This document shows, in pieces, positions 1 through 64,000 of a DNA stretch of 64,000 nt. Source of the DNA: Streptomyces leeuwenhoekii (lineage in GTDB: Bacteria > Actinomycetota > Actinomycetes > Streptomycetales > Streptomycetaceae); assembly GCF_001013905.1 (NCBI RefSeq), contig NZ_LN831790.1, positions 3,300,001 to 3,364,000 of the forward strand. The letters are read 5' to 3'. Position numbers and translations under genes: made by a program. A model generated the notes under the pieces. That model ran no database searches. It was not told where the DNA came from and was given only the letters and a program-made list of their open reading frames with translations. Every line of letters begins with the position of its first letter. The first letter of the stretch is position 1.

Positions 1-416
1 TGCGCGTGGACTGCTGTCCGGCCGGGCCGGAACCGGCGGCGGACGAGCGCGATCAGGGAAGGTCCTCCGCGGAAGCACCACAGGGCGATGACCGGATCGC
101 AGATGGCACATGCCAGAGATGCGTCGTGGTGGAACGGCAGGATCGGATCGCCCTTGAGGTGGTGGGCCATGTCCCAGGCCGTGTGGAGCAGCCAGCCGAC
201 GCCGATGAAGGCCCAGGAGTCCAGGCCGCGGTAGGCGACGTAGGCCGTGAGCGCGACGAATGGGAGCTCCCACGGGCCGAAGCCGCCCCCGCTCAGATAG
301 GCGGCGCCGGCTCCGCCCACCATGATCGCGTTGAAGTGGCGTCGGTGCGGTTCTTTGATCAGGGACATCAGCAGGCAGTAGATGATGCCGACGATCACCG
401 GTGACACAAGGTTCAT
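1..416 (-). CDS. DUF6010 family membrane protein (3' end cut by window edge)
   Basis: Translating the minus strand from ATG at 416 gives an uninterrupted frame to the window edge (138 codons and no stop, so the C-terminus lies outside). It begins MNLVSPVIVGIIYC and has alternating hydrophobic segments (about residues 5-17, 45-58 and 66-80). The conserved pieces GWLLHTAWDMAHHLKGDPI and FHHDASLACAICDPVIALW match my memory of the DUF6010 family, a small integral membrane family of unknown role. Hydrophobic periodicity and third-position GC support coding. No function can be assigned. The family assignment is from memory of its motifs. Confidence 0.7.
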   Translation of the reverse strand, partial: MNLVSPVIVGIIYCLLMSLIKEPHRRHFNAIMVGGAGAAYLSGGGFGPWELPFVALTAYVAYRGLDSWAFIGVGWLLHTAWDMAHHLKGDPILPFHHDASLACAICDPVIALWCFRGGPSLIALVRRRFRPGRTAVHA

Positions 417-724
417 GAGGGGATGTCTTCTTCCTCCTGGGGCGGGCCGAATCGCCGCGGTCGAGCTGTCGCAGCGCGAGCACCGGCCTCTCGGCCAGAG
501 CGCGGTCCCGGGTGGGCAGGATCAGGAGTGTCAGTACGCCGGCGGCCGTCGCGGTCAGCAGGATCGAGGCGATCAGTCAGGCATCGGCGAGGGCGCGGCG
601 TTGCGGGAAACATGCTCGCGGAGACGGTGATCTGGTCGACGGCGACGGTGCCTTCGGCGGGCATGCTGATGTTCTTCCTGCTTGTGCAGGGGATGGTGAG
701 CGACTGTCTGCGAAGGGCCGGCGC
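417..724. other. Intergenic region with a possible decayed membrane-protein tail
   Basis: No convincing intact gene lies here. On the minus strand around 480-600 one frame reads ALADA, a TGA, then LIASILLTATAAGVLTLLIL followed by a charged tail. This resembles the last membrane helix of an MFS transporter with a tryptophan codon turned into a stop. The frame does not end cleanly, so this is only a suggestion. The segment separates the DUF6010 gene from the DJ-1/PfpI gene, both on the minus strand. Confidence 0.25.
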
Positions 725-1414
725 TCAGAAAGTGGTGGGCGTCGGGCCCTGCGCGCGCCAGACGGTGCCGCGCCGCTCGTGGGAGATGAGTTCTTCGACG
801 GCATGCGCGACGCGGGGGCCCACCTCGCGCTCCAGTAGGTACAGACCCAGATCGAGACCGGAGGTCACGCCGGCGCCGGTGATCAGGTCGCCGTCGTCCA
901 CGATGCGGGCGCGGACCGCGTGGGCGCCGGTGGCGTCCAGCATGTCGAGGCCCATGTGGTGGGTGGTGGCGTGGCGTCCCTCCAGCAGGCCGGCCATGGC
1001 CAGGACGAGTGAGCCGCCGCAGACGGTGGCGACGGTGATGTCCGGGTCGTCCATTGCCTGCTTGAGGAGCGCAGGGAGTTCGGTGGTCAGCGTGCGGCCC
1101 AGCAGCACCGGGATGAACTCGTCCTGCTTCCGCTGGCCGACACCCACCTCTTCTTCCGGGGCCACGCCGGGTTCGCCCACGCGCCCGGAGGCGCCGGGTA
1201 CCAGAAGCGTGTCGGCGCGCTCCAGATCGAGGGCGCCGACGGCGCGCAGCGTCAGTCCTTGGATGCCGCTGACGACCTCACGAGGGCCCTCTGCGGTGAC
1301 CAGCTCGACGGTCACCGCGCCGTCCGTCGCCGAGCCGCCGGCGTACAGGACCTCGTAGGGGGCAATGGCATCGAGCGGGTCGAAGCCATCGAACAGGACG
1401 ACCTGGGTGTGCAT
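725..1414 (-). CDS. DJ-1/PfpI family protein
   Basis: This 229-residue protein has the class I glutamine amidotransferase-like fold of the DJ-1/PfpI superfamily. It opens with MHTQVVLFDGFDPLDAIAPYE, the substrate-side acidic motif of the isonitrile hydratase/GlxA branch, and carries the nucleophile elbow ATVCGGS with Cys132. Residues about 80-105 are a charged loop longer than usual. The frame stays open far upstream, but ATG 1414 is the start that gives a canonical N-terminus. It is divergent from the GlxA-type regulator at 1617 with 202 bp between, so that regulator probably controls it. Members are hydrolases, hydratases or glyoxalases; the substrate here is unknown. Confidence 0.85.
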   Translation of the reverse strand: MHTQVVLFDGFDPLDAIAPYEVLYAGGSATDGAVTVELVTAEGPREVVSGIQGLTLRAVGALDLERADTLLVPGASGRVGEPGVAPEEEVGVGQRKQDEFIPVLLGRTLTTELPALLKQAMDDPDITVATVCGGSLVLAMAGLLEGRHATTHHMGLDMLDATGAHAVRARIVDDGDLITGAGVTSGLDLGLYLLEREVGPRVAHAVEELISHERRGTVWRAQGPTPTTF

Positions 1415-1488
1415 GGGTGTGGGGTTCCTTCGGCGTCGATTTCCTTCGGGACGCTCCGAAGTCAACCGGCTTCCTGGGTGCTCGCCCA

Positions 1489-1525
1489 GTGGCACTGGTG
1501 ACAGGTTGCAACGGAATAGTGCCAA
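1489..1525. promoter_or_regulatory. Inverted repeat between DJ-1 and GlxA-type genes
   Basis: GTGGCACT (1489-1496) and AGTGCCAA (1518-1525) form inverted half-sites 21 nt apart in the shared promoter region. A second perfect 12-bp palindrome, CCTTCCGGAAGG, lies at 1562-1573, 44 bp before the regulator start. Either could be the binding site of the divergently encoded AraC-type regulator; this is inferred from position only. Confidence 0.35.
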
Positions 1526-1616
1526 CACTCCCGCGCGGCGTGCGGACTGCGATGACCTGGGCCTTCCGGAAGGACGGCCCAGGCCCCTCAAGCTGGTGGG
1601 GAGGTAGGTTCTGGCC

Positions 1617-2555
1617 ATGCATACGGTTGCCGTGCTCGCGTTGGACCAGGTGATCCCGTTCGACCTGTCCACCCCGATCGAGGTCTTCTCCCGGACCCGC
1701 CTGCCCGACGGGCGGCCCGGCTACCAGGTACGGGTGTGCGCCGAGCGCGACGAGGTCGACGCCGGAGCCTTCACCCTGCGTGCCCCCTGGGGCCTGGAGG
1801 GCCTTCAGGGCGCGGACACGATCATCGTGCCGGGCGTCGCCGATCTCACTGCCCCACTCCCTCCCGCCGTGCACGACGCGCTGCGGTCGGCCGCTGCCGA
1901 CGGCACCCGGATCGCCTCCATCTGCGTGGGCACCTTCCCCCTGGCTGAGACCGGGCTCCTCGACGGACTGCGCGTCACGACCCACTGGCGCGCGGCCGGT
2001 CTGCTGGCTGCCGCCCACCCGGACCTCGACGTCGACCCGGACGTCCTCTACGTCGACAACGGCCAGTTGCTCACCTCGGCCGGCGCCGCGGCGGGCATGG
2101 ACCTGTGCCTGCACATGATCCGCCGTGACTACGGCTCGGCCGTCGCCGCCGACGCCGCCCGCCTGTCGGTGATGCCTCTCGAACGAGAGGGCGGGCAGGC
2201 GCAGTTCATCGTCCACGACCACGCACCCACACCGCAGGGCTCCGAGCTTGAGACGCTGCTCACCTGGCTACGGGAAAACCTGGCCCGCGACCTCACCCTT
2301 GCCGACATCGCCGAGCGGGCCGGAACCAGCACCCGAACCCTGATCCGGCGCTTCCGCGACCAGACCGGCACCACGCCGCTCCAGTGGCTCCACCGGGCCC
2401 GCATCCGCCAGGCACAGCACTTGCTGGAAACCACGGAGCACTCCGTGGAGCGCATCGGCAGCCAGGTCGGCTTCGGCTCACCCACCACCTTCCGTGACCG
2501 CTTCAAACGCACCACCGGCGTCAGCCCGCAGACCTACCGGCGCACGTTCAGTTGA
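1617..2555 (+). CDS. GlxA family transcriptional regulator (DJ-1 domain + AraC HTH)
   Basis: This 312-residue protein is a two-domain GlxA/FtrA-type regulator. Residues 1-190 are a DJ-1/PfpI-like ligand domain (MHTVAVLALDQVIPFDLSTP; elbow SICVGTF with Cys103). Residues about 213-312 are an AraC-type double helix-turn-helix, with LADIAERAGTSTRTLIRRF and the second-helix signature IGSQVGFGSPTTFRDRFK followed by GVSPQTYRR. Such proteins usually activate an adjacent divergent operon, here the DJ-1/PfpI gene at 725-1414, which resembles its own N-terminal domain. The inducer is unknown. Length is normal for the family. Confidence 0.93.
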   Translation: MHTVAVLALDQVIPFDLSTPIEVFSRTRLPDGRPGYQVRVCAERDEVDAGAFTLRAPWGLEGLQGADTIIVPGVADLTAPLPPAVHDALRSAAADGTRIASICVGTFPLAETGLLDGLRVTTHWRAAGLLAAAHPDLDVDPDVLYVDNGQLLTSAGAAAGMDLCLHMIRRDYGSAVAADAARLSVMPLEREGGQAQFIVHDHAPTPQGSELETLLTWLRENLARDLTLADIAERAGTSTRTLIRRFRDQTGTTPLQWLHRARIRQAQHLLETTEHSVERIGSQVGFGSPTTFRDRFKRTTGVSPQTYRRTFS

Positions 2556-2746
2556 ACGTCGGGAGAGTCCTTCTCTGCGGAGCCGGTAGGGGATCTCGCC
2601 GAAGCGGTGCTGCCCGACACCGGCCGGGGATTGCTCATCGTCAGCGGCTGGCGGCGGCAGTGTGGTGGACGGCGGAAGAGGCCGGAGGCAAGACGGTCTG
2701 GTGCCGCTTCGACCTCGACGGGCACCGGGCCGGGTCCCCGGTCTGA
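2556..2746 (+). pseudogene. Remnant of RsbW-like HATPase_c protein, truncated and frameshifted
   Basis: One forward frame from 2556 reads SFSAEPVGDLAEAVLPDTGRG then LLIVSGW. About 20 nt after the DTGRGLLIVS motif the sense switches to another frame that reads AAAVWWTAEEAGGKTVWCRF and stops with TGA at 2744-2746. Joined, this is the C-terminal end (G2 box and last strand) of the small histidine-kinase-like ATPase domain of Streptomyces anti-sigma/RsbW-type proteins. The first 60-80 residues are missing because the remnant begins right after the GlxA-type gene stop. It is non-functional as it stands. Confidence 0.6.
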
Positions 2747-3079
2747 CACGCTCCGGGCCCCGCAGAGGTGTCACTCCTCAGCGATCGGGAGTGAGCGGCG
2801 GCCCGGATCGAGGCCGGAGACTGACCACTCCGGCCAGGCGCGGCCCCTGGGATCCTTGGAGGGCCATGTCCTCCGTGACTGGGGGCCGCGCGCACCTTCA
2901 TAGCCAACGGGATCACCCCCTGCTCCGGGGAGCGCGGGGTGGCCGGCCCGGAACATGGCGATGCCGGCAGTACTCGCGCAGGGCTGACAAGCCGGAACAG
3001 CGGGAGGGGAGTACCGCCGGACGGGGACGACGGCCGACCGCAGGCGGGCGACCAGGCCGGACAGGACGGCCCGGCGGCC
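2747..3079. other. Non-coding stretch with a CRISPR-repeat-like hairpin
   Basis: No credible gene is visible between the RsbW-like remnant and the ArsR-like gene. At 2909-2935 there is a hairpin with arms CCCC and CGGGG whose flanks (GGGATCACCCC and CGGGGAGCGC) resemble a single type I-E CRISPR repeat of actinobacteria. No second copy occurs at the roughly 61-nt period, so it is not an array. It could also be a short terminator-like hairpin. Confidence 0.3.
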
Positions 3080-3814
3080 TCACGCGGGCGGTGCCCCGAT
3101 CTCCAGGTTCAGGTGGTGGTGGAAGGCCTCGCGGCCCGTGTTCGTCAGGCGTACGACCCGGGACCCTTCGGCGGGCACCAGCCAGGACTGGCGCAACGCG
3201 TGGTGGAAGACGGCCGCCGCCACCGCACCCGCCAGGTGGAGGCGCCCCTCGGTCCAGTCCAGGCAGGTGCGCACATGCGGTGTGGTGTCCCGGGCGATGC
3301 CCAGGTCCCGCAGCCATGCGGAGCCGGCCGGGATGAGGGCCGGGCCGGACTCCCAGCTCAGCAGGGCCCGCCCGGTCATCGCATCGGTGATCGCCACGGC
3401 CAGGGTGCCCCCCAGGTGGTCGTAGCAGACGCGGGCGAAGCCCAGGGCGCGGTACCGGCGGGCGGCGGTGAGCGAGCGGACCGGGACGAGTCGTCTCGGT
3501 GCCCGTGCCGCCAGGGCCTCGATCATCTCGGCGGCGTTGGAGTCCGCGAGGCGCACATGGCGGTGGCGCCCCACGCGCTCCTCGGTCAGCAGCCCTCCGG
3601 CCACCAGGCGGTTGAGGTGACCGGTCGCCGTCGACGGGGCGACGCCGGCCAGTCGGGCGAGCCGTGTCGGCGTCCAGGCGCGGCCGTCGAGCAGCGCCAG
3701 GCAGAAGGCGGCGCGCGTGCGGTCGGCCAGCAGCGCCCCCAGGGAGGCGATGTCGGGTTCCTCGGCATGGACGCCGGGACTGTCGGGGCTCGTCACACGG
3801 CCATTGTCGGCCAC
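3080..3814 (-). CDS. ArsR-type winged-helix transcriptional regulator
   Basis: This 244-residue protein has an N-terminal winged helix (about residues 22-80: IASLGALLADRTRAAFCLAL, then TRLARLAGVAPSTATGHLNR as recognition region and RHRHVRLAD as wing), followed by a roughly 150-residue C-terminal domain common in Streptomyces ArsR-like regulators. No ArsR metal-binding cysteine motif is obvious, so it probably senses something other than a metal. GTG 3814 was chosen; GTG 3796 (MTSPDSPG) is an alternative. It is divergent from the flavin reductase gene with a perfect 26-bp palindrome between, which suggests it represses both. Confidence 0.85.
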   Translation of the reverse strand: MADNGRVTSPDSPGVHAEEPDIASLGALLADRTRAAFCLALLDGRAWTPTRLARLAGVAPSTATGHLNRLVAGGLLTEERVGRHRHVRLADSNAAEMIEALAARAPRRLVPVRSLTAARRYRALGFARVCYDHLGGTLAVAITDAMTGRALLSWESGPALIPAGSAWLRDLGIARDTTPHVRTCLDWTEGRLHLAGAVAAAVFHHALRQSWLVPAEGSRVVRLTNTGREAFHHHLNLEIGAPPA

Positions 3815-3815
3815 C

Positions 3816-3841
3816 GTCGTTTCGGCGTTCGCCGAAACGAC
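3816..3841. promoter_or_regulatory. Perfect 26-bp palindromic operator
   Basis: The arms GTCGTTTCGGCG (3816-3827) and CGCCGAAACGAC (3830-3841) match perfectly around a 2-nt centre. The site fills the 47-bp gap between the ArsR-like gene and the flavin reductase gene, ending 20 bp before the latter's ATG. A possible -10, TAGCGT, follows at 3850-3855. This is the expected place and form of an ArsR-family dimer site; the assignment is inferred. Confidence 0.75.
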
Positions 3842-3861
3842 CCGCCCCTAGCGTCGTGCTC

Positions 3862-4491
3862 ATGGCGAACGAAACCCACCGAGTGATCCGTCCCAGCATC
3901 CTCTACTTCGGCACGCCCGTGGTCCTGCTGACCACGGAGAACGACGACGGCAGCGCCAACCTCGCCCCGATCTCCTCCGCGTGGGCGCTGGGACAGCAGG
4001 TCGTCCTGGGTCTGGGCACGGAGAGCCAGACCGCCCGCAACCTGGCGGCGCGGCCCGATCTGGTGATCAACGTGGCGTCACCGGAGCTGTGGGAGAAGGT
4101 GGAGCGGCTCGCGCCGCTCACCGGTGCCCACCCCGTGCCGGAGAGCAAGCGCGCGGTCTACCGGTACGAGCCGGACAAGTTCGCCGCGGCGGGGCTCACC
4201 CCCGCCGGATCGGACCTGGTGGGGCCGCCGCGCGTCGCCGAGTGCGCCCTTCAGTTGGAGGCACGGGCACGCGCGCTGACCCCGGGCGGGGCGGGGCTGT
4301 TCCTCAGCGTCGAGTGCGAGGTGCTGCGGGTGCACGCCGACGAGCGCGTCGTCGTTCCGGGCACCCAGCACATCGACCCCGCCCGCTGGAGCCCGCTCAT
4401 CTACAACTTCCGTCACTACCACGGCCTCGCCCCGGAGGTGGGCCACGGCTTCCGTTCACAGACGGCGGGGGTCGCGGCGGGCGCGGCGTGA
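3862..4491 (+). CDS. Flavin reductase family protein
   Basis: This 209-residue protein has the flavin reductase-like (FMN-binding split barrel) fold: an early FGTPVVLLTTENDDGSANLA strand pair, the SSAWALGQQVVLGLG segment that cradles FMN, TARNLAARPDLVINV, and a late LIYNFRHYHGLAPEVG motif. Family members reduce or bind flavins in NAD(P)H-dependent reactions. ATG 3862 lies 20 bp after the palindromic operator and probably gives a very short leader. Control by the divergent ArsR-like protein is likely. The physiological partner or substrate cannot be read from the sequence. Confidence 0.88.
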   Translation: MANETHRVIRPSILYFGTPVVLLTTENDDGSANLAPISSAWALGQQVVLGLGTESQTARNLAARPDLVINVASPELWEKVERLAPLTGAHPVPESKRAVYRYEPDKFAAAGLTPAGSDLVGPPRVAECALQLEARARALTPGGAGLFLSVECEVLRVHADERVVVPGTQHIDPARWSPLIYNFRHYHGLAPEVGHGFRSQTAGVAAGAA

Positions 4492-4511
4492 CGGCCGGCC
4501 CGCCGCGGCCG

Positions 4512-4537
4512 GCGCCCGCCCCGAGCGGGTCGGGCGC
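4512..4537. terminator. Hairpin between convergent genes
   Basis: GCGCCCGCCCCG and CGGGTCGGGCGC (one mismatch) form a GC-rich hairpin between the flavin reductase and VOC genes, which converge here. No U-tract follows, as is usual in Streptomyces. It could serve both directions. Confidence 0.5.
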
Positions 4538-4561
4538 ACCGCGCCCCCGAGGGCGCCGGCG

Positions 4562-4945
4562 TCAGCCGCCGCTGCCGTAGGGCCTGGTCAGGAGCTCCAG
4601 GCGGTGGCCGTCGGGGTCGTCGAAGTACACGCCCCGGCCGCCGTCGTTGTGGTTGATCTCGCCGGGCCGGTGGCGGTACGGGTCCGCCCAGTACGTCAGC
4701 CCCGCCTCCCGGACCCGGGCGAAGATCACGTCGAAGTCGTCCTCCGAGACCAGGAACGCGTAGTGCTGCGGCGTGATCTCGCCCTCGGTGTCGAGGAAGT
4801 CGAGGGTCACGCCGTTGGGGATCTCGACCGGGAGGAAGGGGCCGTAGGGCGGCCCCACCTCCAGTCCGAGCAGTCCGGCGAGGAACCGGGCCGACGCCTC
4901 CCTGTCGTGGGCGGCGACGATGGTGTGGTTCAGCTCGATGGTCAT
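4562..4945 (-). CDS. VOC family protein (glyoxalase/dioxygenase fold)
   Basis: This 127-residue protein is one complete vicinal-oxygen-chelate module. It starts with MTIELNHTIVAAHDREASAR (first metal-ligand His), then FLAGLLGLEVG, HYAFLVSEDDFDVIF (second His), and ends GVYFDDPDGHRLELLTRPYG (Glu ligand region). The family includes glyoxalase I, extradiol dioxygenases and fosfomycin/bleomycin resistance proteins; sequence alone does not choose. It is a single gene. The 221 bp upstream contain nothing recognisable beyond its own promoter space. Confidence 0.88.
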   Translation of the reverse strand: MTIELNHTIVAAHDREASARFLAGLLGLEVGPPYGPFLPVEIPNGVTLDFLDTEGEITPQHYAFLVSEDDFDVIFARVREAGLTYWADPYRHRPGEINHNDGGRGVYFDDPDGHRLELLTRPYGSGG

Positions 4946-5166
4946 CGTGCGGGCCTCCCCTGCTGCCGGGCGCGGCCTCCGGCTCGCGCCATCGGCTCAT
5001 GGCTGGTAGGGCTTTCACCACGCTATGCGGCCCGCCCGAGCGCCACCATCGGCCTGTCGGCGCGGCCGCTCTCCGTCTTCGGTCCTCGGTCCGGGGTCGT
5101 ACCGGCGGCGGACGGCCGGAAGGCCCCGGCACGCGGCCAGGGCCTTCGAACCGGCGGCGCCGCGTC

Positions 5167-6210
5167 TCAGATCGTCGCCGTGTCGATCACGAACCGGTAG
5201 CGGACGTCGCTGGCGAGCACCCGCTCGTACGCCTCGTTGATCTCCGAGGCGGCGATCAGCTCGATCTCCGCGCCGATGCCGTGCGCGGCGCAGAAGTCCA
5301 GCATCTCCTGGGTCTCGGCGATGCCGCCGATCATGGACCCGGCGAGGGACTTGCCGCCGCCGATGACCGAGAACAGGTTGAGGGAGACCGGCTCCTCGGG
5401 GGCGCCCACGTTGGCGAGGGTGCCGTGGGTCTTCAGCAGTGAGAGGTACGCGCCGAAGTCGAGCGGGGCGGAGACGGTGGAGACGATCAGGTCGAAGGTG
5501 CCGGCGAGCTCCTCGAAGGTCTTCGGGTCGCTGGTGGCGTGGTAGTGGTCGGCGCCCAGCTTCAGGCCGTCGTCCTTCTTGCGCAGGGACTGCGACAGCA
5601 CGGTCACCTCGGCGCCGAGCGCGTGCGCGATCTTCACGCCCATGTGGCCGAGGCCGCCGAGGCCGACGATCGCGACCTTCTTGCCGGGGCCGGCGCCGAA
5701 GCGCTTGAGCGGGGAGTAGAGGGTGATGCCGGCGCACAGCAGGGGCGCGGCGGCGTCGAGGGGCAGGCCCTCGGGGATGCGGACGACGTAGTTCTCGTCG
5801 ACGACGATCTTCTGGGAGTAGCCGCCGTGGGTCGGCTCGCCGTCCCTGCCGATGCCGTTGTACGTCGGGACGTTGCCCTGGACGCAGTACTGCTCCTGGC
5901 CCGCCTTGCAGTTCTCGCACTCGCGGCAGGAGTCGACCATGCAGCCGACGCCGACCCGGTCGCCGACCTCGAACCTGGTCACGGCGGAGCCGACCTCGGT
6001 GACGATGCCCGCGATCTCGTGGCCGGGGACCATCGGGAAGATCGCCTCGCCCCAGCCCTCACGGACCTGGTGGATGTCGGAGTGGCAGATACCGGCGAAC
6101 TTGATGTCGATCAGGACGTCGTGCGCACCGACCTCTCGCCGCTCGATGGTGGTGCGCTCCAGCGGAGCCTTGGCGGCGGGGGCGGCGTACGCGGCAACAG
6201 AGGTGGTCAT
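5167..6210 (-). CDS. Zinc-dependent alcohol dehydrogenase (cinnamyl-alcohol/YahK type)
   Basis: This 347-residue medium-chain dehydrogenase has all expected metal ligands: catalytic Cys42 (GICHSDIH), the His64-Glu65 pair (PGHE), and the structural-zinc cysteines 95, 98, 101 and 109 ([15 protein letters not shown]). A Rossmann motif GLGGLGHMG binds NAD(P). The combination with [14 protein letters not shown] and [18 protein letters not shown] places it in the NAD(P)-dependent cinnamyl/aldehyde reductase branch, which reduces a broad range of aldehydes with NADPH. It is divergent from an MmyB-type regulator (6382), an arrangement that usually means control by that regulator. The true substrate is unknown. 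Confidence 0.93.
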
Positions 6211-6349
6211 GCCGGGGTCTCCTAGCGGGGTCGTGCGCGCCCGGCTGCCTGTCGGCCGGGCATGGCCTCCAGCCTGCCGGGCGCGCGGACATTCACCCAG
6301 GTCACGGCTTTGCGTACGTCTGCGGTTCCTACCACTGGCGGGGTCAGGC

Positions 6350-6363
6350 TCGTATGCGTACGA
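6350..6363. promoter_or_regulatory. Palindromic site in adh/MmyB-regulator promoter
   Basis: TCGTA-TGCG-TACGA lies 18 bp before the regulator start and about 140 bp before the dehydrogenase start. It is a candidate operator for the HTH regulator (autoregulation), assigned by position and symmetry only. Confidence 0.4.
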
Positions 6364-6381
6364 CCAGGAATACTGGAGTGC

Positions 6382-7266
6382 ATGGACGTACAGGAGACCG
6401 GTGGCGGCCTGGACCGGCGTGCCGAGCTGAGCGAGTTCCTGCGCACCCGGCGGGCCCGGCTCAAGCCGGAGGACGTCGGTCTGCCGCAGTTCGGCCGGTT
6501 CCGCAGGGTGCCGGGGCTGCGCCGGGAGGAGCTGGCGCAGCTCGCCGGGGTCTCCGTGGCGTACTACACGCGGCTGGAGCAGGGCAACGGGCAGAACGTG
6601 TCGGCGGAGGTGCTGGACTCGATCGCGCGGGCGCTCAGGCTGAGCGACGCCGAGCACCAGCATCTGGTGCACCTGGCGAAGCCGAAGCGGCACCGGAAGA
6701 AGGCGGTGGCGCGCACCCAGCAGGTCCGGGTGGCGCTGCGGCAACTGCTCGAGTCGATCGACGGGGTGCCGGCGTACGTCGTGGGGCGGCGCTCGGACGT
6801 CCTCGCCTGGAACCGGATGGCGGCGGCCCTCTTCGGCGACTGGGGCGGACTGCCGGCGCCGGAGCGGAACTGGGCGCGGCGGGTGTTCCTGGACCCGGCC
6901 TACCGGGAGCTGTTCCTGGACTGGGAGGGCAAGGCGGCCGACATGGTCGGCTATCTGCGCATGGACGCCGGCTGCCACCCGGACGACCCGCAGCTCTCCG
7001 CGCTGGTCGGGGAGCTGTCGGTGAAGAGCGAGGAGTTCCGGCGGCTGTGGGCGGCGCACGACGTGAAGGAGAAGACGCACGGTGAGAAGCGGATGCGGCA
7101 TCCGCTGGTCGGTGAGCTGACCCTGTACTTCGAGACGTTCCGCCCGGCCGACGACGCGGAGCAGTCGCTGGTCACGTATCACGCCGAGCCGGGCTCCCCG
7201 TCGGCGGACGCGCTGCGGCTGCTGGCGAGCTGGGGGTCGGACGCGGCGGCCGTACGGACGGGCTGA
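6382..7266 (+). CDS. Helix-turn-helix regulator with MmyB-like ligand domain
   Basis: This 294-residue protein has an N-terminal Xre-type helix-turn-helix (about residues 12-85, with [20 protein letters not shown] and [14 protein letters not shown], the canonical MmyB-family start). Residues about 105-285 form the MmyB-like ligand domain ([20 protein letters not shown] ... [14 protein letters not shown]). In Streptomyces such regulators commonly sit divergent to a dehydrogenase or reductase gene that they repress. Here the neighbour is the zinc alcohol dehydrogenase. ATG 6382 is preferred to upstream in-frame starts because it gives the family-standard N-terminus. Confidence 0.92.
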
Positions 7267-7299
7267 TCCCGGCGGCGGGCCGGAAGGCCGCCGCCGGGA
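7267..7299. terminator. Bidirectional hairpin terminator
   Basis: Perfect 12-bp arms TCCCGGCGGCGG and CCGCCGCCGGGA with a 9-nt loop begin immediately after the MmyB-regulator stop codon and 20 bp from the convergent protease stop. Confidence 0.8.
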
Positions 7300-7318
7300 C
7301 CGTGGTGATCCGGTGCCC

Positions 7319-10300
7319 CTACTTGCCCTGGTAGGCGTTGTAGAGCGAGATCGTCGACGTGTTGCCCTTCTTGTCGGTGATCACGGCGCGGAAGGAGATG
7401 CCCTTCCCCTTGGCCGGGTTCTGCACCGTGATCTTGCCCTTGGTGACGGTGGTCTTCTTCCAGGTCTTGCCGTGGTCGTAGGACACGTACACCGCGAGCG
7501 ACTTGAGGTTGGCGCCCGCGGCGGAGCCCTCGACGGTGACCGGGACGGTGACCTTCCGTCCGGCGGGGGCCTTGCTGTCCAGGCCGACGGACGCGCCGAA
7601 GCGGGCCGTGGAGGCGGGCAGCTTGGTGCGGTCGGCGGTCTTCTTGGAGCGGAAGGTCCAGCTCGCGTCGATGCGGGTGGCCGCCGCGGCGACCCCGGGG
7701 CCGCGCTTGACCGAGGTGGTCAGCCGGTAGGCCGCGTCACCGGAGGGGACGGTGAACCTCTCGTCGCCGAACAGCGGGTCCTTGTTCGAGCCGACCTTCC
7801 TGCCGTCGCGGTACAGGGTGGTGTCGACGGCGGTGAACACCGAGGAGCCGGCGTGGCCCTTGCCGTCGGCGAACAGCGGCAGGTAGCCGCTGATCGCGTT
7901 GCCGTCGCGGAACAGGCCGAACTCGGAGGTCACGCGGGGTGCGAAGACGGCCGTGTTGAACGTCGTCGCGTAGCTCTTGCCCGCCTTGTAGAGCTGCGGG
8001 GCACCGAGGGTGTAGACCGCCTCGGTGGTCGGGAAGCCCTCCCTGGGAGCGCCCTGCTGCTCGAAGCCGATGTCCCAGCGGACGCCGCCGGTGGTCGACA
8101 GGTGCAGGGTGCGGGTGCCGGGCAGGGCCTGCGGGATGCCGATCGCGGAGCCGGTGGTGCTGCCGGGCAGCATGCCCATGGCGGACACGGTGCCCTTCTT
8201 GCCGCTCGCCGAGGCGCCCAGGCCGGCCTTCAGCGTGGCCAGCTCGCCCTTCTTGTAGTGGCGGGTGTAGCCGGTGGCGAGCTTCTTGACGGTGCCGCCC
8301 GCGACGGTGTCGTACTGCTCCTTGGCGCCCTTGCTCCAGTGGCCGTCCCACTGCTGGTACACCGAGCCGTCGGTGATCTGCGGACCGAGGTGCCCGGTGC
8401 GGAAGTTGTCGTAGGAGTCCAGCCACCAGCCGAAGCCGTAGCTGGTGTCGCCGGTGTCGACCGTGAAGTCGGGGGAGGCGAACTCGGGCTTGGCGGCCCG
8501 GTCCGGGACGGTGATGGACACCGGCTTGGCGGTGCGCGCGTCCAGGGTGATCGTGGTGTTCCCGGTGACGTTCAGCTTCGGCTGGGCGAGCCAGTCGGCG
8601 CCCGTGTACTTCTCCGGGTCGGCGGAGACGTAGAGGGAGGCGTTGAGGATGTAACCGCCCTTGGGGACGCGGGCGGTGACGGTGCCGTCGGCGTCGTACG
8701 GGGCGAACCAGGTGTCCTTGCCGAGCCCGGAGACGCCGGCCAGGTCGATGCCGTAGTTGGCGGCGGGCTTGCCGTCGCGGCCGACGGCCTTCAGCGTGAC
8801 GTCGTACGACTCGACCTCGCGCTCCACGGCGGCGGCCGTGCGGACGCTCTGCCCGCCGCCGGTCGCCGTCACGTACGCCGAGTAGGCGCCGTCGGCGGTG
8901 CCGCCGAGGCGGGTGTCGACGGTGAGGTCGACGGAGGCGGTGCCGCCCGCGGGGACGGTGACCGTGTCCGCGCCGAGGGTGAAGAAGCCGGCCGGGGCCG
9001 CCTTGCCCGTGGGGCCGGTGGCGGTGGAGGTCAGCTTCAGGGTGACGTCGGCCGCGCCGAGGTTGCGGTACGTCAGCTTCTTGGTGGCCGGCTTGTCGTC
9101 GGTGTGCGGCCACTGCTGCGTGCCGAAGCTCAGCGACACCGGATCGGCGACGACGGTCTGCCGGATGGCCTTGTCGACCTGGATGCGGCCCGTGCCCTGC
9201 TGGAACGGCGTGTAGGCGCCGCCCTTGGCGGAGGCGGTGAGGGCGCCCTTCAGCTCGGCGTACGTCCAGTCGGGGTGCTGCTGCTTGAGCAGGGCCGCCG
9301 CGCCCGCGACGTGCGGGGTCGCCATCGACGTGCCGGAGATGGTGACGTAGCCGGCCGGCTGCTCGCCCTCCTCCCTGGCGATGACGCTGTCCCGCGCGGA
9401 GGCGGCGGTGATGTCGACGCCGGGGGCGGTCACGTCCGGCTTGACGGCGCCGTCCATGCCGGGGCCCCGGCTGGAGAAGTCGGCGAGCTGGTCCTTGCCG
9501 TCGACCGCGCCGACGGTGAGGGCCGCGGCGGCGCTGCCCGGGGAGCCGACGGTCCGCTCGCCCATCTCGCCCTCGTTGCCGGCGGCGATGGCGAAGAGGA
9601 TGCCCTTCTCCGCGGAGAGCTTGTTGACCTGCGCCTCCAGCGGGTCGATCTCCGGGGTGTCGCCGCCGCCGAGGCTGAGGTTGACGATGTCGGCGCCCTG
9701 CTGGGCGGCCCACTCCATGCCGGCGAGGATGCCGGAGTCGTCGCCGTAGCCGTCGTCGCTGAGCACCTTGCCGTTGAGCAGTTCGGCGCCGGGCGCGACG
9801 CCCTTGTACGTCGTCCCGGTGCCGGCCGCGATGGAGGCGACGTGCGTGCCGTGGCCGTACTTGTCGGTGGCGTCGGGCGAGGCGGAGAAGTTCTTGGAGG
9901 CGACGACCCGGTTCTTCAGGTCGGCGTGGGTGGTGTCGACGCCGGTGTCCAGGACGGCGATCTTCACGCCCTTGCCGTCGTAGCCGGCGGCCCACGCCTT
10001 GGGGGCGCCGATCTGCGGGACGGAGGTGTCGAGGCTGGCCTTGCGGACGCCGTCCAGCCAGACGTGCGCGATGCCGGAGGCGGTCTTCTCGCCGTCGGTG
10101 ACGGCGTCCCACAGCTCGGGCGTGTCCTGCTGCGGGGTCTGGACGGCGTCGGCGTTGAGGGTCTTCAGGGTGCGGCGGAGGGTGCCCGCGTCGCGGACGT
10201 CGGCCTTGGTGGCGGCGGCGCTGCCCCGGTAGCCGACGATGACCTTCAGGCCGTTCTTCTGGGCCTTGCGGGTGGTGGCCTTGCCGAGTTCCGTGACGTC

Positions 10301-10630
10301 GAAGAGGCGCTGGTCGAGCTTGCCGGTGGCGACCAGGCGGGCGGCGTCGGCCGGGACGACGAGGGTGTGCCCGCCGGTCCTGCGGATCTGGACGGGTATG
10401 TGCTCCCGGCCCTCGGCCCGCTCCAGGCCGGTGACCCGGCCCTTGGCGTCGAGGACGACCCGGTCGCCGGTGATCAGCGTGACGCGCTGCCCGGCCGTGA
10501 CCGAGCCGCGGGCGGCGTCGGCCGCCGGCTTCCCGTCGGCGGCGGCCGGGCTGGTCATGCCCGCCGCGAGCGCCACGGACGCCGCCGCGGCGACGGTGGC
10601 CGCGGCCACTCTTTTCACTTGTCTGCGCAA
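7319..10630 (-). CDS. Secreted S8 (subtilisin-like) serine protease, large multidomain
   Basis: This is a 1103-residue exported subtilase. From the TTG start it has a signal peptide (basic RRQVKR then an alanine-rich core, cleavage near residue 32), a propeptide to about 200, and the catalytic domain with the full triad: Asp228 ([14 protein letters not shown]), His260 ([15 protein letters not shown]) and Ser435 ([17 protein letters not shown]), plus the oxyanion region IAAGNEG. About 600 C-terminal residues hold beta-rich, Ig-like modules of unknown ligand. TTG 10630 is chosen because AGGGGG sits 4 nt upstream; GTG 10618 is an alternative. It probably degrades extracellular protein. It is monocistronic. 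Confidence 0.93.
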
Positions 10631-11020
10631 CGTTCCCCCTAGCGGAAGGTCCGGGCGACTGCCGTCACCCGGCCGGGGGTGGTCTCGCACATCTGCGCGA
10701 CCCCCGGAACCGGCAGTATGCCGGGGGCCGATCATCCGCCTCAACGGAGTGACAGGGACGTGGGAGAACCGACGGCCCACTGTTACGCCGCCGCGCGAAC
10801 TCCGTTACGCCACCGATGGATTACGCCCGCGCCGGACCACGCCGCCGCGTCCTCCCGTACGGTGGTCCGGCCCTCGCGGACCGTCGCCACGCGGGGTTCC
10901 CCGCGCCCCTGACGGGACCTCACCTCGGCCGCCGCTCCGTGCCCTTGACGGTGGAGACGCGTAGCCGCCGCCCGCCCCGGAGGGCGGACGGCGGCTACGC
11001 GGACGGACGGTGAGCGGGCG
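10631..11020. other. Intergenic region: protease promoter side and downstream terminator
   Basis: No gene is seen. GTTACGCC occurs at 10782-10789 and 10804-10811 and ATTACGCC at 10820-10827, giving three same-orientation octamers 150-200 bp upstream of the protease start; they could be activator sites. The end at 10959-11000 is the terminator of the transpeptidase gene, listed separately. Confidence 0.4.
10959..11000. terminator. Terminator after L,D-transpeptidase gene
   Basis: GCGTAGCCGCC (10959-10969) pairs with GGCGGCTACGC (10990-11000), and inner GCCCGCC pairs with GGGCGG. It forms a long GC-rich hairpin 20 bp beyond the minus-strand stop codon. Confidence 0.75.
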
Positions 11021-12268
11021 TCAGACGGCCGAGCCCGCCTTCCACTGCTCCCAGTTCATGTTCCAGCCGTTGAGGCCGTTGTCCGGGGCGATGGTCTTGT
11101 CGCCGGTGTTCTGGACGACGACCACGTCACCGATGAGGGAGTTGTCGTAGAACCAGGCACCCGGCGTGTTCGGGTCGTTGGCGCCCTTGGTGTCGGCCAG
11201 TCCCACACAGCCGTGGCTGGTGTTGGCGTTGCCGAAGATGGACTTGGCACCCCAGTAGTTGCCGTGGATGAAGGTGCCGGAGGTGCTCAGGCGCATGGCG
11301 TGCGGCACGTCCTTGATGTCGTACTCGCCTTCGCCGTCGTCGTCGGTGAAGCCGACCGTCGCGCCGTTCATCCGGGTCTCCTTGAACTTCTCGGAGATCA
11401 CCATCTGGCCCTCGTACGTCTTGTTCTCGGGCGAGCCGGCGGAGATCGGGATGGTACGGACCACCTTGCCGTCCTGCGTGACCTTCATCTGCTTGGTCTT
11501 CGCGTCGACGTAGGAGACCTGGTTGCGGCCGATCTTGAAGGTGACCGTCTTCTGCTGGACGCCGTAGACGCCCTCGGCGCCCTCGACGCCGTCGAGCGCC
11601 AGCTTCAGGGTGACGGTCGAGCCCTCCTGCCAGTAGTTCTCGGGGCGGCAGTCCATGCGGTTGGCGTTGAACCAGTGGCAGGCGACCTCCTGGCCACTGG
11701 TGGTGCTGACCGTGATGCCCTTCTGGACGGCGGCCTTGTTGGTGATCGCCTTGTCGAAGTTGATGGACACGGGCATGCCGACGCCGACGGTGGTGCCGTC
11801 GTCCGGCGTGAAGGTGCCGATGAAGCTGTTGGCCGGGGAGACCGTGGTGAACGACGCGTTCTCGTGCGCGGCGCGGCCCTCGGCGTCCGTCGCGGTGGCG
11901 GTCACCTTGTAGGTGGTGGCGCGCTCGAGCTGGCCGGTGGGCTTCCAGCTCTTCTTGTCGGCGGATATCTGGCCGCTGACCTCCGTGCCGTCGGTCGTGG
12001 TCATCTTGACCTCCGTGAGCGTGCCCTTGCTCACGGTCACGGCGGCGGAGTTGTTGATGGAGGCGTTGCTCGAACCGTCCTTGGGCGTGATCTTGATCTG
12101 GGCCTCGGACGTCTTCTCGGCCGCCGCCTTGTCGACCGTGGCCTGCGAGGCGCCGTCGCCCCCGCCGCCGGAGGCGTCGTCGCCGCCGGAACAGGCCGAG
12201 AGCACCAGCACACCGCCGAGCAGTGCGGACGCGGCCGCCAGGCCCTTGCGCCGCCCACTGTTGGTCAT
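11021..12268 (-). CDS. Lipoprotein L,D-transpeptidase (Ig-like + YkuD)
   Basis: This protein of about 415 residues is a membrane-anchored peptidoglycan cross-linking enzyme of the LdtMt2 type. It has a lipoprotein signal (VLSAC, lipidated Cys26 counted from the chosen Met), a disordered Gly/Ser linker, two Ig-like domains (about 60-270) and a C-terminal YkuD domain with HGNYWG and the catalytic SHGCVGL motif. The residue after the SHGC-Val pair is Gly rather than the common Arg, as in several actinobacterial enzymes. It makes 3-3 cross-links. ATG 12268 has GGAG 9 nt upstream; ATG 12283 would add five residues. Confidence 0.92.
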   Translation of the reverse strand: MTNSGRRKGLAAASALLGGVLVLSACSGGDDASGGGGDGASQATVDKAAAEKTSEAQIKITPKDGSSNASINNSAAVTVSKGTLTEVKMTTTDGTEVSGQISADKKSWKPTGQLERATTYKVTATATDAEGRAAHENASFTTVSPANSFIGTFTPDDGTTVGVGMPVSINFDKAITNKAAVQKGITVSTTSGQEVACHWFNANRMDCRPENYWQEGSTVTLKLALDGVEGAEGVYGVQQKTVTFKIGRNQVSYVDAKTKQMKVTQDGKVVRTIPISAGSPENKTYEGQMVISEKFKETRMNGATVGFTDDDGEGEYDIKDVPHAMRLSTSGTFIHGNYWGAKSIFGNANTSHGCVGLADTKGANDPNTPGAWFYDNSLIGDVVVVQNTGDKTIAPDNGLNGWNMNWEQWKAGSAV

Positions 12269-12489
12269 CACACGCTTCTCCATCGTTGCCGATTCCCGAA
12301 ACCCCGGGTTTCCCCGTCACAAACGTTCAACGTTACGACCGGTTCGCCCAGTTCCATGCCCCTGGCATGTGTGGGACATGCCACGTCCACCCGGCGGGGG
12401 CGGCCGCGGCTGCCGGGCCGTACGCCCCCTGGGACGACCGGACCCCGGACGGCGGTTGCCGCCCGGGGACCGGGTACTTCCCCGTCGCC

Positions 12490-12879
12490 TCAGCCGGCCG
12501 CCCGCTCCGCGCCGCCGTCCGCCCCGGCGTCCGCGGCGTCCTCCGCGTCCTCCACGTCGTCCTGCCCGCCATCATCCTCGTCGAAGTCCCAGTCGGGCGA
12601 GCCGGGGTCGTAGTCGATCCGCTCACTGCTCCAGGAGGCCTGCTGGAGTTCGATCCCCGGCACGTCGCTGACCAGGTCGAACGGGTCGACCAGATAGGCC
12701 AGCGCCTCCGCGGTGTCGTCGGTCACAGCGTTCTGCGCGTGCATCTGCTCCTCGCCGGGCATGTCGGGGTCGTCCGCGATCCGCTGCAGCGCGGCCCCGG
12801 TGACCACCTCCTCGTCGTCCACCGCGAGGACGAGTTCCACCCGAAGGCGCACAAAACGTGATGTCTCTGAAGTGCTCAT
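12490..12879 (-). CDS. Conserved hypothetical acidic protein
   Basis: This 129-residue protein has a compact N-terminal part (RLRVELVLAVDDEEVVTGAA, then LAYLVDPFDLVSDVPGIELQ) and a very acidic Asp/Glu-rich, low-complexity tail after residue 95. There is no signal peptide or membrane segment, so it is probably cytoplasmic. I do not recognise a function. ATG 12879 gives the natural start; the upstream extension is compositionally unlike the protein. It lies upstream of the transpeptidase gene on the same strand with about 220 bp between, so co-transcription is uncertain. Confidence 0.7.
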   Translation of the reverse strand: MSTSETSRFVRLRVELVLAVDDEEVVTGAALQRIADDPDMPGEEQMHAQNAVTDDTAEALAYLVDPFDLVSDVPGIELQQASWSSERIDYDPGSPDWDFDEDDGGQDDVEDAEDAADAGADGGAERAAG

Positions 12880-12987
12880 GTGCGGAGCGTACGGCGGTGG
12901 GCTCCCGTGACTTTCCTGTGACCCGCGCCTTTCACTAACATCGCCCCACACGGCCAATTCGCCAGCGCCACAAGGGGATCGATTTCC

Positions 12988-13317
12988 GTGTCATCCGCTC
13001 GCCGTTCCTTGCTGACCGCCACCGCCGCGGGCAGCCTGCTGTGCGCCCTGTGGTTCGTCCCGTCCGCGAACGCGACGCCGGAGAACCCGGCTCCGCAGAC
13101 GTCCTCCGTGAGCCCGTCCGCGCAGGTCACACAGCAGGCGAGGGCCGCCTCCGCCACGCAGGCGGCGGATCTGGGGACCACCGGGGAGCAGGTCCGGCTC
13201 GCCGACACCGGCAGCTTCGACAGCACGCCGTACGTCGTCGGCGGCACGCTCTTCCTCACTCTGGGCGCCGGGTTCGTCGCCTACTCGGTGCGCCGGGAAC
13301 GCCTCGGCTTCGAGTGA
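12988..13317 (+). CDS. Small LAXTG-anchored cell-wall surface protein
   Basis: This 109-residue protein has an N-terminal signal peptide (ARRS then TATAAGSLLCALWFV, cleavage near SANA), a short Ser/Thr/Gln/Ala-rich mature region and a C-terminal sorting signal: LADTG, a hydrophobic helix (VVGGTLFLTLGAGFVAYSV) and a basic RRER tail. LAXTG is the recognition motif of class E sortases, which attach chaplins and other proteins to the Streptomyces wall. The mature part is only about 45 residues and resembles no known domain. GTG 12988 has AAGGGG about 9 nt upstream. It is divergent from the acidic hypothetical protein. Confidence 0.85.
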   Translation: MSSARRSLLTATAAGSLLCALWFVPSANATPENPAPQTSSVSPSAQVTQQARAASATQAADLGTTGEQVRLADTGSFDSTPYVVGGTLFLTLGAGFVAYSVRRERLGFE

Positions 13318-13336
13318 CGTGACGACGTCGCTCCCC

Positions 13337-13538
13337 TTAGGGCCTCTCGTTCGGATCATGCCGGGCCCGCGGGCCTGGTGCCGCTCCCCCCACGCTCGGC
13401 TTCGCTCGCGCGGGAAGGGCCCCACCGCCGCGTTGTCGTCGGTTGCCATGGCTCCGCCATGGCGCCCTCCTCCGCCTCGCGATACACGCACCCGACCCCG
13501 CTCCCTGATCCGGCCTGATCCGGACGAAAGACCCTAGG
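13337..13538. mobile_element. MITE-like repeat element with terminal inverted repeats
   Basis: The left end (TAGGGCCTCTCGTTCGGATC from 13337) and the complement of the right end (TAGGGTCTTTCGTCCGGATC, read leftward from 13536) are imperfect inverted repeats of about 25 bp enclosing about 200 bp. The interior includes a GCCATGGCTCCGCCATGGC hairpin. I recall this interior as a dispersed Streptomyces repeat. There is no transposase. Its right end supplies the TAG stop of the GGDEF gene. A solo relative lies at 20595-20632. Confidence 0.55.
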
Positions 13539-14688
13539 GCGAGTGCCGCCCCCGGAACCGGCGGCGCTCCCCGTCGTCCCCCTCGCGGGACGGCTCGTCC
13601 GCCAGCCGTACCACCGGGTCCTGCGGGCCCTCGCGTCCGGCGACGACGGGCCGGGCCGCCCGCTCGGCCTTGGCGCGGTACTGGGCCGCGTCGGCGAGCC
13701 GGAACAGCCGGCGCGCGGAGGGCACGGGCCCGATGGGATCCCCGGTGGAGGCGACCCCGCAGGCCACGCCGTCCCCCATCTCCATCCGGGCGGCGCGGCG
13801 GCACAGCTCCTCGGCCGCCTCGACCACCGCGTCGGCGGGCGGGCCGACGGCGAGCAGACAGAACTCGTCGCCGCCGAGGCGGGCCGCCAGCGCGCCCGGC
13901 ACCATGGCCCCGCACAGCGACAGCACCGTCCCGAAACGTTCCAGCAGCCGGTCGCCGACCGCGTGCCCGCAGGTGTCGTTGACCCGCTTGAGCCCGTTGA
14001 GGTCGCAGACGACGAGGCTGACGACGACACCGTCCCGGCGGTGCCGCTCGATCGCCTCGTCCAGGCGGGCGTCGACGGCCCGGCGGTTGGCGAGCCCGGT
14101 GAGGGAGTCGGTGTACGCCAGCCGCTTGGCCTCCTCCAGCCGCTCGGTCTGGGCGATGCCGGCGGCGGCGACGGCGGCCAGGACGGTGGCGAAGTCGGCG
14201 TCGTCCCGCTCGAAGACGGGCGCGCCGACCGGGCGGGCGACGTACAGCTCGCCCCAGGCCCGCCCGTGCAGCACGATCGGCGCGACCACACAGCAGCCGC
14301 GCCCGCGGCGGCGCAGGGCGGCGACCCGCTGGTGGACGTAGCCCGGGCGCCCGGCCGCCGGGCCCTCGGCGGTCTCCACCCAGGCGCCGGGCTCGCCGCC
14401 CCCGGCCCAGCGCTCGTGCAGGAACTCGGTGATCTCCGCGAACTGGTGCACCGGGTAGGACTCGTCGTCCGGGAACTCCTCCTCGCCCTCGGCCCGCTCC
14501 CCGACGTTCACGAGGACGCGCAGCCGGCCCAGGTCCCGCTCCCACACCGACAGCGCGGCGAAGCTCCCGCCCAGCGCCCGGCACGCCCCGGTGGCCGCCG
14601 CGCACCATGTCTCACGGGAGCTGCGCGCCGCCGCCATGCCCTGGGCCAGTGCCACCACGGCCGCGAGCCGACTGTCCTCACCCATCAC
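13534..14688 (-). CDS. GAF-GGDEF diguanylate cyclase
   Basis: This 384-residue cytoplasmic protein has an N-terminal GAF-like sensor (about 15-180, SFAALSVWERDLGRLRVLV ... CCVVAPIVLHGRAWGELYVA) and a C-terminal GGDEF domain (about 188-345: LAYTDSLTGLANRRAVDARL, then RLGGDEF with the active-site loop at 272-276). The A-site is intact, so it should make cyclic di-GMP. The position of the RxxD inhibitory site is occupied by unrelated residues, so product inhibition is probably absent. It resembles the GAF-GGDEF protein conserved in Streptomyces (CdgE-type, from memory), which affects development. Its TAG stop lies inside the right end of a repeat element. Confidence 0.9.
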   Translation of the reverse strand: MMGEDSRLAAVVALAQGMAAARSSRETWCAAATGACRALGGSFAALSVWERDLGRLRVLVNVGERAEGEEEFPDDESYPVHQFAEITEFLHERWAGGGEPGAWVETAEGPAAGRPGYVHQRVAALRRRGRGCCVVAPIVLHGRAWGELYVARPVGAPVFERDDADFATVLAAVAAAGIAQTERLEEAKRLAYTDSLTGLANRRAVDARLDEAIERHRRDGVVVSLVVCDLNGLKRVNDTCGHAVGDRLLERFGTVLSLCGAMVPGALAARLGGDEFCLLAVGPPADAVVEAAEELCRRAARMEMGDGVACGVASTGDPIGPVPSARRLFRLADAAQYRAKAERAARPVVAGREGPQDPVVRLADEPSREGDDGERRRFRGRHSP

Positions 14689-14782
14689 CCCAGGCTAGGT
14701 ACATTCAGGGCGAATCGGGATATGGGTGAGGCGAACGGGGACCGGCCGCGCCCTGCGCGCCGCTCCCCTCACCGCTCCCGGC

Positions 14783-15583
14783 TCACTCCCCCGGCCACCG
14801 CGGCGCGCGCTTCTCGTTGAACGCCGCCACCCCTTCCGCCCGGTCCCCCGAGAACGCCACCGTCCGCCAGGCCGCGTCCTCGACCTCCAGACCGGTGCGC
14901 AGATCCAGCCCGTGCCCGAGCCGCAGCGCCTTCTTGGCCGCCCGCAGCCCGACGGGCGAGTTCGCGGCGATCCGGGACGCCAGCGCCAGCGCCTCCTCCC
15001 GGGCCCGCCCCTCGTCCACCAGCTCGTCGACCAGCCCCAGCTCCCGCGCCTCCTCGGCCCGCACCCGGCGCGCCGTGAAGACGAGCTCGGCCGCCCGGGC
15101 CGCGCCCACCCGCCGGGGCAGCAACTGTGTCCCGCCACCGCCGGGGATCACCCCGACGGACACCTCGGGCAGCCCCACCACGGCCGTGCGGTCGGCCACG
15201 ATCAGGTCGCAGGACAGGGCCAGCTCGAACCCGCCGCCCAGCGCGAAGCCGTGGACGGCGGCGATCGCCGGGACGGGCAGTTCCAGGACACCGGTGTATG
15301 CCGCGCGCGCCACGGGGCGCTGGCGCAGCAGGTCGGCGTCGCTGAAGGAGTTCCGCTCCTTCAGGTCGGCTCCGACGCAGAACGCCCGCTCGTGCGTCGA
15401 GGTCAGCACCACCGCCCGGACGCCGAGGTCCTCGCCCAGCGCCGCGCAGGCCGCGGTGAGGGAGCGGGCCATCGCGGTGGAGACGGCGTTCATGGCCTTC
15501 GGCCGGTCGAGCGCGAGTTCCGCGACATGCCCGCCCTCGTGCCGCCGCACCAGGACGAACTCTCCGAACCGCTCCTCGCTCAT
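14783..15583 (-). CDS. Enoyl-CoA hydratase/isomerase family protein
   Basis: This 266-residue crotonase-fold enzyme has the CoA/oxyanion segments AFCVGADLKERNSFSD and AAVHGFALGGGFELALSCDL, and GLPEVSVGVIPGGGGTQLLP carrying the catalytic-Glu region of hydratases (LPEV). It ends with the family-typical EGVAAFNEKRAPRWPGE, as in short-chain enoyl-CoA hydratases. It should hydrate 2-enoyl-CoA in fatty-acid or branched amino-acid breakdown. It is a single gene; ATG 15583 has GGAGGG about 5 nt upstream. Propionyl-CoA produced by such pathways would feed the carboxylase encoded nearby. Confidence 0.92.
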   Translation of the reverse strand: MSEERFGEFVLVRRHEGGHVAELALDRPKAMNAVSTAMARSLTAACAALGEDLGVRAVVLTSTHERAFCVGADLKERNSFSDADLLRQRPVARAAYTGVLELPVPAIAAVHGFALGGGFELALSCDLIVADRTAVVGLPEVSVGVIPGGGGTQLLPRRVGAARAAELVFTARRVRAEEARELGLVDELVDEGRAREEALALASRIAANSPVGLRAAKKALRLGHGLDLRTGLEVEDAAWRTVAFSGDRAEGVAAFNEKRAPRWPGE

Positions 15584-15808
15584 GACACCCTCCGGTTAAC
15601 GCTGGTTCACAAGTGGTCCGATCATCGCAGGACCGGCCGCGCGGGGAAAGGCACGGCGCGATTCCCGGCCGGGAGGCACGGTTCCCGGCCCGCCGTGTAC
15701 CCGTTCGAGTGACATGCCTCCGGGTTCGCTCCTCACGCCCCCGGCCACGGCATAGCGTGCGCTCGCCGAGGCACGTCGGGGGACGCCTGGGCACCGGGGA
15801 GGAGCACG

Positions 15809-16513
15809 ATGACGACGGACACACCGGCCACACCACACCACCGCACCGAGGCCGGGACCGCGCCGCTCCCGCCGTACGGTGCCCGGCCGCGTGCGTGGGG
15901 GCCGCGCGGCCGTCACCGCCGGCCGCCCCGCCCGCGCAAGCTGCTGCTCGGCGCGGGCGGCCTCGCACTGGCGGCCGGCGCCCTGAGCCTCGTACGCATC
16001 GTGTCGGACCCGGCCGCGGGCGGTTCCGGAACCATGCACGCCCCCCGCCCCGACCGGGTCACGGATCCGGCCGCGGGCACGGTCCCCGGACGGGCCACGC
16101 GATCGGCGCCCGGCACGGCCCTGCCCGGCCCGTCGGCGACCTCCGCCATGGGCGGGCGCGACGGTGCCACGGCCATGGACGGCACCCCCACGCCCGCGCC
16201 GGGCACCCCCGGGCCCGAGGCCGGCACCGGTACGACGATCCCCCACCGCCCGAACACCCCCGGCATCCCGAACAGCCCCGGCACCCCGCACGCCTCCGGT
16301 ACGCCGGGCGGGCCGGACGCCGGGCGCTCCAGCGGGCCCCGGCCGCCGCGTCCGCGGACCCCCGCGCCGCACCCCACGCCCCCCGCGTCACCGGCCCCGT
16401 CCCGCACCACCCCGACCGCCCCGCCCGCGCCGCCCGCCCCCGAGCCGGAGCGGCCCGGTCTGTGCATACCGGTCATCGGCCTGTGCGTGGACCTCCTGGA
16501 CGAGGACGACTGA
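15809..16513 (+). CDS. Proline-rich membrane-anchored hypothetical protein
   Basis: This 234-residue protein has a basic N-terminal region (RGRHRRPPRPRK), one membrane segment (about 45-63, LLLGAGGLALAAGALSLV), a long extracellular Pro/Thr/Gly-rich low-complexity stalk, and a short conserved-looking C-terminal tail GLCIPVIGLCVDLLDEDD with two cysteines. It is predicted to span the membrane once with the stalk outside. No domain is recognised. It converges on the adenylate cyclase gene with 6 bp between stop codons. Confidence 0.7.
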   Translation: MTTDTPATPHHRTEAGTAPLPPYGARPRAWGPRGRHRRPPRPRKLLLGAGGLALAAGALSLVRIVSDPAAGGSGTMHAPRPDRVTDPAAGTVPGRATRSAPGTALPGPSATSAMGGRDGATAMDGTPTPAPGTPGPEAGTGTTIPHRPNTPGIPNSPGTPHASGTPGGPDAGRSSGPRPPRPRTPAPHPTPPASPAPSRTTPTAPPAPPAPEPERPGLCIPVIGLCVDLLDEDD

Positions 16514-16519
16514 GGCCGG

Positions 16520-17641
16520 CTACTGCTCCATGCCGCGCCGGGACAGCAGCCACGGCTCGACCACGCCGAGGCCGCGCACCGGGCGCTGCCACATCGGCTG
16601 GAGGGCGAAGCGGTACACCGGCGGCTCGGTGCCCTCCTTCTCCGCGGTGGCGGCCTCCTCGGCCGCCTGCGCCTCGGAGGCCGGGGCGTCCCCGGTGCGG
16701 ATCAGTTCCTGGGCGAAGGCGCTGTCGACGAGGACGGCGTCGCGCGGGGCTATGGAGGTGAGCCGGGAGGCGAGGTTCACGGTGGTGCCGAAGACATCGC
16801 CCATACGGGTGGTGACCGTGCCGAAGGCCATGCCGACGCGCAGCTCCGGCATGGTCTCGTCGTTCGCCATGGTCTCGATCAGGCGCAGCGCGATCTCGGC
16901 GGCCGTGCCCGCGTCGTCGGCGGCGTACAGCACCTCGTCGCCGAGGGTCTTGATGAGCCGCCCGCCGCGCGCCGCGACCAGGTCGGCGGCGGTGGTCTCG
17001 AAGGCCTCGACGAGCTCGCCGAGCTCCTCCTCCTCCATGCGGCGGGTCAGCCGGGTGAAGCCGACCAGATCGGCGAAGCCGACGGCGAGCCGCCGGTCGA
17101 CCATCTCCTCGTCGTCGGCGGCCTGCACGACACGGCCGGTGGCGGCGGCGAGCTGGCGCCGCCAGACGTAGACGAGGAACTCCTCCAGCTCCGGCAGAAG
17201 CAGTTCGATCAGCGGGTACGTCACCTCGGTGCGGGTCATGCCGGGCTCGGGCGGCTCGGTCAGGCCCTCCAGGAAGGAGTCGATCTGCCATTCGGCCAAC
17301 CGGGCGGTGGTCTGCCCCGTGGAGCGGGCCACCTGCACGGCCATCGCCTCGCTGAGCAGGCCCGCCTCCACCAGACCGGCCAGGCGCCGCAGCGCGAGCA
17401 CGTCGGCCTCGGTGAGCGCCTTGGCCTGCCCGATGTCGGCGAAGCCCATGGCCCGCCAGAAGCGGGAGGCCAGCTCCATGGAGACGCCCGCGCTGCGGGC
17501 CGCCTGGAAGGGGGTGTAGCGGCGCTCCGCGCCCAGGATGAGCTGTTCCAGGCGCAGCGCGAGCGGGTCCTCTCCGGGATCGGCGGGGTGATCTCCCCAG
17601 CCGTCCCCGGCCGTGCCGGAGCCCGTGTCGTCGACGGTCAC
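16520..17641 (-). CDS. cya: Class III adenylate cyclase
   Basis: This 373-residue protein converts ATP to cAMP. Residues about 25-190 are a helical N-terminal regulatory region typical of the soluble Streptomyces cyclase (FQAARSAGVSMELASRFWRA). Residues about 195-330 are the class III catalytic domain: AVGFADLVGFTRLTRRM with the first metal Asp, then LIKTLGDEVLYAADD with the second, and GMAFGTVTTRMGDVFGTTV. GTG 17641 is the start. cAMP affects germination and secondary metabolism in S. coelicolor, where the same neighbourhood (birA-pccB) is found, as I recall. It lies 113 bp downstream of birA on the same strand. Confidence 0.92.
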   Translation of the reverse strand: MTVDDTGSGTAGDGWGDHPADPGEDPLALRLEQLILGAERRYTPFQAARSAGVSMELASRFWRAMGFADIGQAKALTEADVLALRRLAGLVEAGLLSEAMAVQVARSTGQTTARLAEWQIDSFLEGLTEPPEPGMTRTEVTYPLIELLLPELEEFLVYVWRRQLAAATGRVVQAADDEEMVDRRLAVGFADLVGFTRLTRRMEEEELGELVEAFETTAADLVAARGGRLIKTLGDEVLYAADDAGTAAEIALRLIETMANDETMPELRVGMAFGTVTTRMGDVFGTTVNLASRLTSIAPRDAVLVDSAFAQELIRTGDAPASEAQAAEEAATAEKEGTEPPVYRFALQPMWQRPVRGLGVVEPWLLSRRGMEQ

Positions 17642-17754
17642 GCCTGCTGCCCTTCCGATCTGCCGCGGTCAGGTACCGACCGGCCTCAACTCTACGGCAG
17701 CTCTGTGCGCCAGCTCACTCGCGCGAGCCGGGGCCACCGGGGGCCACCGCCCTC

Positions 17755-18621
17755 TCAGGCCGGGCGCAGATGCACGATGTCCCCCGCGCCCACCGGCTCC
17801 TGGACGCCGTCCTCCGTGGCCAGCACCAGCCGGCCGTCCCCGTCGACGGCGACGGCCTCCCCGGTCACCGACCGGTCGCCCGGCAGCTCGGCCCGCACAC
17901 GGCGGCCCAGCGTCGCGCACCCGGCGGCGTACGTCTCCTGGAGCCCGCACGCGGCGGGGTCGCCGCCGGCCGCCCGCCACCGCCCGTACCAGTCCTCCAG
18001 CGACCGCAGCACGCCCCGCAGCAGCGGGTCCCGGTCGGTGCTCACCGCGCCGGCCAGCGCAAGCGACCCGGCGTGCGGCACCGGCAGCTCCCCGGCGCGC
18101 AGGGTGACGTTGACGCCGACGCCGATGACGACGCCGTCGGGGCCGGCCCGCTCGGCGAGGATGCCGCCGGCCTTGCGTTCCTCGCCGCCGACGGTGACCA
18201 GCAGGTCGTTGGGCCACTTCAGCGCCGTGTCGACGCCCGCCGTGCGGGACAGGCCGGTCGCCACGGCGACGCCGGTGAGCAGCGGCAGCCAGCCCCAGCG
18301 GGCCACCGGGACCTCGGCGGGCCGCAGCAGCACGGAGAAGAAGAGGCCGGAGCGGGGCGGTGCCGTCCACTGCCGGTCCAGCCGGCCCCGGGCGGCGGTC
18401 TGCTCCTCGGCGACCAGGACGGCGCCCTCGGCCACCGCGCCCTCGGCGGCGCGGGCGGCCAGGTCGGAGTTGGTGGAACCGGTGCGCTGCACCACCTCCA
18501 CCTGCGACCACAGCCCTCCCTCCCGTACCAGCGCGCGCCGCAGCGCGGCGGCGTTGAGGGGCGGCCGGTCCAGATCGGACCACCGGCTGCTGTTTCCGTC
18601 TGAGGCATCTCGCGGCGTCAT
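17755..18621 (-). CDS. birA: Biotin--[acetyl-CoA-carboxylase] ligase
   Basis: This 288-residue enzyme activates biotin with ATP and attaches it to the carrier lysine of acyl-CoA carboxylases such as the AccA2 protein encoded at 23540. It has the class I ligase core: TGSTNSDL, EEQTAARGRLDRQWTAPP (biotinyl-AMP loop, GRxxRxW), LKWPNDLLV and a C-terminal SH3-like cap. It lacks the DNA-binding winged helix of E. coli BirA, so it is an enzyme only. ATG 18621 is chosen. It is divergent from pccB with 110 bp between, which places the biotinylation enzyme beside its client. Confidence 0.94.
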   Translation of the reverse strand: MTPRDASDGNSSRWSDLDRPPLNAAALRRALVREGGLWSQVEVVQRTGSTNSDLAARAAEGAVAEGAVLVAEEQTAARGRLDRQWTAPPRSGLFFSVLLRPAEVPVARWGWLPLLTGVAVATGLSRTAGVDTALKWPNDLLVTVGGEERKAGGILAERAGPDGVVIGVGVNVTLRAGELPVPHAGSLALAGAVSTDRDPLLRGVLRSLEDWYGRWRAAGGDPAACGLQETYAAGCATLGRRVRAELPGDRSVTGEAVAVDGDGRLVLATEDGVQEPVGAGDIVHLRPA

Positions 18622-18731
18622 GCAAGCCACCCTAGGTGTGGGAAACACCGCACTGCCGAACGGTGGGTGCACTACTACGCTGCCGATGAGTAACCGTCCC
18701 CACTTTTGAGCAGGCAGGGAGCCGCGTCCCG

Positions 18732-20336
18732 ATGTCCGAGCCGGAAGAACTGCAGCAGCCTGACCTTCACACCACCGCGGGCAAGCTCGCGGATCTGAGG
18801 CGCCGTATCGAGGAAGCGACGCACGCCGGTTCGGAACGCGCGGTCGAAAAGCAGCACGCCAAGGGCAAGCTGACGGCCCGTGAGCGGATCGACCTGCTGC
18901 TGGACGAGGGGTCCTTCGTCGAACTGGACGAGTTCGCCCGGCACCGCTCCCACCACTTCGGCCTGGAGGAGAACCGCCCCTACGGCGACGGGGTCGTGAC
19001 CGGCTACGGCACGGTCGACGGGCGCCCGGTCGCCGTCTTCTCCCAGGACTTCACCGTCTTCGGCGGCGCCCTCGGCGAGGTCTACGGCCAGAAGATCGTC
19101 AAGGTGATGGACTTCGCGCTGAAGACCGGCTGCCCGGTCATCGGCATCAACGACTCCGGCGGCGCCCGCATCCAGGAGGGGGTCGCCTCCCTCGGCGCCT
19201 ACGGGGAGATCTTCCGCCGCAACACCCATGCCTCCGGGGTGATCCCGCAGATCAGCCTGGTCGTCGGCCCGTGCGCGGGCGGCGCGGTCTACTCGCCCGC
19301 GATCACCGACTTCACGGTCATGGTCGACCAGACCTCGCACATGTTCATCACCGGCCCGGACGTGATCAAGACGGTGACGGGCGAGGACGTCGGCTTCGAG
19401 GAGCTGGGCGGCGCCCGCACCCACAACGCGACCTCGGGCGTGGCCCACCACATGGCCGGTGACGAGAAGGACGCGGTCGAGTACGTCAAGCAACTGCTGT
19501 CGTACCTGCCGTCCAACAACCTCTCCGAGCCCCCGGCGTTCCCGGAGGAGGCGGACCTCGCCGTCACCGACGAGGACCGCGAGCTGGACGTGCTCGTCCC
19601 GGACAGCGCCAACCAGCCGTACGACATGCACACGGTGATCGAGCACGTCCTGGACGACGGCGAGTTCTTCGAGACGCAGCCGCTGTACGCGCCGAACATC
19701 CTCACCGGTTTCGGCCGGGTCGAGGGCGCCGCGGTCGGGGTCGTCGCCAACCAGCCGATGCAGTTCGCGGGGTGCCTGGACATCAAGGCCAGCGAGAAGG
19801 CGGCCCGCTTCGTGCGGACCTGCGACGCCTTCAACATCCCGGTGCTGACCTTCGTGGACGTCCCCGGCTTCCTGCCGGGGGTCGACCAGGAGCACGACGG
19901 GATCATCCGGCGCGGCGCCAAGCTGATCTACGCCTACGCCGAGGCCACCGTCCCCCTCGTCACGGTCATCACCCGCAAGGCGTTCGGCGGCGCCTACGAC
20001 GTCATGGGGTCCAAGCACCTGGGCGCCGACCTCAACCTGGCCTGGCCCACGGCGCAGATCGCGGTCATGGGCGCGCAGGGCGCGGTCAACATCCTGCACC
20101 GCCGCGCCCTGGCCGAGGCCGAGGCGGGCGGCGAGGACGTCGAGGCGGTCCGCGCCCGGCTGATGCGGGAGTACGAGGACACCCTCCTCAACCCCTACGT
20201 CGCCGCCGAACGCGGCTACGTCGACGCGGTGATCATGCCGTCGGACACCCGCCGGCACGTCGTGCGCGGTCTGCGTCAGCTGCGCACCAAGCGGGAATCC
20301 CTCCCTCCGAAGAAGCACGGCAACATCCCCCTGTAG
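18732..20336 (+). CDS. pccB: Propionyl-CoA carboxylase beta (carboxyltransferase) subunit
   Basis: This 534-residue carboxyltransferase subunit transfers CO2 from carboxybiotin to acyl-CoA. It contains [20 protein letters not shown], the N-terminal oxyanion motif [26 protein letters not shown], and the C-terminal acyl-CoA site [20 protein letters not shown] and [14 protein letters not shown]. Asp422 (about position 422, in the YDVM motif) is the specificity residue discussed for Streptomyces PccB and is consistent with propionyl-CoA preference. The product, methylmalonyl-CoA, is a polyketide extender. It forms an operon with pccE 24 bp downstream. Confidence 0.95.
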
Positions 20337-20360
20337 GCCCGCGGATCCCTGGGAGCCGTC

Positions 20361-20573
20361 ATGAACATCAAGGTCGTACGGGGCAACCCGACCCCGGAGG
20401 AGCTGGCCGCCGCCCTGGCGGTGGTCCGGGCCCGCGCCGCGGCGGCGGACACCGCGCCGCCCGGCGCGCCCGCGGTCCGGGCCGCCTGGTCCGACCCGTC
20501 CCGCCTGGCCGCCCGCCGCCTGCCGCAGCCGGGACCGGCCGCGTGGGCGCGCACCTACTGGCCGGGGGCCTGA
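20361..20573 (+). CDS. pccE: Acyl-CoA carboxylase epsilon subunit
   Basis: This 70-residue protein starts IKVVRGNPTPEELAAALAVV, the hallmark of actinobacterial epsilon subunits. It ends with the aromatic segment PAAWARTYWPGA. The epsilon subunit binds the beta hexamer and strongly raises carboxylase activity in the PccB system. It starts 24 bp after pccB and is surely co-transcribed. The gene is short but fully consistent with the family. Confidence 0.93.
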   Translation: MNIKVVRGNPTPEELAAALAVVRARAAAADTAPPGAPAVRAAWSDPSRLAARRLPQPGPAAWARTYWPGA

Positions 20574-20594
20574 ACCGCCGGGAGCACGGGCCGG

Positions 20595-20632
20595 CTCCCT
20601 GATCAGGCCTGATCCGGGCGGAAGAGCTCAGA
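20595..20632. repeat. Solo copy of the MITE-like end
   Basis: CTCCCTGATC-A-GGCCTGATCCGG matches the right end of the element at 13337-13538 in most positions and contains the palindrome GATCAGGCCTGATC (20601-20614). It lies between the convergent pccE and lipase genes and again runs into the stop codon of the minus-strand gene (TCA at 20628-20630). Confidence 0.55.
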
Positions 20633-21758
20633 GCACGGCCGCGACGGCTTCGGCCATCACCGCGTACCCCTCGTCGTCGGGGTGCAGGTGGTCGCCGAAG
20701 TCGTACGCCGGCCGCAGCCGGTCCGGGTCCGCCGGGTCGGCCAGCAGGCGGTGGAGGTCCACCACCGCGTCGTAGGCGCCCGAGGTGCGGATCCACTCGT
20801 TCACCTCGTGGCTCACCTTGGCGGCGTGCTCCCCCCAGTGGTCGGAGCCGCCGAACGGCGCCAGTGTGGCGCCGATCACCCGCAGGCCCCGCTGCCGGGC
20901 CTGCCGTATCAACGCCTGGTAGCCGTCGATCAGGTCGGCGGCCTCCAGCACGGGCGCCGGCTTGTACGTCGGCTGCTCGCGGGCCTCGCTGAAGCCGATG
21001 TCGTTGACGCCGAGCAGGACGACCAGGGTGTCCACGCCGGGATGGGCGAGGACGTCCCGGGCCAGGCGGTGGACGCCCTTCTCGCCGTACCACGCGGAGT
21101 CGTTGAGCAGCAGGTTGCCGCCGATCCCCGCATTCAGGACGGGCCGTCCGGTGAGGTCGGCGAGCGCGTCGGACCAGCGGCGGTCGGCGCCCGGGGTGGA
21201 GCCGAAGCCGTCGGTGAGGGAGTCGCCGAACAGGGCGATGCCGTCGGTGCGCCCGGCGTCGGTCTCGACGGCGGCCAGGAAGTACCAGGACTCGGTCGTC
21301 TCGTCGTAGCCCGCGCCGCCGGCGTCCGCCAGCAGGTCCCCGCCGCCCCGGTAGGCGGTCGTGAACGCCTGGGCGTGGAAGGTGGCGGGCCCGGTCGCCG
21401 CGTCGAAGAACAGGGTGACGGTGACCGGCTCCCCGGCGGCGACGGCCAGGACGGCCGGGTCGCTGACCGTCTGCCCGCGCGCGGGCAGCACCGTGCCGCG
21501 CTCACCGCCGAAGGTGAGGGGCGTGAGCGTGCCGGGTGCCACGGCGGCCCCGGCGGCGGTGCGGGCGACGGTGGCACCGGCGATGCGCACCGGGGAGGTC
21601 CCGTACGCGTGGGAGAGCCGGACGCGGATCCGTCCGCCGCCGGCGGTGAGCCGGACGACCTGGCGCAGCGACTGGCGCCAGAAGCCCTCACGGGACCAGT
21701 TGGCGGTGAAGCCTTCGCTGGGGAGCTGCGGTGACGCGGTCCAGGCAGTGGTGAACAT
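20628..21758 (-). CDS. SGNH/GDSL hydrolase family protein
   Basis: This 376-residue protein has an N-terminal beta-sandwich (about 1-165: GFWRQSLRQVVRLTAGGGRI, SHAYGTSPVRI) followed by an SGNH hydrolase domain. The four blocks are visible: IALFGDSLTDGFGS (catalytic Ser), AGIGGNLLL, LLGVNDIGF and DHLHPDDEGY (catalytic Asp-x-x-His). There is no signal peptide, so it is probably intracellular. Related proteins are esterases on carbohydrate or lipid esters. ATG 21758 has GGAAGG about 7 nt upstream. Its stop codon lies in a repeat element shared with the GGDEF gene. Confidence 0.9.
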   Translation of the reverse strand: MFTTAWTASPQLPSEGFTANWSREGFWRQSLRQVVRLTAGGGRIRVRLSHAYGTSPVRIAGATVARTAAGAAVAPGTLTPLTFGGERGTVLPARGQTVSDPAVLAVAAGEPVTVTLFFDAATGPATFHAQAFTTAYRGGGDLLADAGGAGYDETTESWYFLAAVETDAGRTDGIALFGDSLTDGFGSTPGADRRWSDALADLTGRPVLNAGIGGNLLLNDSAWYGEKGVHRLARDVLAHPGVDTLVVLLGVNDIGFSEAREQPTYKPAPVLEAADLIDGYQALIRQARQRGLRVIGATLAPFGGSDHWGEHAAKVSHEVNEWIRTSGAYDAVVDLHRLLADPADPDRLRPAYDFGDHLHPDDEGYAVMAEAVAAVL

Positions 21759-21837
21759 GACCCACCCTTCCAAACGGGATTGGAGTTCCTTTAGCTTAAC
21801 GGAACGCCAGACCCTTTTGATTCACGTGGCCGCAAGT

Positions 21838-21853
21838 TGAGTACGCGTACTCA
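21838..21853. promoter_or_regulatory. Perfect 16-bp palindrome upstream of microprotein gene
   Basis: TGAGTACGCGTACTCA is perfectly symmetric and ends 27-36 bp before the candidate start codons of the small membrane-protein gene, overlapping where its promoter should be. It differs from the nucleoside-gene palindrome found later in the window. It is probably an operator; the binding protein is unknown. Confidence 0.55.
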
Positions 21854-21889
21854 GGCGTCGCGCCACACGGCCGCCGGACGATGGAAGGC

Positions 21890-22018
21890 ATGCTGTGGTC
21901 CGACCCCGAGAACGAACCGCCCGAGGACCTGCGCGAGACGCAGGCGAGGGTGCGGCGGATGGGCGTTCTCCTGGCGCTGGCCATGGTGCTCGCGATGATC
22001 GTGATCGGTGTGAGGTGA
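21890..22018 (+). CDS. mmpB: MmpB-like small membrane protein (42 aa)
   Basis: This short gene begins [20 protein letters not shown] and ends with one hydrophobic helix ([18 protein letters not shown]) and a terminal Arg, so it is a single-pass microprotein with an acidic N-terminal face. I recall it as the Streptomyces morphogenic membrane protein MmpB, conserved in position beside maf; treat that name as likely, not certain. ATG 21881 would add three residues; neither start has a well-spaced ribosome site. It lies 31 bp before maf and may be co-transcribed with it. Confidence 0.65.
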
Positions 22019-22049
22019 GGCGTCCGGACGACGCCGATACGCTGACCGC

Positions 22050-22670
22050 ATGACAGTTCAGCCGCGCCGCCGACTCGTTCTCGCCTCCCAGTCACCCGCC
22101 CGGCTCGGCCTGCTCCGTCAGGCCGGACTCGCCCCCGAGGTGATCGTGAGCGGTGTCGACGAGGACGCCGTCACCGCCCCCACCCCCGCCGAACTCGCCC
22201 TCGCCCTGGCCGAGGCCAAAGCCTCCGTCGTGGCCGCGAAGCCGGAGGTCCAGGGCGCTCTGGTGATCGGCTGCGATTCCGTGCTCGACCTGGACGGCCG
22301 GGCGCTCGGCAAGCCCGCCGACGCCGAGGAGGCCACCGCCCGCTGGAAGGCGATGCGGGGCCGGGTGGGCACCCTGCAGACCGGCCACTGCGTCCACGAC
22401 ACCGCCAGCGGCCGTTACGCCTCGGCCACCGCCTCCACCGTCGTCCGCTTCGGCGAGCCCACCGACGAGGAGATCGCCGCCTACGTCGCCTCCGGCGAGC
22501 CCCTCCACGTCGCCGGGGCGTTCACGCTCGACGGCCGCTCGGCCCCCTTCATCGACGGCATCGACGGCGACCACGGCAACGTGATCGGCATCAGCCTGCC
22601 GCTGGTCCGGCGGCTGCTCGCGGAGCTCGGGGTGCCGATCACGGAGCTGTGGGCGCCGGTGGAGGGCTGA
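22050..22670 (+). CDS. maf: Maf family nucleoside triphosphate pyrophosphatase
   Basis: This 206-residue protein has the Maf signatures: [20 protein letters not shown] at the N-terminus (substrate loop SxSPxR), [10 protein letters not shown] with the catalytic Asp, GKPADAEEA, the GRVGTLQTG strand and [20 protein letters not shown] near the end. Maf proteins hydrolyse non-canonical or methylated NTPs and have been linked to division control. The actinobacterial type lacks some residues of YhdE, so its exact substrate is open. It converges with the next gene and overlaps it by 32 bp. Confidence 0.92.
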
Positions 22671-23166
22671 GCGGCGCGCCGCCCCCTGCCCCGTCTCCCC
22701 CGTTTTCCCCGCCGTCCTCGGGCCCGGCCGGCTCCCGCCCTCCGGCGGCCGGCCCGGCCGGCCGCTCCGGGGCGTCATCGGTCATCAGCAGCAGCACGAT
22801 GAGCCCGAGGACGGCCACCATGCACAGGAACGCGCCCCGGCCCACCAGCCCCCAGGCGAAGGCGCCGAGCAGCCCGTGCACCACGGCGGCGCTGATCAGC
22901 AGGATCCTGCCCAGGCCGGCGGGGCGCCGGCCGCGCAGGGCCACCAGCAGGGCGGCCAGGCCGCACAGGGCGAAGTAGAGGGCGAAGACCAGGCCGCCGA
23001 TCTTCGAGGACACCGACATCACGTCCGGGTCGAGCCCGGCCAGGGACATGTTCTGCCGGTCGACGACGAGTCCGAGGAACCAGTTGAGCGCCGCCACGCC
23101 GAGCGCCTCGGCGAAGAGCACGACCGCCACGACGCATGCCACCGGTCTGCGCACCACCGGCCCCAC
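22639..23166 (-). CDS. Four-helix membrane protein, unknown function
   Basis: This 175-residue protein has four predicted membrane segments (about 8-28, 57-77, 86-103 and 109-128), with an extracytoplasmic loop containing [20 protein letters not shown] after helix 1 and a disordered Pro/Gly/Glu C-terminal tail. It starts with GTG 23166. No named family is recognised. Its 3' end overlaps maf by 32 bp tail to tail, so the tail codons are under double constraint. Its position upstream of accA2 appears conserved in Streptomyces, as I recall. Confidence 0.75.
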
Positions 23167-23539
23167 CCCCCTTCGACCGCTGCCCGAGCGACCCGGGCAA
23201 GGCTGCTGTCACCCCAAGTAGTCCAAGGCACCGAGCACGCTACTCACCGGTAAACCCGGGGACAAGGCTTCTACGGAGGGCAAAGAATCATTGGGCCATT
23301 CGTAGGGACTCCACAAAGAAACCGAGTGGCCCGCAGCACGTGGTGACAGAGACCTTGACCACAGCGGGCGGCTAGGGTTTCCCGAAGGAATCCCGCGTGC
23401 CCAGGTGCGACAAGGGCTTACGCGGGTTGAGCGAGCCTTGTATCACGCTCCGTGTGGGCAAGCTCACCAGTGGGGATGGGTCGAAGTGCCGTGTCGGCAG
23501 TCCCTAAACTCGGCTTGTTTCAAGGAGGGAGCCTCAATC
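23167..23539. other. accA2 upstream region
   Basis: There is no gene in this 373-bp gap. A plausible -10 element TAAACT lies at 23505-23510, and a very strong ribosome site AAGGAGG at 23522-23528 lies 11 nt before the GTG of accA2. The frame stays open 45 codons upstream, but the ribosome site fixes the start. I see no clear operator. Confidence 0.5.
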
Positions 23540-25315
23540 GTGCGCAAGGTGCTCATCGCCAACCGTGGCGAAATCGCTGTCCGCGTGGCCCGGGCCTGCC
23601 GGGACGCAGGGATCGCGAGCGTGGCCGTCTACGCCGACCCGGACCGGGACGCCCTGCATGTCCGCGCCGCGGATGAGGCGTTCGCCCTGGGCGGTGACAC
23701 CCCGGCCACCAGCTACCTGGACATCGAGAAGGTGCTGAAGGCCGCACGCGAGTCGGGTGCCGACGCCGTGCATCCGGGCTACGGCTTCCTCTCCGAGAAC
23801 GCCGAATTCGCCCAGGCGGTCCTGGACGCCGGTCTGAACTGGATCGGCCCGCCGCCGCAGGCCATCCGCGACCTGGGCGACAAGGTCGCCGCCCGCCACA
23901 TCGCCCAGCGCGCCGGCGCGCCCCTGGTCGCCGGCACCTCCGACCCGGTCTCGGGCGCGGACGAGGTCGTCGCCTTCGCGCAGGAGTACGGCCTGCCCAT
24001 CGCGATCAAGGCGGCCTTCGGCGGTGGCGGGCGCGGCCTGAAGGTCGCCCGCACCCTCGACGAGGTCCCCGAGCTGTACGACAGCGCCGTCCGCGAGGCG
24101 GTGGCCGCCTTCGGCCGCGGCGAGTGCTTCGTCGAGCGCTACCTGGACAAGCCGCGCCACGTCGAGACCCAGTGCCTGGCCGACAAGCACGGCAACGTGG
24201 TCGTGGTCTCCACCCGCGACTGCTCCCTCCAGCGCCGCCACCAGAAGCTGGTGGAGGAGGCCCCCGCGCCCTTCCTGTCCGAGGCGCAGGTCGCCGAGCT
24301 GTACCGCGCCTCCAAGGCCATCCTCAAGGAAGCCGGGTACGTCGGCGCCGGCACCGTCGAGTTCCTCGTCGGCAACGACGGCACGATCTCCTTCCTGGAG
24401 GTCAACACCCGCCTCCAGGTCGAGCACCCGGTCACCGAGGAGGTCGCCGGCATCGACCTGGTCCGCGAGATGTTCCGCATCGCCGACGGCGAGGAGCTGG
24501 GCTACGACGACCCGGTCCTGCGCGGCCACTCCTTCGAGTTCCGCATCAACGGCGAGGACCCGGGACGCAACTTCCTCCCGGCGCCCGGCACGGTCACGAG
24601 GTTCGACCCGCCGTCCGGCCCGGGCGTGCGCCTGGACGCCGGTGTGGAGTCCGGCTCGGTCATCGGCCCCGCCTGGGACTCCCTGCTCGCCAAGCTGATC
24701 GTCAGCGGCCGCACCCGCAAGGAGGCCCTGGAGCGGGCCGCCCGCGCCCTGGAGGAGTTCCAGGTCGAGGGCATGGCGACCGCCATCCCCTTCCACCGCG
24801 CGGTGGTGCGGGACCCGGCGTTCGCCCCCGAGCTGAGCGGCTCCACCGAACCGTTCACGGTCCACACCCGCTGGATCGAGACCGAGTTCGTCAACGAGAT
24901 CAAGCCCTTCGCCGCGCCCGCCGACACCTCGGAGGCGGACGAGGACGGCGCCCGTGAGACGGTCGTCGTCGAGGTCGGCGGCAAGCGCCTGGAGGTCTCC
25001 CTCCCGGCCTCCCTGGGCATGTCCCTGGCCCGCAGCGGACTGGCGGCCGGCGCCAAGCCCAAGCGCCGGGCGGCCAAGAAGTCCGGCCCGGTGGCCTCCG
25101 GCGACACCCTCACCTCCCCGATGCAGGGCACGATCGTGAAGATCGCCGTGGAGGAGGGCCAGGAGGTCAAGGAGGGCGATCTGATCGTCGTCCTGGAGGC
25201 GATGAAGATGGAGCAGCCCCTCAACGCCCACAAGTCGGGCACCATCAAGGGGCTGACCGCCGAGGTCGGCGCCTCCCTCACCTCCGGCGCGGCCATCTGC
25301 GAGATCAAGGACTGA
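23540..25315 (+). CDS. accA2: Acyl-CoA carboxylase alpha subunit (biotin carboxylase + biotin carrier)
   Basis: This 591-residue biotinylated protein supplies carboxybiotin to carboxyltransferases such as PccB. Residues 1-450 are biotin carboxylase: [20 protein letters not shown], the ATP-grasp motif [12 protein letters not shown], and [20 protein letters not shown]. The C-terminal 75 residues are the carrier domain with [12 protein letters not shown]; Lys556 is the biotinylation site. GTG 23540 is set by AAGGAGG upstream and gives the length known for S. coelicolor AccA2. With birA, pccB and pccE within 6 kb, the window encodes a complete carboxylase plus its ligase. Confidence 0.96.
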
Positions 25316-25336
25316 GCCGGACGGGGCAGCGGCATC

Positions 25337-25371
25337 CGGGGCGCCCGGCGGTCGGTCCGCCGGGCGCCCCG
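25337..25371. terminator. Strong bidirectional hairpin terminator
   Basis: Perfect 15-bp arms (CGGGGCGCCCGGCGG and CCGCCGGGCGCCCCG) with a 5-nt loop lie between the convergent accA2 and DeoR-type regulator genes. Confidence 0.85.
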
Positions 25372-25416
25372 CCGTATGGGGGCGCGACGGACCGGCGCGG
25401 GCCCCCGGCGCGCCGC

Positions 25417-26376
25417 TCAGCGGCGCCGCAGATCGGCGACCCGCGCCCGCTCGGCCCCGCCGTTCTGCTCACCGAGGGCGGTGGCGGCCCGCAGTCCCGC
25501 GCCGGGAACCTGTCGGCGTGGTCCCGGAAGCGGCATGTCCCGGCGCTGCTGGCGCGCCGGGGCGGTATCACCCCCCGGGCCCGACGTGCCCTCCTGCGCG
25601 CCGGCCACGGAGACCTGGACGCCCTGGTCGGCGAGGGCCTGGAGCTCGGTGACCGCCCGGTCGTCGTGGGCGGGCGGATCGTCCGTGACCAGGCGGGTGA
25701 TGAGATCGGTCGGCACGGTCTGGAACATGGTGTCGGTGCCGATCTTGCTGTGGTCGGCGAGGACGACGACCTCGGCGGCGGCCTGGACGAGCGCCCGGTC
25801 GACGGAGGCCGCCAGCATGTTCGAGGTGGACAGCCCGCGCTCGGCGGTCAGTCCGCTCCCGGACAGGAATGCCTTGGACACCCGCAGCCCCTGGAGGGAC
25901 TGCTCGGCTCCCGACCCGACCAGGGCGTAGTTGGAGCCTCTCAGGGTGCCGCCGGTCATCACGACCTCCACCCGGTTGGCGTGGGCGAGCGCCTGGGCGA
26001 CCAGCAGCGAGTTGGTGACCACCGTCAGCCCGGGCACCCGGGCGAGCCGGCGGGCCAGCTCCTGCGTGGTCGTACCCGCCCCCACCACGATGGCCTCGCC
26101 CTCTTCCACGAAGGACGCGGCCAGGTCGGCGATGGCTGTCTTCTCGGCGGTCGCGAGATGGGCCTTTTGCGGAAAGCCGGACTCGCGTGTGAATCCACCC
26201 GGCAGTACCGCACCGCCGTGCCGGCGGTCGAGGAGTCCTTCTGCCTCCAGTGCCCGCACGTCCCGCCGTACGGTCACTTCGGAGGTCTGGACGACGCGGG
26301 CGAGCTCACGGAGCGACACGGCTCCGTTGGCGCGCACCATTTCGAGGATCAGTTGGCGACGTTCTGCAGCGAACAC
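25417..26376 (-). CDS. DeoR/GlpR family transcriptional regulator
   Basis: This 319-residue protein has an N-terminal DeoR helix-turn-helix (MFAAERRQLILEMVRANGAV, LARVVQTSEVTVRRDVRALE, LLDRRHGGAVL) and a DeoRC phosphosugar-sensing domain (about 75-240: IVVGAGTTTQELARRL, VVTNSLLVAQAL, VMTGGTLRGSNYALVG, VVLADHSKIG). The last 60 residues are a basic, proline-rich extension beyond the usual 250-260 length. Members repress sugar or nucleoside operons and respond to phosphosugars. It lies just beside the nucleoside genes, but its own promoter lacks the palindrome those genes share. Confidence 0.9.
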   Translation of the reverse strand: MFAAERRQLILEMVRANGAVSLRELARVVQTSEVTVRRDVRALEAEGLLDRRHGGAVLPGGFTRESGFPQKAHLATAEKTAIADLAASFVEEGEAIVVGAGTTTQELARRLARVPGLTVVTNSLLVAQALAHANRVEVVMTGGTLRGSNYALVGSGAEQSLQGLRVSKAFLSGSGLTAERGLSTSNMLAASVDRALVQAAAEVVVLADHSKIGTDTMFQTVPTDLITRLVTDDPPAHDDRAVTELQALADQGVQVSVAGAQEGTSGPGGDTAPARQQRRDMPLPGPRRQVPGAGLRAATALGEQNGGAERARVADLRRR

Positions 26377-26423
26377 GAAACTGACAGTAACCCCAACGAC
26401 CGTCTGCTTTCAGCAGTTTGCGC

Positions 26424-26443
26424 CGAATAACAGAAGTTGTTCG
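26424..26443. promoter_or_regulatory. Inverted repeat upstream of DeoR-type gene
   Basis: CGAATAAC and GTTGTTCG (one mismatch) are separated by 4 nt, 48 bp upstream of the regulator start in a locally AT-rich stretch. It is a candidate autoregulatory site. Confidence 0.4.
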
Positions 26444-26578
26444 TAGAGCACGGCGGCAAGTGGTATAGGAGTCTAGGCCCCCTGACTATGCCGCGCGCAC
26501 GTCCGGTGACTCGCCGTGACCACGGGGATCCGCTTTTCGGCCGCCCGCGCGCGCAGCCGCCCGCCCGGGCAAACGGCA

Positions 26579-26614
26579 AGGCCAGGCGCCCGCGTCCGGC
26601 GGGCGGACTGGCCT
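26579..26614. terminator. Terminator after LpdA-like gene
   Basis: AGGCCAG (26579-26585) pairs with CTGGCCT (26608-26614) around a GC-rich inner hairpin, 34 bp beyond the minus-strand stop codon. Confidence 0.65.
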
Positions 26615-26647
26615 CGTCTCATCGGGGGCGGTCCGGGCGCCCCGGCC

Positions 26648-28096
26648 TCACGCCTCCGCGCCCGCCTTCCGCGTGTGGAGCTGCCGGGCCACCTCGGCGA
26701 TCGAGCCGGACAGGGACGGGTACACGGTGAACGCGTTCGCGATCTGTTCGACCGTCAGGTTGTTGTCGACCGCGATCGAGATGGGGTGGATCAGTTCCGA
26801 AGCGCGCGGTGCCACGACCACACCGCCCACCACGATCCCCGTGCCCGGCCGGCAGAAGATCTTGACGAAGCCGTCCCGGATGCCCTGCATCTTGGCGCGC
26901 GGATTGCGCAGCAGCGGCAGCTTGACGACCCGGGCGTCGATCTTGCCGGCGTCGACGTCGGCCTGGGTGTAGCCGACGGTGGCGATTTCCGGGTCGGTGA
27001 AGACGTTCGACGACACGGTCTTCAGGTTCAGCGGGGCGACGGCGTCCCCCAGGAAGTGGTACATGGCGATGCGCCCCTGCATGGCCGCCACCGACGCCAG
27101 CGCGAACACGCCCGTGACGTCACCGGCGGCGTACACGCCCGGAGCCGTCGTCCGCGACACCTTGTCGGTCCAGATGTGCCCGGAGTCGCGCAGCCTGACG
27201 CCGGCCTCCTCCAGACCCATGCCCTCGGTGTTCGGGATGGCGCCGACCGCCATCAGGCAGTGCGTGCCGGAGATCACCCGGCCGTCGGCCAGCGTCACCT
27301 CGACCCGGTCCCCGACCCGCTTGGCGGCCTGGGCGCGCGAGCGCGCCATGACGTTCATGCCGCGCCGCCGGAAGACGTCCTCCAGCACCGCCGCCGCGTC
27401 CGGGTCCTCGCCGGGCAGCACCCGGTCCCGCGACGACACGAGCGTCACCCGCGATCCGAGCGCCTGGTAGGCGCCGGCGAACTCGGCGCCCGTCACACCC
27501 GACCCGACCACGATCAGCTCCTCGGGGAGCTCGGTCAGGTCGTACACCTGGGTCCAGTTCAGGATCCGCTCGCCGTCCGGCCGGGCGTCCGGCAGCTCAC
27601 GCGGGTGCCCGCCGGTCGCGATCAGCACGGCATCGGCCGTGAGCGTCTCCTCGCTCCCGTCCCCGGCCCGCACCACGACCTTCCGCGACCCGTCCAGGGC
27701 CTGCATGCCCTCCAGCCGTCCGCGCCCGCGCATCACACGCGCGCCGGCCCGCGTGACGGCGGCGGTGATGTCGTGCGACTGCGCCAGCGCCAGCCGCTTC
27801 ACCCGCCGGTTGACCTTCCCCAGGTCCACGCCCACCACCCGGGCGGCCTGCTCGACGTGCGGCGTGTCGTCGGCGACGATGATCCCCAGCTCCTCGTACG
27901 AGGAGTCGAAGGTGGTCATCACCTCGGCCGTGGCGATCAGGGTCTTCGACGGCACGCAGTCGGTCAGCACCGACGCTCCGCCCAGACCGTCGCAGTCGAC
28001 GACGGTCACCTCCGCACCGAGTTGAGCGGCCACCAGCGCCGCTTCGTATCCGCCGGGTCCGCCACCGATGATCACGATCCGAGTCACGTACTCCAT
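26648..28096 (-). CDS. lpdA: NAD(P)H-quinone dehydrogenase (LpdA type)
   Basis: This 482-residue flavoprotein of the pyridine nucleotide-disulfide family has an FAD site IVIIGGGPGGYEAALVAAQL, an NAD(P) site ELIVVGSGVTGAEFAGAYQ, GVYAAGDVTG, and the C-terminal dimerisation domain (VFTDPEIATVGYTQ). The redox-active disulfide is missing: the usual CLNxGC is SVLTDC here, with only one Cys. This is exactly the pattern of M. tuberculosis LpdA, an NAD(P)H:quinone reductase rather than a lipoamide dehydrogenase. ATG 28096 gives the family-standard MEYVTRIVIIGGG start. Confidence 0.93.
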   Translation of the reverse strand: MEYVTRIVIIGGGPGGYEAALVAAQLGAEVTVVDCDGLGGASVLTDCVPSKTLIATAEVMTTFDSSYEELGIIVADDTPHVEQAARVVGVDLGKVNRRVKRLALAQSHDITAAVTRAGARVMRGRGRLEGMQALDGSRKVVVRAGDGSEETLTADAVLIATGGHPRELPDARPDGERILNWTQVYDLTELPEELIVVGSGVTGAEFAGAYQALGSRVTLVSSRDRVLPGEDPDAAAVLEDVFRRRGMNVMARSRAQAAKRVGDRVEVTLADGRVISGTHCLMAVGAIPNTEGMGLEEAGVRLRDSGHIWTDKVSRTTAPGVYAAGDVTGVFALASVAAMQGRIAMYHFLGDAVAPLNLKTVSSNVFTDPEIATVGYTQADVDAGKIDARVVKLPLLRNPRAKMQGIRDGFVKIFCRPGTGIVVGGVVVAPRASELIHPISIAVDNNLTVEQIANAFTVYPSLSGSIAEVARQLHTRKAGAEA

Positions 28097-28192
28097 TGTC
28101 CCGCACCCTTCAACGCGGCACCGCCCCGGGGCCACGGCTCGGCCCACGCGCCACCTCAGTGACGTACGCCACGTCTGCCGTACCCTCTCCCC

Positions 28193-28630
28193 ATGTCGCT
28201 CTACGCCGCGTACGCCGGCAACCTCGACGCGCGGCTGATGTCCCGCCGCGCCCCGCACTCGCCGCTGCGCGCCACCGGCTGGCTCAACGGCTGGCGGCTC
28301 ACCTTCGGCGGCGAGGACATGGGCTGGGAAGGCGCCCTCGCGACCATCGTCGAGGACCCGACGGCCCAGGTCTTCGTCGCGCTGTACGACATCGCCCCGA
28401 TGGACGAGGAGGCGATGGACCGCTGGGTCGGCGTGGGACTGGACATATACCGCCGCACACGCGTGCGCGCACACACCCTGGAGGGTGAGGAGCACGCCTG
28501 GGCGTACGTCCTGAACGCCTACGAGGGCGGCCTGCCCTCGGCCCGCTACCTGGGCGAGCTCGCCGACGCCGCCGAGTCGGCGGGCGCCCCCTACGACTAC
28601 GTCATGGACCTGCGCAAACGCCCCTGCTGA
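28193..28630 (+). CDS. Gamma-glutamylcyclotransferase-like protein
   Basis: This 145-residue protein has the GGCT fold: [20 protein letters not shown], with the YxGNL substrate-binding motif, then LFVALYDI-type strands ([19 protein letters not shown]) with the acidic catalytic region, and a C-terminal [20 protein letters not shown] typical of the actinobacterial branch. Members release 5-oxoproline from gamma-glutamyl substrates; the substrate here is unproven. It is divergent from lpdA with 96 bp between. An inverted repeat GACGT-acgcc-ACGTC sits in that gap. Confidence 0.85.
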
Positions 28631-28685
28631 CCCCGGCTCGTCGGAAACGACAAGGCAACGATCGCAATCCCGTGAGCTCCGTCAT

Positions 28686-28697
28686 CTACGCGCGTAG
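28686..28697. promoter_or_regulatory. Nucleoside-regulon operator upstream of PNP gene
   Basis: CTACGCGCGTAG is a perfect 12-bp palindrome centred about 31 bp before the GTG of the PNP gene. A likely -10, TACCCT (28710-28715), follows, so the site would sit at the -35 region and the transcript would be nearly leaderless. The same motif recurs before five other nucleoside genes or operons. Confidence 0.8.
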
Positions 28698-28722
28698 GCG
28701 AATTCCGGCTACCCTCGTCGGC

Positions 28723-29547
28723 GTGAACGCATCTCTTCTTCCGGACGACATCCAGGGCGACCCGTACGCCGCCGCCGACGCCGCCGCGGCCCGCCTGCGC
28801 GAACTCACGGGCGCCGACACCCACGACGTCGCCCTCGTGATGGGCTCCGGCTGGGCTCCGGCCGTCGACGCCCTCGGCGCCCCCGACGCCGAGTTCCAGG
28901 TCACCGACCTGCCCGGCTTCCCGCCGCCGGCGGTCGCGGGGCACGGAGGCAAGATCCGCTCGTACACGATCGGCGAGAAGCGCGCCCTGGTCTTCCTGGG
29001 CCGCACCCACTACTACGAGGGCCGCGGTGTCGCCGCCGTCGCCCACGGCGTCCGCACCGCCGTGTCGGCCGGCTGCAAGACCGTGGTCCTCACCAACGGC
29101 TGCGGCGGCCTGCGCGAAGGCATGCGCCCCGGCCAGCCGGTCCTGATCAGCGACCACATCAACCTCACGGCCACCTCCCCCATCGTCGGCGCCAACTTCG
29201 TCGACCTCACCGACCTCTACTCCCCGCGCCTGCGCGCCCTGTGCAAGGAGGTCGACCCCACCCTGGAGGAGGGCGTCTACGCCCAGTTCCCCGGCCCGCA
29301 CTACGAGACCCCGGCCGAGATCCGCATGGCCCGCGTCATCGGTGCCGACCTGGTGGGCATGTCGACGGTCCTGGAGGCGATCGCGGCCCGCGAGGCGGGC
29401 GCCGAGGTCCTGGGCATCTCCCTGGTCACCAACCTCGCCGCCGGCATGACGGGCGAGCCCCTCAACCACGAGGAGGTCCTCCAGGCCGGCCGCGACTCCG
29501 CGACCCGCATGGGCTCCCTGCTGGCCCGGGTACTGGTCCGCCTGTAG
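28723..29547 (+). CDS. punA: Purine-nucleoside phosphorylase (trimeric type)
   Basis: This 274-residue enzyme cleaves purine (deoxy)nucleosides with phosphate to base and (deoxy)ribose-1-phosphate. It matches the trimeric PNP family: [16 protein letters not shown] (phosphate loop), [65 protein letters not shown], and [11 protein letters not shown] with the base-binding Asn. GTG 28723 is chosen: it gives the normal N-terminus and leaves the operator CTACGCGCGTAG in the promoter instead of inside the gene. A 580-bp C-rich region follows before the next nucleoside gene. Confidence 0.94.
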
Positions 29548-30128
29548 CACCCCGGACGCCCACGGCGGCAGCGGACGTACCCGGGGCAAACACCCACGAG
29601 GTACGCCCCGCAGCCGCCCACGGCGAGGAGGGACGTGCCCGGAGGCATCCGCACCCCCACGGCCCCGCAGCCGCCCGCGGCGAGAAGGGCCGTGCCGGGG
29701 GGTGTCCGCCCGCAGCGGTTGGCGCGTCGCCCCCGGGCAAGCCGGTGCCCCACCGATTCCGCGCCGTTCCGAGGACGGAAACCCCCCGGCACGGCCCGAC
29801 CCACCTCCGCCGAACAGGCGCTACGCGAACCCCCGCCGTGGGACACAGGCGCCGCAGGCAGATCGCGCACCCCCACCGACCCGCACAGGCGCCGCAGACA
29901 CAAAGACGCACCACACCCCGAACCCGCCAGGTACCGCAGGCACGAGGACACCGCACCACAAACGCGCACCGGCGCCGCAGGCACCCGGGCGCCGCAGGCA
30001 CAAGGACACCGCACCCCGAACCCGCACAGGCGCCGCAGGCACCCCGCCCAAGCGCCGCAAGCACCCGGCGCCTCAGGCACCCGGCGCCACCCCACCCACC
30101 CGCACGACCGACGAGAGGCTGACCCGAC
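29548..30128. repeat. C-rich, G-poor intergenic region with degenerate repeats
   Basis: No gene is credible here. At 29606-29715 a block of about 58 bp starting CCCCGCAGCCGCCC is present twice. From 29840 to 30090 the unit GGCGCCGCAGGCAC recurs at least seven times with variation (GGCGCCGCAGACAC, AGCGCCGCAAGCAC, GGCGCCTCAGGCAC). The plus strand is rich in C and A and poor in T throughout, downstream of the PNP gene on the same strand. This is the composition of a Rho-utilisation region. Confidence 0.6.
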
Positions 30129-31775
30129 GTGCACGACGAACTCATCGCCCGGGCCAAGGCGTGGCTGGCAGAGGACCCCGACGCGGACACCCGTGAGGAA
30201 CTCGCCCGGCTCATCGACGCCGGGGACCACGCCGAGCTCGCCGCGCGCTTCGCCGGCACCCTCCAGTTCGGCACCGCCGGCCTGCGCGGCGAACTCGGCG
30301 CCGGCCCGATGCGCATGAACCGCGCCGTCGTGATCCGCGCCGCCGCCGGCCTCGCCGCGTACCTCAAGAAGCAGGGGACCCCCCACGGAGACGGCACGGC
30401 CGGCCTGGTCGTCATCGGCTACGACGCCCGCCACAAGTCGGCCGACTTCGCCCGCGACACCGCCGCCGTGATGACCGGCGCCGGTCTGCGCGCGGCCGTC
30501 CTCCCCCGCCCGCTGCCCACCCCGGTCCTGGCCTTCGCCATCCGCCACCTGGGCGCGGTCGCCGGCGTGGAGGTCACCGCCAGCCACAACCCGCCCCGCG
30601 ACAACGGCTACAAGGTCTACCTGGGCGACGGCTCCCAGATCGTCCCGCCCGCGGACACGGACATCGCCGCGGAGATCGACGCCGTGGGCTCCCTCCACGA
30701 CGTGCCGCGCCCCGACACCGGCTGGGACACGCTCGACGACAGCGTCCTCGACGCCTATCTGGCCCGCACGGACGCCGTCCTCGACCCCGGCTCCCCCCGT
30801 ACCGCCCGCACGGTGTACACGGCGATGCACGGCGTCGGCAAGGACGTCCTGCTCGCCGCCTTCGCCCGCGCCGGCTTCCCGGAGCCGGCCCTCGTCGCCG
30901 AGCAGGCCGAGCCCGACCCGGACTTCCCGACCGTCGCCTTCCCCAACCCGGAAGAGCCCGGCGCGATGGACCTGGCCTTCGCCAGGGCCCGCGAGACCGA
31001 CCCCGACCTGGTCATCGCCAACGACCCGGACGCCGACCGCTGCGCCGTCGCGGTCAAGGACGGCGACGGCTGGCGCATGCTGCGCGGCGACGAGGTCGGC
31101 GCGCTCCTCGCCGCCCACCTGGTCACCCGCGGAGCGCGCGGCACCTTCGCCGAGTCGATCGTCTCCTCCGCCCTCCTCGGCAAGATCGCCGCGAGGGCGG
31201 GACTGCCCCACGAGGAGACGCTCACCGGCTTCAAGTGGATCGCCCGTGTCGACGGCCTGCGCTACGGCTACGAGGAGGCGCTCGGCTACTGCGTCGACCC
31301 GGACGGCGTACGCGACAAGGACGGCATCACGGCGGCCCTCCTCGTCACGGAACTGGCCTCCGTCCTCAAGTCGCGGGGCCGCACGCTGCTCGACCTCCTC
31401 GACGACCTCGCCGTGGAGCACGGCCTGCACGCCACCGACCAGCTCTCGGTCCGCGTGCAGGACCTCTCGGTCATCGCCGACGCCATGCGCCGTCTGCGCG
31501 AGCAGCCTCCCACCCGTCTCGCGGGCCTGCCGGTCACGAAGGCGGAGGACCTCACGCGGGGGACGGAGACCCTGCCGCCCACCGACGGCCTGCGCTACAC
31601 CCTGGACGGCGCCCGCGTGATCGTCCGCCCCAGCGGCACGGAGCCGAAGCTCAAGTGCTACCTGGAGGTCACCGTCCCGGTCGCCGCGCACACCGGCCTC
31701 CCGGCGGCCCGGGCGAAGGCGGCCGACCTGCTGACGGCCCTCAAGCGCGACCTCTCGGCGGCGGCCGGGATCTGA
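30129..31775 (+). CDS. Phospho-sugar mutase (probable phosphopentomutase)
   Basis: This 548-residue alpha-D-phosphohexomutase superfamily enzyme has the phosphoserine loop TASHNPPRDNGYK, the metal loop NDPDADRCAVAV, a sugar-binding GYEEALGYCVDPDGVRDKDG, and the phosphate-binding RPSGTEPKLKCYLE. The N-terminal FGTAGLRGELGAGPMRMN and the overall length match the PGM2 branch, which includes phosphopentomutases. Its place between PNP and deoC genes suggests conversion of (deoxy)ribose-1-P to (deoxy)ribose-5-P. It is usually annotated phosphomannomutase; context argues for pentose. GTG 30129 is the start. Confidence 0.88.
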   Translation: MHDELIARAKAWLAEDPDADTREELARLIDAGDHAELAARFAGTLQFGTAGLRGELGAGPMRMNRAVVIRAAAGLAAYLKKQGTPHGDGTAGLVVIGYDARHKSADFARDTAAVMTGAGLRAAVLPRPLPTPVLAFAIRHLGAVAGVEVTASHNPPRDNGYKVYLGDGSQIVPPADTDIAAEIDAVGSLHDVPRPDTGWDTLDDSVLDAYLARTDAVLDPGSPRTARTVYTAMHGVGKDVLLAAFARAGFPEPALVAEQAEPDPDFPTVAFPNPEEPGAMDLAFARARETDPDLVIANDPDADRCAVAVKDGDGWRMLRGDEVGALLAAHLVTRGARGTFAESIVSSALLGKIAARAGLPHEETLTGFKWIARVDGLRYGYEEALGYCVDPDGVRDKDGITAALLVTELASVLKSRGRTLLDLLDDLAVEHGLHATDQLSVRVQDLSVIADAMRRLREQPPTRLAGLPVTKAEDLTRGTETLPPTDGLRYTLDGARVIVRPSGTEPKLKCYLEVTVPVAAHTGLPAARAKAADLLTALKRDLSAAAGI

Positions 31776-31802
31776 CCGCCGCACCCCGCCGCTGCCGTTC
31801 TC

Positions 31803-31848
31803 CCCGATGGGAGTGCCCCCGCCCGGAGGCACCCCATCGGGTGATTTT
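31803..31848 (+). terminator. Intrinsic terminator after mutase gene
   Basis: CCCGATGGGAGTGCC (31803-31817) pairs with GGCACCCCATCGGG (31828-31841, one bulge), followed by TGATTTT. This is a rare case here of a hairpin with a T-tract. An in-frame ATG at 31807 lies inside the stem, which argues against that ATG as start of the next gene. Confidence 0.85.
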
Positions 31849-31941
31849 GCTCCGCGGGTTGCCCCTGCTCCCCGGCCGACGCCGCCGCCCGGGCAACGGT
31901 GGACGGAACCCCGCCGCCGAGCCGCCCAGGGAGCCGCCGCC

Positions 31942-33159
31942 GTGTCCTCGACCGCCCCCGGAACCAAGCAGAGCGGACGCATCCCGGGCACCCGGCGCCC
32001 CCACGCGCCCCGGGCCGTGGCGCCGGCCGCCCGGCGCGCCCTCGTCCGGCGCTTCCCGCACGCCCTGCGCCGTGCGGCCCCGGCCCTGGCGGCCTATGCG
32101 GCGGTCCGCCTCACGGGGCTGCTGGTACTCGCCCTGTGGGCCCACCGCCAGCGCCGCGAGCTGTGGCCGATCCTGGCGGCCCAGTGGGACGCGGACTGGT
32201 ACCTGGGCATCGCCGAGCACGGCTACGCCGATGAGCTGGGCACCGCCTACAACGCCAACAACCTGGCCTTCTTCCCGCTCTACCCGTTCCTGGTGAAGGC
32301 CGTCGCGGTCCTCACCCCCGGCTCACGGGCCTCCACCGGTCTGGGCATCGCCGTCCTCGCCTCCCTCCTGGCGGCCTGGGGGATCTTCGCGGTGGGCGAC
32401 CGCCTGTACGGCCGCCGGGCCGGCGTCCTGCTCACGACGCTGTGGGCCGCGTTCCCGGTGGGCGCGGTGCAGTGGATGGGCTATACGGAGTCGCTGTTCA
32501 CGGCGTGCGCGGCGTGGTCGCTGTACGCGGTGCTCACCGGCCGCTGGCTGTGGGCGGGCGCGCTGGCCGCGCTGGCGGGCCTGACCCGGCCGACCGGCGT
32601 CGCGGTGGCGGCGGCGGTCGGCGTGGCGGCCCTGTGGTCCCTGCGGCGCCGCCCGCGGCGAAGGCGTGCCCTGATCGCCGCGGGCCTGGCACCGCTGGGC
32701 TGGTGCGCGTTCGTCGGCTGGGTGGGCCTGCGGCTGGGCCGCTGGGACGGCTACTTCGCCGTACAGCGGCTGTGGCACAACGAGCTGGACGGCGGTGTGC
32801 GCACGCTGCACCAGATGCGGCAGTTCCTGGTGTACGACCCGACGCCGCACCTGTTCCTCGTGGTGGTGACGCTGACGCTGATCGGGGCGGTGGTGCTGTT
32901 CGGCCTGTCGCTGTGGGACCGCCAGCCGCTGCCGCTGCTGGTCTTCACGGGCGTGCTGCTGGTGATCGTCCTGGCCAGCGGCGGGGTGTACTTCCCGCGG
33001 GCCCGTTTCCTCATCCCCGCGTTCCCGCTGCTGCTCCCGCTCGCCCTGCACCTGTCCCGCGCCTCGCACCGCCACCGCGCGCTCGCGCTGGCGACCGCCG
33101 TCCTGGGCTCGGCCTACTGCGGGGCGCACATGCTCCTGGTCTGGCCCAGCGCACCGTAG
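31942..33159 (+). CDS. Integral membrane mannosyltransferase-like protein
   Basis: This 405-residue multi-pass protein has about nine hydrophobic segments. After a cytoplasmic Arg-rich tail it reads QWDADWYLGIAEHGYADELG, an acidic first extracellular loop like those of GT-C glycosyltransferases, then NLAFFPLYPFLVKAV and QWMGYTESLFTACAAWSLYA, both strongly reminiscent of the PIG-V/actinobacterial mannosyltransferase group. It probably uses a polyprenyl-phosphate sugar. GTG 31942 has AGGGAG 8 nt upstream; a longer frame would start inside the preceding terminator. The exact sugar and acceptor are unknown. Confidence 0.82.
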   Translation: MSSTAPGTKQSGRIPGTRRPHAPRAVAPAARRALVRRFPHALRRAAPALAAYAAVRLTGLLVLALWAHRQRRELWPILAAQWDADWYLGIAEHGYADELGTAYNANNLAFFPLYPFLVKAVAVLTPGSRASTGLGIAVLASLLAAWGIFAVGDRLYGRRAGVLLTTLWAAFPVGAVQWMGYTESLFTACAAWSLYAVLTGRWLWAGALAALAGLTRPTGVAVAAAVGVAALWSLRRRPRRRRALIAAGLAPLGWCAFVGWVGLRLGRWDGYFAVQRLWHNELDGGVRTLHQMRQFLVYDPTPHLFLVVVTLTLIGAVVLFGLSLWDRQPLPLLVFTGVLLVIVLASGGVYFPRARFLIPAFPLLLPLALHLSRASHRHRALALATAVLGSAYCGAHMLLVWPSAP

Positions 33160-33531
33160 AACCGACGACCGCGCCCGCCCGGCACCAGCCCGCGCCCACC
33201 AGATCCGCAACCACCGCGCCCGGCCCACGCCCCTACCAGGCCCGCGACCACCAGGCCCGAGCCGCGGCCACCAGGCACCCGACCACCAGGCCCAGCCCGC
33301 GCCCCACCAGGCTCGCTACCACCACGCCCAGCCACCGCCCCTACCAGGCCCGCGACCACCGCGTCCGGCCCGCGACCACCAGCCCCGGCGCCCACCGCAC
33401 CGCACCCACCACTCCCGGCGACGGGCCCGCACCGCTCATCCGCGCCACTCGTGCGCCCCGTCCCCCGCACCGCTCACCCGCCCCGCCTTTGCCCGCTCCC
33501 CGCCCGGCCCCGTCACCCCCGTACCGGCGCC
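33160..33531. repeat. C-rich, T-poor degenerate tandem repeats
   Basis: There is no gene. From 33175 to 33420 variants of CCCGCGACCACCAGGCCC and CCCCTACCAGG recur about every 15-30 bp. The plus strand is about half C and almost lacks T. It follows the membrane glycosyltransferase gene in the sense direction, like the region at 29548-30128, and may be a Rho-dependent termination region. The opposing PH-domain gene ends at 33532. Confidence 0.55.
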
Positions 33532-34221
33532 TCAGCCCACGGCCAGCAGCACCGCCAGCAGCACCGCCCCGGCCACCGCCGGTCCCGCGATCTCGTAGGC
33601 CCAGCGCACGGTCACCTCGCCCTGCGCGGACTGCGCCTTCTCCCGGGCGTCGCGCAGCTCGCGCAGGTCGTCCATGACCTTGTCGGTCTCCGCGCGCACC
33701 GGCCCGTCCTGCACGGCCGACGTGCCCGCGCCCCCGAAGGCGCCCTGTCCCATCCCGCCGAGGACACCGCCCCGCCCCCGGCCGCCGCCCGCGGCCCGCC
33801 GCGCCTCCTGCCGCGCGGCCTTCTTGCGGGCGCGCAGCGAGACGGGGATCGCCCACAACTGGTACTTGGTGCCGGACGCGGCCACCACCTCGTTGGTGTA
33901 GCCGGACCGCAGCGAGGCCACCTGCCCCCAGGGCAGCACGACGACCCGCAGGGGGTTGCGGACGCGCAGCCGGTCCTCGCCCGCGAAGACGGCGGGCCGC
34001 AGGGTGAAGGCGACGACCAGCGGCACCAGAAGCAGCAGCACCGCCAGCGCCGTCCACGGGGTGCGCCCCTCGCCGGAAACGATGGCGTCGATGCCGAGCC
34101 AGCCGATGACGGCGAGCAGCAGCACACCGCCGGCGATGCCCCCGGGCGAGCGGTAGACCCGGTCCCTGGTCGCGGGGACCGGCGGCTGCGGTGCTGAGGG
34201 CTGGTGCTCCGGGGTCGTCAT
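33532..34221 (-). CDS. PH domain-containing membrane protein
   Basis: This 229-residue protein has two N-terminal membrane helices (about 25-43 and 53-72), a bacterial PH/low-molecular-weight antigen-6-like domain (AGEDRLRVRNPLRVVVLPWG ... SGTKYQLWAIPVSL), a flexible Gly-rich linker with a basic Arg/Lys/Ala region, and a C-terminal helix (YEIAGPAVAGAVLLAVLLAV). Function is unknown; such proteins are abundant in mycelial actinobacteria. ATG 34221 is preferred over an upstream in-frame GTG. It is divergent from deoC with about 190 bp between. Confidence 0.82.
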   Translation of the reverse strand: MTTPEHQPSAPQPPVPATRDRVYRSPGGIAGGVLLLAVIGWLGIDAIVSGEGRTPWTALAVLLLLVPLVVAFTLRPAVFAGEDRLRVRNPLRVVVLPWGQVASLRSGYTNEVVAASGTKYQLWAIPVSLRARKKAARQEARRAAGGGRGRGGVLGGMGQGAFGGAGTSAVQDGPVRAETDKVMDDLRELRDAREKAQSAQGEVTVRWAYEIAGPAVAGAVLLAVLLAVG

Positions 34222-34383
34222 GCTGCCGATTGTGCCCGACGCCTCCGACGGCCCTGCCACCGCGAGCCCCCCGCACCGCCCCGCCCCGGCTCCCGGGCTC
34301 CGCCCCGGGGTTTCACCCCGCCGCGTCCGCGCCTCCCGCGCGCCCCGGCGCCCCCGGTCCCCGCTCCGGGGGCTGTACAGCCG

Positions 34384-34395
34384 CTACGCGCGTAG
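34384..34395. promoter_or_regulatory. Nucleoside-regulon operator at deoC
   Basis: CTACGCGCGTAG, perfect palindrome, continuous with TAGATAT (34393-34399), a good -10 element. The operator therefore overlaps the -10, and the transcript would start 0-10 nt before GTG 34409 or ATG 34415. A bound protein here should block RNA polymerase. Confidence 0.85.
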
Positions 34396-34414
34396 ATATG
34401 CTCGGCTGGTGACC

Positions 34415-35377
34415 ATGTCCACCAATGCACCCACCGCAGATCACGCACTCTCGGACGTCGCCGCGTCCGACAGCACGCTGCGCCGCTTCCTCCACGGGCT
34501 GCCCGGCGTCGACGCGGTCGGCCTGGAGGCGCGCGCCGCCTCCCTGGGCACCCGCTCCATCAAGACCACGGCGAAGGCGTACGCCCTCGACCTCGCGATC
34601 TCGATGGTCGACCTGACGACGCTGGAAGGCGCGGACACCCCGGGCAAGGTCCGGGCGCTCGGCGCCAAGGCGGTCCGCCCCGACCCGACCGACCGCACGG
34701 CCCCGTCCACGGCCGCGGTCTGCGTCTACCCGGACATGGTGGCCACCGCCAAGGAGGCCGTCGCCGGTTCCGGCGTGAAGGTCGCCTCGGTCGCCACCGC
34801 GTTCCCGGCGGGCCGCGCCCCCCTTGCCGTCAAGCTGGCCGACGTGCGCGAGGCCGTGGCGGCGGGCGCCGACGAGATCGACATGGTCATCGACCGCGGC
34901 GCCTTCCTCGCGGGGAACTACCGGAAGGTGTACGACGAGATCGTCGCCGTGAAGGAGGCGTGCGGCACCTCCGCCCGCCTGAAGGTCATCTTCGAGACCG
35001 GCGAGCTGTCGACGTACGACAACATCCGCCGTGCGAGCTGGCTCGGCATGCTGGCGGGCGCCGACTTCATCAAGACCTCCACCGGCAAGGTCGCCGTCAA
35101 CGCGACCCCGGCCAACACCCTGCTGATGCTGGAGGCGGTCCGCGACTTCCGCGCCCAGACCGGCATCCAGGTCGGCGTGAAGCCGGCCGGCGGCATCCGC
35201 ACGGCCAAGGACGCGATCAAGTTCCTGGTCCTGGTCAACGAGACCGCGGGCGAGGACTGGCTCGACAACCACTGGTTCCGTTTCGGCGCCTCCTCGCTGC
35301 TGAACGACCTGTTGATGCAGCGCCAGAAGCTGGCCACCGGCCGCTACTCCGGCCCCGACTACGTGACGGTGGACTGA
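34415..35377 (+). CDS. deoC: Deoxyribose-phosphate aldolase
   Basis: This 320-residue aldolase splits deoxyribose-5-phosphate to acetaldehyde and glyceraldehyde-3-phosphate. It has SMVDLTTLEGADT, AAVCVYPDMV, the proton-relay strand ADEIDMVIDRGAF (Asp156), FIKTSTGK with the Schiff-base Lys220, and VGVKPAGGIRT with the second Lys. It is longer at the N-terminus than E. coli DeoC, as is usual for Streptomyces. GTG 34409 is an alternative start and, with the nearby -10, could be leaderless. It is first gene of an operon with two aldehyde dehydrogenase genes. Confidence 0.95.
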   Translation: MSTNAPTADHALSDVAASDSTLRRFLHGLPGVDAVGLEARAASLGTRSIKTTAKAYALDLAISMVDLTTLEGADTPGKVRALGAKAVRPDPTDRTAPSTAAVCVYPDMVATAKEAVAGSGVKVASVATAFPAGRAPLAVKLADVREAVAAGADEIDMVIDRGAFLAGNYRKVYDEIVAVKEACGTSARLKVIFETGELSTYDNIRRASWLGMLAGADFIKTSTGKVAVNATPANTLLMLEAVRDFRAQTGIQVGVKPAGGIRTAKDAIKFLVLVNETAGEDWLDNHWFRFGASSLLNDLLMQRQKLATGRYSGPDYVTVD

Positions 35378-35383
35378 GACACC

Positions 35384-36835
35384 ATGACCATGGAAAAGCA
35401 GACGCCCGTTTTCGAGTACGCGCCGGCGCCCGAGTCGCGCGCGGTCGTCGACATCGCCCCGTCCTACGGCCTGTTCATCGACGGCGAGTTCGCCGAGGCG
35501 GCCGACGGCAAGGTCTTCAAGACCGTCTCCCCGTCCACCGAGGAGGTCCTCTCCGAGGTCGCCGAGGCCGGTGAGGCGGATGTCGACCGCGCCGTGCAGG
35601 CCGCGCGGAAGGCGTTCGAGACGTGGTCGGCGCTGCCCGGCTCCGAGCGCGCGAAGTACCTCTTCCGCATCGCCCGCATCATCCAGGAGCGCAGCCGCGA
35701 ACTCGCGGTCCTCGAAACCCTGGACAACGGCAAGCCGATCAGGGAGACCCGCGACGCCGACCTGCCCCTGGTCGCCGCGCACTTCTTCTACTACGCGGGC
35801 TGGGCCGACAAGCTGGAGCACGCCGGGTTCGGCGCGCACCCCCGCCCCCTCGGTGTCGCGGGCCAGGTCATCCCCTGGAACTTCCCCCTCCTCATGCTGG
35901 CGTGGAAGATCGCCCCGGCGCTCGCGACCGGCAACACGGTGGTGCTGAAGCCGGCCGAGACGACCCCGCTGTCCGCGCTGTTCTTCGCGGACATCTGCCG
36001 CCAGGCGGGCCTGCCCAAGGGCGTCGTCAACATCGTCACCGGTGACGGCCGCGCGGGTGCCGCGCTGGTCGCCCACCCCGGCGTGGACAAGGTCGCCTTC
36101 ACCGGCTCCACGGCGGTCGGCAAGGAGATCGCCCGCACCGTCGCCGGCACCCGCAAGAAGCTCACCCTGGAGCTGGGCGGCAAGGGCGCCAACATCGTCT
36201 TCGACGACGCGCCGATCGACCAGGCCGTCGAGGGCATCGTGAGCGGCATCTTCTTCAACCAGGGCCAGGTCTGCTGCGCGGGCTCGCGCCTGCTGGTCCA
36301 GGAGTCGATCCACGACGAGTTGCTGGACTCCCTCAAGCGCCGCCTGTCCACCCTGCGCCTGGGCGACCCGCTGGACAAGAACACGGACATCGGCGCGATC
36401 AACTCCGCGGAGCAGCTCGCTCGCATCACCGCCCTCGCCGACCAGGGCGAGGCGGAGGGCGCCGAGCGCTGGTCCCCGGCCTGCGAACTTCCCTCGACCG
36501 GCTACTGGTTCGCCCCGACGCTCTTCACGAACGTCACCCAGGCGCACACCATCGCCCGCGACGAGATCTTCGGCCCGGTGCTGTCGGTCCTCACCTTCCG
36601 CACTCCGGACGAGGCGGTCGCCAAGGCCAACAACACCCCCTACGGCCTGTCGGCGGGCATCTGGACGGAGAAGGGCTCGCGCATCCTGGCGGTCGCGAAC
36701 AAGCTCCGCGCGGGTGTGATCTGGTCCAACACGTTCAACAAGTTCGACCCCACCTCGCCGTTCGGCGGTTACAAGGAGTCGGGCTTCGGCCGCGAGGGCG
36801 GCCGCCACGGCCTGGAGGCGTACCTCGATGTCTGA
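35384..36835 (+). CDS. Aldehyde dehydrogenase (full-length, operon with deoC)
   Basis: This 483-residue NAD(P)-dependent enzyme contains VIPWNFPLLMLAWKIAPALA, the cofactor loop FTGSTAVGKEI, general-base Glu263 (TLELGGKGAN) and the nucleophile region GQVCCAGSR with Cys297/Cys298, so it should be active. It begins 6 bp after deoC, and the most economical role is oxidation of acetaldehyde released by DeoC. It shares an 8-bp overlap with the following short aldehyde dehydrogenase-like gene, implying translational coupling. The acetaldehyde role is inferred from context. Confidence 0.93.
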   Translation: MTMEKQTPVFEYAPAPESRAVVDIAPSYGLFIDGEFAEAADGKVFKTVSPSTEEVLSEVAEAGEADVDRAVQAARKAFETWSALPGSERAKYLFRIARIIQERSRELAVLETLDNGKPIRETRDADLPLVAAHFFYYAGWADKLEHAGFGAHPRPLGVAGQVIPWNFPLLMLAWKIAPALATGNTVVLKPAETTPLSALFFADICRQAGLPKGVVNIVTGDGRAGAALVAHPGVDKVAFTGSTAVGKEIARTVAGTRKKLTLELGGKGANIVFDDAPIDQAVEGIVSGIFFNQGQVCCAGSRLLVQESIHDELLDSLKRRLSTLRLGDPLDKNTDIGAINSAEQLARITALADQGEAEGAERWSPACELPSTGYWFAPTLFTNVTQAHTIARDEIFGPVLSVLTFRTPDEAVAKANNTPYGLSAGIWTEKGSRILAVANKLRAGVIWSNTFNKFDPTSPFGGYKESGFGREGGRHGLEAYLDV

Positions 36836-37718
36836 CGCGCGACTGAGTGTCTTCAAGACCTACAAGCTGTACGTCGGCGGGAAATTCCCGCGTTCGGAGA
36901 GCGGCCGGGTGTACGAGGTGACCGACACGAAGGGCACATGGCTGGCCAACGCCCCCCTTTCCTCCCGCAAGGACGCCCGGGACGCGGTGGTCGCCGCGCG
37001 CAAGGCGTTCGGCGGCTGGTCGGGCGCGACGGCGTACAACCGCGGCCAGATCCTCTACCGCGTCGCGGAGATGCTGGAGGGCCGCCGCGACCAGTTCGTC
37101 CGCGAGGTGGCCGACGCCGAGGGGCTGTCGAAGGCCAAGGCCGCCGAGCAGGTGGACGCGGCGATCGACCGCTGGGTCTGGTACGCGGGCTGGACCGACA
37201 AGATCGCCCAGGTGACCGGCGGCGGCAACCCGGTCGCGGGCCCGTTCTTCAACCTGTCCTCCCCCGAGCCGACGGGTGTGGTGGCGGTCCTGGCCCCGCA
37301 GGAGTCGTCCTTCCTGGGCCTGGTCTCGGTCGTCGCCCCGGTGATCGCCACCGGCAACACGGCGGTGGTGGTCGCGAGCGAGAGGTCCCCGCTCCCGGCC
37401 CTGTCCCTCGCCGAGGTCCTCGCCACCTCCGACCTGCCCGGCGGCGTGGTCAACATCCTGTCCGGCCGCACGGCGGAGATCGCCGCGCCGCTCGCCGCCC
37501 ACCAGGACGTGAACGCCATCGACCTCGCCGGTGCCGGCGAGGAACTGGCCAAGGAACTGGAGATCGCGGCGGCCGACAACCTCAAGCGCGTACTGCGTCC
37601 ACAGCCTGTGGACGACTGGACGGCGACTCCGGGCACCGAGCGCATGACCGCGTTCCTGGAGACGAAGACGGTCTGGCACCCGACCGGCTCGCTGGGCGCG
37701 TCCGGCTCGTCGTACTGA
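36828..37718 (+). CDS. Half-length aldehyde dehydrogenase-like protein lacking the active site
   Basis: This 296-residue protein aligns with the N-terminal half of aldehyde dehydrogenases: KTYKLYVGGKFPRSESGRVY, DAVVAARKAFGGWSGATAYN, VLAPQESSFLGLVSVVAPVI and PGGVVNILSGRTAEIA. The cofactor loop is degenerate (IDLAGAGEELAKE in place of FTGSTxVG), and the protein ends before the general-base Glu and the catalytic Cys. It closes with a distinct tail, KTVWHPTGSLGASGSSY. There is no frameshift; the ending looks designed. It overlaps the full-length enzyme gene by 8 bp. It is probably a non-catalytic partner subunit. Confidence 0.88.
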   Translation: MSDARLSVFKTYKLYVGGKFPRSESGRVYEVTDTKGTWLANAPLSSRKDARDAVVAARKAFGGWSGATAYNRGQILYRVAEMLEGRRDQFVREVADAEGLSKAKAAEQVDAAIDRWVWYAGWTDKIAQVTGGGNPVAGPFFNLSSPEPTGVVAVLAPQESSFLGLVSVVAPVIATGNTAVVVASERSPLPALSLAEVLATSDLPGGVVNILSGRTAEIAAPLAAHQDVNAIDLAGAGEELAKELEIAAADNLKRVLRPQPVDDWTATPGTERMTAFLETKTVWHPTGSLGASGSSY

Positions 37719-37751
37719 CGGCCGGTCCGGCCGGTCCGGCTGGTTCACCGC

Positions 37752-37799
37752 GCCGGGAGCCCGCGCCCTCCTCCGTCCGGGAGGAGCGCGGCTCCCGGC
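37752..37799. terminator. Terminator after deoC-aldh operon
   Basis: GCCGGGAGCC (37752-37761) pairs with GGCTCCCGGC (37790-37799), and inner CTCCTCC pairs with GGGAGGAG. It is a long stem between convergent genes. Confidence 0.75.
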
Positions 37800-37815
37800 T
37801 CCGCCGTTCGGGACG

Positions 37816-38220
37816 TCAGCCGCCCAGCAGCCCCGCCACCCGCCCCGCCACCGGCACCCCGCCGACCGACGGGGCCTGGGTCACCGGATCGGTCACCGCC
37901 CGCGTGCTCAGCGGCTTGAAGTCGGCCACCTGCGTGCCGACGCCGTTGGCGAGCGGGTCCACGCCCGTGCCCCCGAGCGGGTTGGGCCGCAGCGCCGCCA
38001 CCGGGCCCGCCGCATGGCGGACGGTGCCGGTGGTCGCCGACAGAGCGGTCTGCGCGCCCCTGTCGTCCGCGGCGGCGGGTGGGGGCGGCGCCGCACCGGC
38101 GGGGGCCGCCGGGCCCGCGGCGGCCGTCGCCGTGCCGGCTCCCAGCGCGGCGCCCGCGGTCGCGAGGGCGACCAGGGCCCGCCGGGCGAAGGGGGTGCGG
38201 GGGGACGCGTGTCGGGTCAT
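37816..38220 (-). CDS. Secreted hypothetical protein
   Basis: This 134-residue protein has a signal peptide (RHASPRTPFARR then ALVALATAGAALGAGTATA) and a low-complexity mature part with GPVAALRPNPLGGTGVDPLA and a C-terminal GGVPVAGRVAGLLGG. No domain is recognised. Its composition and Pro/Gly/Leu ending resemble the other small secreted protein of this window at 44521-44853, which also sits beside a convergent gene near the afsQ locus. ATG 38220 is the start that exposes the signal peptide. Confidence 0.7.
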   Translation of the reverse strand: MTRHASPRTPFARRALVALATAGAALGAGTATAAAGPAAPAGAAPPPPAAADDRGAQTALSATTGTVRHAAGPVAALRPNPLGGTGVDPLANGVGTQVADFKPLSTRAVTDPVTQAPSVGGVPVAGRVAGLLGG

Positions 38221-38391
38221 CGCTGCTGCCGCCTCGTCGTCGCGCGGCGCCCACCGGGCGCTGCGGAACACCCCTCGGGCGCCGCGGAAGGTAATCGTAA
38301 GAACGCACACCGTAGCGGAGATGTGACGCGCGCTGCAAAGCCGCTCCGGCGGGTCGTACGGCGGCCGCCGGATGCCTCACACTGGTGTCCC

Positions 38392-39027
38392 GTGAGCTCC
38401 CAACCGCCCATACCCACGCGAGTCGTGCTGCTCTGCGGCCCTTCCGGCTCGGGCAAGTCCCTTCTCGCCGCCCGCTCCGGCCTGCCGGTGCTGCGGCTCG
38501 ACGACTTCTACAAGGAGGGCACCGACCCCTCGCTGCCGCTGGTGGCCGGGAGCTCCGACATCGACTGGGACCACCCCGGTTCCTGGGACGCGGACGCGGC
38601 CGTCGCCGCCATCACGGAGCTGTGCCGTACGGGCCGTACGCGGATCCCCGTCTACGACATCGCCCTCAGCGCCCGCACCGGCGAGGAGGCGGTCGACATC
38701 GGCCGGACCCCGCTGTTCATCGCGGAGGGCATCTTCGCGGCCGAGATCGTGGCCCGCTGCCGGGACTTGGGTGTCCTGGCCGACGCGCTGTGCCTGAGCC
38801 GCGGCCCGGTGACCACGTTCCGCCGCCGCTTCCTGCGCGACCTGAAGGAGGGCCGCAAGTCGGTGCCGTTCCTGGTGCGCCGCGGCTGGCGGCTGATGCG
38901 GCAGGAGCGGACGATCATCGCCCGTCAGACGGCGCTGGGCGCGTACGCCTGCGACCGGGACGAGGCGCTGGGCCGCCTGGCCGCCGCCGCGGTGGGCGGC
39001 TGCCCCGCGGCCCGCACACCGGCGTAA
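38392..39027 (+). CDS. udk: Uridine kinase family protein
   Basis: This 211-residue P-loop kinase reads VVLLCGPSGSGKSLLAARSG (Walker A about 16-23), then VLRLDDFYKEGTDPSLPLV with the DDFY nucleoside-binding motif, DIDWDHPGSWD typical of uridine kinases, and FIAEGIFAAEIVARCRD. It should phosphorylate uridine or cytidine with NTP, the salvage counterpart to the catabolic genes around it. GTG 38392 is used. It stops with TAA, uncommon for this window. No nucleoside-regulon palindrome precedes it. Confidence 0.85.
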   Translation: MSSQPPIPTRVVLLCGPSGSGKSLLAARSGLPVLRLDDFYKEGTDPSLPLVAGSSDIDWDHPGSWDADAAVAAITELCRTGRTRIPVYDIALSARTGEEAVDIGRTPLFIAEGIFAAEIVARCRDLGVLADALCLSRGPVTTFRRRFLRDLKEGRKSVPFLVRRGWRLMRQERTIIARQTALGAYACDRDEALGRLAAAAVGGCPAARTPA

Positions 39028-39088
39028 CCGGACGACATCGGCGCGGGACGCCCACGGCACGTCCCCGCCCGTCCACACAGAACGAGAA

Positions 39089-39124
39089 CGGGGCTGGACG
39101 GCCCCCCCGGCCCTCCAGCCCCGC
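39089..39124. terminator. Terminator after udk
   Basis: CGGGGCTGGA pairs with TCCAGCCCCG around a C-rich loop, about 60 bp beyond the udk stop codon. Confidence 0.7.
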
Positions 39125-39125
39125 T

Positions 39126-39196
39126 CCCGTTTCCCCCGTGCTCCCCCGTTTCCCCCGTTTCCCCCGTGCTCCCCCGTTTCCCCCGTCTCTCCCCCG
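39126..39196. repeat. Simple tandem repeat of CCCCCGTTT / CCCCCGTGCT units
   Basis: About eight units of 9-11 bp alternate between CCCGTTTCC and CCCGTGCTCC between the convergent udk and sigQ genes. Such C-tract microsatellites are prone to slippage. Nothing coding is visible between 39028 and 39306. Confidence 0.75.
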
Positions 39197-39306
39197 CGTG
39201 GTCCCCCCGGTTCCCCGTGGTGCCTCCCCCGTGAGTAAGAGACGCTCACCGCGCCCGTGATACACCCCGGGCCGGAAATTTTTTCTGTGCTTTTCCGGGC
39301 CGCCCC

Positions 39307-40128
39307 TCAGGCGACGAGCTCGCCGAAGGCGTCCTCCTGGTCGCGCCCGAAGCTGAGGGCCTCGTCGTCGCGCAGCCGGCGCAGCGACCGCCAGATGCTG
39401 GACTTCACCGTGCCGACGCTGATGCCGAGGATGTCCGCGATCTCCGGGTCCGTACGGCCCTCGTAGTAGCGCAGGACCAGCATGGTGCGCTGGGTCTCGG
39501 GCAGCCGCGCCAGCGCCTGCCACAGGACCGCCCGCAGTTCGGTGCCGCGCATCGCGTCCGTGTCGCCGGGCGTCTCCGGCAGTTCCTCGGTCGGGTACTC
39601 GTTGAGCTTGCGGCGCCGCCAGGCGCTGATGTGCAGGTTGGTCATGGTGCGGCGGAGGTATCCGCCGACGGCCGCCTTGTCGCTGATCCGGTCCCACGCC
39701 CGGTACGTCGAGAACAGCGCGCTCTGCAGCAGGTCCTCGGCCTCGAAGCGGTCCCCGGTCAGGTGGTAGGCGGTCGCGTACAGGGAGGCGCGGCGCTCCC
39801 GGACGTAGGCGGTGAACGCCGCTTCGGCGTCCACGGCCCGCGCCGGCGAGCGGCGCTCCCCCGGCGCCTCCCCGTACGCGGCTCCCGCCTGCGTCTCCCC
39901 CGTGTGCGTGTCGGCCACCGCGCTGGGCTGGATCCCCTGCTGCCCGTACGCGGTGTGCTGGCGCCCGGCGCCGCGGGCGCACCCGCGCCCCGTCCCGGGC
40001 TCCCGGACGCGCTCGAGCAGGGCGGTCCCCGCGCCGGCACCGGACTTCTCCGAACCCCGGTGCGCGTGCATGTCGTGCAGACGCGTGACCACTGCGCCGC
40101 TGGTGATGGTGCCGTGCAGCGTGTTCAT
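39307..40128 (-). CDS. sigQ: ECF sigma factor SigQ
   Basis: This 273-residue ECF sigma factor has a long, poorly conserved N-terminal extension (about 95 residues), region 2 (FTAYVRERRASLYATAYHLT, RFEAEDLLQSALFSTYRAWD) and region 4 (LARLPETQRTMLVLRYYEGR, IADILGISVGTVKSSIWRSL). It lies divergent from afsQ1, the arrangement in S. coelicolor where SigQ and AfsQ1/Q2 interact in control of antibiotic production and development. ATG 40128 gives a normal start. The AfsQ1-type direct repeat at 40264 lies in its promoter, so it should be an AfsQ1 target. Confidence 0.93.
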   Translation of the reverse strand: MNTLHGTITSGAVVTRLHDMHAHRGSEKSGAGAGTALLERVREPGTGRGCARGAGRQHTAYGQQGIQPSAVADTHTGETQAGAAYGEAPGERRSPARAVDAEAAFTAYVRERRASLYATAYHLTGDRFEAEDLLQSALFSTYRAWDRISDKAAVGGYLRRTMTNLHISAWRRRKLNEYPTEELPETPGDTDAMRGTELRAVLWQALARLPETQRTMLVLRYYEGRTDPEIADILGISVGTVKSSIWRSLRRLRDDEALSFGRDQEDAFGELVA

Positions 40129-40263
40129 CTCGCGCCCCCCGTCATGGACTTCCGGTGTTCTTCGTACAGTCGTGCCAGGCGGCCCGCCGGGCGGTCCGGC
40201 CCGGAGCGGCTGCCTGTGTTCCACGAGCCTGCCGTCCCGACTTCATGGCCGTGTCCGCCGACT

Positions 40264-40279
40264 GTCACAGACCTGTCAC
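40264..40279. promoter_or_regulatory. AfsQ1 operator (GTnAC-n6-GTnAC)
   Basis: GTCAC-AGACCT-GTCAC fits the published AfsQ1 consensus exactly, in the sigQ-afsQ1 intergenic region. A third GTCAC follows 9 nt later (40288-40292). It should control sigQ and perhaps afsQ1 itself. Confidence 0.85.
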
Positions 40280-40419
40280 AGCTCTCCGTCACGCGAGGGG
40301 CACGCTTCCTCCACGGCGGCGCGGACCGGGGCCCCGGCGCCGCGCCGGGCCCGGGGGCGCCCCCGTTCCCCGCGCCGCCCGGTCGAACAGCACGGCCTCC
40401 ATGGGCCAGAATGAGGCCC

Positions 40420-41097
40420 GTGCCTTCCCTGTTGCTGATCGAGGACGACGACGCCATCCGTACGGCCCTGGAGCTCTCTCTGACGCGCCAGGGACACCGG
40501 GTGGCCACCGCTGCCAGCGGTGAGGACGGTCTGAAGCTGCTGCGCGAGCAGCGGCCGGACCTGATCGTGCTGGACGTGATGCTGCCCGGCATCGACGGGT
40601 TCGAGGTGTGCCGGCGCATCCGGCGCACGGACCAGTTGCCGATCATCCTGCTGACCGCCCGGAGCGACGACATCGACGTGGTCGTCGGCCTGGAGTCGGG
40701 CGCCGACGACTATGTGGTCAAGCCGGTGCAGGGCAGGGTCCTCGACGCCCGGATCCGGGCCGTGCTGCGGCGCGGGGAGCGGGAGTCCAGCGACTCGGCG
40801 ACCTTCGGCACCCTGGTCATCGACCGTGCCGCGATGACCGTCACCAAGAACGGCGAGGACCTCCAGCTCACCCCGACCGAGCTGCGGCTGCTGCTGGAGC
40901 TGAGCCGGCGGCCGGGGCAGGCGCTGTCGCGGCAGCAGTTGCTGCGGCTGGTGTGGGAGCACGACTACCTAGGTGACTCGCGGCTCGTGGACGCCTGTGT
41001 GCAGCGGCTGCGCGCCAAGGTCGAGGACGTGCCGTCGTCCCCGACGCTGATCCGTACCGTGCGCGGTGTCGGCTACCGGCTGGATCCGCCTCAGTGA
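40420..41097 (+). CDS. afsQ1: Response regulator AfsQ1
   Basis: This 225-residue OmpR-family regulator has a receiver (LLLIEDDDAIRTALELSLT; phospho-acceptor Asp52 in LIVLDVMLPGIDGF; Lys of DDYVVKPV) and a C-terminal winged helix (LTPTELRLLLELSRRPGQAL, VDACVQRLRAKVEDV, IRTVRGVGYRLD). The GTG at 40420 gives the length known for S. coelicolor AfsQ1; ATG 40411 would add three residues. AfsQ1 activates actinorhodin, undecylprodigiosin and CDA genes under glutamate growth and affects nitrogen genes. Its stop overlaps the afsQ2 start (GTGA). Confidence 0.97.
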   Translation: MPSLLLIEDDDAIRTALELSLTRQGHRVATAASGEDGLKLLREQRPDLIVLDVMLPGIDGFEVCRRIRRTDQLPIILLTARSDDIDVVVGLESGADDYVVKPVQGRVLDARIRAVLRRGERESSDSATFGTLVIDRAAMTVTKNGEDLQLTPTELRLLLELSRRPGQALSRQQLLRLVWEHDYLGDSRLVDACVQRLRAKVEDVPSSPTLIRTVRGVGYRLDPPQ

Positions 41098-42818
41098 CAC
41101 GGGAACACCAGGGGGGTTCGCGCGGCTGGGCCGCGGCGCGCAAGGGAGTCTGGTCGCGGCTGCGCCTGACCAGCCTGCGGCTGAGGCTGGTCGTCGTCTT
41201 CGGGCTGGTCGCGCTCACCGCGGCCGTGTCCGCGTCCGGCATCGCGTACTGGCTCAACCGGGAGGCGGTGCTCACCCGCGCCCAGGACGCCGTGCTGCGG
41301 GACTTCGAGCGGGAGATGCAGAACCGGGCCGGCGCCCTGCCCGAGCACCCCACGCGGGAGGAGCTGCGGCGCACCGCGGGCCAGATGGCCGACAGCGGGC
41401 GGCAGTTCAGCGTGCTGCTCGTCGCCGAGGGCCGCGAGGGCGGGACGGTGTACGGCACCTCCGGCGATCTCGGCGGCTTCACCCCGGCGGACGTGCCGGC
41501 CTCGCTGCGCGAGGCGGTGGACAAGCGGCAGAAGATCACCGCGGCCAACAAGCACCCCTACCACCTGTACTGGCAGCGGATCGTCCACGGCGACACCCCG
41601 TATCTGGTGGCCGGCACCAAGGTGATCGGGGGCGGCCCGACCGGTTACATGCTCCAGTCGCTGGAGCCGGAGGCGAAGGATCTCGGGTCGCTGGCCTGGT
41701 CGCTGGGGATCGCCACGGGGCTGGCGCTGATCGGTTCCGCGCTGCTCGCGCAGGCCGCCGCCTCGACGGTCCTCAAGCCCGTGCAGCGGCTGGGGGTGGC
41801 CGCGCGGCGGCTCGGCGAGGGCAAGCTGGACACGCGGCTGAGGGTGTCCGGCACCGATGAACTGGCCGACCTCTCGCGCACGTTCAACAGCGCCGCCGAG
41901 GCGCTGGAGAAGCGGGTGGCGGACATGGCCGCGCGGGAGGCGGCCTCGCGGCGGTTCGTGGCGGACATGAGCCACGAGCTGCGGACGCCGCTGACCGCGA
42001 TCACCGCCGTGACGGAAGTGCTGGAGGAGGAGCTGGAGTTCGAGGGCGGCGGCATCGACCCGATGATCGAGCCGGCCGTACGGCTGGTGGTGAGCGAGAC
42101 GCGGCGGCTGAACGATCTGGTGGAGAACCTGATGGAGGTCACCCGCTTCGACGCGGGCACCGCCCGGCTGGTCCTGGACGACGTCGACGTCGCCGACCAG
42201 ATCACCGCGTGCATCGACGCCCGCGCCTGGCTGGACGCCGTGGAGCTGGACGCCGAGCGCGGCATCCACGCCCGGCTCGACCCGCGCCGCCTGGACGTGA
42301 TCCTCGCCAACCTGATCGGCAACGCGCTCAAGCACGGCGGCTCGCCGGTGCGGGTGTCGGTGACGGAGTCGGACGGGCCGGGCCCGGCGGGTACGGCGGG
42401 TACGGCGGGCGCGGAGGATCCGGGGAACGCCGAGTACACCGAGCACGCGGAGACCTCGGCGGGCGCGGAGTACGCGGAGGGCGCGGAGGTCGTGATCCGG
42501 GTGCGGGACCACGGGCCCGGCATCCCCGAGGACGTCCTGCCGCACGTCTTCGACCGCTTCTACAAGGCGAGCGCCTCCCGGCCGCGTTCCGAGGGCAGCG
42601 GGCTCGGCCTGTCCATCGCCCTGGAGAACGCGCACATCCACGGCGGCCGCATCACCGCGGAGAACCACCCCGAGGGGGGCGCGGTGTTCACGCTGCGGCT
42701 GCCGCGGGACGCCTCCGACCTGACCGAGCAGAATGCCGCGGGCGGCGCGGGCACGGCGGGCGGCGCAGGTGACGGGGGCGCCGAGGGCGAGGGCAAGGAC
42801 GCGAAGGGGCGGGGCTGA
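41094..42818 (+). CDS. afsQ2: Sensor histidine kinase AfsQ2
   Basis: This 574-residue membrane kinase has two helices (about 29-53 and 200-223) bracketing an extracellular sensor of about 145 residues, a HAMP linker, the phospho-acceptor His294 (DMSHELRTPLTAI), and HATPase_c with N-box ANLIGNALKHGG, DHGPGIPED, VFDRFYKAS and GSGLGLSIALEN. Between the N-box and DHGPG there is a low-complexity insert of about 37 residues (about 428-464) that is not part of the ATPase fold. A Gly/Ala tail follows the kinase core. It is translationally coupled to afsQ1 and to the next gene (TGATG). Confidence 0.96.
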   Translation: MTREHQGGSRGWAAARKGVWSRLRLTSLRLRLVVVFGLVALTAAVSASGIAYWLNREAVLTRAQDAVLRDFEREMQNRAGALPEHPTREELRRTAGQMADSGRQFSVLLVAEGREGGTVYGTSGDLGGFTPADVPASLREAVDKRQKITAANKHPYHLYWQRIVHGDTPYLVAGTKVIGGGPTGYMLQSLEPEAKDLGSLAWSLGIATGLALIGSALLAQAAASTVLKPVQRLGVAARRLGEGKLDTRLRVSGTDELADLSRTFNSAAEALEKRVADMAAREAASRRFVADMSHELRTPLTAITAVTEVLEEELEFEGGGIDPMIEPAVRLVVSETRRLNDLVENLMEVTRFDAGTARLVLDDVDVADQITACIDARAWLDAVELDAERGIHARLDPRRLDVILANLIGNALKHGGSPVRVSVTESDGPGPAGTAGTAGAEDPGNAEYTEHAETSAGAEYAEGAEVVIRVRDHGPGIPEDVLPHVFDRFYKASASRPRSEGSGLGLSIALENAHIHGGRITAENHPEGGAVFTLRLPRDASDLTEQNAAGGAGTAGGAGDGGAEGEGKDAKGRG

Positions 42819-43414
42819 TGACCGTACGCCGTCTGCTGGGGCTTCCCGTGCTGGCCGTGCTGCTCACCGGGTGCGGCATCCGGCCCACCGAGGTGCCGAC
42901 GGACTTCGGGCCGGCGCCCTCACGGGTGCGCTGCTCACCGCCCGACACGGCGGCGCCGGCCCCGGCCGGGACGCCGGTGCAGGTGTTCCTGCTGTGCGGG
43001 GCGTCCCTGGTGGCGGTGGACCGCACGGTGCGGGTCCCGGACGGCGCCACCGGCTCGCAGCGGCGCCTGCTGGTGGCGCAGGGGCTGCTGGACCAGCTCG
43101 CCGAGCCGCCGTCGGACACGGAGAAGGAGGCCGGGTACGGCACGGACGTGCGGGGCGGGACGAGCGTGACCGGGCCGCGCCCCGGCGACCCGGAGGACAC
43201 GCTGCGGCTCGACGTCTCCCCGGCGGACCTCAGCGCGTACGCGCTGTCCCAGATCGTCTGCACGTTCTCCGACTCGGCCGCGGCCGAGGGCGACGGCTCG
43301 GTGGTCCTGGGCGGCCCGGGCGACCGGCCGCCGTTCCGCTACACGTGCACGGACGAGGTCCGCGTCCGTCCCGGCGGCAGCGGACCGCCGTCGAGCGCGG
43401 TCACCGGCGGGTGA
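42818..43414 (+). CDS. Lipoprotein of the afsQ operon
   Basis: This 198-residue predicted lipoprotein has a signal MTVRRLLGLPVLAVLLTGCG with lipobox LTGC (Cys19). The mature part has several cysteines and resembles the GerMN-like region of small Streptomyces lipoproteins (RRLLVAQGLLDQLAEPPSDT). Its ATG overlaps the afsQ2 stop by one base, so it belongs to the afsQ operon and is well placed to influence sensing by AfsQ2 outside the membrane. That role is inferred from gene order only. Confidence 0.85.
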   Translation: MTVRRLLGLPVLAVLLTGCGIRPTEVPTDFGPAPSRVRCSPPDTAAPAPAGTPVQVFLLCGASLVAVDRTVRVPDGATGSQRRLLVAQGLLDQLAEPPSDTEKEAGYGTDVRGGTSVTGPRPGDPEDTLRLDVSPADLSAYALSQIVCTFSDSAAAEGDGSVVLGGPGDRPPFRYTCTDEVRVRPGGSGPPSSAVTGG

Positions 43415-43527
43415 CGGACCGGGTGCCGGGCGGGACGGCGGCCGTCGTGGGCGTGTGGCGCACGCCTCACCCGAGTGGGCGAGGGCGAGGCGGAACCGTT
43501 CCCGCCGGGTGCCGCGTCTAGGGGGGC

Positions 43528-44079
43528 GTGCAGCGTCAAGGCTCCATCGGCGGCAGCGCCGCGATCCGCATCCGTGTGACGGGGGGTGCCCTCCTCGTCG
43601 CGCATCTCGCGCTCGTCGCCTGGTGCACGCTCCGGCCGCTGGACGTTCCGTGGGTGATGCCCGCCAATGTGCACCCGCTCGACGGCATCCGGGCCGATCT
43701 GGCGCTGGGCTGGCCGGAGGCGGCCCGGCGCATCGGCGAGGGGCTCGCCCTGCTGGCGCCGCTCGGCGTGCTGCTGCCGATGGCGGGCGGGCGGCTGTCC
43801 GTCTCGCCGCTGGCCTCGCTGTTCCGCACGGTGGCCGCGGGCGCGCTGCTGTCGCTCGGCATCGAGCTGCTGCAGACCGGGGTGCCCGGCCGGGTCGTGG
43901 ACATCGACTCCCTGCTGCTCAACACCGCGGGCGTGGCGCTCGCCCATCTGCTCGTGGTCCCCGCGGGCCGGGCCTGGGTCCGTCGCAGGTCCGCCCTCCG
44001 GTCCGGCGCGGGCCTCCTCCGGGAGGAGCCGTCTCAGGGCCGTACCCCGACGATTCCCAGGGTCGGGATCGCCCCGTAG
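43528..44079 (+). CDS. VanZ family membrane protein
   Basis: This 183-residue protein has four or five hydrophobic segments and the VanZ-like pattern: an early helix with WCTLRPL, an amphipathic loop NVHPLDGI, GVLLPMAGGRLS, then SLGIELLQTGVPGRVVDIDS followed by LLNTAGVALAHLL. These acidic and glutamine residues in the third and fourth helices are the family signature. VanZ confers teicoplanin resistance in enterococci, but most Streptomyces homologues have unknown roles. It starts at GTG 43528, about 110 bp after the lipoprotein gene. Confidence 0.88.
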   Translation: MQRQGSIGGSAAIRIRVTGGALLVAHLALVAWCTLRPLDVPWVMPANVHPLDGIRADLALGWPEAARRIGEGLALLAPLGVLLPMAGGRLSVSPLASLFRTVAAGALLSLGIELLQTGVPGRVVDIDSLLLNTAGVALAHLLVVPAGRAWVRRRSALRSGAGLLREEPSQGRTPTIPRVGIAP

Positions 44080-44235
44080 AGCGACGCTTTGACCCGTTCG
44101 TCTCCGTAGTGTGGAGGGCAGTAGAACAGACGACCCTCCGGCCGGGACCGACGCCGGGGGCGTCCGGGGCGCCCGTCCCGCCGTGCCGGCCGAAGCGCCC
44201 GCAGGGGAACGACCGAACGACACCGAGGAGTCGCC

Positions 44236-44439
44236 ATGTCCCGCCTCGCCCGACCCACCGACGGCCGCATGATCGCGGGAGTGTGTGCCGCGCTGGCGCG
44301 GCGCTTCGGCACCTCCGCGACGACCATGCGCGCGATCTTCCTGCTCTCCTGTCTGCTGCCGGGCCCGCAGTTCCTGCTCTACATCGCTCTGTGGGTGCTG
44401 CTGCCCTCGGAGGAGAAGGCGGCCCGCGCGGCCTGGTGA
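44236..44439 (+). CDS. PspC domain-containing small membrane protein
   Basis: This 67-residue protein is a stand-alone PspC domain: RLARPTDGRMIAGVCAALAR, RFGTSATTMRAIFLLSCLLP, then a hydrophobic helix LLYIALWVLLPSEE. PspC proteins act in envelope-stress sensing in proteobacteria; in actinobacteria single-domain copies are common and unassigned. A good ribosome site (GAGGAG) precedes ATG 44236. A very strong terminator follows 20 bp after the stop. Confidence 0.9.
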   Translation: MSRLARPTDGRMIAGVCAALARRFGTSATTMRAIFLLSCLLPGPQFLLYIALWVLLPSEEKAARAAW

Positions 44440-44459
44440 GCGACGTGCTCCCGTACATG

Positions 44460-44500
44460 CCGACGGGGCGCATCCGGTCGGACCGGATGCGCCCCGTCGG
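44460..44500. terminator. Exceptionally long perfect hairpin, bidirectional terminator
   Basis: Arms of 20 bp (CCGACGGGGCGCATCCGGTC and its exact complement) are separated by one base, between the pspC-like gene and the convergent small secreted-protein gene. The extra pair at 44459/44501 also matches. Confidence 0.9.
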
Positions 44501-44520
44501 CGCATGGGGCTGAGGGCGGC

Positions 44521-44853
44521 TCAGATGAGGGGGAGGGTCACCGGCAGGCTGTTCACCGGCAGGCCGCCGAGAAGGCCGGCCAGCGGGTCGGTCGGGCTCT
44601 GGGGGAGCTTCTGGGCGGTCGGCTGGACGGCGCGCAGACCGCCCTCGGCCGCGGTCTCGCCCTGGGACAGCGCCTCACCCGCACCCGGCAGCGACCGGGT
44701 GAGGCTCTCCGCCGGAAGCGTCCGGGTGATGGGGTCCAGAGCCTGGCCCGGGTCCGGCGCACCGTTGACGGCACCGGCCGTGCCCGCGCCGGCGGCGGCG
44801 AAGGCGGCGCCGAGGGCGACGGCACCGAGGGTCTTGGCAGCAGACTGCTTCAT
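44521..44853 (-). CDS. Small secreted protein
   Basis: This 110-residue protein has a signal peptide (KQSAAKT then LGAVALGAAFAAAGAGTAGA) and a mature part of about 80 residues with DPITRTLPAESLTRSLPGAG, PQSPTDPLAGLLGGLP and a hydrophobic end VNSLPVTLPLI. No cysteines or known domain occur. The PLAGLLGG ending echoes the secreted protein at 37816-38220. ATG 44853 has a plausible GAGGA site upstream. Function is unknown; it may be a surface or matrix component. Confidence 0.8.
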   Translation of the reverse strand: MKQSAAKTLGAVALGAAFAAAGAGTAGAVNGAPDPGQALDPITRTLPAESLTRSLPGAGEALSQGETAAEGGLRAVQPTAQKLPQSPTDPLAGLLGGLPVNSLPVTLPLI

Positions 44854-44933
44854 GAAAATGAGTCCTCGAAAAAGGGGATGATGGGGATGAGCGGTGCTCG
44901 ACCGTAAACACGAGGCACCGCCCGCCGCAAACA

Positions 44934-44974
44934 TCGAAATGCGGACGGATTGTGAAAGCCTGTCCGCATATCGA
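44934..44974 (-). terminator. Terminator downstream of add
   Basis: TCGAAATGCGGAC and GTCCGCATATCGA pair with one mismatch around a 15-nt loop, starting 57 bp beyond the adenosine deaminase stop codon. Confidence 0.6.
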
Positions 44975-45030
44975 GACCATGGACCCGCGAGGCTGCCACC
45001 CGATCCCGGATCAGTGCTGGTCAGAGCGGA

Positions 45031-46149
45031 CTAACGGAAGAGCCATTCGGATTTCAGTTCGGCATATCCGGGCTTGATGACGTCATTGATCATGGCCAGC
45101 CGTTCGTCGAAAGGAATGAACGCTGATTTCATCGCATTGACGGAGAACCACTGCATGTCGTCGAGCGTGTAACCGAATGCTTCGACAAGATGCTCGAATT
45201 CCCGGCTCATGCTGGTGTGGGACATCAGCCGGTTGTCCGTGTTCACCGTCGCGCGGAAGTGCAGGCGGCGCAGCAGCCCGATGGGGTGCTCGGCGTAGGA
45301 GGAGGCGGCCCCCGTCTGGAGGTTGGAGCTGGGGCACAGCTCCAGCGGGATCCGCTTGTCGCGGACGTAGGAGGCGAGCCGCCCCAGCCTGACCGAGCCG
45401 TCCTCGCGCACCTCGATGTCGTCGATGATGCGTACCCCGTGCCCCAGCCGGTCGGCGCCGCACCACTGGAGCGCCTGCCAGATGGACGGCAGGCCGAAGG
45501 CCTCCCCGGCGTGGATGGTGAAGTGGTTGTTCTCCCGCTTCAGGAACTCGAAGGCGTCGAGATGCCGGGTGGGCGGGTGACCGGCCTCGGCACCGGCGAT
45601 GTCGAAGCCGACGACGCCCGCGTCCCGGTAGCGGTTGGCGAGTTCGGCGATCTCCAGGGAGCGGGCCGCGTGCCGCATGGCGGTCAGCAGCGCGCCGACG
45701 CGGATGCGGTGGCCGGCCTCCCGCGCCCGCCGCTCGCCCTCCCTGAAGCCCTCGTCGACGGCTTCGACGACCTCTGCCAGGGTGAGTCCGCCCTCCAGGT
45801 GCTGCTCGGGGGCGTAGCGCACCTCGGCGTAGACGACGCCGTCGCGGGCGAGGTCCTCGGCGCACTCGGCGGCGACGCGGACGAGCGCCTCGCGGGTCTG
45901 CATGACGGCGACGGTGTGGGAGAAGGTCTCCAGGTACCGCTCCAGGGACCCGGAGTCGGCGGCTTCCCGGAACCACAGGCCGAGCTCGCCGGGATCGGTG
46001 TGCGGCAGTTCCGAGTAGCCGGTGGCACGGGCGAGTTCGACGATCGTGGCCGGGCGCAGCCCGCCGTCGAGGTGGTCGTGCAGCAGAACCTTCGGCGCCC
46101 GGCGGATCTGGTCCGGCGTCGGGCTCTTCGCGGTGCTCTGGCTCGTCAT
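45031..46149 (-). CDS. add: Adenosine deaminase
   Basis: This 372-residue zinc enzyme deaminates (deoxy)adenosine to (deoxy)inosine, which PNP then cleaves. It has the HxH pair His24/His26 ([10 protein letters not shown]), [24 protein letters not shown] (zinc His and catalytic Glu), [20 protein letters not shown], and [11 protein letters not shown] with the zinc Asp. All metal ligands are present. ATG 46149 lies 17 bp downstream of the palindrome CTACGCGCGTAG with TACAGT between as likely -10, so repression by the nucleoside-regulon protein is probable. Confidence 0.95.
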
Positions 46150-46165
46150 TTCCGCACTGTAACTC

Positions 46166-46177
46166 CTACGCGCGTAG
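46166..46177. promoter_or_regulatory. Nucleoside-regulon operator at add
   Basis: CTACGCGCGTAG, perfect palindrome, 17 bp upstream of the minus-strand add start, immediately upstream of the probable -10 (TACAGT on the minus strand). It lies in the add / alpha-beta hydrolase intergenic region and could also affect the divergent gene. Confidence 0.8.
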
Positions 46178-46308
46178 AGGGACGCGGGGTTGTTCGCGGT
46201 GGTGTGCCGGTGTACGAATCGTGGTGCGGGGGTGTACGAATGCGTCGATACGCAACGGTGACCGCACGGACGGGTGGCGTACACCCGCACTTCTGAGACT
46301 GTTCTGTC

Positions 46309-47070
46309 ATGGCACAGCAAGCGACGCCGGCTCGCACGGCACGACTGGGGCGGGCGCTCGGTCCGGAGCCGACGCCGGTGAGCGGCGTGGTCCTGCTGCT
46401 CCCCGGCGGCGACGAGGTGTCGGACCGCAGGCCCGCTCCCCTGCTGGCGACCGCGTCGATGCGCGCGCTCGGCCGCCGCCTGTCCCGCGCGGGGCGGCCC
46501 GAGGGCCTGGTCGCGCACGTGGTGCACTACCGCTACCGCGGCTGGAACGGCGGCGAGGCGCATCTGGCCCAGGACGCCTCATGGGCCGCCGACGAGGTGG
46601 TACGGCGCTACGGGGACGTGCCCGTCTGCCTGGCCGGCGTCGGCATGGGCGGCCGGGCGGCGCTGCGCGCGGGCGGGCACGACGCCGTCGAGGCGGTGGT
46701 CGCCCTCGCCCCGTGGCTGCCGGAGGGGGACGTGGCCGCGTCGCCCGAACCGGTGAAACAGCTCGCCGGACGGCATGTGCTGATCGTGCACGGCACGAAC
46801 GACACGCGGACCGATCCCGAACTGTCGTTCCGGCTGGCGGCCCGCGCCAAGAAGGCGAACCGGGACGTGTGCCGGTTCGAGGTCCACTCCGACGGCCACG
46901 GGCTGCACCACTACCGCGACGAGGTCCAGGCGCTGGTCGAGGACTTCGTGATGGGCGTGCTGTTCGGCCGGGCGTTCGCGCGGCCGGTGGCGGACGCGCT
47001 GGCGGCCCCGCCGCCGCTCGGGCTGCGGATGCCGCTGGCGGCGGGGTTCGGCACGTCCCTGCGGCGGTAG
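46309..47070 (+). CDS. Alpha/beta hydrolase-fold protein without nucleophile
   Basis: This 253-residue protein has an alpha/beta hydrolase core: [10 protein letters not shown] (oxyanion strand), [18 protein letters not shown], the nucleophile elbow, [12 protein letters not shown] (Asp165) and SDGHGLHHY (His197). At the elbow, where GxSxGG is expected, it reads GVGMGG: the serine is replaced by Gly112, and no Cys or Asp takes its place. It is therefore probably not a hydrolase and may bind a ligand. It is divergent from add across the nucleoside operator. Function is unknown. Confidence 0.82.
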
Positions 47071-47144
47071 CGCCGCCGGCGGCGCGCCGTCCACGGCGGG
47101 CACGCGCGGACCGCGGCCCGACGGGCGGGGCCGCGCGCCGCCCC

Positions 47145-48098
47145 TCAGTCCGGGAGCAGATGGCCCCGCCTGGACAGCAGGAACCTCTTGAACGCCGCCA
47201 CCGGCGGCGTGTCCGGCCGGCCCGCCAGCCAGGCCACCCCGATCTCGCGGGCCGCGCGGGGCGCCGTGACCGTCAGTTCGACCACGCCCGGGCGGGGCAC
47301 GGCGGGCGGCGGCAGCAGGGCGACGCCCAGACCGGCCGCGACCAGGCCGCGCAGGGTCTCGGCCTCCTCGCCCTCGAAGGCCACCCGCGGCCGGAACCCG
47401 GCCTCCCGGCACAGGGCGTCGGTGATGCGGCGCAGCCCGTAGCCGGGCTCCAGGGTCACGAACATCTCGTCGGCGGCCTCGGCCAGGCGCACACGGCGGC
47501 GGGCCGCCAGACGGTGGTCGGCGGGCACGACCAGGCGCAGCTTCTGCTCGTCGAGACGGCGGGCGACCAGGTCCGGCGCGTCGGGGACCGGCGAGGTCAG
47601 GCACAGGTCCAGCTCCCCGGCGCGCAGCCGCTCCAGCATCGCCTCGCCGTAGTTCTGCACCAGGCTGAAGCGGACGCGCGGGTGATCGGCGCGGAAGGCG
47701 TGCAGCAGCCCGGGCACGGTCTCGGCGCCCATGGTGTGCAGAAAGCCGAAGGCGACCTTGCCGGTGGCCGGGTCGGCGTCCGCGCGGACCTCCTCGGCGG
47801 CCCGCTCGATCTCGGCCAGGGCCCGTTCGACGGAGGCGAGGAAGGTGCGCCCGGCGGGGGTGAGGGAGACCGTGCGGCCGCGGCGGGCGAACAGGTCGAC
47901 GCCCAGGTCCTGTTCGAGGCGGACCAGGGCGCGCGAGAGGGTCGACTGGGGGACGTTCATCTCCTGCGCGGCACGCGTGACGTGCTCGGTGCGGGCGACG
48001 CCGGCGAAGTGGGCCAGGCGCGGCGCGAGCAGCGCGACGATGTCTTCTGTGTCACCGGACGGTGACAGGCGACCCTGTGACCTCTGCTGATGCACCAT
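47145..48098 (-). CDS. LysR family transcriptional regulator
   Basis: This 317-residue LysR regulator has an N-terminal winged helix (about 24-85: HFAGVARTEHVTRAAQEMNV, PQSTLSRALVRLEQDLGVDL, RRGRTVSLTPAG) and the two-lobe effector domain (VAFGFLHTMGAETVPGLLHA onward). It is divergent from an MFS transporter gene with 63 bp between, the standard arrangement for a regulator of its neighbour. The gap includes ATGG-cgatt-CCAT (48109-48121) as a possible site. The effector is unknown. ATG 48098 gives the start. Confidence 0.93.
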   Translation of the reverse strand: MVHQQRSQGRLSPSGDTEDIVALLAPRLAHFAGVARTEHVTRAAQEMNVPQSTLSRALVRLEQDLGVDLFARRGRTVSLTPAGRTFLASVERALAEIERAAEEVRADADPATGKVAFGFLHTMGAETVPGLLHAFRADHPRVRFSLVQNYGEAMLERLRAGELDLCLTSPVPDAPDLVARRLDEQKLRLVVPADHRLAARRRVRLAEAADEMFVTLEPGYGLRRITDALCREAGFRPRVAFEGEEAETLRGLVAAGLGVALLPPPAVPRPGVVELTVTAPRAAREIGVAWLAGRPDTPPVAAFKRFLLSRRGHLLPD

Positions 48099-48161
48099 GG
48101 GAACGATTATGGCGATTCCATGCATTGGACGGATCAGCGGGCGCCTTCGTACGGTCGCAGC

Positions 48162-49448
48162 ATGACTCCCGCCAGTACCGGGGCGTCCACCACCGTGGGC
48201 GCCGCCTCCGCCGTCTCTGCACCCGACTCCGCCTCCCCGTCCGAGTCCCGTATGACCCCCGGTGGGCCCGGCTACCGCCGGATGAGCCTCGCCCTGTTCC
48301 TCGCGGGCGTCGCCACCTTCGCCCTGCTGTACTCCACGCAGGCCCTGCTGCCGCTGATCTCCGGTGACTTCGGCGTGAGCGCCAGCGACGCGAGCTGGAC
48401 GGTGGCCGCCGCGACCGGTGGTCTGGCGGTCTTCGTGCTGCCGATGAGCGCGCTCTCGGAGCGCTTCGGGCGGCGTACGGTCATGACGGTGTCGCTGGCG
48501 GTCGCGGTGACCGTGGGGCTGCTGGTCCCCTTCGCCCCCTCGCTGCCCGCGCTGGTGGCGCTGCGGGCGGTGCAGGGTGCGGCGCTGGCGGGGCTGCCGG
48601 CCTCGGCGACGGCCTACCTCGCGGAGGAGGTGACGCCGAAGGCGCTGGTCACCGCCATCGGCCTGTTCGTGGCGGGCAACAGCGTCGGCGGCATGAGCGG
48701 GCGCATCGTCACCGGCTGGGTCGCCCAGGAGTGGGGCTGGCGGATCGCCGTCGGCGTGGTCGGGGCGCTCGCGGTGGCGTGCGCGGTGGCCTTCCGGCTG
48801 CTGCTGCCGAAGCCGAAGCACTTCCGCCCGGGTTCGCTGCGTCCGCGGGTGCTCGCCCGCACGGTCCGCGACCACCTCGCCAACCCGCTGCTGCGCCGCC
48901 TGTACGCGATCGGCGCCCTGTTCATGACGGTGTTCGGCGGCGTCTACACGGTGATCGGCTACCGCCTGACCGAGGCGCCGTTCTCCCTGCCGCAGGGCAT
49001 CGTCGGCTCCGTCTTCCTCGTCTACCTGGTCGGCACGGTCTCGGCGTCGACCGCCGGCCGCCTGGTGGGCCGTCTCGGGCGGCGCGGGGCGCTGTACCTG
49101 GCGGGCGGTACGACGGCGGCCGGGCTGCTGCTCTCGCTGGCGCCGTCCCTGCCGCTGGTCCTGCTGGGCCTGGTGCTGATCACGGCGGGCTTCTTCGCGG
49201 GGCACGCGGTGGCGTCGTCGGCGGTCGGCAAGACCGCGGCGCACGGCCGCGCCCAGGCGTCGGCCCTGTACCAGTCCGCGTACTACGTCGGCTCCAGCGC
49301 GGGCAGCACGGTGGGCGCCGTGGCCTTCCACGCCCAGGGCTGGGCCGGGACGGTCGCCGTCGGGCTGCTGGCCGTGGCGGGCGTCGGGGCCATCACACTG
49401 CTCGGCTCCCGGGCGGCGCGGCGGGAGCGGTACGCCGTGACGGCCTGA
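48162..49448 (+). CDS. MFS transporter (DHA1-type efflux)
   Basis: This 428-residue protein has 12 predicted helices after a disordered N-terminal tail of about 40 residues. MFS motifs are clear: SERFGRRTVMTVSLAVAV between helices 2 and 3, and ALRAVQGAALAGLPASATAY with FVAGNSVGGMSGRIVTGWVA. This matches the YnfM/CynX-like group of putative efflux carriers. It is divergent from the LysR regulator that probably controls it. Substrate is unknown. ATG 48162 was chosen; ATG 48252 (MTPGGPGYRRM) would remove the tail. Confidence 0.92.
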   Translation: MTPASTGASTTVGAASAVSAPDSASPSESRMTPGGPGYRRMSLALFLAGVATFALLYSTQALLPLISGDFGVSASDASWTVAAATGGLAVFVLPMSALSERFGRRTVMTVSLAVAVTVGLLVPFAPSLPALVALRAVQGAALAGLPASATAYLAEEVTPKALVTAIGLFVAGNSVGGMSGRIVTGWVAQEWGWRIAVGVVGALAVACAVAFRLLLPKPKHFRPGSLRPRVLARTVRDHLANPLLRRLYAIGALFMTVFGGVYTVIGYRLTEAPFSLPQGIVGSVFLVYLVGTVSASTAGRLVGRLGRRGALYLAGGTTAAGLLLSLAPSLPLVLLGLVLITAGFFAGHAVASSAVGKTAAHGRAQASALYQSAYYVGSSAGSTVGAVAFHAQGWAGTVAVGLLAVAGVGAITLLGSRAARRERYAVTA

Positions 49449-49579
49449 TCCCCGGCCGGCGGCGTCCCCGGGGCGGCCCTCCCCCTGCTCCGGGAGCCGT
49501 TGTCAGTGCCCTGCGGTAGCTTCCGAAGTGCGGGGCGCGAAGACGCGCACGACGGGACGGCCACAGGGGTGGGTGGACG

Positions 49580-50596
49580 ATGACCAAGGGCACGGCGGTG
49601 ACCGCGGAGCTGGACTCCGCGCTGGAGCGGCACCGGGTCGAGCTGACCGGCTACTGCTACCGGATGCTCGGCTCCTCCTTCGAGGCGGAGGACGCGGTGC
49701 AGGACACCCTGGTCCGCGCCTGGCGGAGCTATGACAAGTTCGAGGGCCGCTCCAGCCTGCGCTCCTGGCTCTACCGCATCGCGACCAACGTCTGCCTGGA
49801 CATGCTGTCCGCGGGCAGCAAGCGGGCCCGGCCCATGGACCTGACGGAGTCGTCGCCGCTGGCCCGGGCCGCCCTGTCGCCCCGGCCGGACCACACCTGG
49901 CTGGAGCCGGTGCCGGACGCCCGCGTGCTGCCCTCGGTGGAGGACCCGGCGGAGGCCGCGGTCGCCAAGGAGTCGGTGCGGCTCGCCTTCATGGCCGCCC
50001 TCCAGCGGCTGCCGCCCAAGCAGCGGGCGGTGCTGATCCTGCGCGAGGTGCTGGCGTGGAAGGCGAGCGAGGTCGCCGAGCTGCTGGGCACCTCGGTCGC
50101 CTCGGTCAACAGCGCCCTTCAGCGGGCCCGCGCCACGCTGGCCGAGCGGGCGGACCGGGGGGCCGACGCGGCGGTCTCCGATCCCCTGGACGAGGAGCAG
50201 CGCAAGCTGCTGGAGCGCTATGTCGCCGCGTTCGAGGGATACGACATGACGGCCCTGACGGCCCTGCTGCACGAGGACGCCGTCATGACGATGCCGCCGT
50301 TCGACCTGTGGCTGACCGGCCCCGCGGACATCACCGGCTTCATGACGACGCTCGGCGCCTCCTGCGCCGACTCCCGTCTGGTGCCCGTGCGGGCCAACGG
50401 GCTGCCGGGATTCGCCCACTACAAGCCGGACCCGGAGGCGGGCGGTTTCACACCGTGGGCGATCCAGGTGCTGGAGATATCAGACGGCCGGATCACCGGG
50501 TTCCACTGCTTCCTCGACACCCGGCGGTGGTTCCCGCTGTTCGGGCTGCCCCTCCGTCTCGAAGCCGAGACCGGTCAGGCCGAGCAGGGCCTGTAG
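49580..50596 (+). CDS. ECF sigma factor with C-terminal SnoaL-like domain (SigG type)
   Basis: This 338-residue protein has sigma region 2 (LTGYCYRMLGSSFEAEDAVQ, SSLRSWLYRIATNVCLDML), region 4 (LQRLPPKQRAVLILREVLAW, VAELLGTSVASVNSALQRAR) and a C-terminal domain of about 130 residues of SnoaL/NTF2 type (YVAAFEGYDMTALTALLHED, DLWLTGPADITGFM). In this ECF group the NTF2-like tail replaces a separate anti-sigma factor. No anti-sigma gene is next to it, but a STAS-domain gene overlaps its 3' end on the other strand. Confidence 0.93.
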   Translation: MTKGTAVTAELDSALERHRVELTGYCYRMLGSSFEAEDAVQDTLVRAWRSYDKFEGRSSLRSWLYRIATNVCLDMLSAGSKRARPMDLTESSPLARAALSPRPDHTWLEPVPDARVLPSVEDPAEAAVAKESVRLAFMAALQRLPPKQRAVLILREVLAWKASEVAELLGTSVASVNSALQRARATLAERADRGADAAVSDPLDEEQRKLLERYVAAFEGYDMTALTALLHEDAVMTMPPFDLWLTGPADITGFMTTLGASCADSRLVPVRANGLPGFAHYKPDPEAGGFTPWAIQVLEISDGRITGFHCFLDTRRWFPLFGLPLRLEAETGQAEQGL

Positions 50597-50914
50597 GGCG
50601 GGGCCGGGGCCGCGCAGGCGTATCCGGCCCCCGGCCCGCCTGGCGGCCAGCTCCAGGCGGGCCAGCAGCTCGACGACGGCCAGCCCCGGCGGGCCCAGCC
50701 CGCCGACGTCGCAGACGACGACCGGGGCCCCGGTGGTCTCCAGCAGCGCGCGCACCTCGTCGCAGAGCCGGGGCACCTCCCGCGGCGAGACGGGGCCCGA
50801 CAGCACGAGTACGGCGGGTGTCACGGCATCCACATGCGGTAGACCCGGGGCGGTCGCGGAACTCATCGGTGCGGGACGGGGCCCCGCGGGGGGGGGCGCC
50901 CCGGCGAAGATCAC
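50480..50914 (-). CDS. STAS domain protein (anti-sigma factor antagonist-like)
   Basis: This 144-residue protein contains a STAS-like fold: AVLVLSGPVSPREVPRLCDE, APVVVCDVGGLGPPGLAVVE, LARLELAARRAGGRIRLRGP and LLGLTGLGF. The usual phospho-acceptor motif D-x-S/T is replaced by VGGLGPPG, so switching by phosphorylation is unlikely. GTG 50914 has GAGG 5 nt upstream; ATG 50866 is an alternative. Its last 117 bp lie antisense within the 3' end of the ECF sigma gene, an unusually long convergent overlap. A link to that sigma factor is possible. Confidence 0.75.
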   Translation of the reverse strand: MIFAGAPPPAGPRPAPMSSATAPGLPHVDAVTPAVLVLSGPVSPREVPRLCDEVRALLETTGAPVVVCDVGGLGPPGLAVVELLARLELAARRAGGRIRLRGPGPALQALLGLTGLGFETEGQPEQREPPPGVEEAVEPGDPAV

Positions 50915-51014
50915 ATCGACCTCGCGGCGCCGCGCACCCGAGAATTGCCTGCATGTGCCACATACCCGCTCCGGCCGCCCTGCCCGACGCCCTCCTCACC
51001 GCCGGGGAGGCGCC

Positions 51015-51935
51015 GTGCAGGGCGTGCTGACGGGGTTCGCGGTCATCGCCGTCGTCATCGGCGTCGGCTATGTCCTGGGCCGGGGAGGCCATCTCGGCGA
51101 GCAGGGGCGCGAGGTGCTGACCCGGCTCGCCTTCCATGTGGCCTCGCCCGCGCTGCTCTTCACCACGCTGGCGCGGGCCGACCTGTCGGTGGTCTTCTCC
51201 GACCGGCTGCTGGTGACGGCGCTGAGCACGGCCGCGGTGATGGGGGTGTTCATCACCGTCGGCGTGGTACGCCGCTGGGGCGTGGGCCCCACCACGATCG
51301 GCGCGCTGTGCTCCGGTTACGTCAACTCGGGCAACCTCGGCATCCCGATCGCGGTGTACGTCCTCGGGGACGCCTCGCTGGTGGCGCCGGTGCTGCTGTT
51401 CCAGCTCGTCGCCCTCGCCCCGCTCGCGCTGACGGTCCTGGACGTGGCGGGCGGCGACGGGAAGGGGCCGCTGTGGCGGCGGCTGCTGACACCGCTGCGC
51501 AACCCGATAGCGGTCGGGGCGCTGTCCGGGGTGGCGGTCGCGGCGAGCGGGCTGACGGTGCCCGGCCCGGTGATGGACCCGCTGGAGCTGATCGGCAACA
51601 TGTCGGTCCCGGCGGTCCTGCTGGCCTTCGGGATCTCCCTGTGCGGCAGTTCGATGCCCCTGCGGGGCGCGGACCGGCCGCCGGTGCTGCTCGCGGTCGC
51701 GCTCAAGTCGGTGGGCCAGCCGGCGGTGGCCTGGGCGCTGGCGGCGGGGGTGTTCGGGCTGCGGGGCGCGCAGTTGCTGGACGTGGTGGTGACGTCGGCG
51801 CTGCCGACCGCGCAGAACATCTTCACCTACGCGTCGGCGTACCGGGTGGGCGAGCGCCTCGCGCGGGACGCGGTCTTGGTGTCGACGGTGGTGGCGGTGC
51901 CGGTACTGGTGGGGGTGGCGGCGGTGCTGGGGTGA
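51015..51935 (+). CDS. AEC family transporter
   Basis: This 306-residue membrane protein has about ten helices in the auxin-efflux-carrier (AEC) pattern, with crossover regions in each half: SGYVNSGNLGIPIAVYVLGD in the first and TSALPTAQNIFTYASAYRVG in the second. Bacterial members export or import small organic acids such as malate or malonate. GTG 51015 is chosen for its GGGGAGG ribosome site. The 3' end overlaps the tail of the following convergent broken gene by about 113 bp. Substrate is unknown. Confidence 0.9.
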   Translation: MQGVLTGFAVIAVVIGVGYVLGRGGHLGEQGREVLTRLAFHVASPALLFTTLARADLSVVFSDRLLVTALSTAAVMGVFITVGVVRRWGVGPTTIGALCSGYVNSGNLGIPIAVYVLGDASLVAPVLLFQLVALAPLALTVLDVAGGDGKGPLWRRLLTPLRNPIAVGALSGVAVAASGLTVPGPVMDPLELIGNMSVPAVLLAFGISLCGSSMPLRGADRPPVLLAVALKSVGQPAVAWALAAGVFGLRGAQLLDVVVTSALPTAQNIFTYASAYRVGERLARDAVLVSTVVAVPVLVGVAAVLG

Positions 51936-52502
51936 CTCGGGGCCCGGCGAGCCCGCCGGTGCCGAGGGTGCAGCCGAAAGGCTCGGGCAACCGCACGGGC
52001 GTGCCGAACGGCACCCCCCGCACGACGCGGTAGGTGGCACCTACGGGGTCGCTGTGCAGCGTGACCGTCGGGCCGCCCGGGGCCAGGCTGTCGATGAGGA
52101 GGTAGAGGGGGGTGCCGGCCGCCGCGTAACCCGCGAGCTTGTGCGTCCGGTCGCGGGTGGCGGTGACCTTCGAGGTGATCTCCGCGACGAGCCGGGCTTC
52201 GGAGACGGGAACGAGGGAGTCGCCCGCCGTACACAGCACCTCCTCCGGCACGATGGCGAGATCCGGCGCATAGAGACCGAGCCGGGAGGGGGCGGCCAGG
52301 ACCAGCCGCTGATAGACGCCCCAGTCCTGCGGAATGGCCCCGTACAGACGCCGCTGCACACGCTCGGCGACACCGTGGTGGGCCACAGCCGACAGGGGAT
52401 CTCCACTGTGCAGCCTCGGGGAGCCTCCGTCCGCCGCCAGACCCAGACCACCTCGTCCCAGTCATCGTCGGCCAGGACGTAGTCACCCTCGATCTCCCGC
52501 AT
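51823..52502 (-). pseudogene. Uma2 family (DUF820) protein, frameshifted
   Basis: The N-terminal part starts at ATG 52502 (MREIEGDYVLADDDWDEVVW, then WRRTEAPRGCTVEI). About codon 35 (near 52395) the sense moves to another frame: PLSAVAHHGVAERVQRRLYG and on through LYAPDLAIVPEEVL, LVAEITSKVTATRDRTHKLA and GYAAAGTPLYLLIDS, the restriction-endonuclease-like Uma2 core. A few residues of the family are also missing at the junction, so this is a small frameshifting deletion. The proline-rich tail then runs 113 bp into the transporter gene, beyond the usual family end. The second part alone (ATG 52386) might still be translated. Confidence 0.75.
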
Positions 52503-52521
52503 GGGGTCACCCCAGCATGCC

Positions 52522-52555
52522 GAACGGGACCGGCGCAGGTCCACCGGTCCCGTTC
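52522..52555 (-). terminator. Terminator after deoA
   Basis: Perfect 12-bp arms GAACGGGACCGG and CCGGTCCCGTTC with a 10-nt loop lie 22 bp beyond the thymidine phosphorylase stop, just before the Uma2 start. Confidence 0.85.
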
Positions 52556-52577
52556 ACCCGAAGGGGGAAAGCGCAGG

Positions 52578-53861
52578 TCAGGCGATTCGCTCCAGCACCA
52601 CGGGGGAGGCGGTGAAGGCGGTGCCGGCGGGGGCGATGTCGTACGAGCCCGCCACCGCCGCGAGGGCGTACTCGAAGCGCTCGGGCGTGTCCGTGTGGAG
52701 GGTCAGCAGGGGCTGGCCCTCGGTCACCGTGTCGCCGGGCTTGGCGTGCATCTCCACGCCCGCGCCCGCCTGCACCGGGTCCTCCTTGCGGGCGCGGCCG
52801 GCGCCCAGGCGCCAGGCGGCGACGCCGATGTCGTAGGCGTCCAGGCGGGTGAGGACACCGGAGGCCGGAGCCGTGACCACGTGCCGCTCGCGCGCCACCG
52901 GCAGTTCCGCGTCCGGGTCGCCGCCCTGGGCCGCGATCATGCGGCGCCAGACGTCCATGGCGGAGCCGTCCGCCAGCGCCTTCGCCGGGTCGGCGTCCCC
53001 CAGCCCCGCCGCGTCGAGCATCTCGCGGGCCAGGGCGAGGGTCAGCTCGACGACGTCCGCCGGGCCGCCGCCCGCCAGGACCTCGACCGACTCGCGGACC
53101 TCCAGGGCGTTGCCCGCCGTCAGGCCCAGCGGGGTCGACATGTCGGTCAGCAGCGCGACCGTGCGCACGCCGTGGTCGGTGCCGAGGCCGACCATGGTGG
53201 AGGCCAGCTCGCGGGCGTCCTCGACGGTCTTCATGAAGGCGCCGCTGCCCACCTTCACGTCCAGCACCAGCGAGCCGGTGCCCTCGGCGATCTTCTTCGA
53301 CATGATCGAGGAGGCGATGAGCGGGATCGCCTCGACCGTGCCGGTCACGTCGCGCAGGGCGTAGAGCTTCTTGTCGGCGGGGGCCAGACCGTCGCCCGCC
53401 GCGCAGATGACCGCACCGACGCCGTCCAGGACGGACAGCATCTCCTCGTTGGACAGCAGCGCCCGCCAGCCGGGGATCGACTCCAGCTTGTCCAGGGTGC
53501 CGCCGGTGTGGCCGAGGCCCCGGCCCGACAACTGCGGGACGGCGGCGCCGCAGGCCGCGACCAGCGGGGCCAGCGGCAGGGTGATCTTGTCGCCGACGCC
53601 GCCCGTGGAGTGCTTGTCGGCGGTCGGGCGAGACAGCGCGGAGAAGTCCATGCGCTCGCCGGAGGCGATCATCGCCGCGGTCCAGCGGGCGATCTCGCGG
53701 CGGTTCATGCCGTTGAGGAGGATGGCCATCGCGAGGGCCGACATCTGCTCGTCGGCCACCTCCCCGCGGGTGTACGCGTCGATGACCCAGTCGATCTGCG
53801 CGTCGCTGAGCTCGCCGCGGTCCCGCTTGGTGCGGATGACGGAGATGGCGTCCATGGCCAT
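52578..53861 (-). CDS. deoA: Thymidine phosphorylase
   Basis: This 427-residue enzyme cleaves thymidine and deoxyuridine to base and deoxyribose-1-phosphate. It shows the family's N-terminal helical domain (MDAISVIRTKRDRGELSDAQ), the phosphate-binding KHSTGGVGDKITLPLAPLVA, SGRGLGHTGGTLDKLESIPG and SSIMSKKIAEGTGSLVLDVK, and the C-terminal barrel (EMHAKPGDTVTEGQPLLTL). It lies downstream of cdd with about 90 bp between, containing a hairpin. ATG 53855 is an alternative start. Its product enters the mutase-DeoC route encoded elsewhere in the window. Confidence 0.95.
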   Translation of the reverse strand: MAMDAISVIRTKRDRGELSDAQIDWVIDAYTRGEVADEQMSALAMAILLNGMNRREIARWTAAMIASGERMDFSALSRPTADKHSTGGVGDKITLPLAPLVAACGAAVPQLSGRGLGHTGGTLDKLESIPGWRALLSNEEMLSVLDGVGAVICAAGDGLAPADKKLYALRDVTGTVEAIPLIASSIMSKKIAEGTGSLVLDVKVGSGAFMKTVEDARELASTMVGLGTDHGVRTVALLTDMSTPLGLTAGNALEVRESVEVLAGGGPADVVELTLALAREMLDAAGLGDADPAKALADGSAMDVWRRMIAAQGGDPDAELPVARERHVVTAPASGVLTRLDAYDIGVAAWRLGAGRARKEDPVQAGAGVEMHAKPGDTVTEGQPLLTLHTDTPERFEYALAAVAGSYDIAPAGTAFTASPVVLERIA

Positions 53862-53905
53862 GGGTGGTTCCTTCCAGGAGTGCGAAGGGGGAAGGGGAAA
53901 CGCAG

Positions 53906-53941
53906 GGCCCCTCCGAGCCGGCCGGCCGGCTCGGAGGGGCC
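53906..53941. terminator. 36-bp perfect palindrome between cdd and deoA
   Basis: GGCCCCTCCGAGCCGGCC and its exact complement meet without a gap, 10 bp after the cdd stop and 44 bp before deoA. It would form a very stable hairpin and should end or reduce transcription into deoA. Confidence 0.75.
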
Positions 53942-53950
53942 GTGCGGGGG

Positions 53951-54343
53951 TCATCGGGTGAGATGGTCCGGGCCGAACGCCTGCGGGAGCATCTCCGACA
54001 GCGGCAGGATGCCCGCCGGGGTCTCCAGCAGCATCTCCGGGCCGCCGAACTCGTACAGGAGCTGGCGGCAGCGCCCGCAGGGGACGAGGACCTCGCCCTG
54101 GCCGTCCACGCAGACGAAGTGCGTCAGCCGGCCGCCGCCGGTGAGCTGGAGCTGGGAGACCAGGCCGCACTCGGCGCACAGGCCGATGCCGTAGCTGGCG
54201 TTCTCCACATTGCAGCCCGTCACCGTGCGGCCGTCGTCGGCCAGGGCGGCGGCGCCGACCGCGTACCCGGAGTACGGGGCGTACGCCCGGGACATGGCGT
54301 CCCGGGCCGCCCGGCGCAGTGCCGCCCAGTCGGCGCCGGTCAC
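53951..54343 (-). CDS. cdd: Cytidine deaminase
   Basis: This 130-residue enzyme deaminates (deoxy)cytidine to (deoxy)uridine. It is the small tetrameric type with catalytic CNVENASYG, CAECG (Cys56 zinc ligand, Glu58 proton shuttle) and PCGRC (Cys89 and Cys92 zinc ligands). The GTG start at 54343 overlaps the permease stop by 4 bp (GTGA), so it is translated with the nucleoside ABC transporter operon. Its uridine product can be used by uridine kinase or by phosphorylases. Confidence 0.95.
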   Translation of the reverse strand: MTGADWAALRRAARDAMSRAYAPYSGYAVGAAALADDGRTVTGCNVENASYGIGLCAECGLVSQLQLTGGGRLTHFVCVDGQGEVLVPCGRCRQLLYEFGGPEMLLETPAGILPLSEMLPQAFGPDHLTR

Positions 54344-55617
54344 TTGCCCTGCCCCTTCCGGTAGGGCAGCCCGTCCGCCTTCGGCATGCGCAGGCGCTGC
54401 GCGGACAGGGCGAGGACGACGAGGGTGACGACGTACGGCGTGGCGGAGACGACCTGGTTGGGAACCTCGTCGGTGCCCGCGTACCAGGCGAACACCAGGG
54501 CGCCGACGGCCACGGTGACCGCGGCCTTGACGTACGCCTTGCGGACCGCGAACCAGATCGCCCCGGCGAGCAGCAGCAGCGCGCCGAGCAGCAGCAGCGC
54601 GTGGACGTTGGCGGCGCCGCCGCGCAGGTTGAGGCTGTCGGTGTAGCCGAACAGGCCGGCGCCGATGGCGAGGCCGCCCGGCATCCAGTTGCCGAAGATC
54701 ATCGCCGCGAGGCCGATGTAGCCGCGGCCGCTGGTCTGGCCCTCCAGGTAGAAGGGGTTGGCGACGAGGGAGAGGAAGACGCCGCCGAGGCCGGCCAGAC
54801 CGCCGGAGATGATCACGGCCAGGTACTTGTACTTGTAGACGTTGACGCCGAGGGACTCGGCCGCCACCGGGTTCTCGCCGCAGGAGCGCAGGCGCAGGCC
54901 GAACGGGGTGCGCCACAGGATCCACCAGGTGGCGGGGACCAGGGCGACGGCGATCAGGGTCAGCCAGGAGACGTTGGTGACCAGGCCGCCGAGCAGGCCG
55001 GCGATGTCCGAGACGAGGAACCAGCCCTGGCCGTTGAGGTCGCTCAGCACGTCGGACAGCCCGGGCACGGTGAAGTGGCCGAGGGAGTCCACCGCCGGGG
55101 ACTGCTTGGCGGAACCGCCGGGCTCGCCCTCGAAGGCGAGGGGGGCGAGGTAGCGGGTGGCGCCCAGGGCGAGGATGTTGATGGCCACACCGGAGACGAT
55201 GTGGTTGACGTTGAAGGTGACGGTGACGATGGCGTGCAGCAGGCCGCCGAGCGCGCCGCCGATGATGCCGACCAGGACGCCGGTCCACGGGCCCCACTGG
55301 AAACCGGCCCAGGCGCCGAACCAGGTGCCGAGGATCATCATGCCTTCGAGGCCGATGTTGACGACGCCCGCGCGCTCGGCCCACAGGCCGCCGAGACCGG
55401 CCAGGCCGATGGGGACGGCGAGCTGGAGCGCGGTGGACATCTGGCTGACGTTGGTGATGCCGTCGGCGCCGGTGATGAGGCGGACGAGCGAGGTCAGCGC
55501 CAGGGCTCCGGCGATGACCAGCAGCAGGACGGGCAGCGACAGGCGGCGGCCGGTCGGCGCCGCGGGCTGCAGCGTGGGCTGGTTGACGTCGGTCGCCGTG
55601 GTCTGCGGGGTGGTCAT
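54340..55617 (-). CDS. Nucleoside ABC transporter permease (second)
   Basis: This 425-residue integral membrane protein belongs to the branched-chain/ribose-type permease family (BPD_transp_2). Signature segments are LAVPIGLAGLGGLWAERAGV, NIGLEGMMILGTWFGAWAGF, LRSCGENPVAAESLGVNVYK (EAA-like coupling loop) and GRGYIGLAAMIFGNWMPGGL. About ten helices are predicted, with an inserted extracytoplasmic loop (about 155-185). It overlaps the first permease gene by 4 bp and cdd by 4 bp. With the neighbouring ATPase and BMP lipoproteins it forms a purine/pyrimidine nucleoside importer of the NupNOPQ/BmpDEFG type. Confidence 0.93.
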   Translation of the reverse strand: MTTPQTTATDVNQPTLQPAAPTGRRLSLPVLLLVIAGALALTSLVRLITGADGITNVSQMSTALQLAVPIGLAGLGGLWAERAGVVNIGLEGMMILGTWFGAWAGFQWGPWTGVLVGIIGGALGGLLHAIVTVTFNVNHIVSGVAINILALGATRYLAPLAFEGEPGGSAKQSPAVDSLGHFTVPGLSDVLSDLNGQGWFLVSDIAGLLGGLVTNVSWLTLIAVALVPATWWILWRTPFGLRLRSCGENPVAAESLGVNVYKYKYLAVIISGGLAGLGGVFLSLVANPFYLEGQTSGRGYIGLAAMIFGNWMPGGLAIGAGLFGYTDSLNLRGGAANVHALLLLGALLLLAGAIWFAVRKAYVKAAVTVAVGALVFAWYAGTDEVPNQVVSATPYVVTLVVLALSAQRLRMPKADGLPYRKGQGK

Positions 55618-56738
55618 CGGCCAGCCACCTCCTTCGTGGTGTTGTTGTCGGCGCCCAGGACGTGCCCGGCGGCCAGTTCGGCGCCGACGCGGCGCTGCTG
55701 GCGGCGCAGGCCCCACTCGCGGACGGCCTCGTAGGAGACGACGACCGAGAGCACGATCAGGCCCTGCATGATGACCGCGATCTCCTTGTCGTAGCCGTGG
55801 AAGTCCAGCTCCGGCGACGCCTTGTCGAGCCAGGCCCACAGCAGGGCGGCGAAGGCGATGCCGACCGGGCTGTTGCGGCCGAGCAGGGCGATGCCGATGC
55901 CGAGGAAGCCGATGCCGGTGGGGAAGTTGAGGCTGTAGGTGTGGGTGTCGCCGAGCAGGATCGGCAGGCCCGCGAGACCGGCGATGGCCCCGGAGATGAG
56001 CATGGCGGTGAGGACCATGCGCTTGGGGTCGACGCCGCTGGCCGCGGCGGCGGACTCCGAGGCGCCGGAGGCGCGCAGGTCGAAGCCGAAGCGGGTGCGG
56101 TTGAGGACGACCCAGTAGCCGATGCCGAGCAGCACCGCGAGGATCACCAGGCCGTAGACCTCGCCGGCCGCGCCCAGGTCGATGCCGGGGATCCAGCCGG
56201 AGGAGTGCATCTCGCCGGTGGTGTTGTTGTTGCCGATCTTGACGCCGAAGACGTCCGGCAGCCAGAGGTAGCCGATGACGGAGGTGGCGATCGCGTTCAG
56301 CATGATCGTGGCGACGACCTCGCTGACCCCGCGGGTGACCTTCAGGACGCCGGCGATGCCGGACCAGAACGCGCCGGTGAGGGCGGCGGTCAGCAGCAGC
56401 AGCGGGATCTGGAGGAAGGCCGGCAGGGCGGCATGGGCGCCGACGATCGCGGTGAGCATGGCGGCGAGCTGGTACTGGCCGTCGACGCCGATGTTGAACA
56501 GGTTCATCCGGAAGCCGATGGCGACCGCCAGCGCGGCGATGTAGTACATCGACGCCTGGTTGACGATGAGGACCTGGATGTCGGAGAACCCGGCCTGCTC
56601 GAACATGAGGGCGAACGGCTCGACGGGGTTCTTGCCCGAGGCGACCAGCGCGATCGCGCTCAGGACGAAGGCCACGGCGAGCGCGATGACCGGACCGGCC
56701 ACCGCGAGGAGCACGCGCTCCTTGTCGAACTTCTTCAT
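55614..56738 (-). CDS. Nucleoside ABC transporter permease (first)
   Basis: This 374-residue permease has helices starting ERVLLAVAGPVIALAVAFVL and conserved segments FRMNLFNIGVDGQYQLAAML, TRGVSEVVATIMLNAIATSV, LRASGASESAAAASGVDPKR (cytoplasmic coupling loop) and GFLGIGIALLGRNSPVGIAF. It is the partner of the second permease; the two form the membrane pore. It starts one base inside the ATPase stop (TGATG) and ends overlapping the next start (ATGA), so the operon is tightly coupled. Confidence 0.93.
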   Translation of the reverse strand: MKKFDKERVLLAVAGPVIALAVAFVLSAIALVASGKNPVEPFALMFEQAGFSDIQVLIVNQASMYYIAALAVAIGFRMNLFNIGVDGQYQLAAMLTAIVGAHAALPAFLQIPLLLLTAALTGAFWSGIAGVLKVTRGVSEVVATIMLNAIATSVIGYLWLPDVFGVKIGNNNTTGEMHSSGWIPGIDLGAAGEVYGLVILAVLLGIGYWVVLNRTRFGFDLRASGASESAAAASGVDPKRMVLTAMLISGAIAGLAGLPILLGDTHTYSLNFPTGIGFLGIGIALLGRNSPVGIAFAALLWAWLDKASPELDFHGYDKEIAVIMQGLIVLSVVVSYEAVREWGLRRQQRRVGAELAAGHVLGADNNTTKEVAGR

Positions 56739-58342
56739 CAGCGGGCCTCGTCTTCCGTACCCGGGCCGGCGGCCGGGGGCTCTTCGTGTTCGAGGTGGCC
56801 GGTGGCGGCACCGGTCATCGCCGAGCCCAGCTCCTCGGGGGTGATGGAGGCCGGGTCGGCGTCGGCGACCAGCCTGCCGTCGTAGATCACGCGGAGGGTG
56901 TCGGACAGGCCGATCAGCTCGTCCAGGTCGGCGGAGATCAGCAGCACGGCCAGTCCCTCGCGCCGCGCCTCGCGGATGTGGTCCCAGATCGCGGCCTGCG
57001 CGCCGACGTCCACCCCGCGGGTGGGGTGGGCGGCGATCAGGAAGCGCGGCTTGTGGCTCATCTCCCGGCCGACGATCAGCTTCTGCTGATTGCCGCCGGA
57101 CAGGGAGGCGGCGGTGACGTCGATGCCCGGCGTGCGGACGTCGTACGCCGTCACGATCCGCCGGGTGTCCTCCTGGGCCGCCTTCGGGTCCAGCCAGACG
57201 CCCTTGGCGTTGGGCTTCTCGGTGACGTGGCCGAGGATGCGGTTCTCCCAGAGGGGGGCCTCCAGGAGCAGGCCGTGGCGGTGGCGGTCCTCGGGGATGT
57301 AGCCGACGCCCTGTTCGCGGCGCTTGCGGGTGGACCAGGCGGTGATCTCCTCGTCGCCGAGGCGGATCGTGCCGGAGTCGGCGTGGCGCAGTCCGATCAG
57401 CGCGTCCACCAGCTCGGTCTGGCCGTTGCCCTCCACGCCCGCGATGCCCAGCACCTCGCCGGCGTGGATGGTGAAGGTGACGTCGTCGAGCAGGGCCTTG
57501 CCGCCGGGGGCCGTCAGACGCAGCTTCTCGACGGTGAGGACGGGCCGGTCGGTGACGGTGGACTCGGCGGTCTCCGGGGTCGGCAGCTCGCTGCCGACCA
57601 TCATCTCGGCGAGCTGGCGCGGGGTCGTCTCGGAGGGCACGGCCGTGCCGACCGTGGTGCCGCGGCGGATGACGGTGATGTCGTCGGCGACGGAGAGGAC
57701 CTCGCCCAGCTTGTGGGAGATGAAGATGACGGACAGTCCCTCCGACTTCAGCTCGCGCAGGTTGTCGAAGAGGGCGTCCACCTCCTGCGGGACGAGGACC
57801 GCGGTGGGCTCGTCCAGGATCAGCGTGCGGGCGCCGCGGTAGAGGACCTTGAGGATCTCCACGCGCTGGCGGGCGGCGACGCCGAGCTCCTCGACCATGG
57901 CGTCGGGCCGCACGCCGAGGCCGTAGCGGTCGGAGATCTCCGTGATCCTGCGGCGGGCCCTGCCACCGATGCCGTACAGCTTCTCGCTGCCCAGCACCAC
58001 GTTCTCCAGCACCGTCAGGTTGTCGGCGAGCATGAAGTGCTGGTGGACCATGCCGATGCCGCGGGCGATGGCGTCGGCCGGGGACGAGAGGCTCACCTGC
58101 TCGCCGTCGATCGCGATGGTGCCCTCGTCCGGCTTCTGCATGCCGTAGAGGATCTTCATCAGCGTCGACTTGCCGGCGCCGTTCTCGCCGACGAGGGCGT
58201 GGACGGTGCCCTTGCGGACGGTGAGGTGGATGTCGTGGTTGGCCACGACACCGGGGAAACGCTTCGTGATCCCGGCGAGCTCGACGGCGGTCACCTGACC
58301 GTTGACCGCCGCGCCGGCCGGAGGGCTGCTGGACGCGTTGAT
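56738..58342 (-). CDS. Nucleoside ABC transporter ATP-binding protein (double NBD)
   Basis: This RbsA-type ATPase has two nucleotide-binding domains. The first has Walker A GENGAGKST, Q-loop MVHQHFMLADN and Walker B TLILDEPTAVL. The second has a degenerate Walker A (GVEGNGQTE), as usual in nucleoside importers, LSGGNQQKLIVGRE and AAHPTRGVDVGAQ. GTG 58294 gives 518 residues but has no ribosome site. An in-frame ATC at 58342, preceded by AGGAG at 8 nt, would add INASSSPPAGAAVNGQ and is the better-supported start, although non-canonical. The operator CTACGCGCGTAG lies 29-40 bp upstream of it. Confidence 0.9.
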   Translation of the reverse strand: MNASSSPPAGAAVNGQVTAVELAGITKRFPGVVANHDIHLTVRKGTVHALVGENGAGKSTLMKILYGMQKPDEGTIAIDGEQVSLSSPADAIARGIGMVHQHFMLADNLTVLENVVLGSEKLYGIGGRARRRITEISDRYGLGVRPDAMVEELGVAARQRVEILKVLYRGARTLILDEPTAVLVPQEVDALFDNLRELKSEGLSVIFISHKLGEVLSVADDITVIRRGTTVGTAVPSETTPRQLAEMMVGSELPTPETAESTVTDRPVLTVEKLRLTAPGGKALLDDVTFTIHAGEVLGIAGVEGNGQTELVDALIGLRHADSGTIRLGDEEITAWSTRKRREQGVGYIPEDRHRHGLLLEAPLWENRILGHVTEKPNAKGVWLDPKAAQEDTRRIVTAYDVRTPGIDVTAASLSGGNQQKLIVGREMSHKPRFLIAAHPTRGVDVGAQAAIWDHIREARREGLAVLLISADLDELIGLSDTLRVIYDGRLVADADPASITPEELGSAMTGAATGHLEHEEPPAAGPGTEDEAR

Positions 58343-58370
58343 GGCGCACTCTCCTGGGGACGGGGGTCGT

Positions 58371-58382
58371 CTACGCGCGTAG
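58371..58382. promoter_or_regulatory. Nucleoside-regulon operator at ABC transporter operon
   Basis: CTACGCGCGTAG, perfect palindrome, upstream of the ABC ATPase-permease-permease-cdd operon (minus strand) and downstream of the BMP1 terminator. Confidence 0.8.
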
Positions 58383-58421
58383 CGCCCCTACGGCATCGAA
58401 ACGAGCGGCGCACCGAGCAAA

Positions 58422-58454
58422 CGGGGTACGGGGAGACGGCCTCCCCGTACCCCG
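58422..58454 (-). terminator. Terminator after first BMP lipoprotein gene
   Basis: Perfect 14-bp arms CGGGGTACGGGGAG and CTCCCCGTACCCCG with a 5-nt loop lie 50 bp beyond the BMP1 stop, separating it from the ABC operon, which has its own operator. Confidence 0.85.
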
Positions 58455-58503
58455 CTGCGCGGACGCAACCCGGCGGCTGCACGCTGTTCGAGGTGGTGCA
58501 GCG

Positions 58504-59550
58504 TCAGCTGCTCTTGACCTTGATCTCGCCGCTGATGATCTTCTCCTTGGCCGTCTTGATGGCTTCCTGGAGCTCGGCGTTCTGCGCGAACTTCGGGTTG
58601 GAGTCCGACAGGCTCACCTCGCCGCTCTTCAGATCGCCCCTGACGATACCGGTCTGCGGCTTGCCGTCCTTCACGGACTTCGCGAGGTTGTACACCGCCT
58701 TGGCGACGTCCTTCATCGCCGAGGTGAGGATGGAGTCCTTGTACTTCGCGAGGGCTTCCTGCTTGTACTGGTCGGAGTCGACGCCGATCGCCCAGACCTT
58801 GTTGGCGGCGGCAGCCTCGATCACGCCCTGACCGGACAGACCGGCGGCCGCGTAGACCACGTCGGCCTTCTTCTCGATCTGGCCCTCGGCGGCGGTCTTG
58901 CCCTTGTCGGGGCTGGAGAAGCCGCCCTCCTCGGCCGTCTGCGTCAGGTACTGGGAGAGGACCTTGACCTTGGGGTCGGTGTCCTTCACGCCCTGCTCGA
59001 AGCCGGCCTGGAACTTGTGGATCAGCGGGACGTCCACGCCGCCCACGAAGCCGACGACCTTGTTCTTGGTCGACTTGGCGGCGGCGACACCGGCCAGGTA
59101 CGACGCCTCCTCCTCGGAGAAGACCAGGTCGGCCACGTTGTCGGCCTTGACCGTGGAGTCGTCCACGATGCCGAAGGTCGTCTTCGGGTACTTCTCCGCG
59201 GCGGCCTTCATGGCGGTGGCGTACGCGTAGCCGACACCGACGACCGGGTTGTAGCCCTGCTTGGCCAGGGACTCCAGGCGCTGCTGCTTGTCCGCGTCGG
59301 TCTCGCCCTCGGTGGGCTCGATGTCGGCGGTGGTGTAGTCGAACTCCTTCTTCGCCTGCTCGAGGCCCGCGTAGGCGGCGTCGTTGAAGGACTGGTCACC
59401 CTTGCCGCCGACGTCGTAGGCGATGGCGAGGCCCTTGTCGCCCTTCGACTCCGACGACCCGGAGGTCGAGGTACCGCCGCAGGCGGAGAGCGCGAGGGCC
59501 AGGGAGGCGGTCGCTGCGCCTGCGACCGTGATCCGGGAAATCCGGCGCAT
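58504..59550 (-). CDS. BMP family nucleoside-binding lipoprotein (copy 1)
   Basis: This 348-residue substrate-binding lipoprotein has a signal MRRISRITVAGAATASLALA and lipobox LSAC (Cys24). The Bmp/PnrA domain is complete: LAIAYDVGGKGDQSFNDAAY, the nucleoside-contact region KQGYNPVVGVGYAYATA, FVGGVDVPLIHKFQAGFEQG, AAAGLSGQGVIEAAAAN and VWAIGVDSDQYKQEAL. It should deliver nucleosides to the ABC transporter encoded just downstream. It has its own operator-promoter and terminator. It is a close paralogue of the copy at 60292. Confidence 0.94.
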   Translation of the reverse strand: MRRISRITVAGAATASLALALSACGGTSTSGSSESKGDKGLAIAYDVGGKGDQSFNDAAYAGLEQAKKEFDYTTADIEPTEGETDADKQQRLESLAKQGYNPVVGVGYAYATAMKAAAEKYPKTTFGIVDDSTVKADNVADLVFSEEEASYLAGVAAAKSTKNKVVGFVGGVDVPLIHKFQAGFEQGVKDTDPKVKVLSQYLTQTAEEGGFSSPDKGKTAAEGQIEKKADVVYAAAGLSGQGVIEAAAANKVWAIGVDSDQYKQEALAKYKDSILTSAMKDVAKAVYNLAKSVKDGKPQTGIVRGDLKSGEVSLSDSNPKFAQNAELQEAIKTAKEKIISGEIKVKSS

Positions 59551-59610
59551 GTGGTGCTCCTGTCGTGCTAGCGCCGGACGGTTCGGCATCGGCGCTGACT
59601 CCGCCGCACA

Positions 59611-59624
59611 TTAACGCGCGTAGA
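59611..59624. promoter_or_regulatory. Nucleoside-regulon operator at BMP1
   Basis: TTAACGCGCGTAGA (minus strand TCTACGCGCGTTAA) is a variant of the palindrome with an altered half-site that creates a TAATGT -10 on the minus strand (59608-59613). A 20-nt block, 59605-59624, is identical to that upstream of BMP2. Confidence 0.75.
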
Positions 59625-60291
59625 CCTGCCTGAAAACCCCTTCTGTCCACCTTGTTATCCGCCCGTGGCCAACCGCCCGCACGCGGCACGCCGGGCGTTG
59701 CCGACCGCAAAGGAGGGGTGGCGGGGGGTGACCGGGGGGACGGGTGGCCACCGGACGGGCACGGGGGGCTACCGCCCGTTTCGTCGGCGTTCAGCCGGTT
59801 TCATCCGTTCGGCCGGTACGGCGGGGAGTCGCGGGCGGGCGGACGGGCGGGGGCGACCGGCGGAAGGGGTCCGGGGCAGGCGGGTCGCACGGCGGCTGGG
59901 CGGGGCCGGGCGGCGGGTCCGTACGGGGCCGGAGGCCGAGACCGGGCTGGAGATCGTACGGGCCGGATCCGGCGGGCGGGGCGGGCGGGCCGGGGTCCGG
60001 AGGGACGACGCCGGGGATGGCGGGCGGACCCGGAGGCCCGGAGGGACGACGCCGGGAGTGGTGGGCGGACCCGGAGGCCCGGAAGTACGCCGGGGCGGGA
60101 CCGGCGGGCAGAGACCCGCAGGCCCGGCCCGGTGCCGAACCCGGAAGGCCCCGACCGGGAAGGCCCCGGCCCGAAGCCGGCCGGCCGGCGAGGCCGGGTG
60201 GCCGGGGGATCCAGGAGCCGGGCCGGTCCGACCGGCGGGGCCCCGGTGTCATCGGCTCGGTGGCCCCGCCGTGGTGGTCGTGCCGTGAGGG
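59625..60291. repeat. G-rich intergenic region with 41-bp tandem duplication
   Basis: The 740 bp between the two BMP genes hold no credible gene; open frames here are Gly/Arg low complexity. A 41-bp unit starting CGGAGGGACGACGCCGGG is present twice in tandem (59998-60038 and 60039-60079, three mismatches) with a third partial unit. The plus strand is dominated by G-runs, so the transcript from BMP2 (minus strand) is C-rich, as for other 3' regions in this window. Confidence 0.7.
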
Positions 60292-61344
60292 TTATTCGGT
60301 CCGGACCTTGATCGATCCGTCGATGATGCCGGACTTCGCCTTCGCGACGGCGTCCTTCAGGCCCTCGATGGTGGCGAACTGCGGGTTGGTCTCGGTCAGG
60401 CCGACGCCGTCGACCTTCAGGTCGAAGGTCTGGGTGCCGGTGAGCGGCTTGCCGTCCTCCACGGACTTCGCCAGGGCGTACACGGAGCCGCCGACGTCCT
60501 TGGTCGCCGAGGTCAGGATGCGGTCCTTGTACTTGGCGAGGGCCTCCTGCTTGTACTGGTCGGAGTCGACGCCGATCGCCCAGACCCCGGCCTTGGCGGC
60601 GGCCTCGATGACGCCCTGCCCGGACAGGCCGGCGGCGTGGTACACGACGTCGGCCTTCTTCTCGATCTGGCCCTCGGCGGCGGCCCGGCCCTTGTCCGGG
60701 CTGGAGAAGCCGCCCTCCTCGGCGGTCTGCGTCAGGTACTGGGAGACGACCTTCACCTTGGGGTCGGTCTCCTTCACGCCCTGCTCGAAGCCGGCCTCGA
60801 ACTTGTGGATGAGCGGCACGTCCACACCGCCCACGAAGCCGACCGTCTTCGTTTTGGTGGCCTTCGCGGCGGCGACACCGGCGAGGTAGGACGCCTGTTC
60901 CTCGGCGAAGACGAGGGAGGCGACGTTCTTGCCCTCGACCACGGAGTCGACGATGCCGAAGGTGGTCTTCGGGTACTTGGCGGCCACGGCCTTCATCGCC
61001 GGGCCGTAGGCGAATCCGACGCCGATGACGGGGTTGTAGCCCTGGCGTGCCAGCGACGCCAGGCGCTGCTCCTTGTCGGCGTCGGTCTCGCCCTCGGTGG
61101 GCTCGATGTCGGCGGTGGCGTAGCCGAACTCCTTCTTCGCCTGCTCGAGGCCGGCGTAGGCGGCGTCGTTGAAGGACTGGTCGCCCCGGCCGCCGATGTC
61201 GTAGGCGATGGCGAGACCCTTGCCACCCTTCGTGCCGCTGTCGACGCTGTCCTTCTCGCTGCTCGTACCGCCGCAGGCGGTGGCGGCGAGGGCGAGCGAC
61301 GCGACCCCCACCGCGGCGCGGCTCAGTCTCGATATCCGGCGCAT
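60292..61344 (-). CDS. BMP family nucleoside-binding lipoprotein (copy 2)
   Basis: This 350-residue paralogue of the protein at 58504 has a signal MRRISRLSRAAVGVASLALA and lipobox ATAC (Cys24), with the same Bmp/PnrA blocks: LAIAYDIGGRGDQSFNDAAY, RQGYNPVIGVGFAYGPAM, FVGGVDVPLIHKFEAGFEQG and WAIGVDSDQYKQEALAKYKD. By eye about three quarters of residues match copy 1. The differences are concentrated in the signal peptide and the C-terminal 60 residues. It stops with TAA and has its own operator. It may widen the nucleoside range of the shared transporter. Confidence 0.93.
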   Translation of the reverse strand: MRRISRLSRAAVGVASLALAATACGGTSSEKDSVDSGTKGGKGLAIAYDIGGRGDQSFNDAAYAGLEQAKKEFGYATADIEPTEGETDADKEQRLASLARQGYNPVIGVGFAYGPAMKAVAAKYPKTTFGIVDSVVEGKNVASLVFAEEQASYLAGVAAAKATKTKTVGFVGGVDVPLIHKFEAGFEQGVKETDPKVKVVSQYLTQTAEEGGFSSPDKGRAAAEGQIEKKADVVYHAAGLSGQGVIEAAAKAGVWAIGVDSDQYKQEALAKYKDRILTSATKDVGGSVYALAKSVEDGKPLTGTQTFDLKVDGVGLTETNPQFATIEGLKDAVAKAKSGIIDGSIKVRTE

Positions 61345-61397
61345 CTGAAGTTCCCCATTCTCCAAAACCCCGCAGCGGGTGCTCGGTTCGGCGCACA

Positions 61398-61411
61398 TTA
61401 ACGCGCGTAGA
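61398..61411. promoter_or_regulatory. Nucleoside-regulon operator at BMP2
   Basis: TTAACGCGCGTAGA is identical to the BMP1 site, within the shared 20-nt block (61392-61411). It lies 54 bp upstream of the BMP2 start, overlapping the probable promoter on the minus strand. Confidence 0.75.
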
Positions 61412-61555
61412 AACCTCTGGGAACAGGGTTCCCCGGGGCCGTTATCCATTCGTGCCGGTGGCCGGTTACGCCCTGGTTAACCAGCGGTTCGAAGGGCCAC
61501 GAACGGCCACGAAGAGGAGCGCGGGCAAGGGCAGGCAGGGGCGGGAAGAGCGGCC

Positions 61556-61584
61556 GGCCCGCCCGGCGACCGCCGGGACGGGCC
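61556..61584 (-). terminator. Hairpin after amidohydrolase gene
   Basis: GGCCCGCCCGG pairs imperfectly with CCGGGACGGGCC just beyond the minus-strand stop codon at 61593. Confidence 0.45.
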
Positions 61585-61592
61585 GGGTGCGG

Positions 61593-62834
61593 CTAGCCGA
61601 GGGCGTCGAGGAGGGCGGCGGCGGTGAAGAGCTCCACGCCGACGGTGATGGCGTGCTCGTCCACGTCGAAGTCGCCCTGGTGCAGGTCGCGGACGGTGCG
61701 CTCGCCGGGCGGGCGGACGCCGAGCCGGGCCATGGCGCCGGGCACCCGCTCCAGGTACCAGGAGAAGTCCTCGCCGCCCAGGCTCTGCTCGGTGCCCTCG
61801 ATCGACTCCACGCCGCGCCGGGCGGTCATCGCCTCCCGCAGCAGCTCGGTGGCGTCCGGGTGGTTGACGACCGGCGGGACGCCACGGACGTAGGTGATCT
61901 CGGACTTGGCGCGGTACAGGTTGGCGATCTCGTCGATCGCCGCGACCACGATGTCGGGTGCCTGCCGCCAGGCGTCCAGGTCGAGGCAGCGCACCGTCCC
62001 GGCGAGCTCGGCGTGCTGCGGGATGACGTTCGGGGCGTGCCCGGACTCGATCCGGCCCCAGGTGACGGCGAGGCCGCTGCGGCTGTCGATGCGCCGGGAG
62101 ACCAGCGCGGGCACGTCGGCGACGACCCGGGCGGCGGCGGTGACCAGGTCGGTGGTGAGGTGGGGGCGCGCGGTGTGGCCGCCGGGGCCGTCGAGCGCGA
62201 TCTCCAGCCGGTCGCAGGCGGAGGTGATGGGGCCCTCGCGCAGCCCGATGCGCCCGGCGTCCACCCGCGGGTCGCAGTGCACGGCGAGGATCCGGCGGAC
62301 CCCCTCCAGCGCCCCGGCCTCAATGGCTTCGGCGGCACCGCCGGGCAGCACCTCCTCTGCCGGCTGGAAGATCATCCGCACGGGCCGGTGCAGCAGCCCC
62401 TGGCGGTGCAGCTCGGCGAGGACGAGACCGGCGCCGAGGACGACGGTGGTGTGCACGTCGTGCCCGCAGGCGTGCGCCCGGTCCGGCACCGTCGACCGGT
62501 ACGGGCAGTCGCTCTTGGTGTCGGGGATGGGCAGGGCGTCGATGTCAGCCCGCAGGGCGAGTATGCCGGGGCCGCCCGCGCCGCCGGGGCTCTCCCCTCT
62601 CCCGACGCCGATGTCGCAGATGAGCCCGGTGCCGGCGGGGAGTACGCGCGGTGCCAGGCCCGCCTTCTCCAGCCGTTCCTTGATCGCTGCGGTGGTGCGG
62701 AACTCCTGGTTGCCCAGCTCGGGGTGCATGTGCAGGTCGCGGCGGAAGGCGACGAGCTCGGCGCGCAGTGCCTCGGGCAGCGCGCCGGGAAGCAGGGCTT
62801 CTCCGGGAAGGTCGACCTCGGACTCTGGGGACAT
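61593..62834 (-). CDS. M20 family amidohydrolase
   Basis: This 413-residue metallopeptidase-like hydrolase of the M20D (IAA-amino acid/hippurate hydrolase) type has FRRDLHMHPELGNQEFRTTA, the metal ligands HACGHDVHTTVVLGAG, QPAEEVLPGGAAEAIEAGAL with the catalytic Glu pair, CDPRVDAGRIGL, the lid-domain GPGGHTARPH, and GGEDFSWYLERVPG near the end. It should hydrolyse an N-acyl amino acid or related amide. ATG 62834 is used; GTG 62846 is possible. It lies next to the nucleoside cluster without obvious functional connection. Confidence 0.92.
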   Translation of the reverse strand: MSPESEVDLPGEALLPGALPEALRAELVAFRRDLHMHPELGNQEFRTTAAIKERLEKAGLAPRVLPAGTGLICDIGVGRGESPGGAGGPGILALRADIDALPIPDTKSDCPYRSTVPDRAHACGHDVHTTVVLGAGLVLAELHRQGLLHRPVRMIFQPAEEVLPGGAAEAIEAGALEGVRRILAVHCDPRVDAGRIGLREGPITSACDRLEIALDGPGGHTARPHLTTDLVTAAARVVADVPALVSRRIDSRSGLAVTWGRIESGHAPNVIPQHAELAGTVRCLDLDAWRQAPDIVVAAIDEIANLYRAKSEITYVRGVPPVVNHPDATELLREAMTARRGVESIEGTEQSLGGEDFSWYLERVPGAMARLGVRPPGERTVRDLHQGDFDVDEHAITVGVELFTAAALLDALG

Positions 62835-63287
62835 CAGTTGCTTCACCCTCTGAAGGGTAGGACGCCCAGGCGGCCGGTTGACCCGCGATCGACAAAAGTT
62901 CAGCCCCTTAGGGGAAGAAAATCTGGTCGCCCCACGCATATCTGTCGAATGTCTTGGGTAAACTCGCCGGTTTTCACCATCGAGCGGATCTCCTGATCCA
63001 TGGGAAGCGGCGACCGCCCCCGCTCCCTGCTACCCGTCCTTCTCACGGATACCACGTCCCGCCCGGCCCACGCGTCCGTGCTCGTCAGGTGGACGGGCGG
63101 GGGCCGGCGGCGGGGGCCGCGCCGGGTCCGTCCGACGGGGGGTGCGACCACGGCTTATGCGGTCAGAAAGCGGTGAAGGGTGTGATGTTCGCCTCTGATG
63201 ATAAATGTCGTGAAAAGAGTCATATCGGCTTCCTCGCCCGGGAGGCCGCCCCGGGTTCGGCGACGGGCCCGCGCTCCGGCCGGGGCT
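62835..63287. other. Intergenic region with AT-richer patches
   Basis: No convincing gene. Two patches have unusually low GC for this window (about 62890-62960 and 63180-63230, the latter with GATGATAAATG and GAAAAGAGTCATA). A short forward frame from ATG 63187 (MFASDDKCREKSHIGFLARE) exists but runs into the antisense of the next gene and has no ribosome site. The first patch probably holds the amidohydrolase promoter. Confidence 0.4.
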
Positions 63288-64000
63288 CTACCGGGCGATC
63301 GCCACCGCCGCCAGGCGGTGCACGTCCCGGGCCGAGCCCGTCACCCCGGACAGGAAGCCCTGGGCGCGCGGCGAGGCGTGCTGGGTCAGCCAGGCGGGGT
63401 CGATGTCGCAGACGGCGACCTTCACCTCCGTACCGGCCAGGGCCAGGGGCAGGGTGTGGACGACCGTGGAGGGGAAGCTGAGGACGGTGCGGCCGATGGG
63501 GCCGCGGCGGGCGATCAGCTCCAGGGGCAGGTCGGGGCGGACGATCTGGAGGCCGGTCTCCACGGCCAGCCGGTGGAGCTTCTCGGCGCTCTCGCGCCGG
63601 TGGGCGAAGTAGCGGGTGGCGCCGTGCCGCTTCGCCAGCTCCCGGACGGCGGCCACGTACCGGTCGCCGTCCACGACGCCCGTCTCGACCAGCGAGGTGC
63701 CCACCATGTCGGCGCCCTTGGTCAGGCGGGGCGGGCCGAAGCGGGCGCGGGTCCAGGCGAAGGCGTTGGCGGTGACCGTGACCCCGTCGGGGGCCTGCTC
63801 GATCGGCATGGCGGAGAAGACCGCCACCCGGCGGCCCCGGGACGGGGTCAGTCTGCGGCGGGCGGCGGAGGAGACCGGCGCGAACAGCAGGTCGCGCGGG
63901 CCGGGGCGGCTGCCCTTGCGGTGCCAGCGCACCAGGCGCTCGCCGCGGGCGAGCTGGGTGACGAACTCCATGGTGGCGGTGCCGTCGTCGACGACGACCA
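63288..64000 (-). CDS. Polysialyltransferase-like glycosyltransferase (5' end outside window)
   Basis: The frame is open from 64000 to the stop at 63288. An internal ATG at 63971 is preceded in frame by VVVDDGTAT, so the true start is outside the window. The visible part (about 237 residues) contains RYFAHRRESAEKLHRLAVET, IVRPDLPLELIARRGPIGRT and SFPSTVVHTLPLALAGTEV. These blocks resemble the bacterial alpha-2,8-polysialyltransferase family: the HRRE motif, LPLE, and the SFPSTVxHTLP loop for the nucleotide sugar. The family call is from memory. It may act on a cell-surface polymer. Confidence 0.7.
   Translation of the reverse strand, partial: VVVDDGTATMEFVTQLARGERLVRWHRKGSRPGPRDLLFAPVSSAARRRLTPSRGRRVAVFSAMPIEQAPDGVTVTANAFAWTRARFGPPRLTKGADMVGTSLVETGVVDGDRYVAAVRELAKRHGATRYFAHRRESAEKLHRLAVETGLQIVRPDLPLELIARRGPIGRTVLSFPSTVVHTLPLALAGTEVKVAVCDIDPAWLTQHASPRAQGFLSGVTGSARDVHRLAAVAIAR

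Follow-up and report, generated by a model that had tools for sequence, protein, structure and literature searches.

The locus and its shared palindrome

The window, by which we mean the whole 64-kb stretch of the Streptomyces leeuwenhoekii genome that was analysed, contains genes for purine-nucleoside phosphorylase (PNP), deoxyribose-phosphate aldolase (deoC, followed by two aldehyde dehydrogenases), adenosine deaminase (add), a putative ABC importer encoded with cytidine deaminase (cdd) and thymidine phosphorylase (deoA), and two BMP-type substrate-binding proteins (Table 1). A search of this window located perfect copies of the 12-mer CTACGCGCGTAG (14-bp form, TCTACGCGCGTAGA) at 28686, 34384, 46166 and 58371, plus TAACGCGCGTAG at 59612 and 61399, which is equivalent to TTAACGCGCGTAGA at 59611 and 61398. 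The four perfect copies and two BMP-gene variants of a preliminary description were thus recovered where it had placed them, and its claim that the motif is absent elsewhere in the 64 kb also held, as these six sites are the complete yield at up to two mismatches. The deoA gene has no site of its own in this genome, and has one in genome G231; orthologues of the importer ATPase outside the family Streptomycetaceae, 63-75% identical, adjoin BMP genes, mostly together with deoA.

Table 1. Putative operators, promoter elements and associated genes in the window
Feature	Position	Strand	Evidence or remark
Putative operator TCTACGCGCGTAGG, PNP promoter	28685..28698	.	motif search
-10-like TACCCT, 7 nt 5' of PNP GTG	28710..28715	+	motif reading; apparently leaderless
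PNP, purine-nucleoside phosphorylase	28723..29547	+	NCBIfam TIGR01698, 340 bits (cut-off 302.6); GTG 28723 in frame of listed ORF
Putative operator GCTACGCGCGTAGA, deoC promoter	34383..34396	.	motif search
-10-like TATGCT, directly adjoining operator, GTG 6 nt on	34397..34402	+	apparently leaderless
deoC, deoxyribose-phosphate aldolase	34409..35377	+	TIGR00126, 181 bits (cut-off 117.3)
Aldehyde dehydrogenase 1, 3' of deoC	35384..36835	+	PF00171
Aldehyde dehydrogenase 2, shorter, 3' of deoC	36828..37718	+	PF00171, profile positions 6-232 of 461
add, adenosine deaminase	45031..46149	-	NF006847, 642 bits (cut-off 412)
-10-like TACAGT, operator 3 bp away, ATG 46149 6 nt on	46156..46161	-	motif reading; apparently leaderless
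Putative operator, + strand reads CCTACGCGCGTAGA, add promoter	46165..46178	.	motif search
deoA, thymidine phosphorylase	52578..53861	-	NF004490, 647 bits; Pfam
cdd, cytidine deaminase, start overlaps permease stop	53951..54343	-	PF00383, 49.9 bits (cut-off 25)
Putative importer permease 2	54340..55617	-	reading frame; role from layout elsewhere
Putative importer permease 1, start overlaps ATPase stop	55614..56738	-	reading frame; role from layout elsewhere
ABC importer ATPase	56738..58342	-	listed ORF from GTG 58294; in-frame ATC 58342 after AGGAG
Putative operator TCTACGCGCGTAGC, ABC-cdd-deoA promoter	58370..58383	.	motif search and matrix
BMP1, BMP-type substrate-binding protein	58504..59550	-	NF047927, 94 bits (under cut-off 400)
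Putative operator TTAACGCGCGTAGA, BMP1 promoter	59611..59624	.	motif search
BMP2, BMP-type substrate-binding protein	60292..61344	-	NF047927, 85 bits (under cut-off 400)
Putative operator TTAACGCGCGTAGA, BMP2 promoter	61398..61411	.	motif search

Frequency and conservation of the element

The four perfect 12-mers in the window compare with an expectation of 0.00, and four copies occurred in 0 of 100 dinucleotide shuffles; at up to two mismatches, the six sites compare with 4.46 expected, and at least six were found in 34 of 100 shuffles, so this count alone is ordinary. What is unusual about the window sites is their perfection, placement and conservation, rather than their number at two mismatches. 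The 8.1-Mb genome holds only these four perfect 12-mers, every one of them inside the window, and the genome-wide search at up to two mismatches that had been proposed earlier gave 20 sites against 4 for a reversed control pattern (15 against 3 in G231 and 18 against 2 in G265). Two of the 20 are coding and seven are candidates (2529970, 2546571 at an NCS1 permease, 2677863, 2981730, 4303066, 4452588 and 6018326). With a matrix built from 21 promoter sites outside the window, the six window sites took ranks 1-6 at 19.6-22.6 bits, followed by a match of 8.5 bits, a ranking in which the two BMP sites are the new ones since the training list already contains the letters of the other four (identical sites at orthologous promoters). 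The matrix maximum in 60 first-order simulations had a mean of 11.7 and a top value of 19.0 bits.

All 61 genomes of the genus Streptomyces that were searched contain the 12-mer, as do 149 of 150 Streptomycetaceae genomes; in members of the class outside this family it is at chance level. A site precedes PNP in 11 of the 12 PNP-holding family loci retrieved (G263 being the exception) and deoC in all 10 deoC-holding loci, in both cases in addition to the window genome and G231, so the element is kept at the same promoters family-wide, with scattered substitutions tolerated. An explanation of the repeats by chance, or as an element without regulatory function, would be compatible with the ordinary two-mismatch count and with the coding location of two other genome matches, but the sites are promoter-bound, orthologous and family-wide, and their conservation at orthologous promoters argues against it, which leaves this explanation a negligible probability.

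Proposed regulon members outside the window

Conserved promoter sites also lie at purS-purQ (6/6 orthologous promoters), an operon resembling reductive pyrimidine catabolism that includes a CN hydrolase (8/8), a xanthine/uracil permease (4/4), a 5'-nucleotidase (3/3) and an EEP-family enzyme (3/3), fractions that are not rates because these loci were chosen for having a site. The regulon therefore appears broader than the nucleoside catabolism proposed in the preliminary description: the nucleoside genes do share an operator, but the scope extends to purine synthesis genes, pyrimidine breakdown, nucleobase transport and nucleotide-degrading enzymes. Two of the marks by which a regulon is recognised are present, since several genomes have the motif at orthologous genes with linked functions and its genome-wide frequency exceeds chance; the whole looks like a family-wide nucleoside/nucleobase/nucleotide regulon.

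G147 has a box ~870 bp upstream of an EEP gene, and G146 has two perfect boxes, where the sole match to a window protein within 60 kb is an add-like protein (35%) between the box loci. The GmrSD_C gene and L017/L277 were rejected as members, since in each the box falls within coding sequence. Independent though indirect expression data come from CelA-producing S. lividans, in which PNP (5 to 64 TPM), deoC (7 to 69) and add (11 to 49) rise together (PMC6302529); the expression table of that paper covers 30 genes, mostly unrelated, and the numbers 4884 and 4888 are absent from its main text.

Promoter layout and probable mode of action

The site lies 12 bp from the start codon of deoC, 15 bp from that of add, 24 bp from that of PNP, and 53 and 60 bp from those of BMP2 and BMP1 (codons checked); for the ABC ATPase, this distance is 27 bp if the in-frame ATC behind AGGAG is used and 75 bp with GTG 58294. 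A GTG stands 6 nt past TATGCT in 107 of the 120 deoC-type promoters retrieved. Judged from these promoter motifs, the deoC, PNP and add transcripts are apparently leaderless, a layout that would put the site upstream of the transcript, so that the element would work as DNA. With the -10 elements read by eye, the site is separated from the -10 by 0 bp at deoC, 3 bp at add and 11 bp at PNP, a spacing that suits occlusion better than an activator of fixed geometry, and the element is most likely a repressor operator. Of the earlier proposal that one repressor governs uptake, deamination, phosphorolysis and deoxyribose breakdown, the shared operator for one regulator is well supported, and promoter layout points to repression.

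Our preferred reading, to which we assign a probability of about 0.75, is that a single dimeric transcription factor, present across Streptomycetaceae, uses CTACGCGCGTAG as its operator at nucleoside and nucleotide genes, presumably acting as a repressor. This factor, most likely encoded away from the genes it regulates, would obstruct RNA polymerase between -35 and -10, and would release the DNA when a purine or pyrimidine nucleoside, a nucleobase or a derived metabolite builds up. Its predicted targets span nucleoside import, PNP, deoC, add, cdd/deoA, the nucleobase permease, purS-purQ, pyrimidine breakdown, the 5'-nucleotidase and the EEP enzyme.

The site could instead be bound by an activator, or could be an extension of promoters read by a special sigma factor, as the position of the purS site near -35 and of the xanthine permease site further upstream (~23 bp from the likely -10) might suggest; at the permease promoter, an activator is equally likely. 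For the regulon as a whole this alternative is improbable, because the site is palindromic and its gap to the likely -10, read by eye, varies by gene (0, 3, 11, ~13 and ~23 bp).

Candidate regulators

One protein that might bind the box is the DeoR/GlpR-type product of the gene at 25417-26376, which could sense phosphorylated (deoxy)ribose. It belongs to a suitable family (PF08220 and PF00455), its gene is on the same retrieved stretch as PNP in all 12 PNP-holding family loci, and its DNA-binding region is, like the box, nearly invariant across the family. In addition, the different box that accompanies DeoR orthologues in families f17 and f28 is missing upstream of the Streptomycetaceae deoR genes (best matches 3-5 mismatches, 13/13), so a family-specific operator is possible. 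However, the lack of a site in its own promoter, noted earlier, was confirmed by eye in the window genome and G231, and the best box match within 250 bp upstream of the family deoR genes has 5-7 mismatches (13/13). Orthologues 67-69% identical, with a near-identical recognition helix, occur in three f17 genomes, of which G113 and G145 lack the 14-mer at one mismatch and G189 has one copy. The promoters of DeoR orthologues share another box, GATCNNAWTCGNTCA, chosen by eye without a shuffle control, which is exact in three of five, has one mismatch in a fourth and is missing from the fifth; SCO4920, moreover, is co-expressed in a group with sigma factors (PMC3224704). The boxless promoter and the orthologues with a similar helix in genomes that lack the box make the DeoR-type protein unlikely as the box regulator.

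The known purine factor XdhR, a ppGpp-responsive TetR-family protein, might also control these genes, given that in S. coelicolor it represses xdhABC and ties purine salvage to ppGpp (PMC6627660). The window genome has an xdh locus with a divergent TetR gene, taken as xdhR by position; the intergenic region there contains repeats of the CGGACA/TGTCCG type, and a search allowing four mismatches found nothing in it that resembles the box, so a role for XdhR at the box is very improbable.

Further candidates also lacked support. Copies 80% identical to the XRE protein P0001, which is encoded close to the pyrimidine operon, occur in two f17 genomes (G076 and G145) that lack the 14-mer at one mismatch, and the only box in the P0001 stretch is that at the CN hydrolase. 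The GntR protein P0002, adjoining a box in G231, was found in 2 of 32 genomes searched, and the one-base variant at a MarR gene (L010) belongs to the CN hydrolase in G056 and G231. A MarR gene adjoins the xanthine permease; SAV4189, a Streptomyces MarR possibly related to it, has a different motif (PMC6036246). A search for PurR of the PuR_N type gave 0 matches in the window genome and was positive in 3 of 14 control genomes.

LacI-type operators have a central CG and a conserved A three bases from the centre, of which the box has the first and lacks the second; the genome contains 27 LacI helix-turn-helix matches, 26 of them above cut-off. Across 18 nucleoside-cluster regions of other families, from the best 18 among 29 matching genomes, no linked regulator is shared between families: inspection by eye of 27 predicted proteins gave AsnC-like (f17, beside dehydrogenase-like genes), TetR-like (f18) and MarR-like (f26) proteins. 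At 61 promoters in such clusters, for which gene starts are crude, the best box matches have 3-6 mismatches. The DeoR, XRE, XdhR-type TetR, GntR, MarR and PuR_N candidates all remained without support, in keeping with the initial view that the regulator is not evident.

Significance and relation to known systems

A literature text search, outside subscription papers and RegPrecise, found neither a relevant paper on the motif nor a description of an operator for nucleoside or purine salvage in Streptomyces. We tentatively propose, at somewhat less than even odds, that a single, family-specific and so far unrecognised regulator in Streptomycetaceae coordinates the steps by which nucleic acids are recycled, beginning with the breakdown of nucleotides outside the cell, passing through import and phosphorolysis, and ending with purine synthesis and the degradation of pyrimidines. 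Because purine balance in antibiotic-producing Streptomyces feeds ppGpp and c-di-GMP signalling (PMC6627660), this regulator could couple development and antibiotic synthesis to the recycling of nutrients. If it exists, a single family regulator would fit a lifestyle that recycles lysed mycelium, and the strongly conserved 14-bp operator is a ready bait for the missing protein.

Parallels exist in other bacteria. In E. coli, nucleoside catabolism is under the control of DeoR and CytR, which act at palindromic operators of nucleoside transport genes and of PNP, deoC, deoA and cdd. The likeness lies in one or two repressors, palindromic operators and a matching gene set, whereas the operator sequence differs, the linked DeoR-type gene is boxless here, and the proposed regulon also takes in purS-purQ, pyrimidine breakdown and enzymes that degrade nucleotides. 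The PurR of Bacillus and Lactococcus, of the PRPP-binding PuR_N family, likewise unites purine synthesis with salvage and transport, but no PuR_N protein was found here.

XdhR of S. coelicolor resembles the proposed factor as a purine-salvage regulator of the same genus, but targets xdhABC (PMC6627660), and a different repeat occupies the xdh intergenic region here. NupR of Bacillus thuringiensis, a single factor named for its control of nucleoside transport, is comparable in that respect but is a GntR/HutC-family protein of a Firmicute (PMC9430930).

A conserved candidate operator at nucleoside genes

The palindromic 12-mer found at six nucleoside genes of the window is, judged from sequence comparison, a real and strongly conserved candidate operator. 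All six copies lie where the preliminary description had placed them, and its statement that none occurs elsewhere in the 64 kb also held, as no further window match was found at up to two mismatches. The expected number of perfect 12-mers in the window is 0.00 (100 dinucleotide shuffles), and no perfect copy occurs in the 8.12 Mb genome outside the window (G000:C3:3300001-3364000). For the extended 14-mer, TCTACGCGCGTAGA, the genome contains 20 sites at up to two mismatches, versus 4 for the reversed control pattern. A weight matrix built from 21 sites in promoters outside this window gave its top six scores to the six window sites (19.6 to 22.6 bits; seventh, 8.5), with a maximum in 60 simulated sequences of 11.7 bits on average and 19.0 at the highest, a test that is fair for the two BMP sites only because the letters of the other four also stand in the training list.

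Each of the 61 Streptomyces genomes scanned, this one included, has the 12-mer, in 2 to 6 copies against 0 to 3 for the control. Across Streptomycetaceae it occurs in 149 of 150 genomes, representing 16 of 17 genera. G263, the sole family genome lacking the perfect 12-mer, retains ACTACGCGAGTAGA at deoC; no box was found at its PNP gene. Among 197 genomes sampled from the class, all 16 Streptomyces members (this one included) gave 4 to 11 matches when the 14-mer was allowed one mismatch (control, 0 to 3), and 13 of the 181 others gave 1 or 2, which is chance level; this count would miss perfect 12-mers with both flanks changed. Among 13 family loci fetched around the DeoR-type gene, 12 contain PNP, with the box in 11, and 10 contain deoC, with the box in every one. 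A deoC promoter scan of named genomes yielded at least 120 stretches, and the 80 titles among the matches listed are Streptomyces except for four loci (L192, L193, L201 and L208) titled Kitasatospora, Streptacidiphilus or '[Kitasatospora]'.

The perfect 14-mer is absent from the S. leeuwenhoekii genome. Among the perfect 12-mers listed for the family, exactly one of the two flanks is T/A; the odd flank base is mostly constant per gene (G in 106 of 120 deoC promoters).

Extent of the gene set

The proposal of a nucleoside regulon stood as to the shared box, but its extent had been drawn too narrowly: besides the six window sites, the 20 comprise five in promoters whose orthologues elsewhere also bear the box in the same promoter, two in coding sequence and seven further candidates.

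Positions of features, and promoters carrying the box at orthologous loci outside the window (fractions are not rates, since these loci were fetched because they bear the box)
Feature	Position	Loci with promoter box
Box, PNP	28686	
Box, deoC	34384	
Box, add	46166	
Box, ABC-cdd operon	58371	
Boxes, two BMP genes	59611; 61398	
Apparent ATC start region of ABC ATPase	58340-58356	
DeoR-type gene	25417-26376	
Region upstream of DeoR-type gene	26377-26516, minus strand	
xdh intergenic region	L120:6200-6480	
purS-purQ		6/6
Carbon-nitrogen hydrolase heading aminotransferase-amidohydrolase operon		8/8
Xanthine/uracil permease		4/4
5'-nucleotidase		3/3
EEP-family enzyme		3/3

The aminotransferase-amidohydrolase operon looks like reductive pyrimidine catabolism, and the start codon of the EEP-family gene is evident in the G231 and G265 loci but unclear in S. 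leeuwenhoekii. A box also precedes deoA in G231, with no such box at deoA of S. leeuwenhoekii, and a HAD hydrolase gene in G159, where the promoter looks leaderless. The GmrSD_C gene and locus L017 were rejected as members, their sites falling in coding sequence, as was a G147 box that does not fit, with an EEP gene some 870 bp downstream. The purS promoters (L008 and relatives) have additional CGTAG and CTAC half-sites immediately 5' of the full box, perhaps a second operator.

Promoter layout

At deoC, TATGCT directly adjoins the box and a GTG start follows 6 nt further, with GTG at this distance in 107 of 120 fetched promoters; at PNP, TACCCT lies 11 bp after the box and GTG 7 nt on; at add, TACAGT is 3 bp from the box and ATG 6 nt on. 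Because start codons follow these -10-like hexamers by 6-7 nt, the three transcripts are probably leaderless, and leaderless mRNAs are frequent in S. coelicolor (264 in PMC4681348). The box would then act as DNA, since it lies upstream of the transcript; this position, with a spacing to the -10 that varies between genes, argues for a repressor sitting on the promoter. No Rfam family reached its gathering score in the window.

The ABC ATPase seemingly starts at ATC, a rare start codon, in both genomes examined (S. leeuwenhoekii and L051 of G231): AGGAG is followed after 8 nt by ATCAACGCGTCCAG in frame. An in-frame GTG lies downstream in S. leeuwenhoekii.

Candidate regulators

The DeoR-type protein is a weak candidate for the regulator acting at the box. 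Its gene shares a stretch with PNP in 12 of 12 family loci holding PNP, and its DNA-binding region is nearly invariant within the family; however, its promoter lacks the box, as originally noted, and in all 13 family loci the closest match differs from it at 5 to 7 positions. Moreover, orthologues in f17, another family of the class, are 67 to 69% identical with nearly the same recognition helix, yet two of these genomes contain no 14-mer at one mismatch and a third contains one. A different box, GATCNNAWTCGNTCA, stands beside orthologues from outside Streptomycetaceae: of five promoters, three have it exactly and a fourth differs at one position (L102-L105), while L106 lacks it. It may be the operator of this DeoR subfamily there. 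The DeoR-type protein is kept as a weak rival because the promoters of deoR genes within Streptomycetaceae likewise lack GATCNNAWTCGNTCA (3 to 5 mismatches at best, 13 of 13). In L102, an f17 locus, the orthologue is divergent from a transporter-like operon. The DeoR-type gene itself and its orthologues look leaderless too, and a conserved block that includes GCTGAAAGCAGACGGTC lies upstream of them.

No support was obtained for an XdhR-type TetR, an XRE, a GntR or a PuR_N-type PurR as box regulator. The xdh intergenic region contains CGGACA...TGTCCG-type repeats, a possible XdhR operator. Nucleoside-transporter clusters of other families, examined in 18 regions, showed no box and no linked regulator common to several families. 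In its central CG the box resembles LacI operators, but the A usual in them is missing; 26 LacI-type matches over the cut-off occur in the genome.

Relation to known systems

PNP (SCO4917), deoC (SCO4914) and add (SCO4901), equated with window genes by name and gene order, rise together in CelA-producing S. lividans (PMC6302529), and ChIP-qPCR places WblC at the SCO4914 promoter (PMC7157823), so deoC may have a second regulatory input. The motif string and its spelled variants were not found in any relevant paper in the literature searched, nor was this operator with its regulator. We know of no earlier account of either.

The kind of system is nevertheless familiar.
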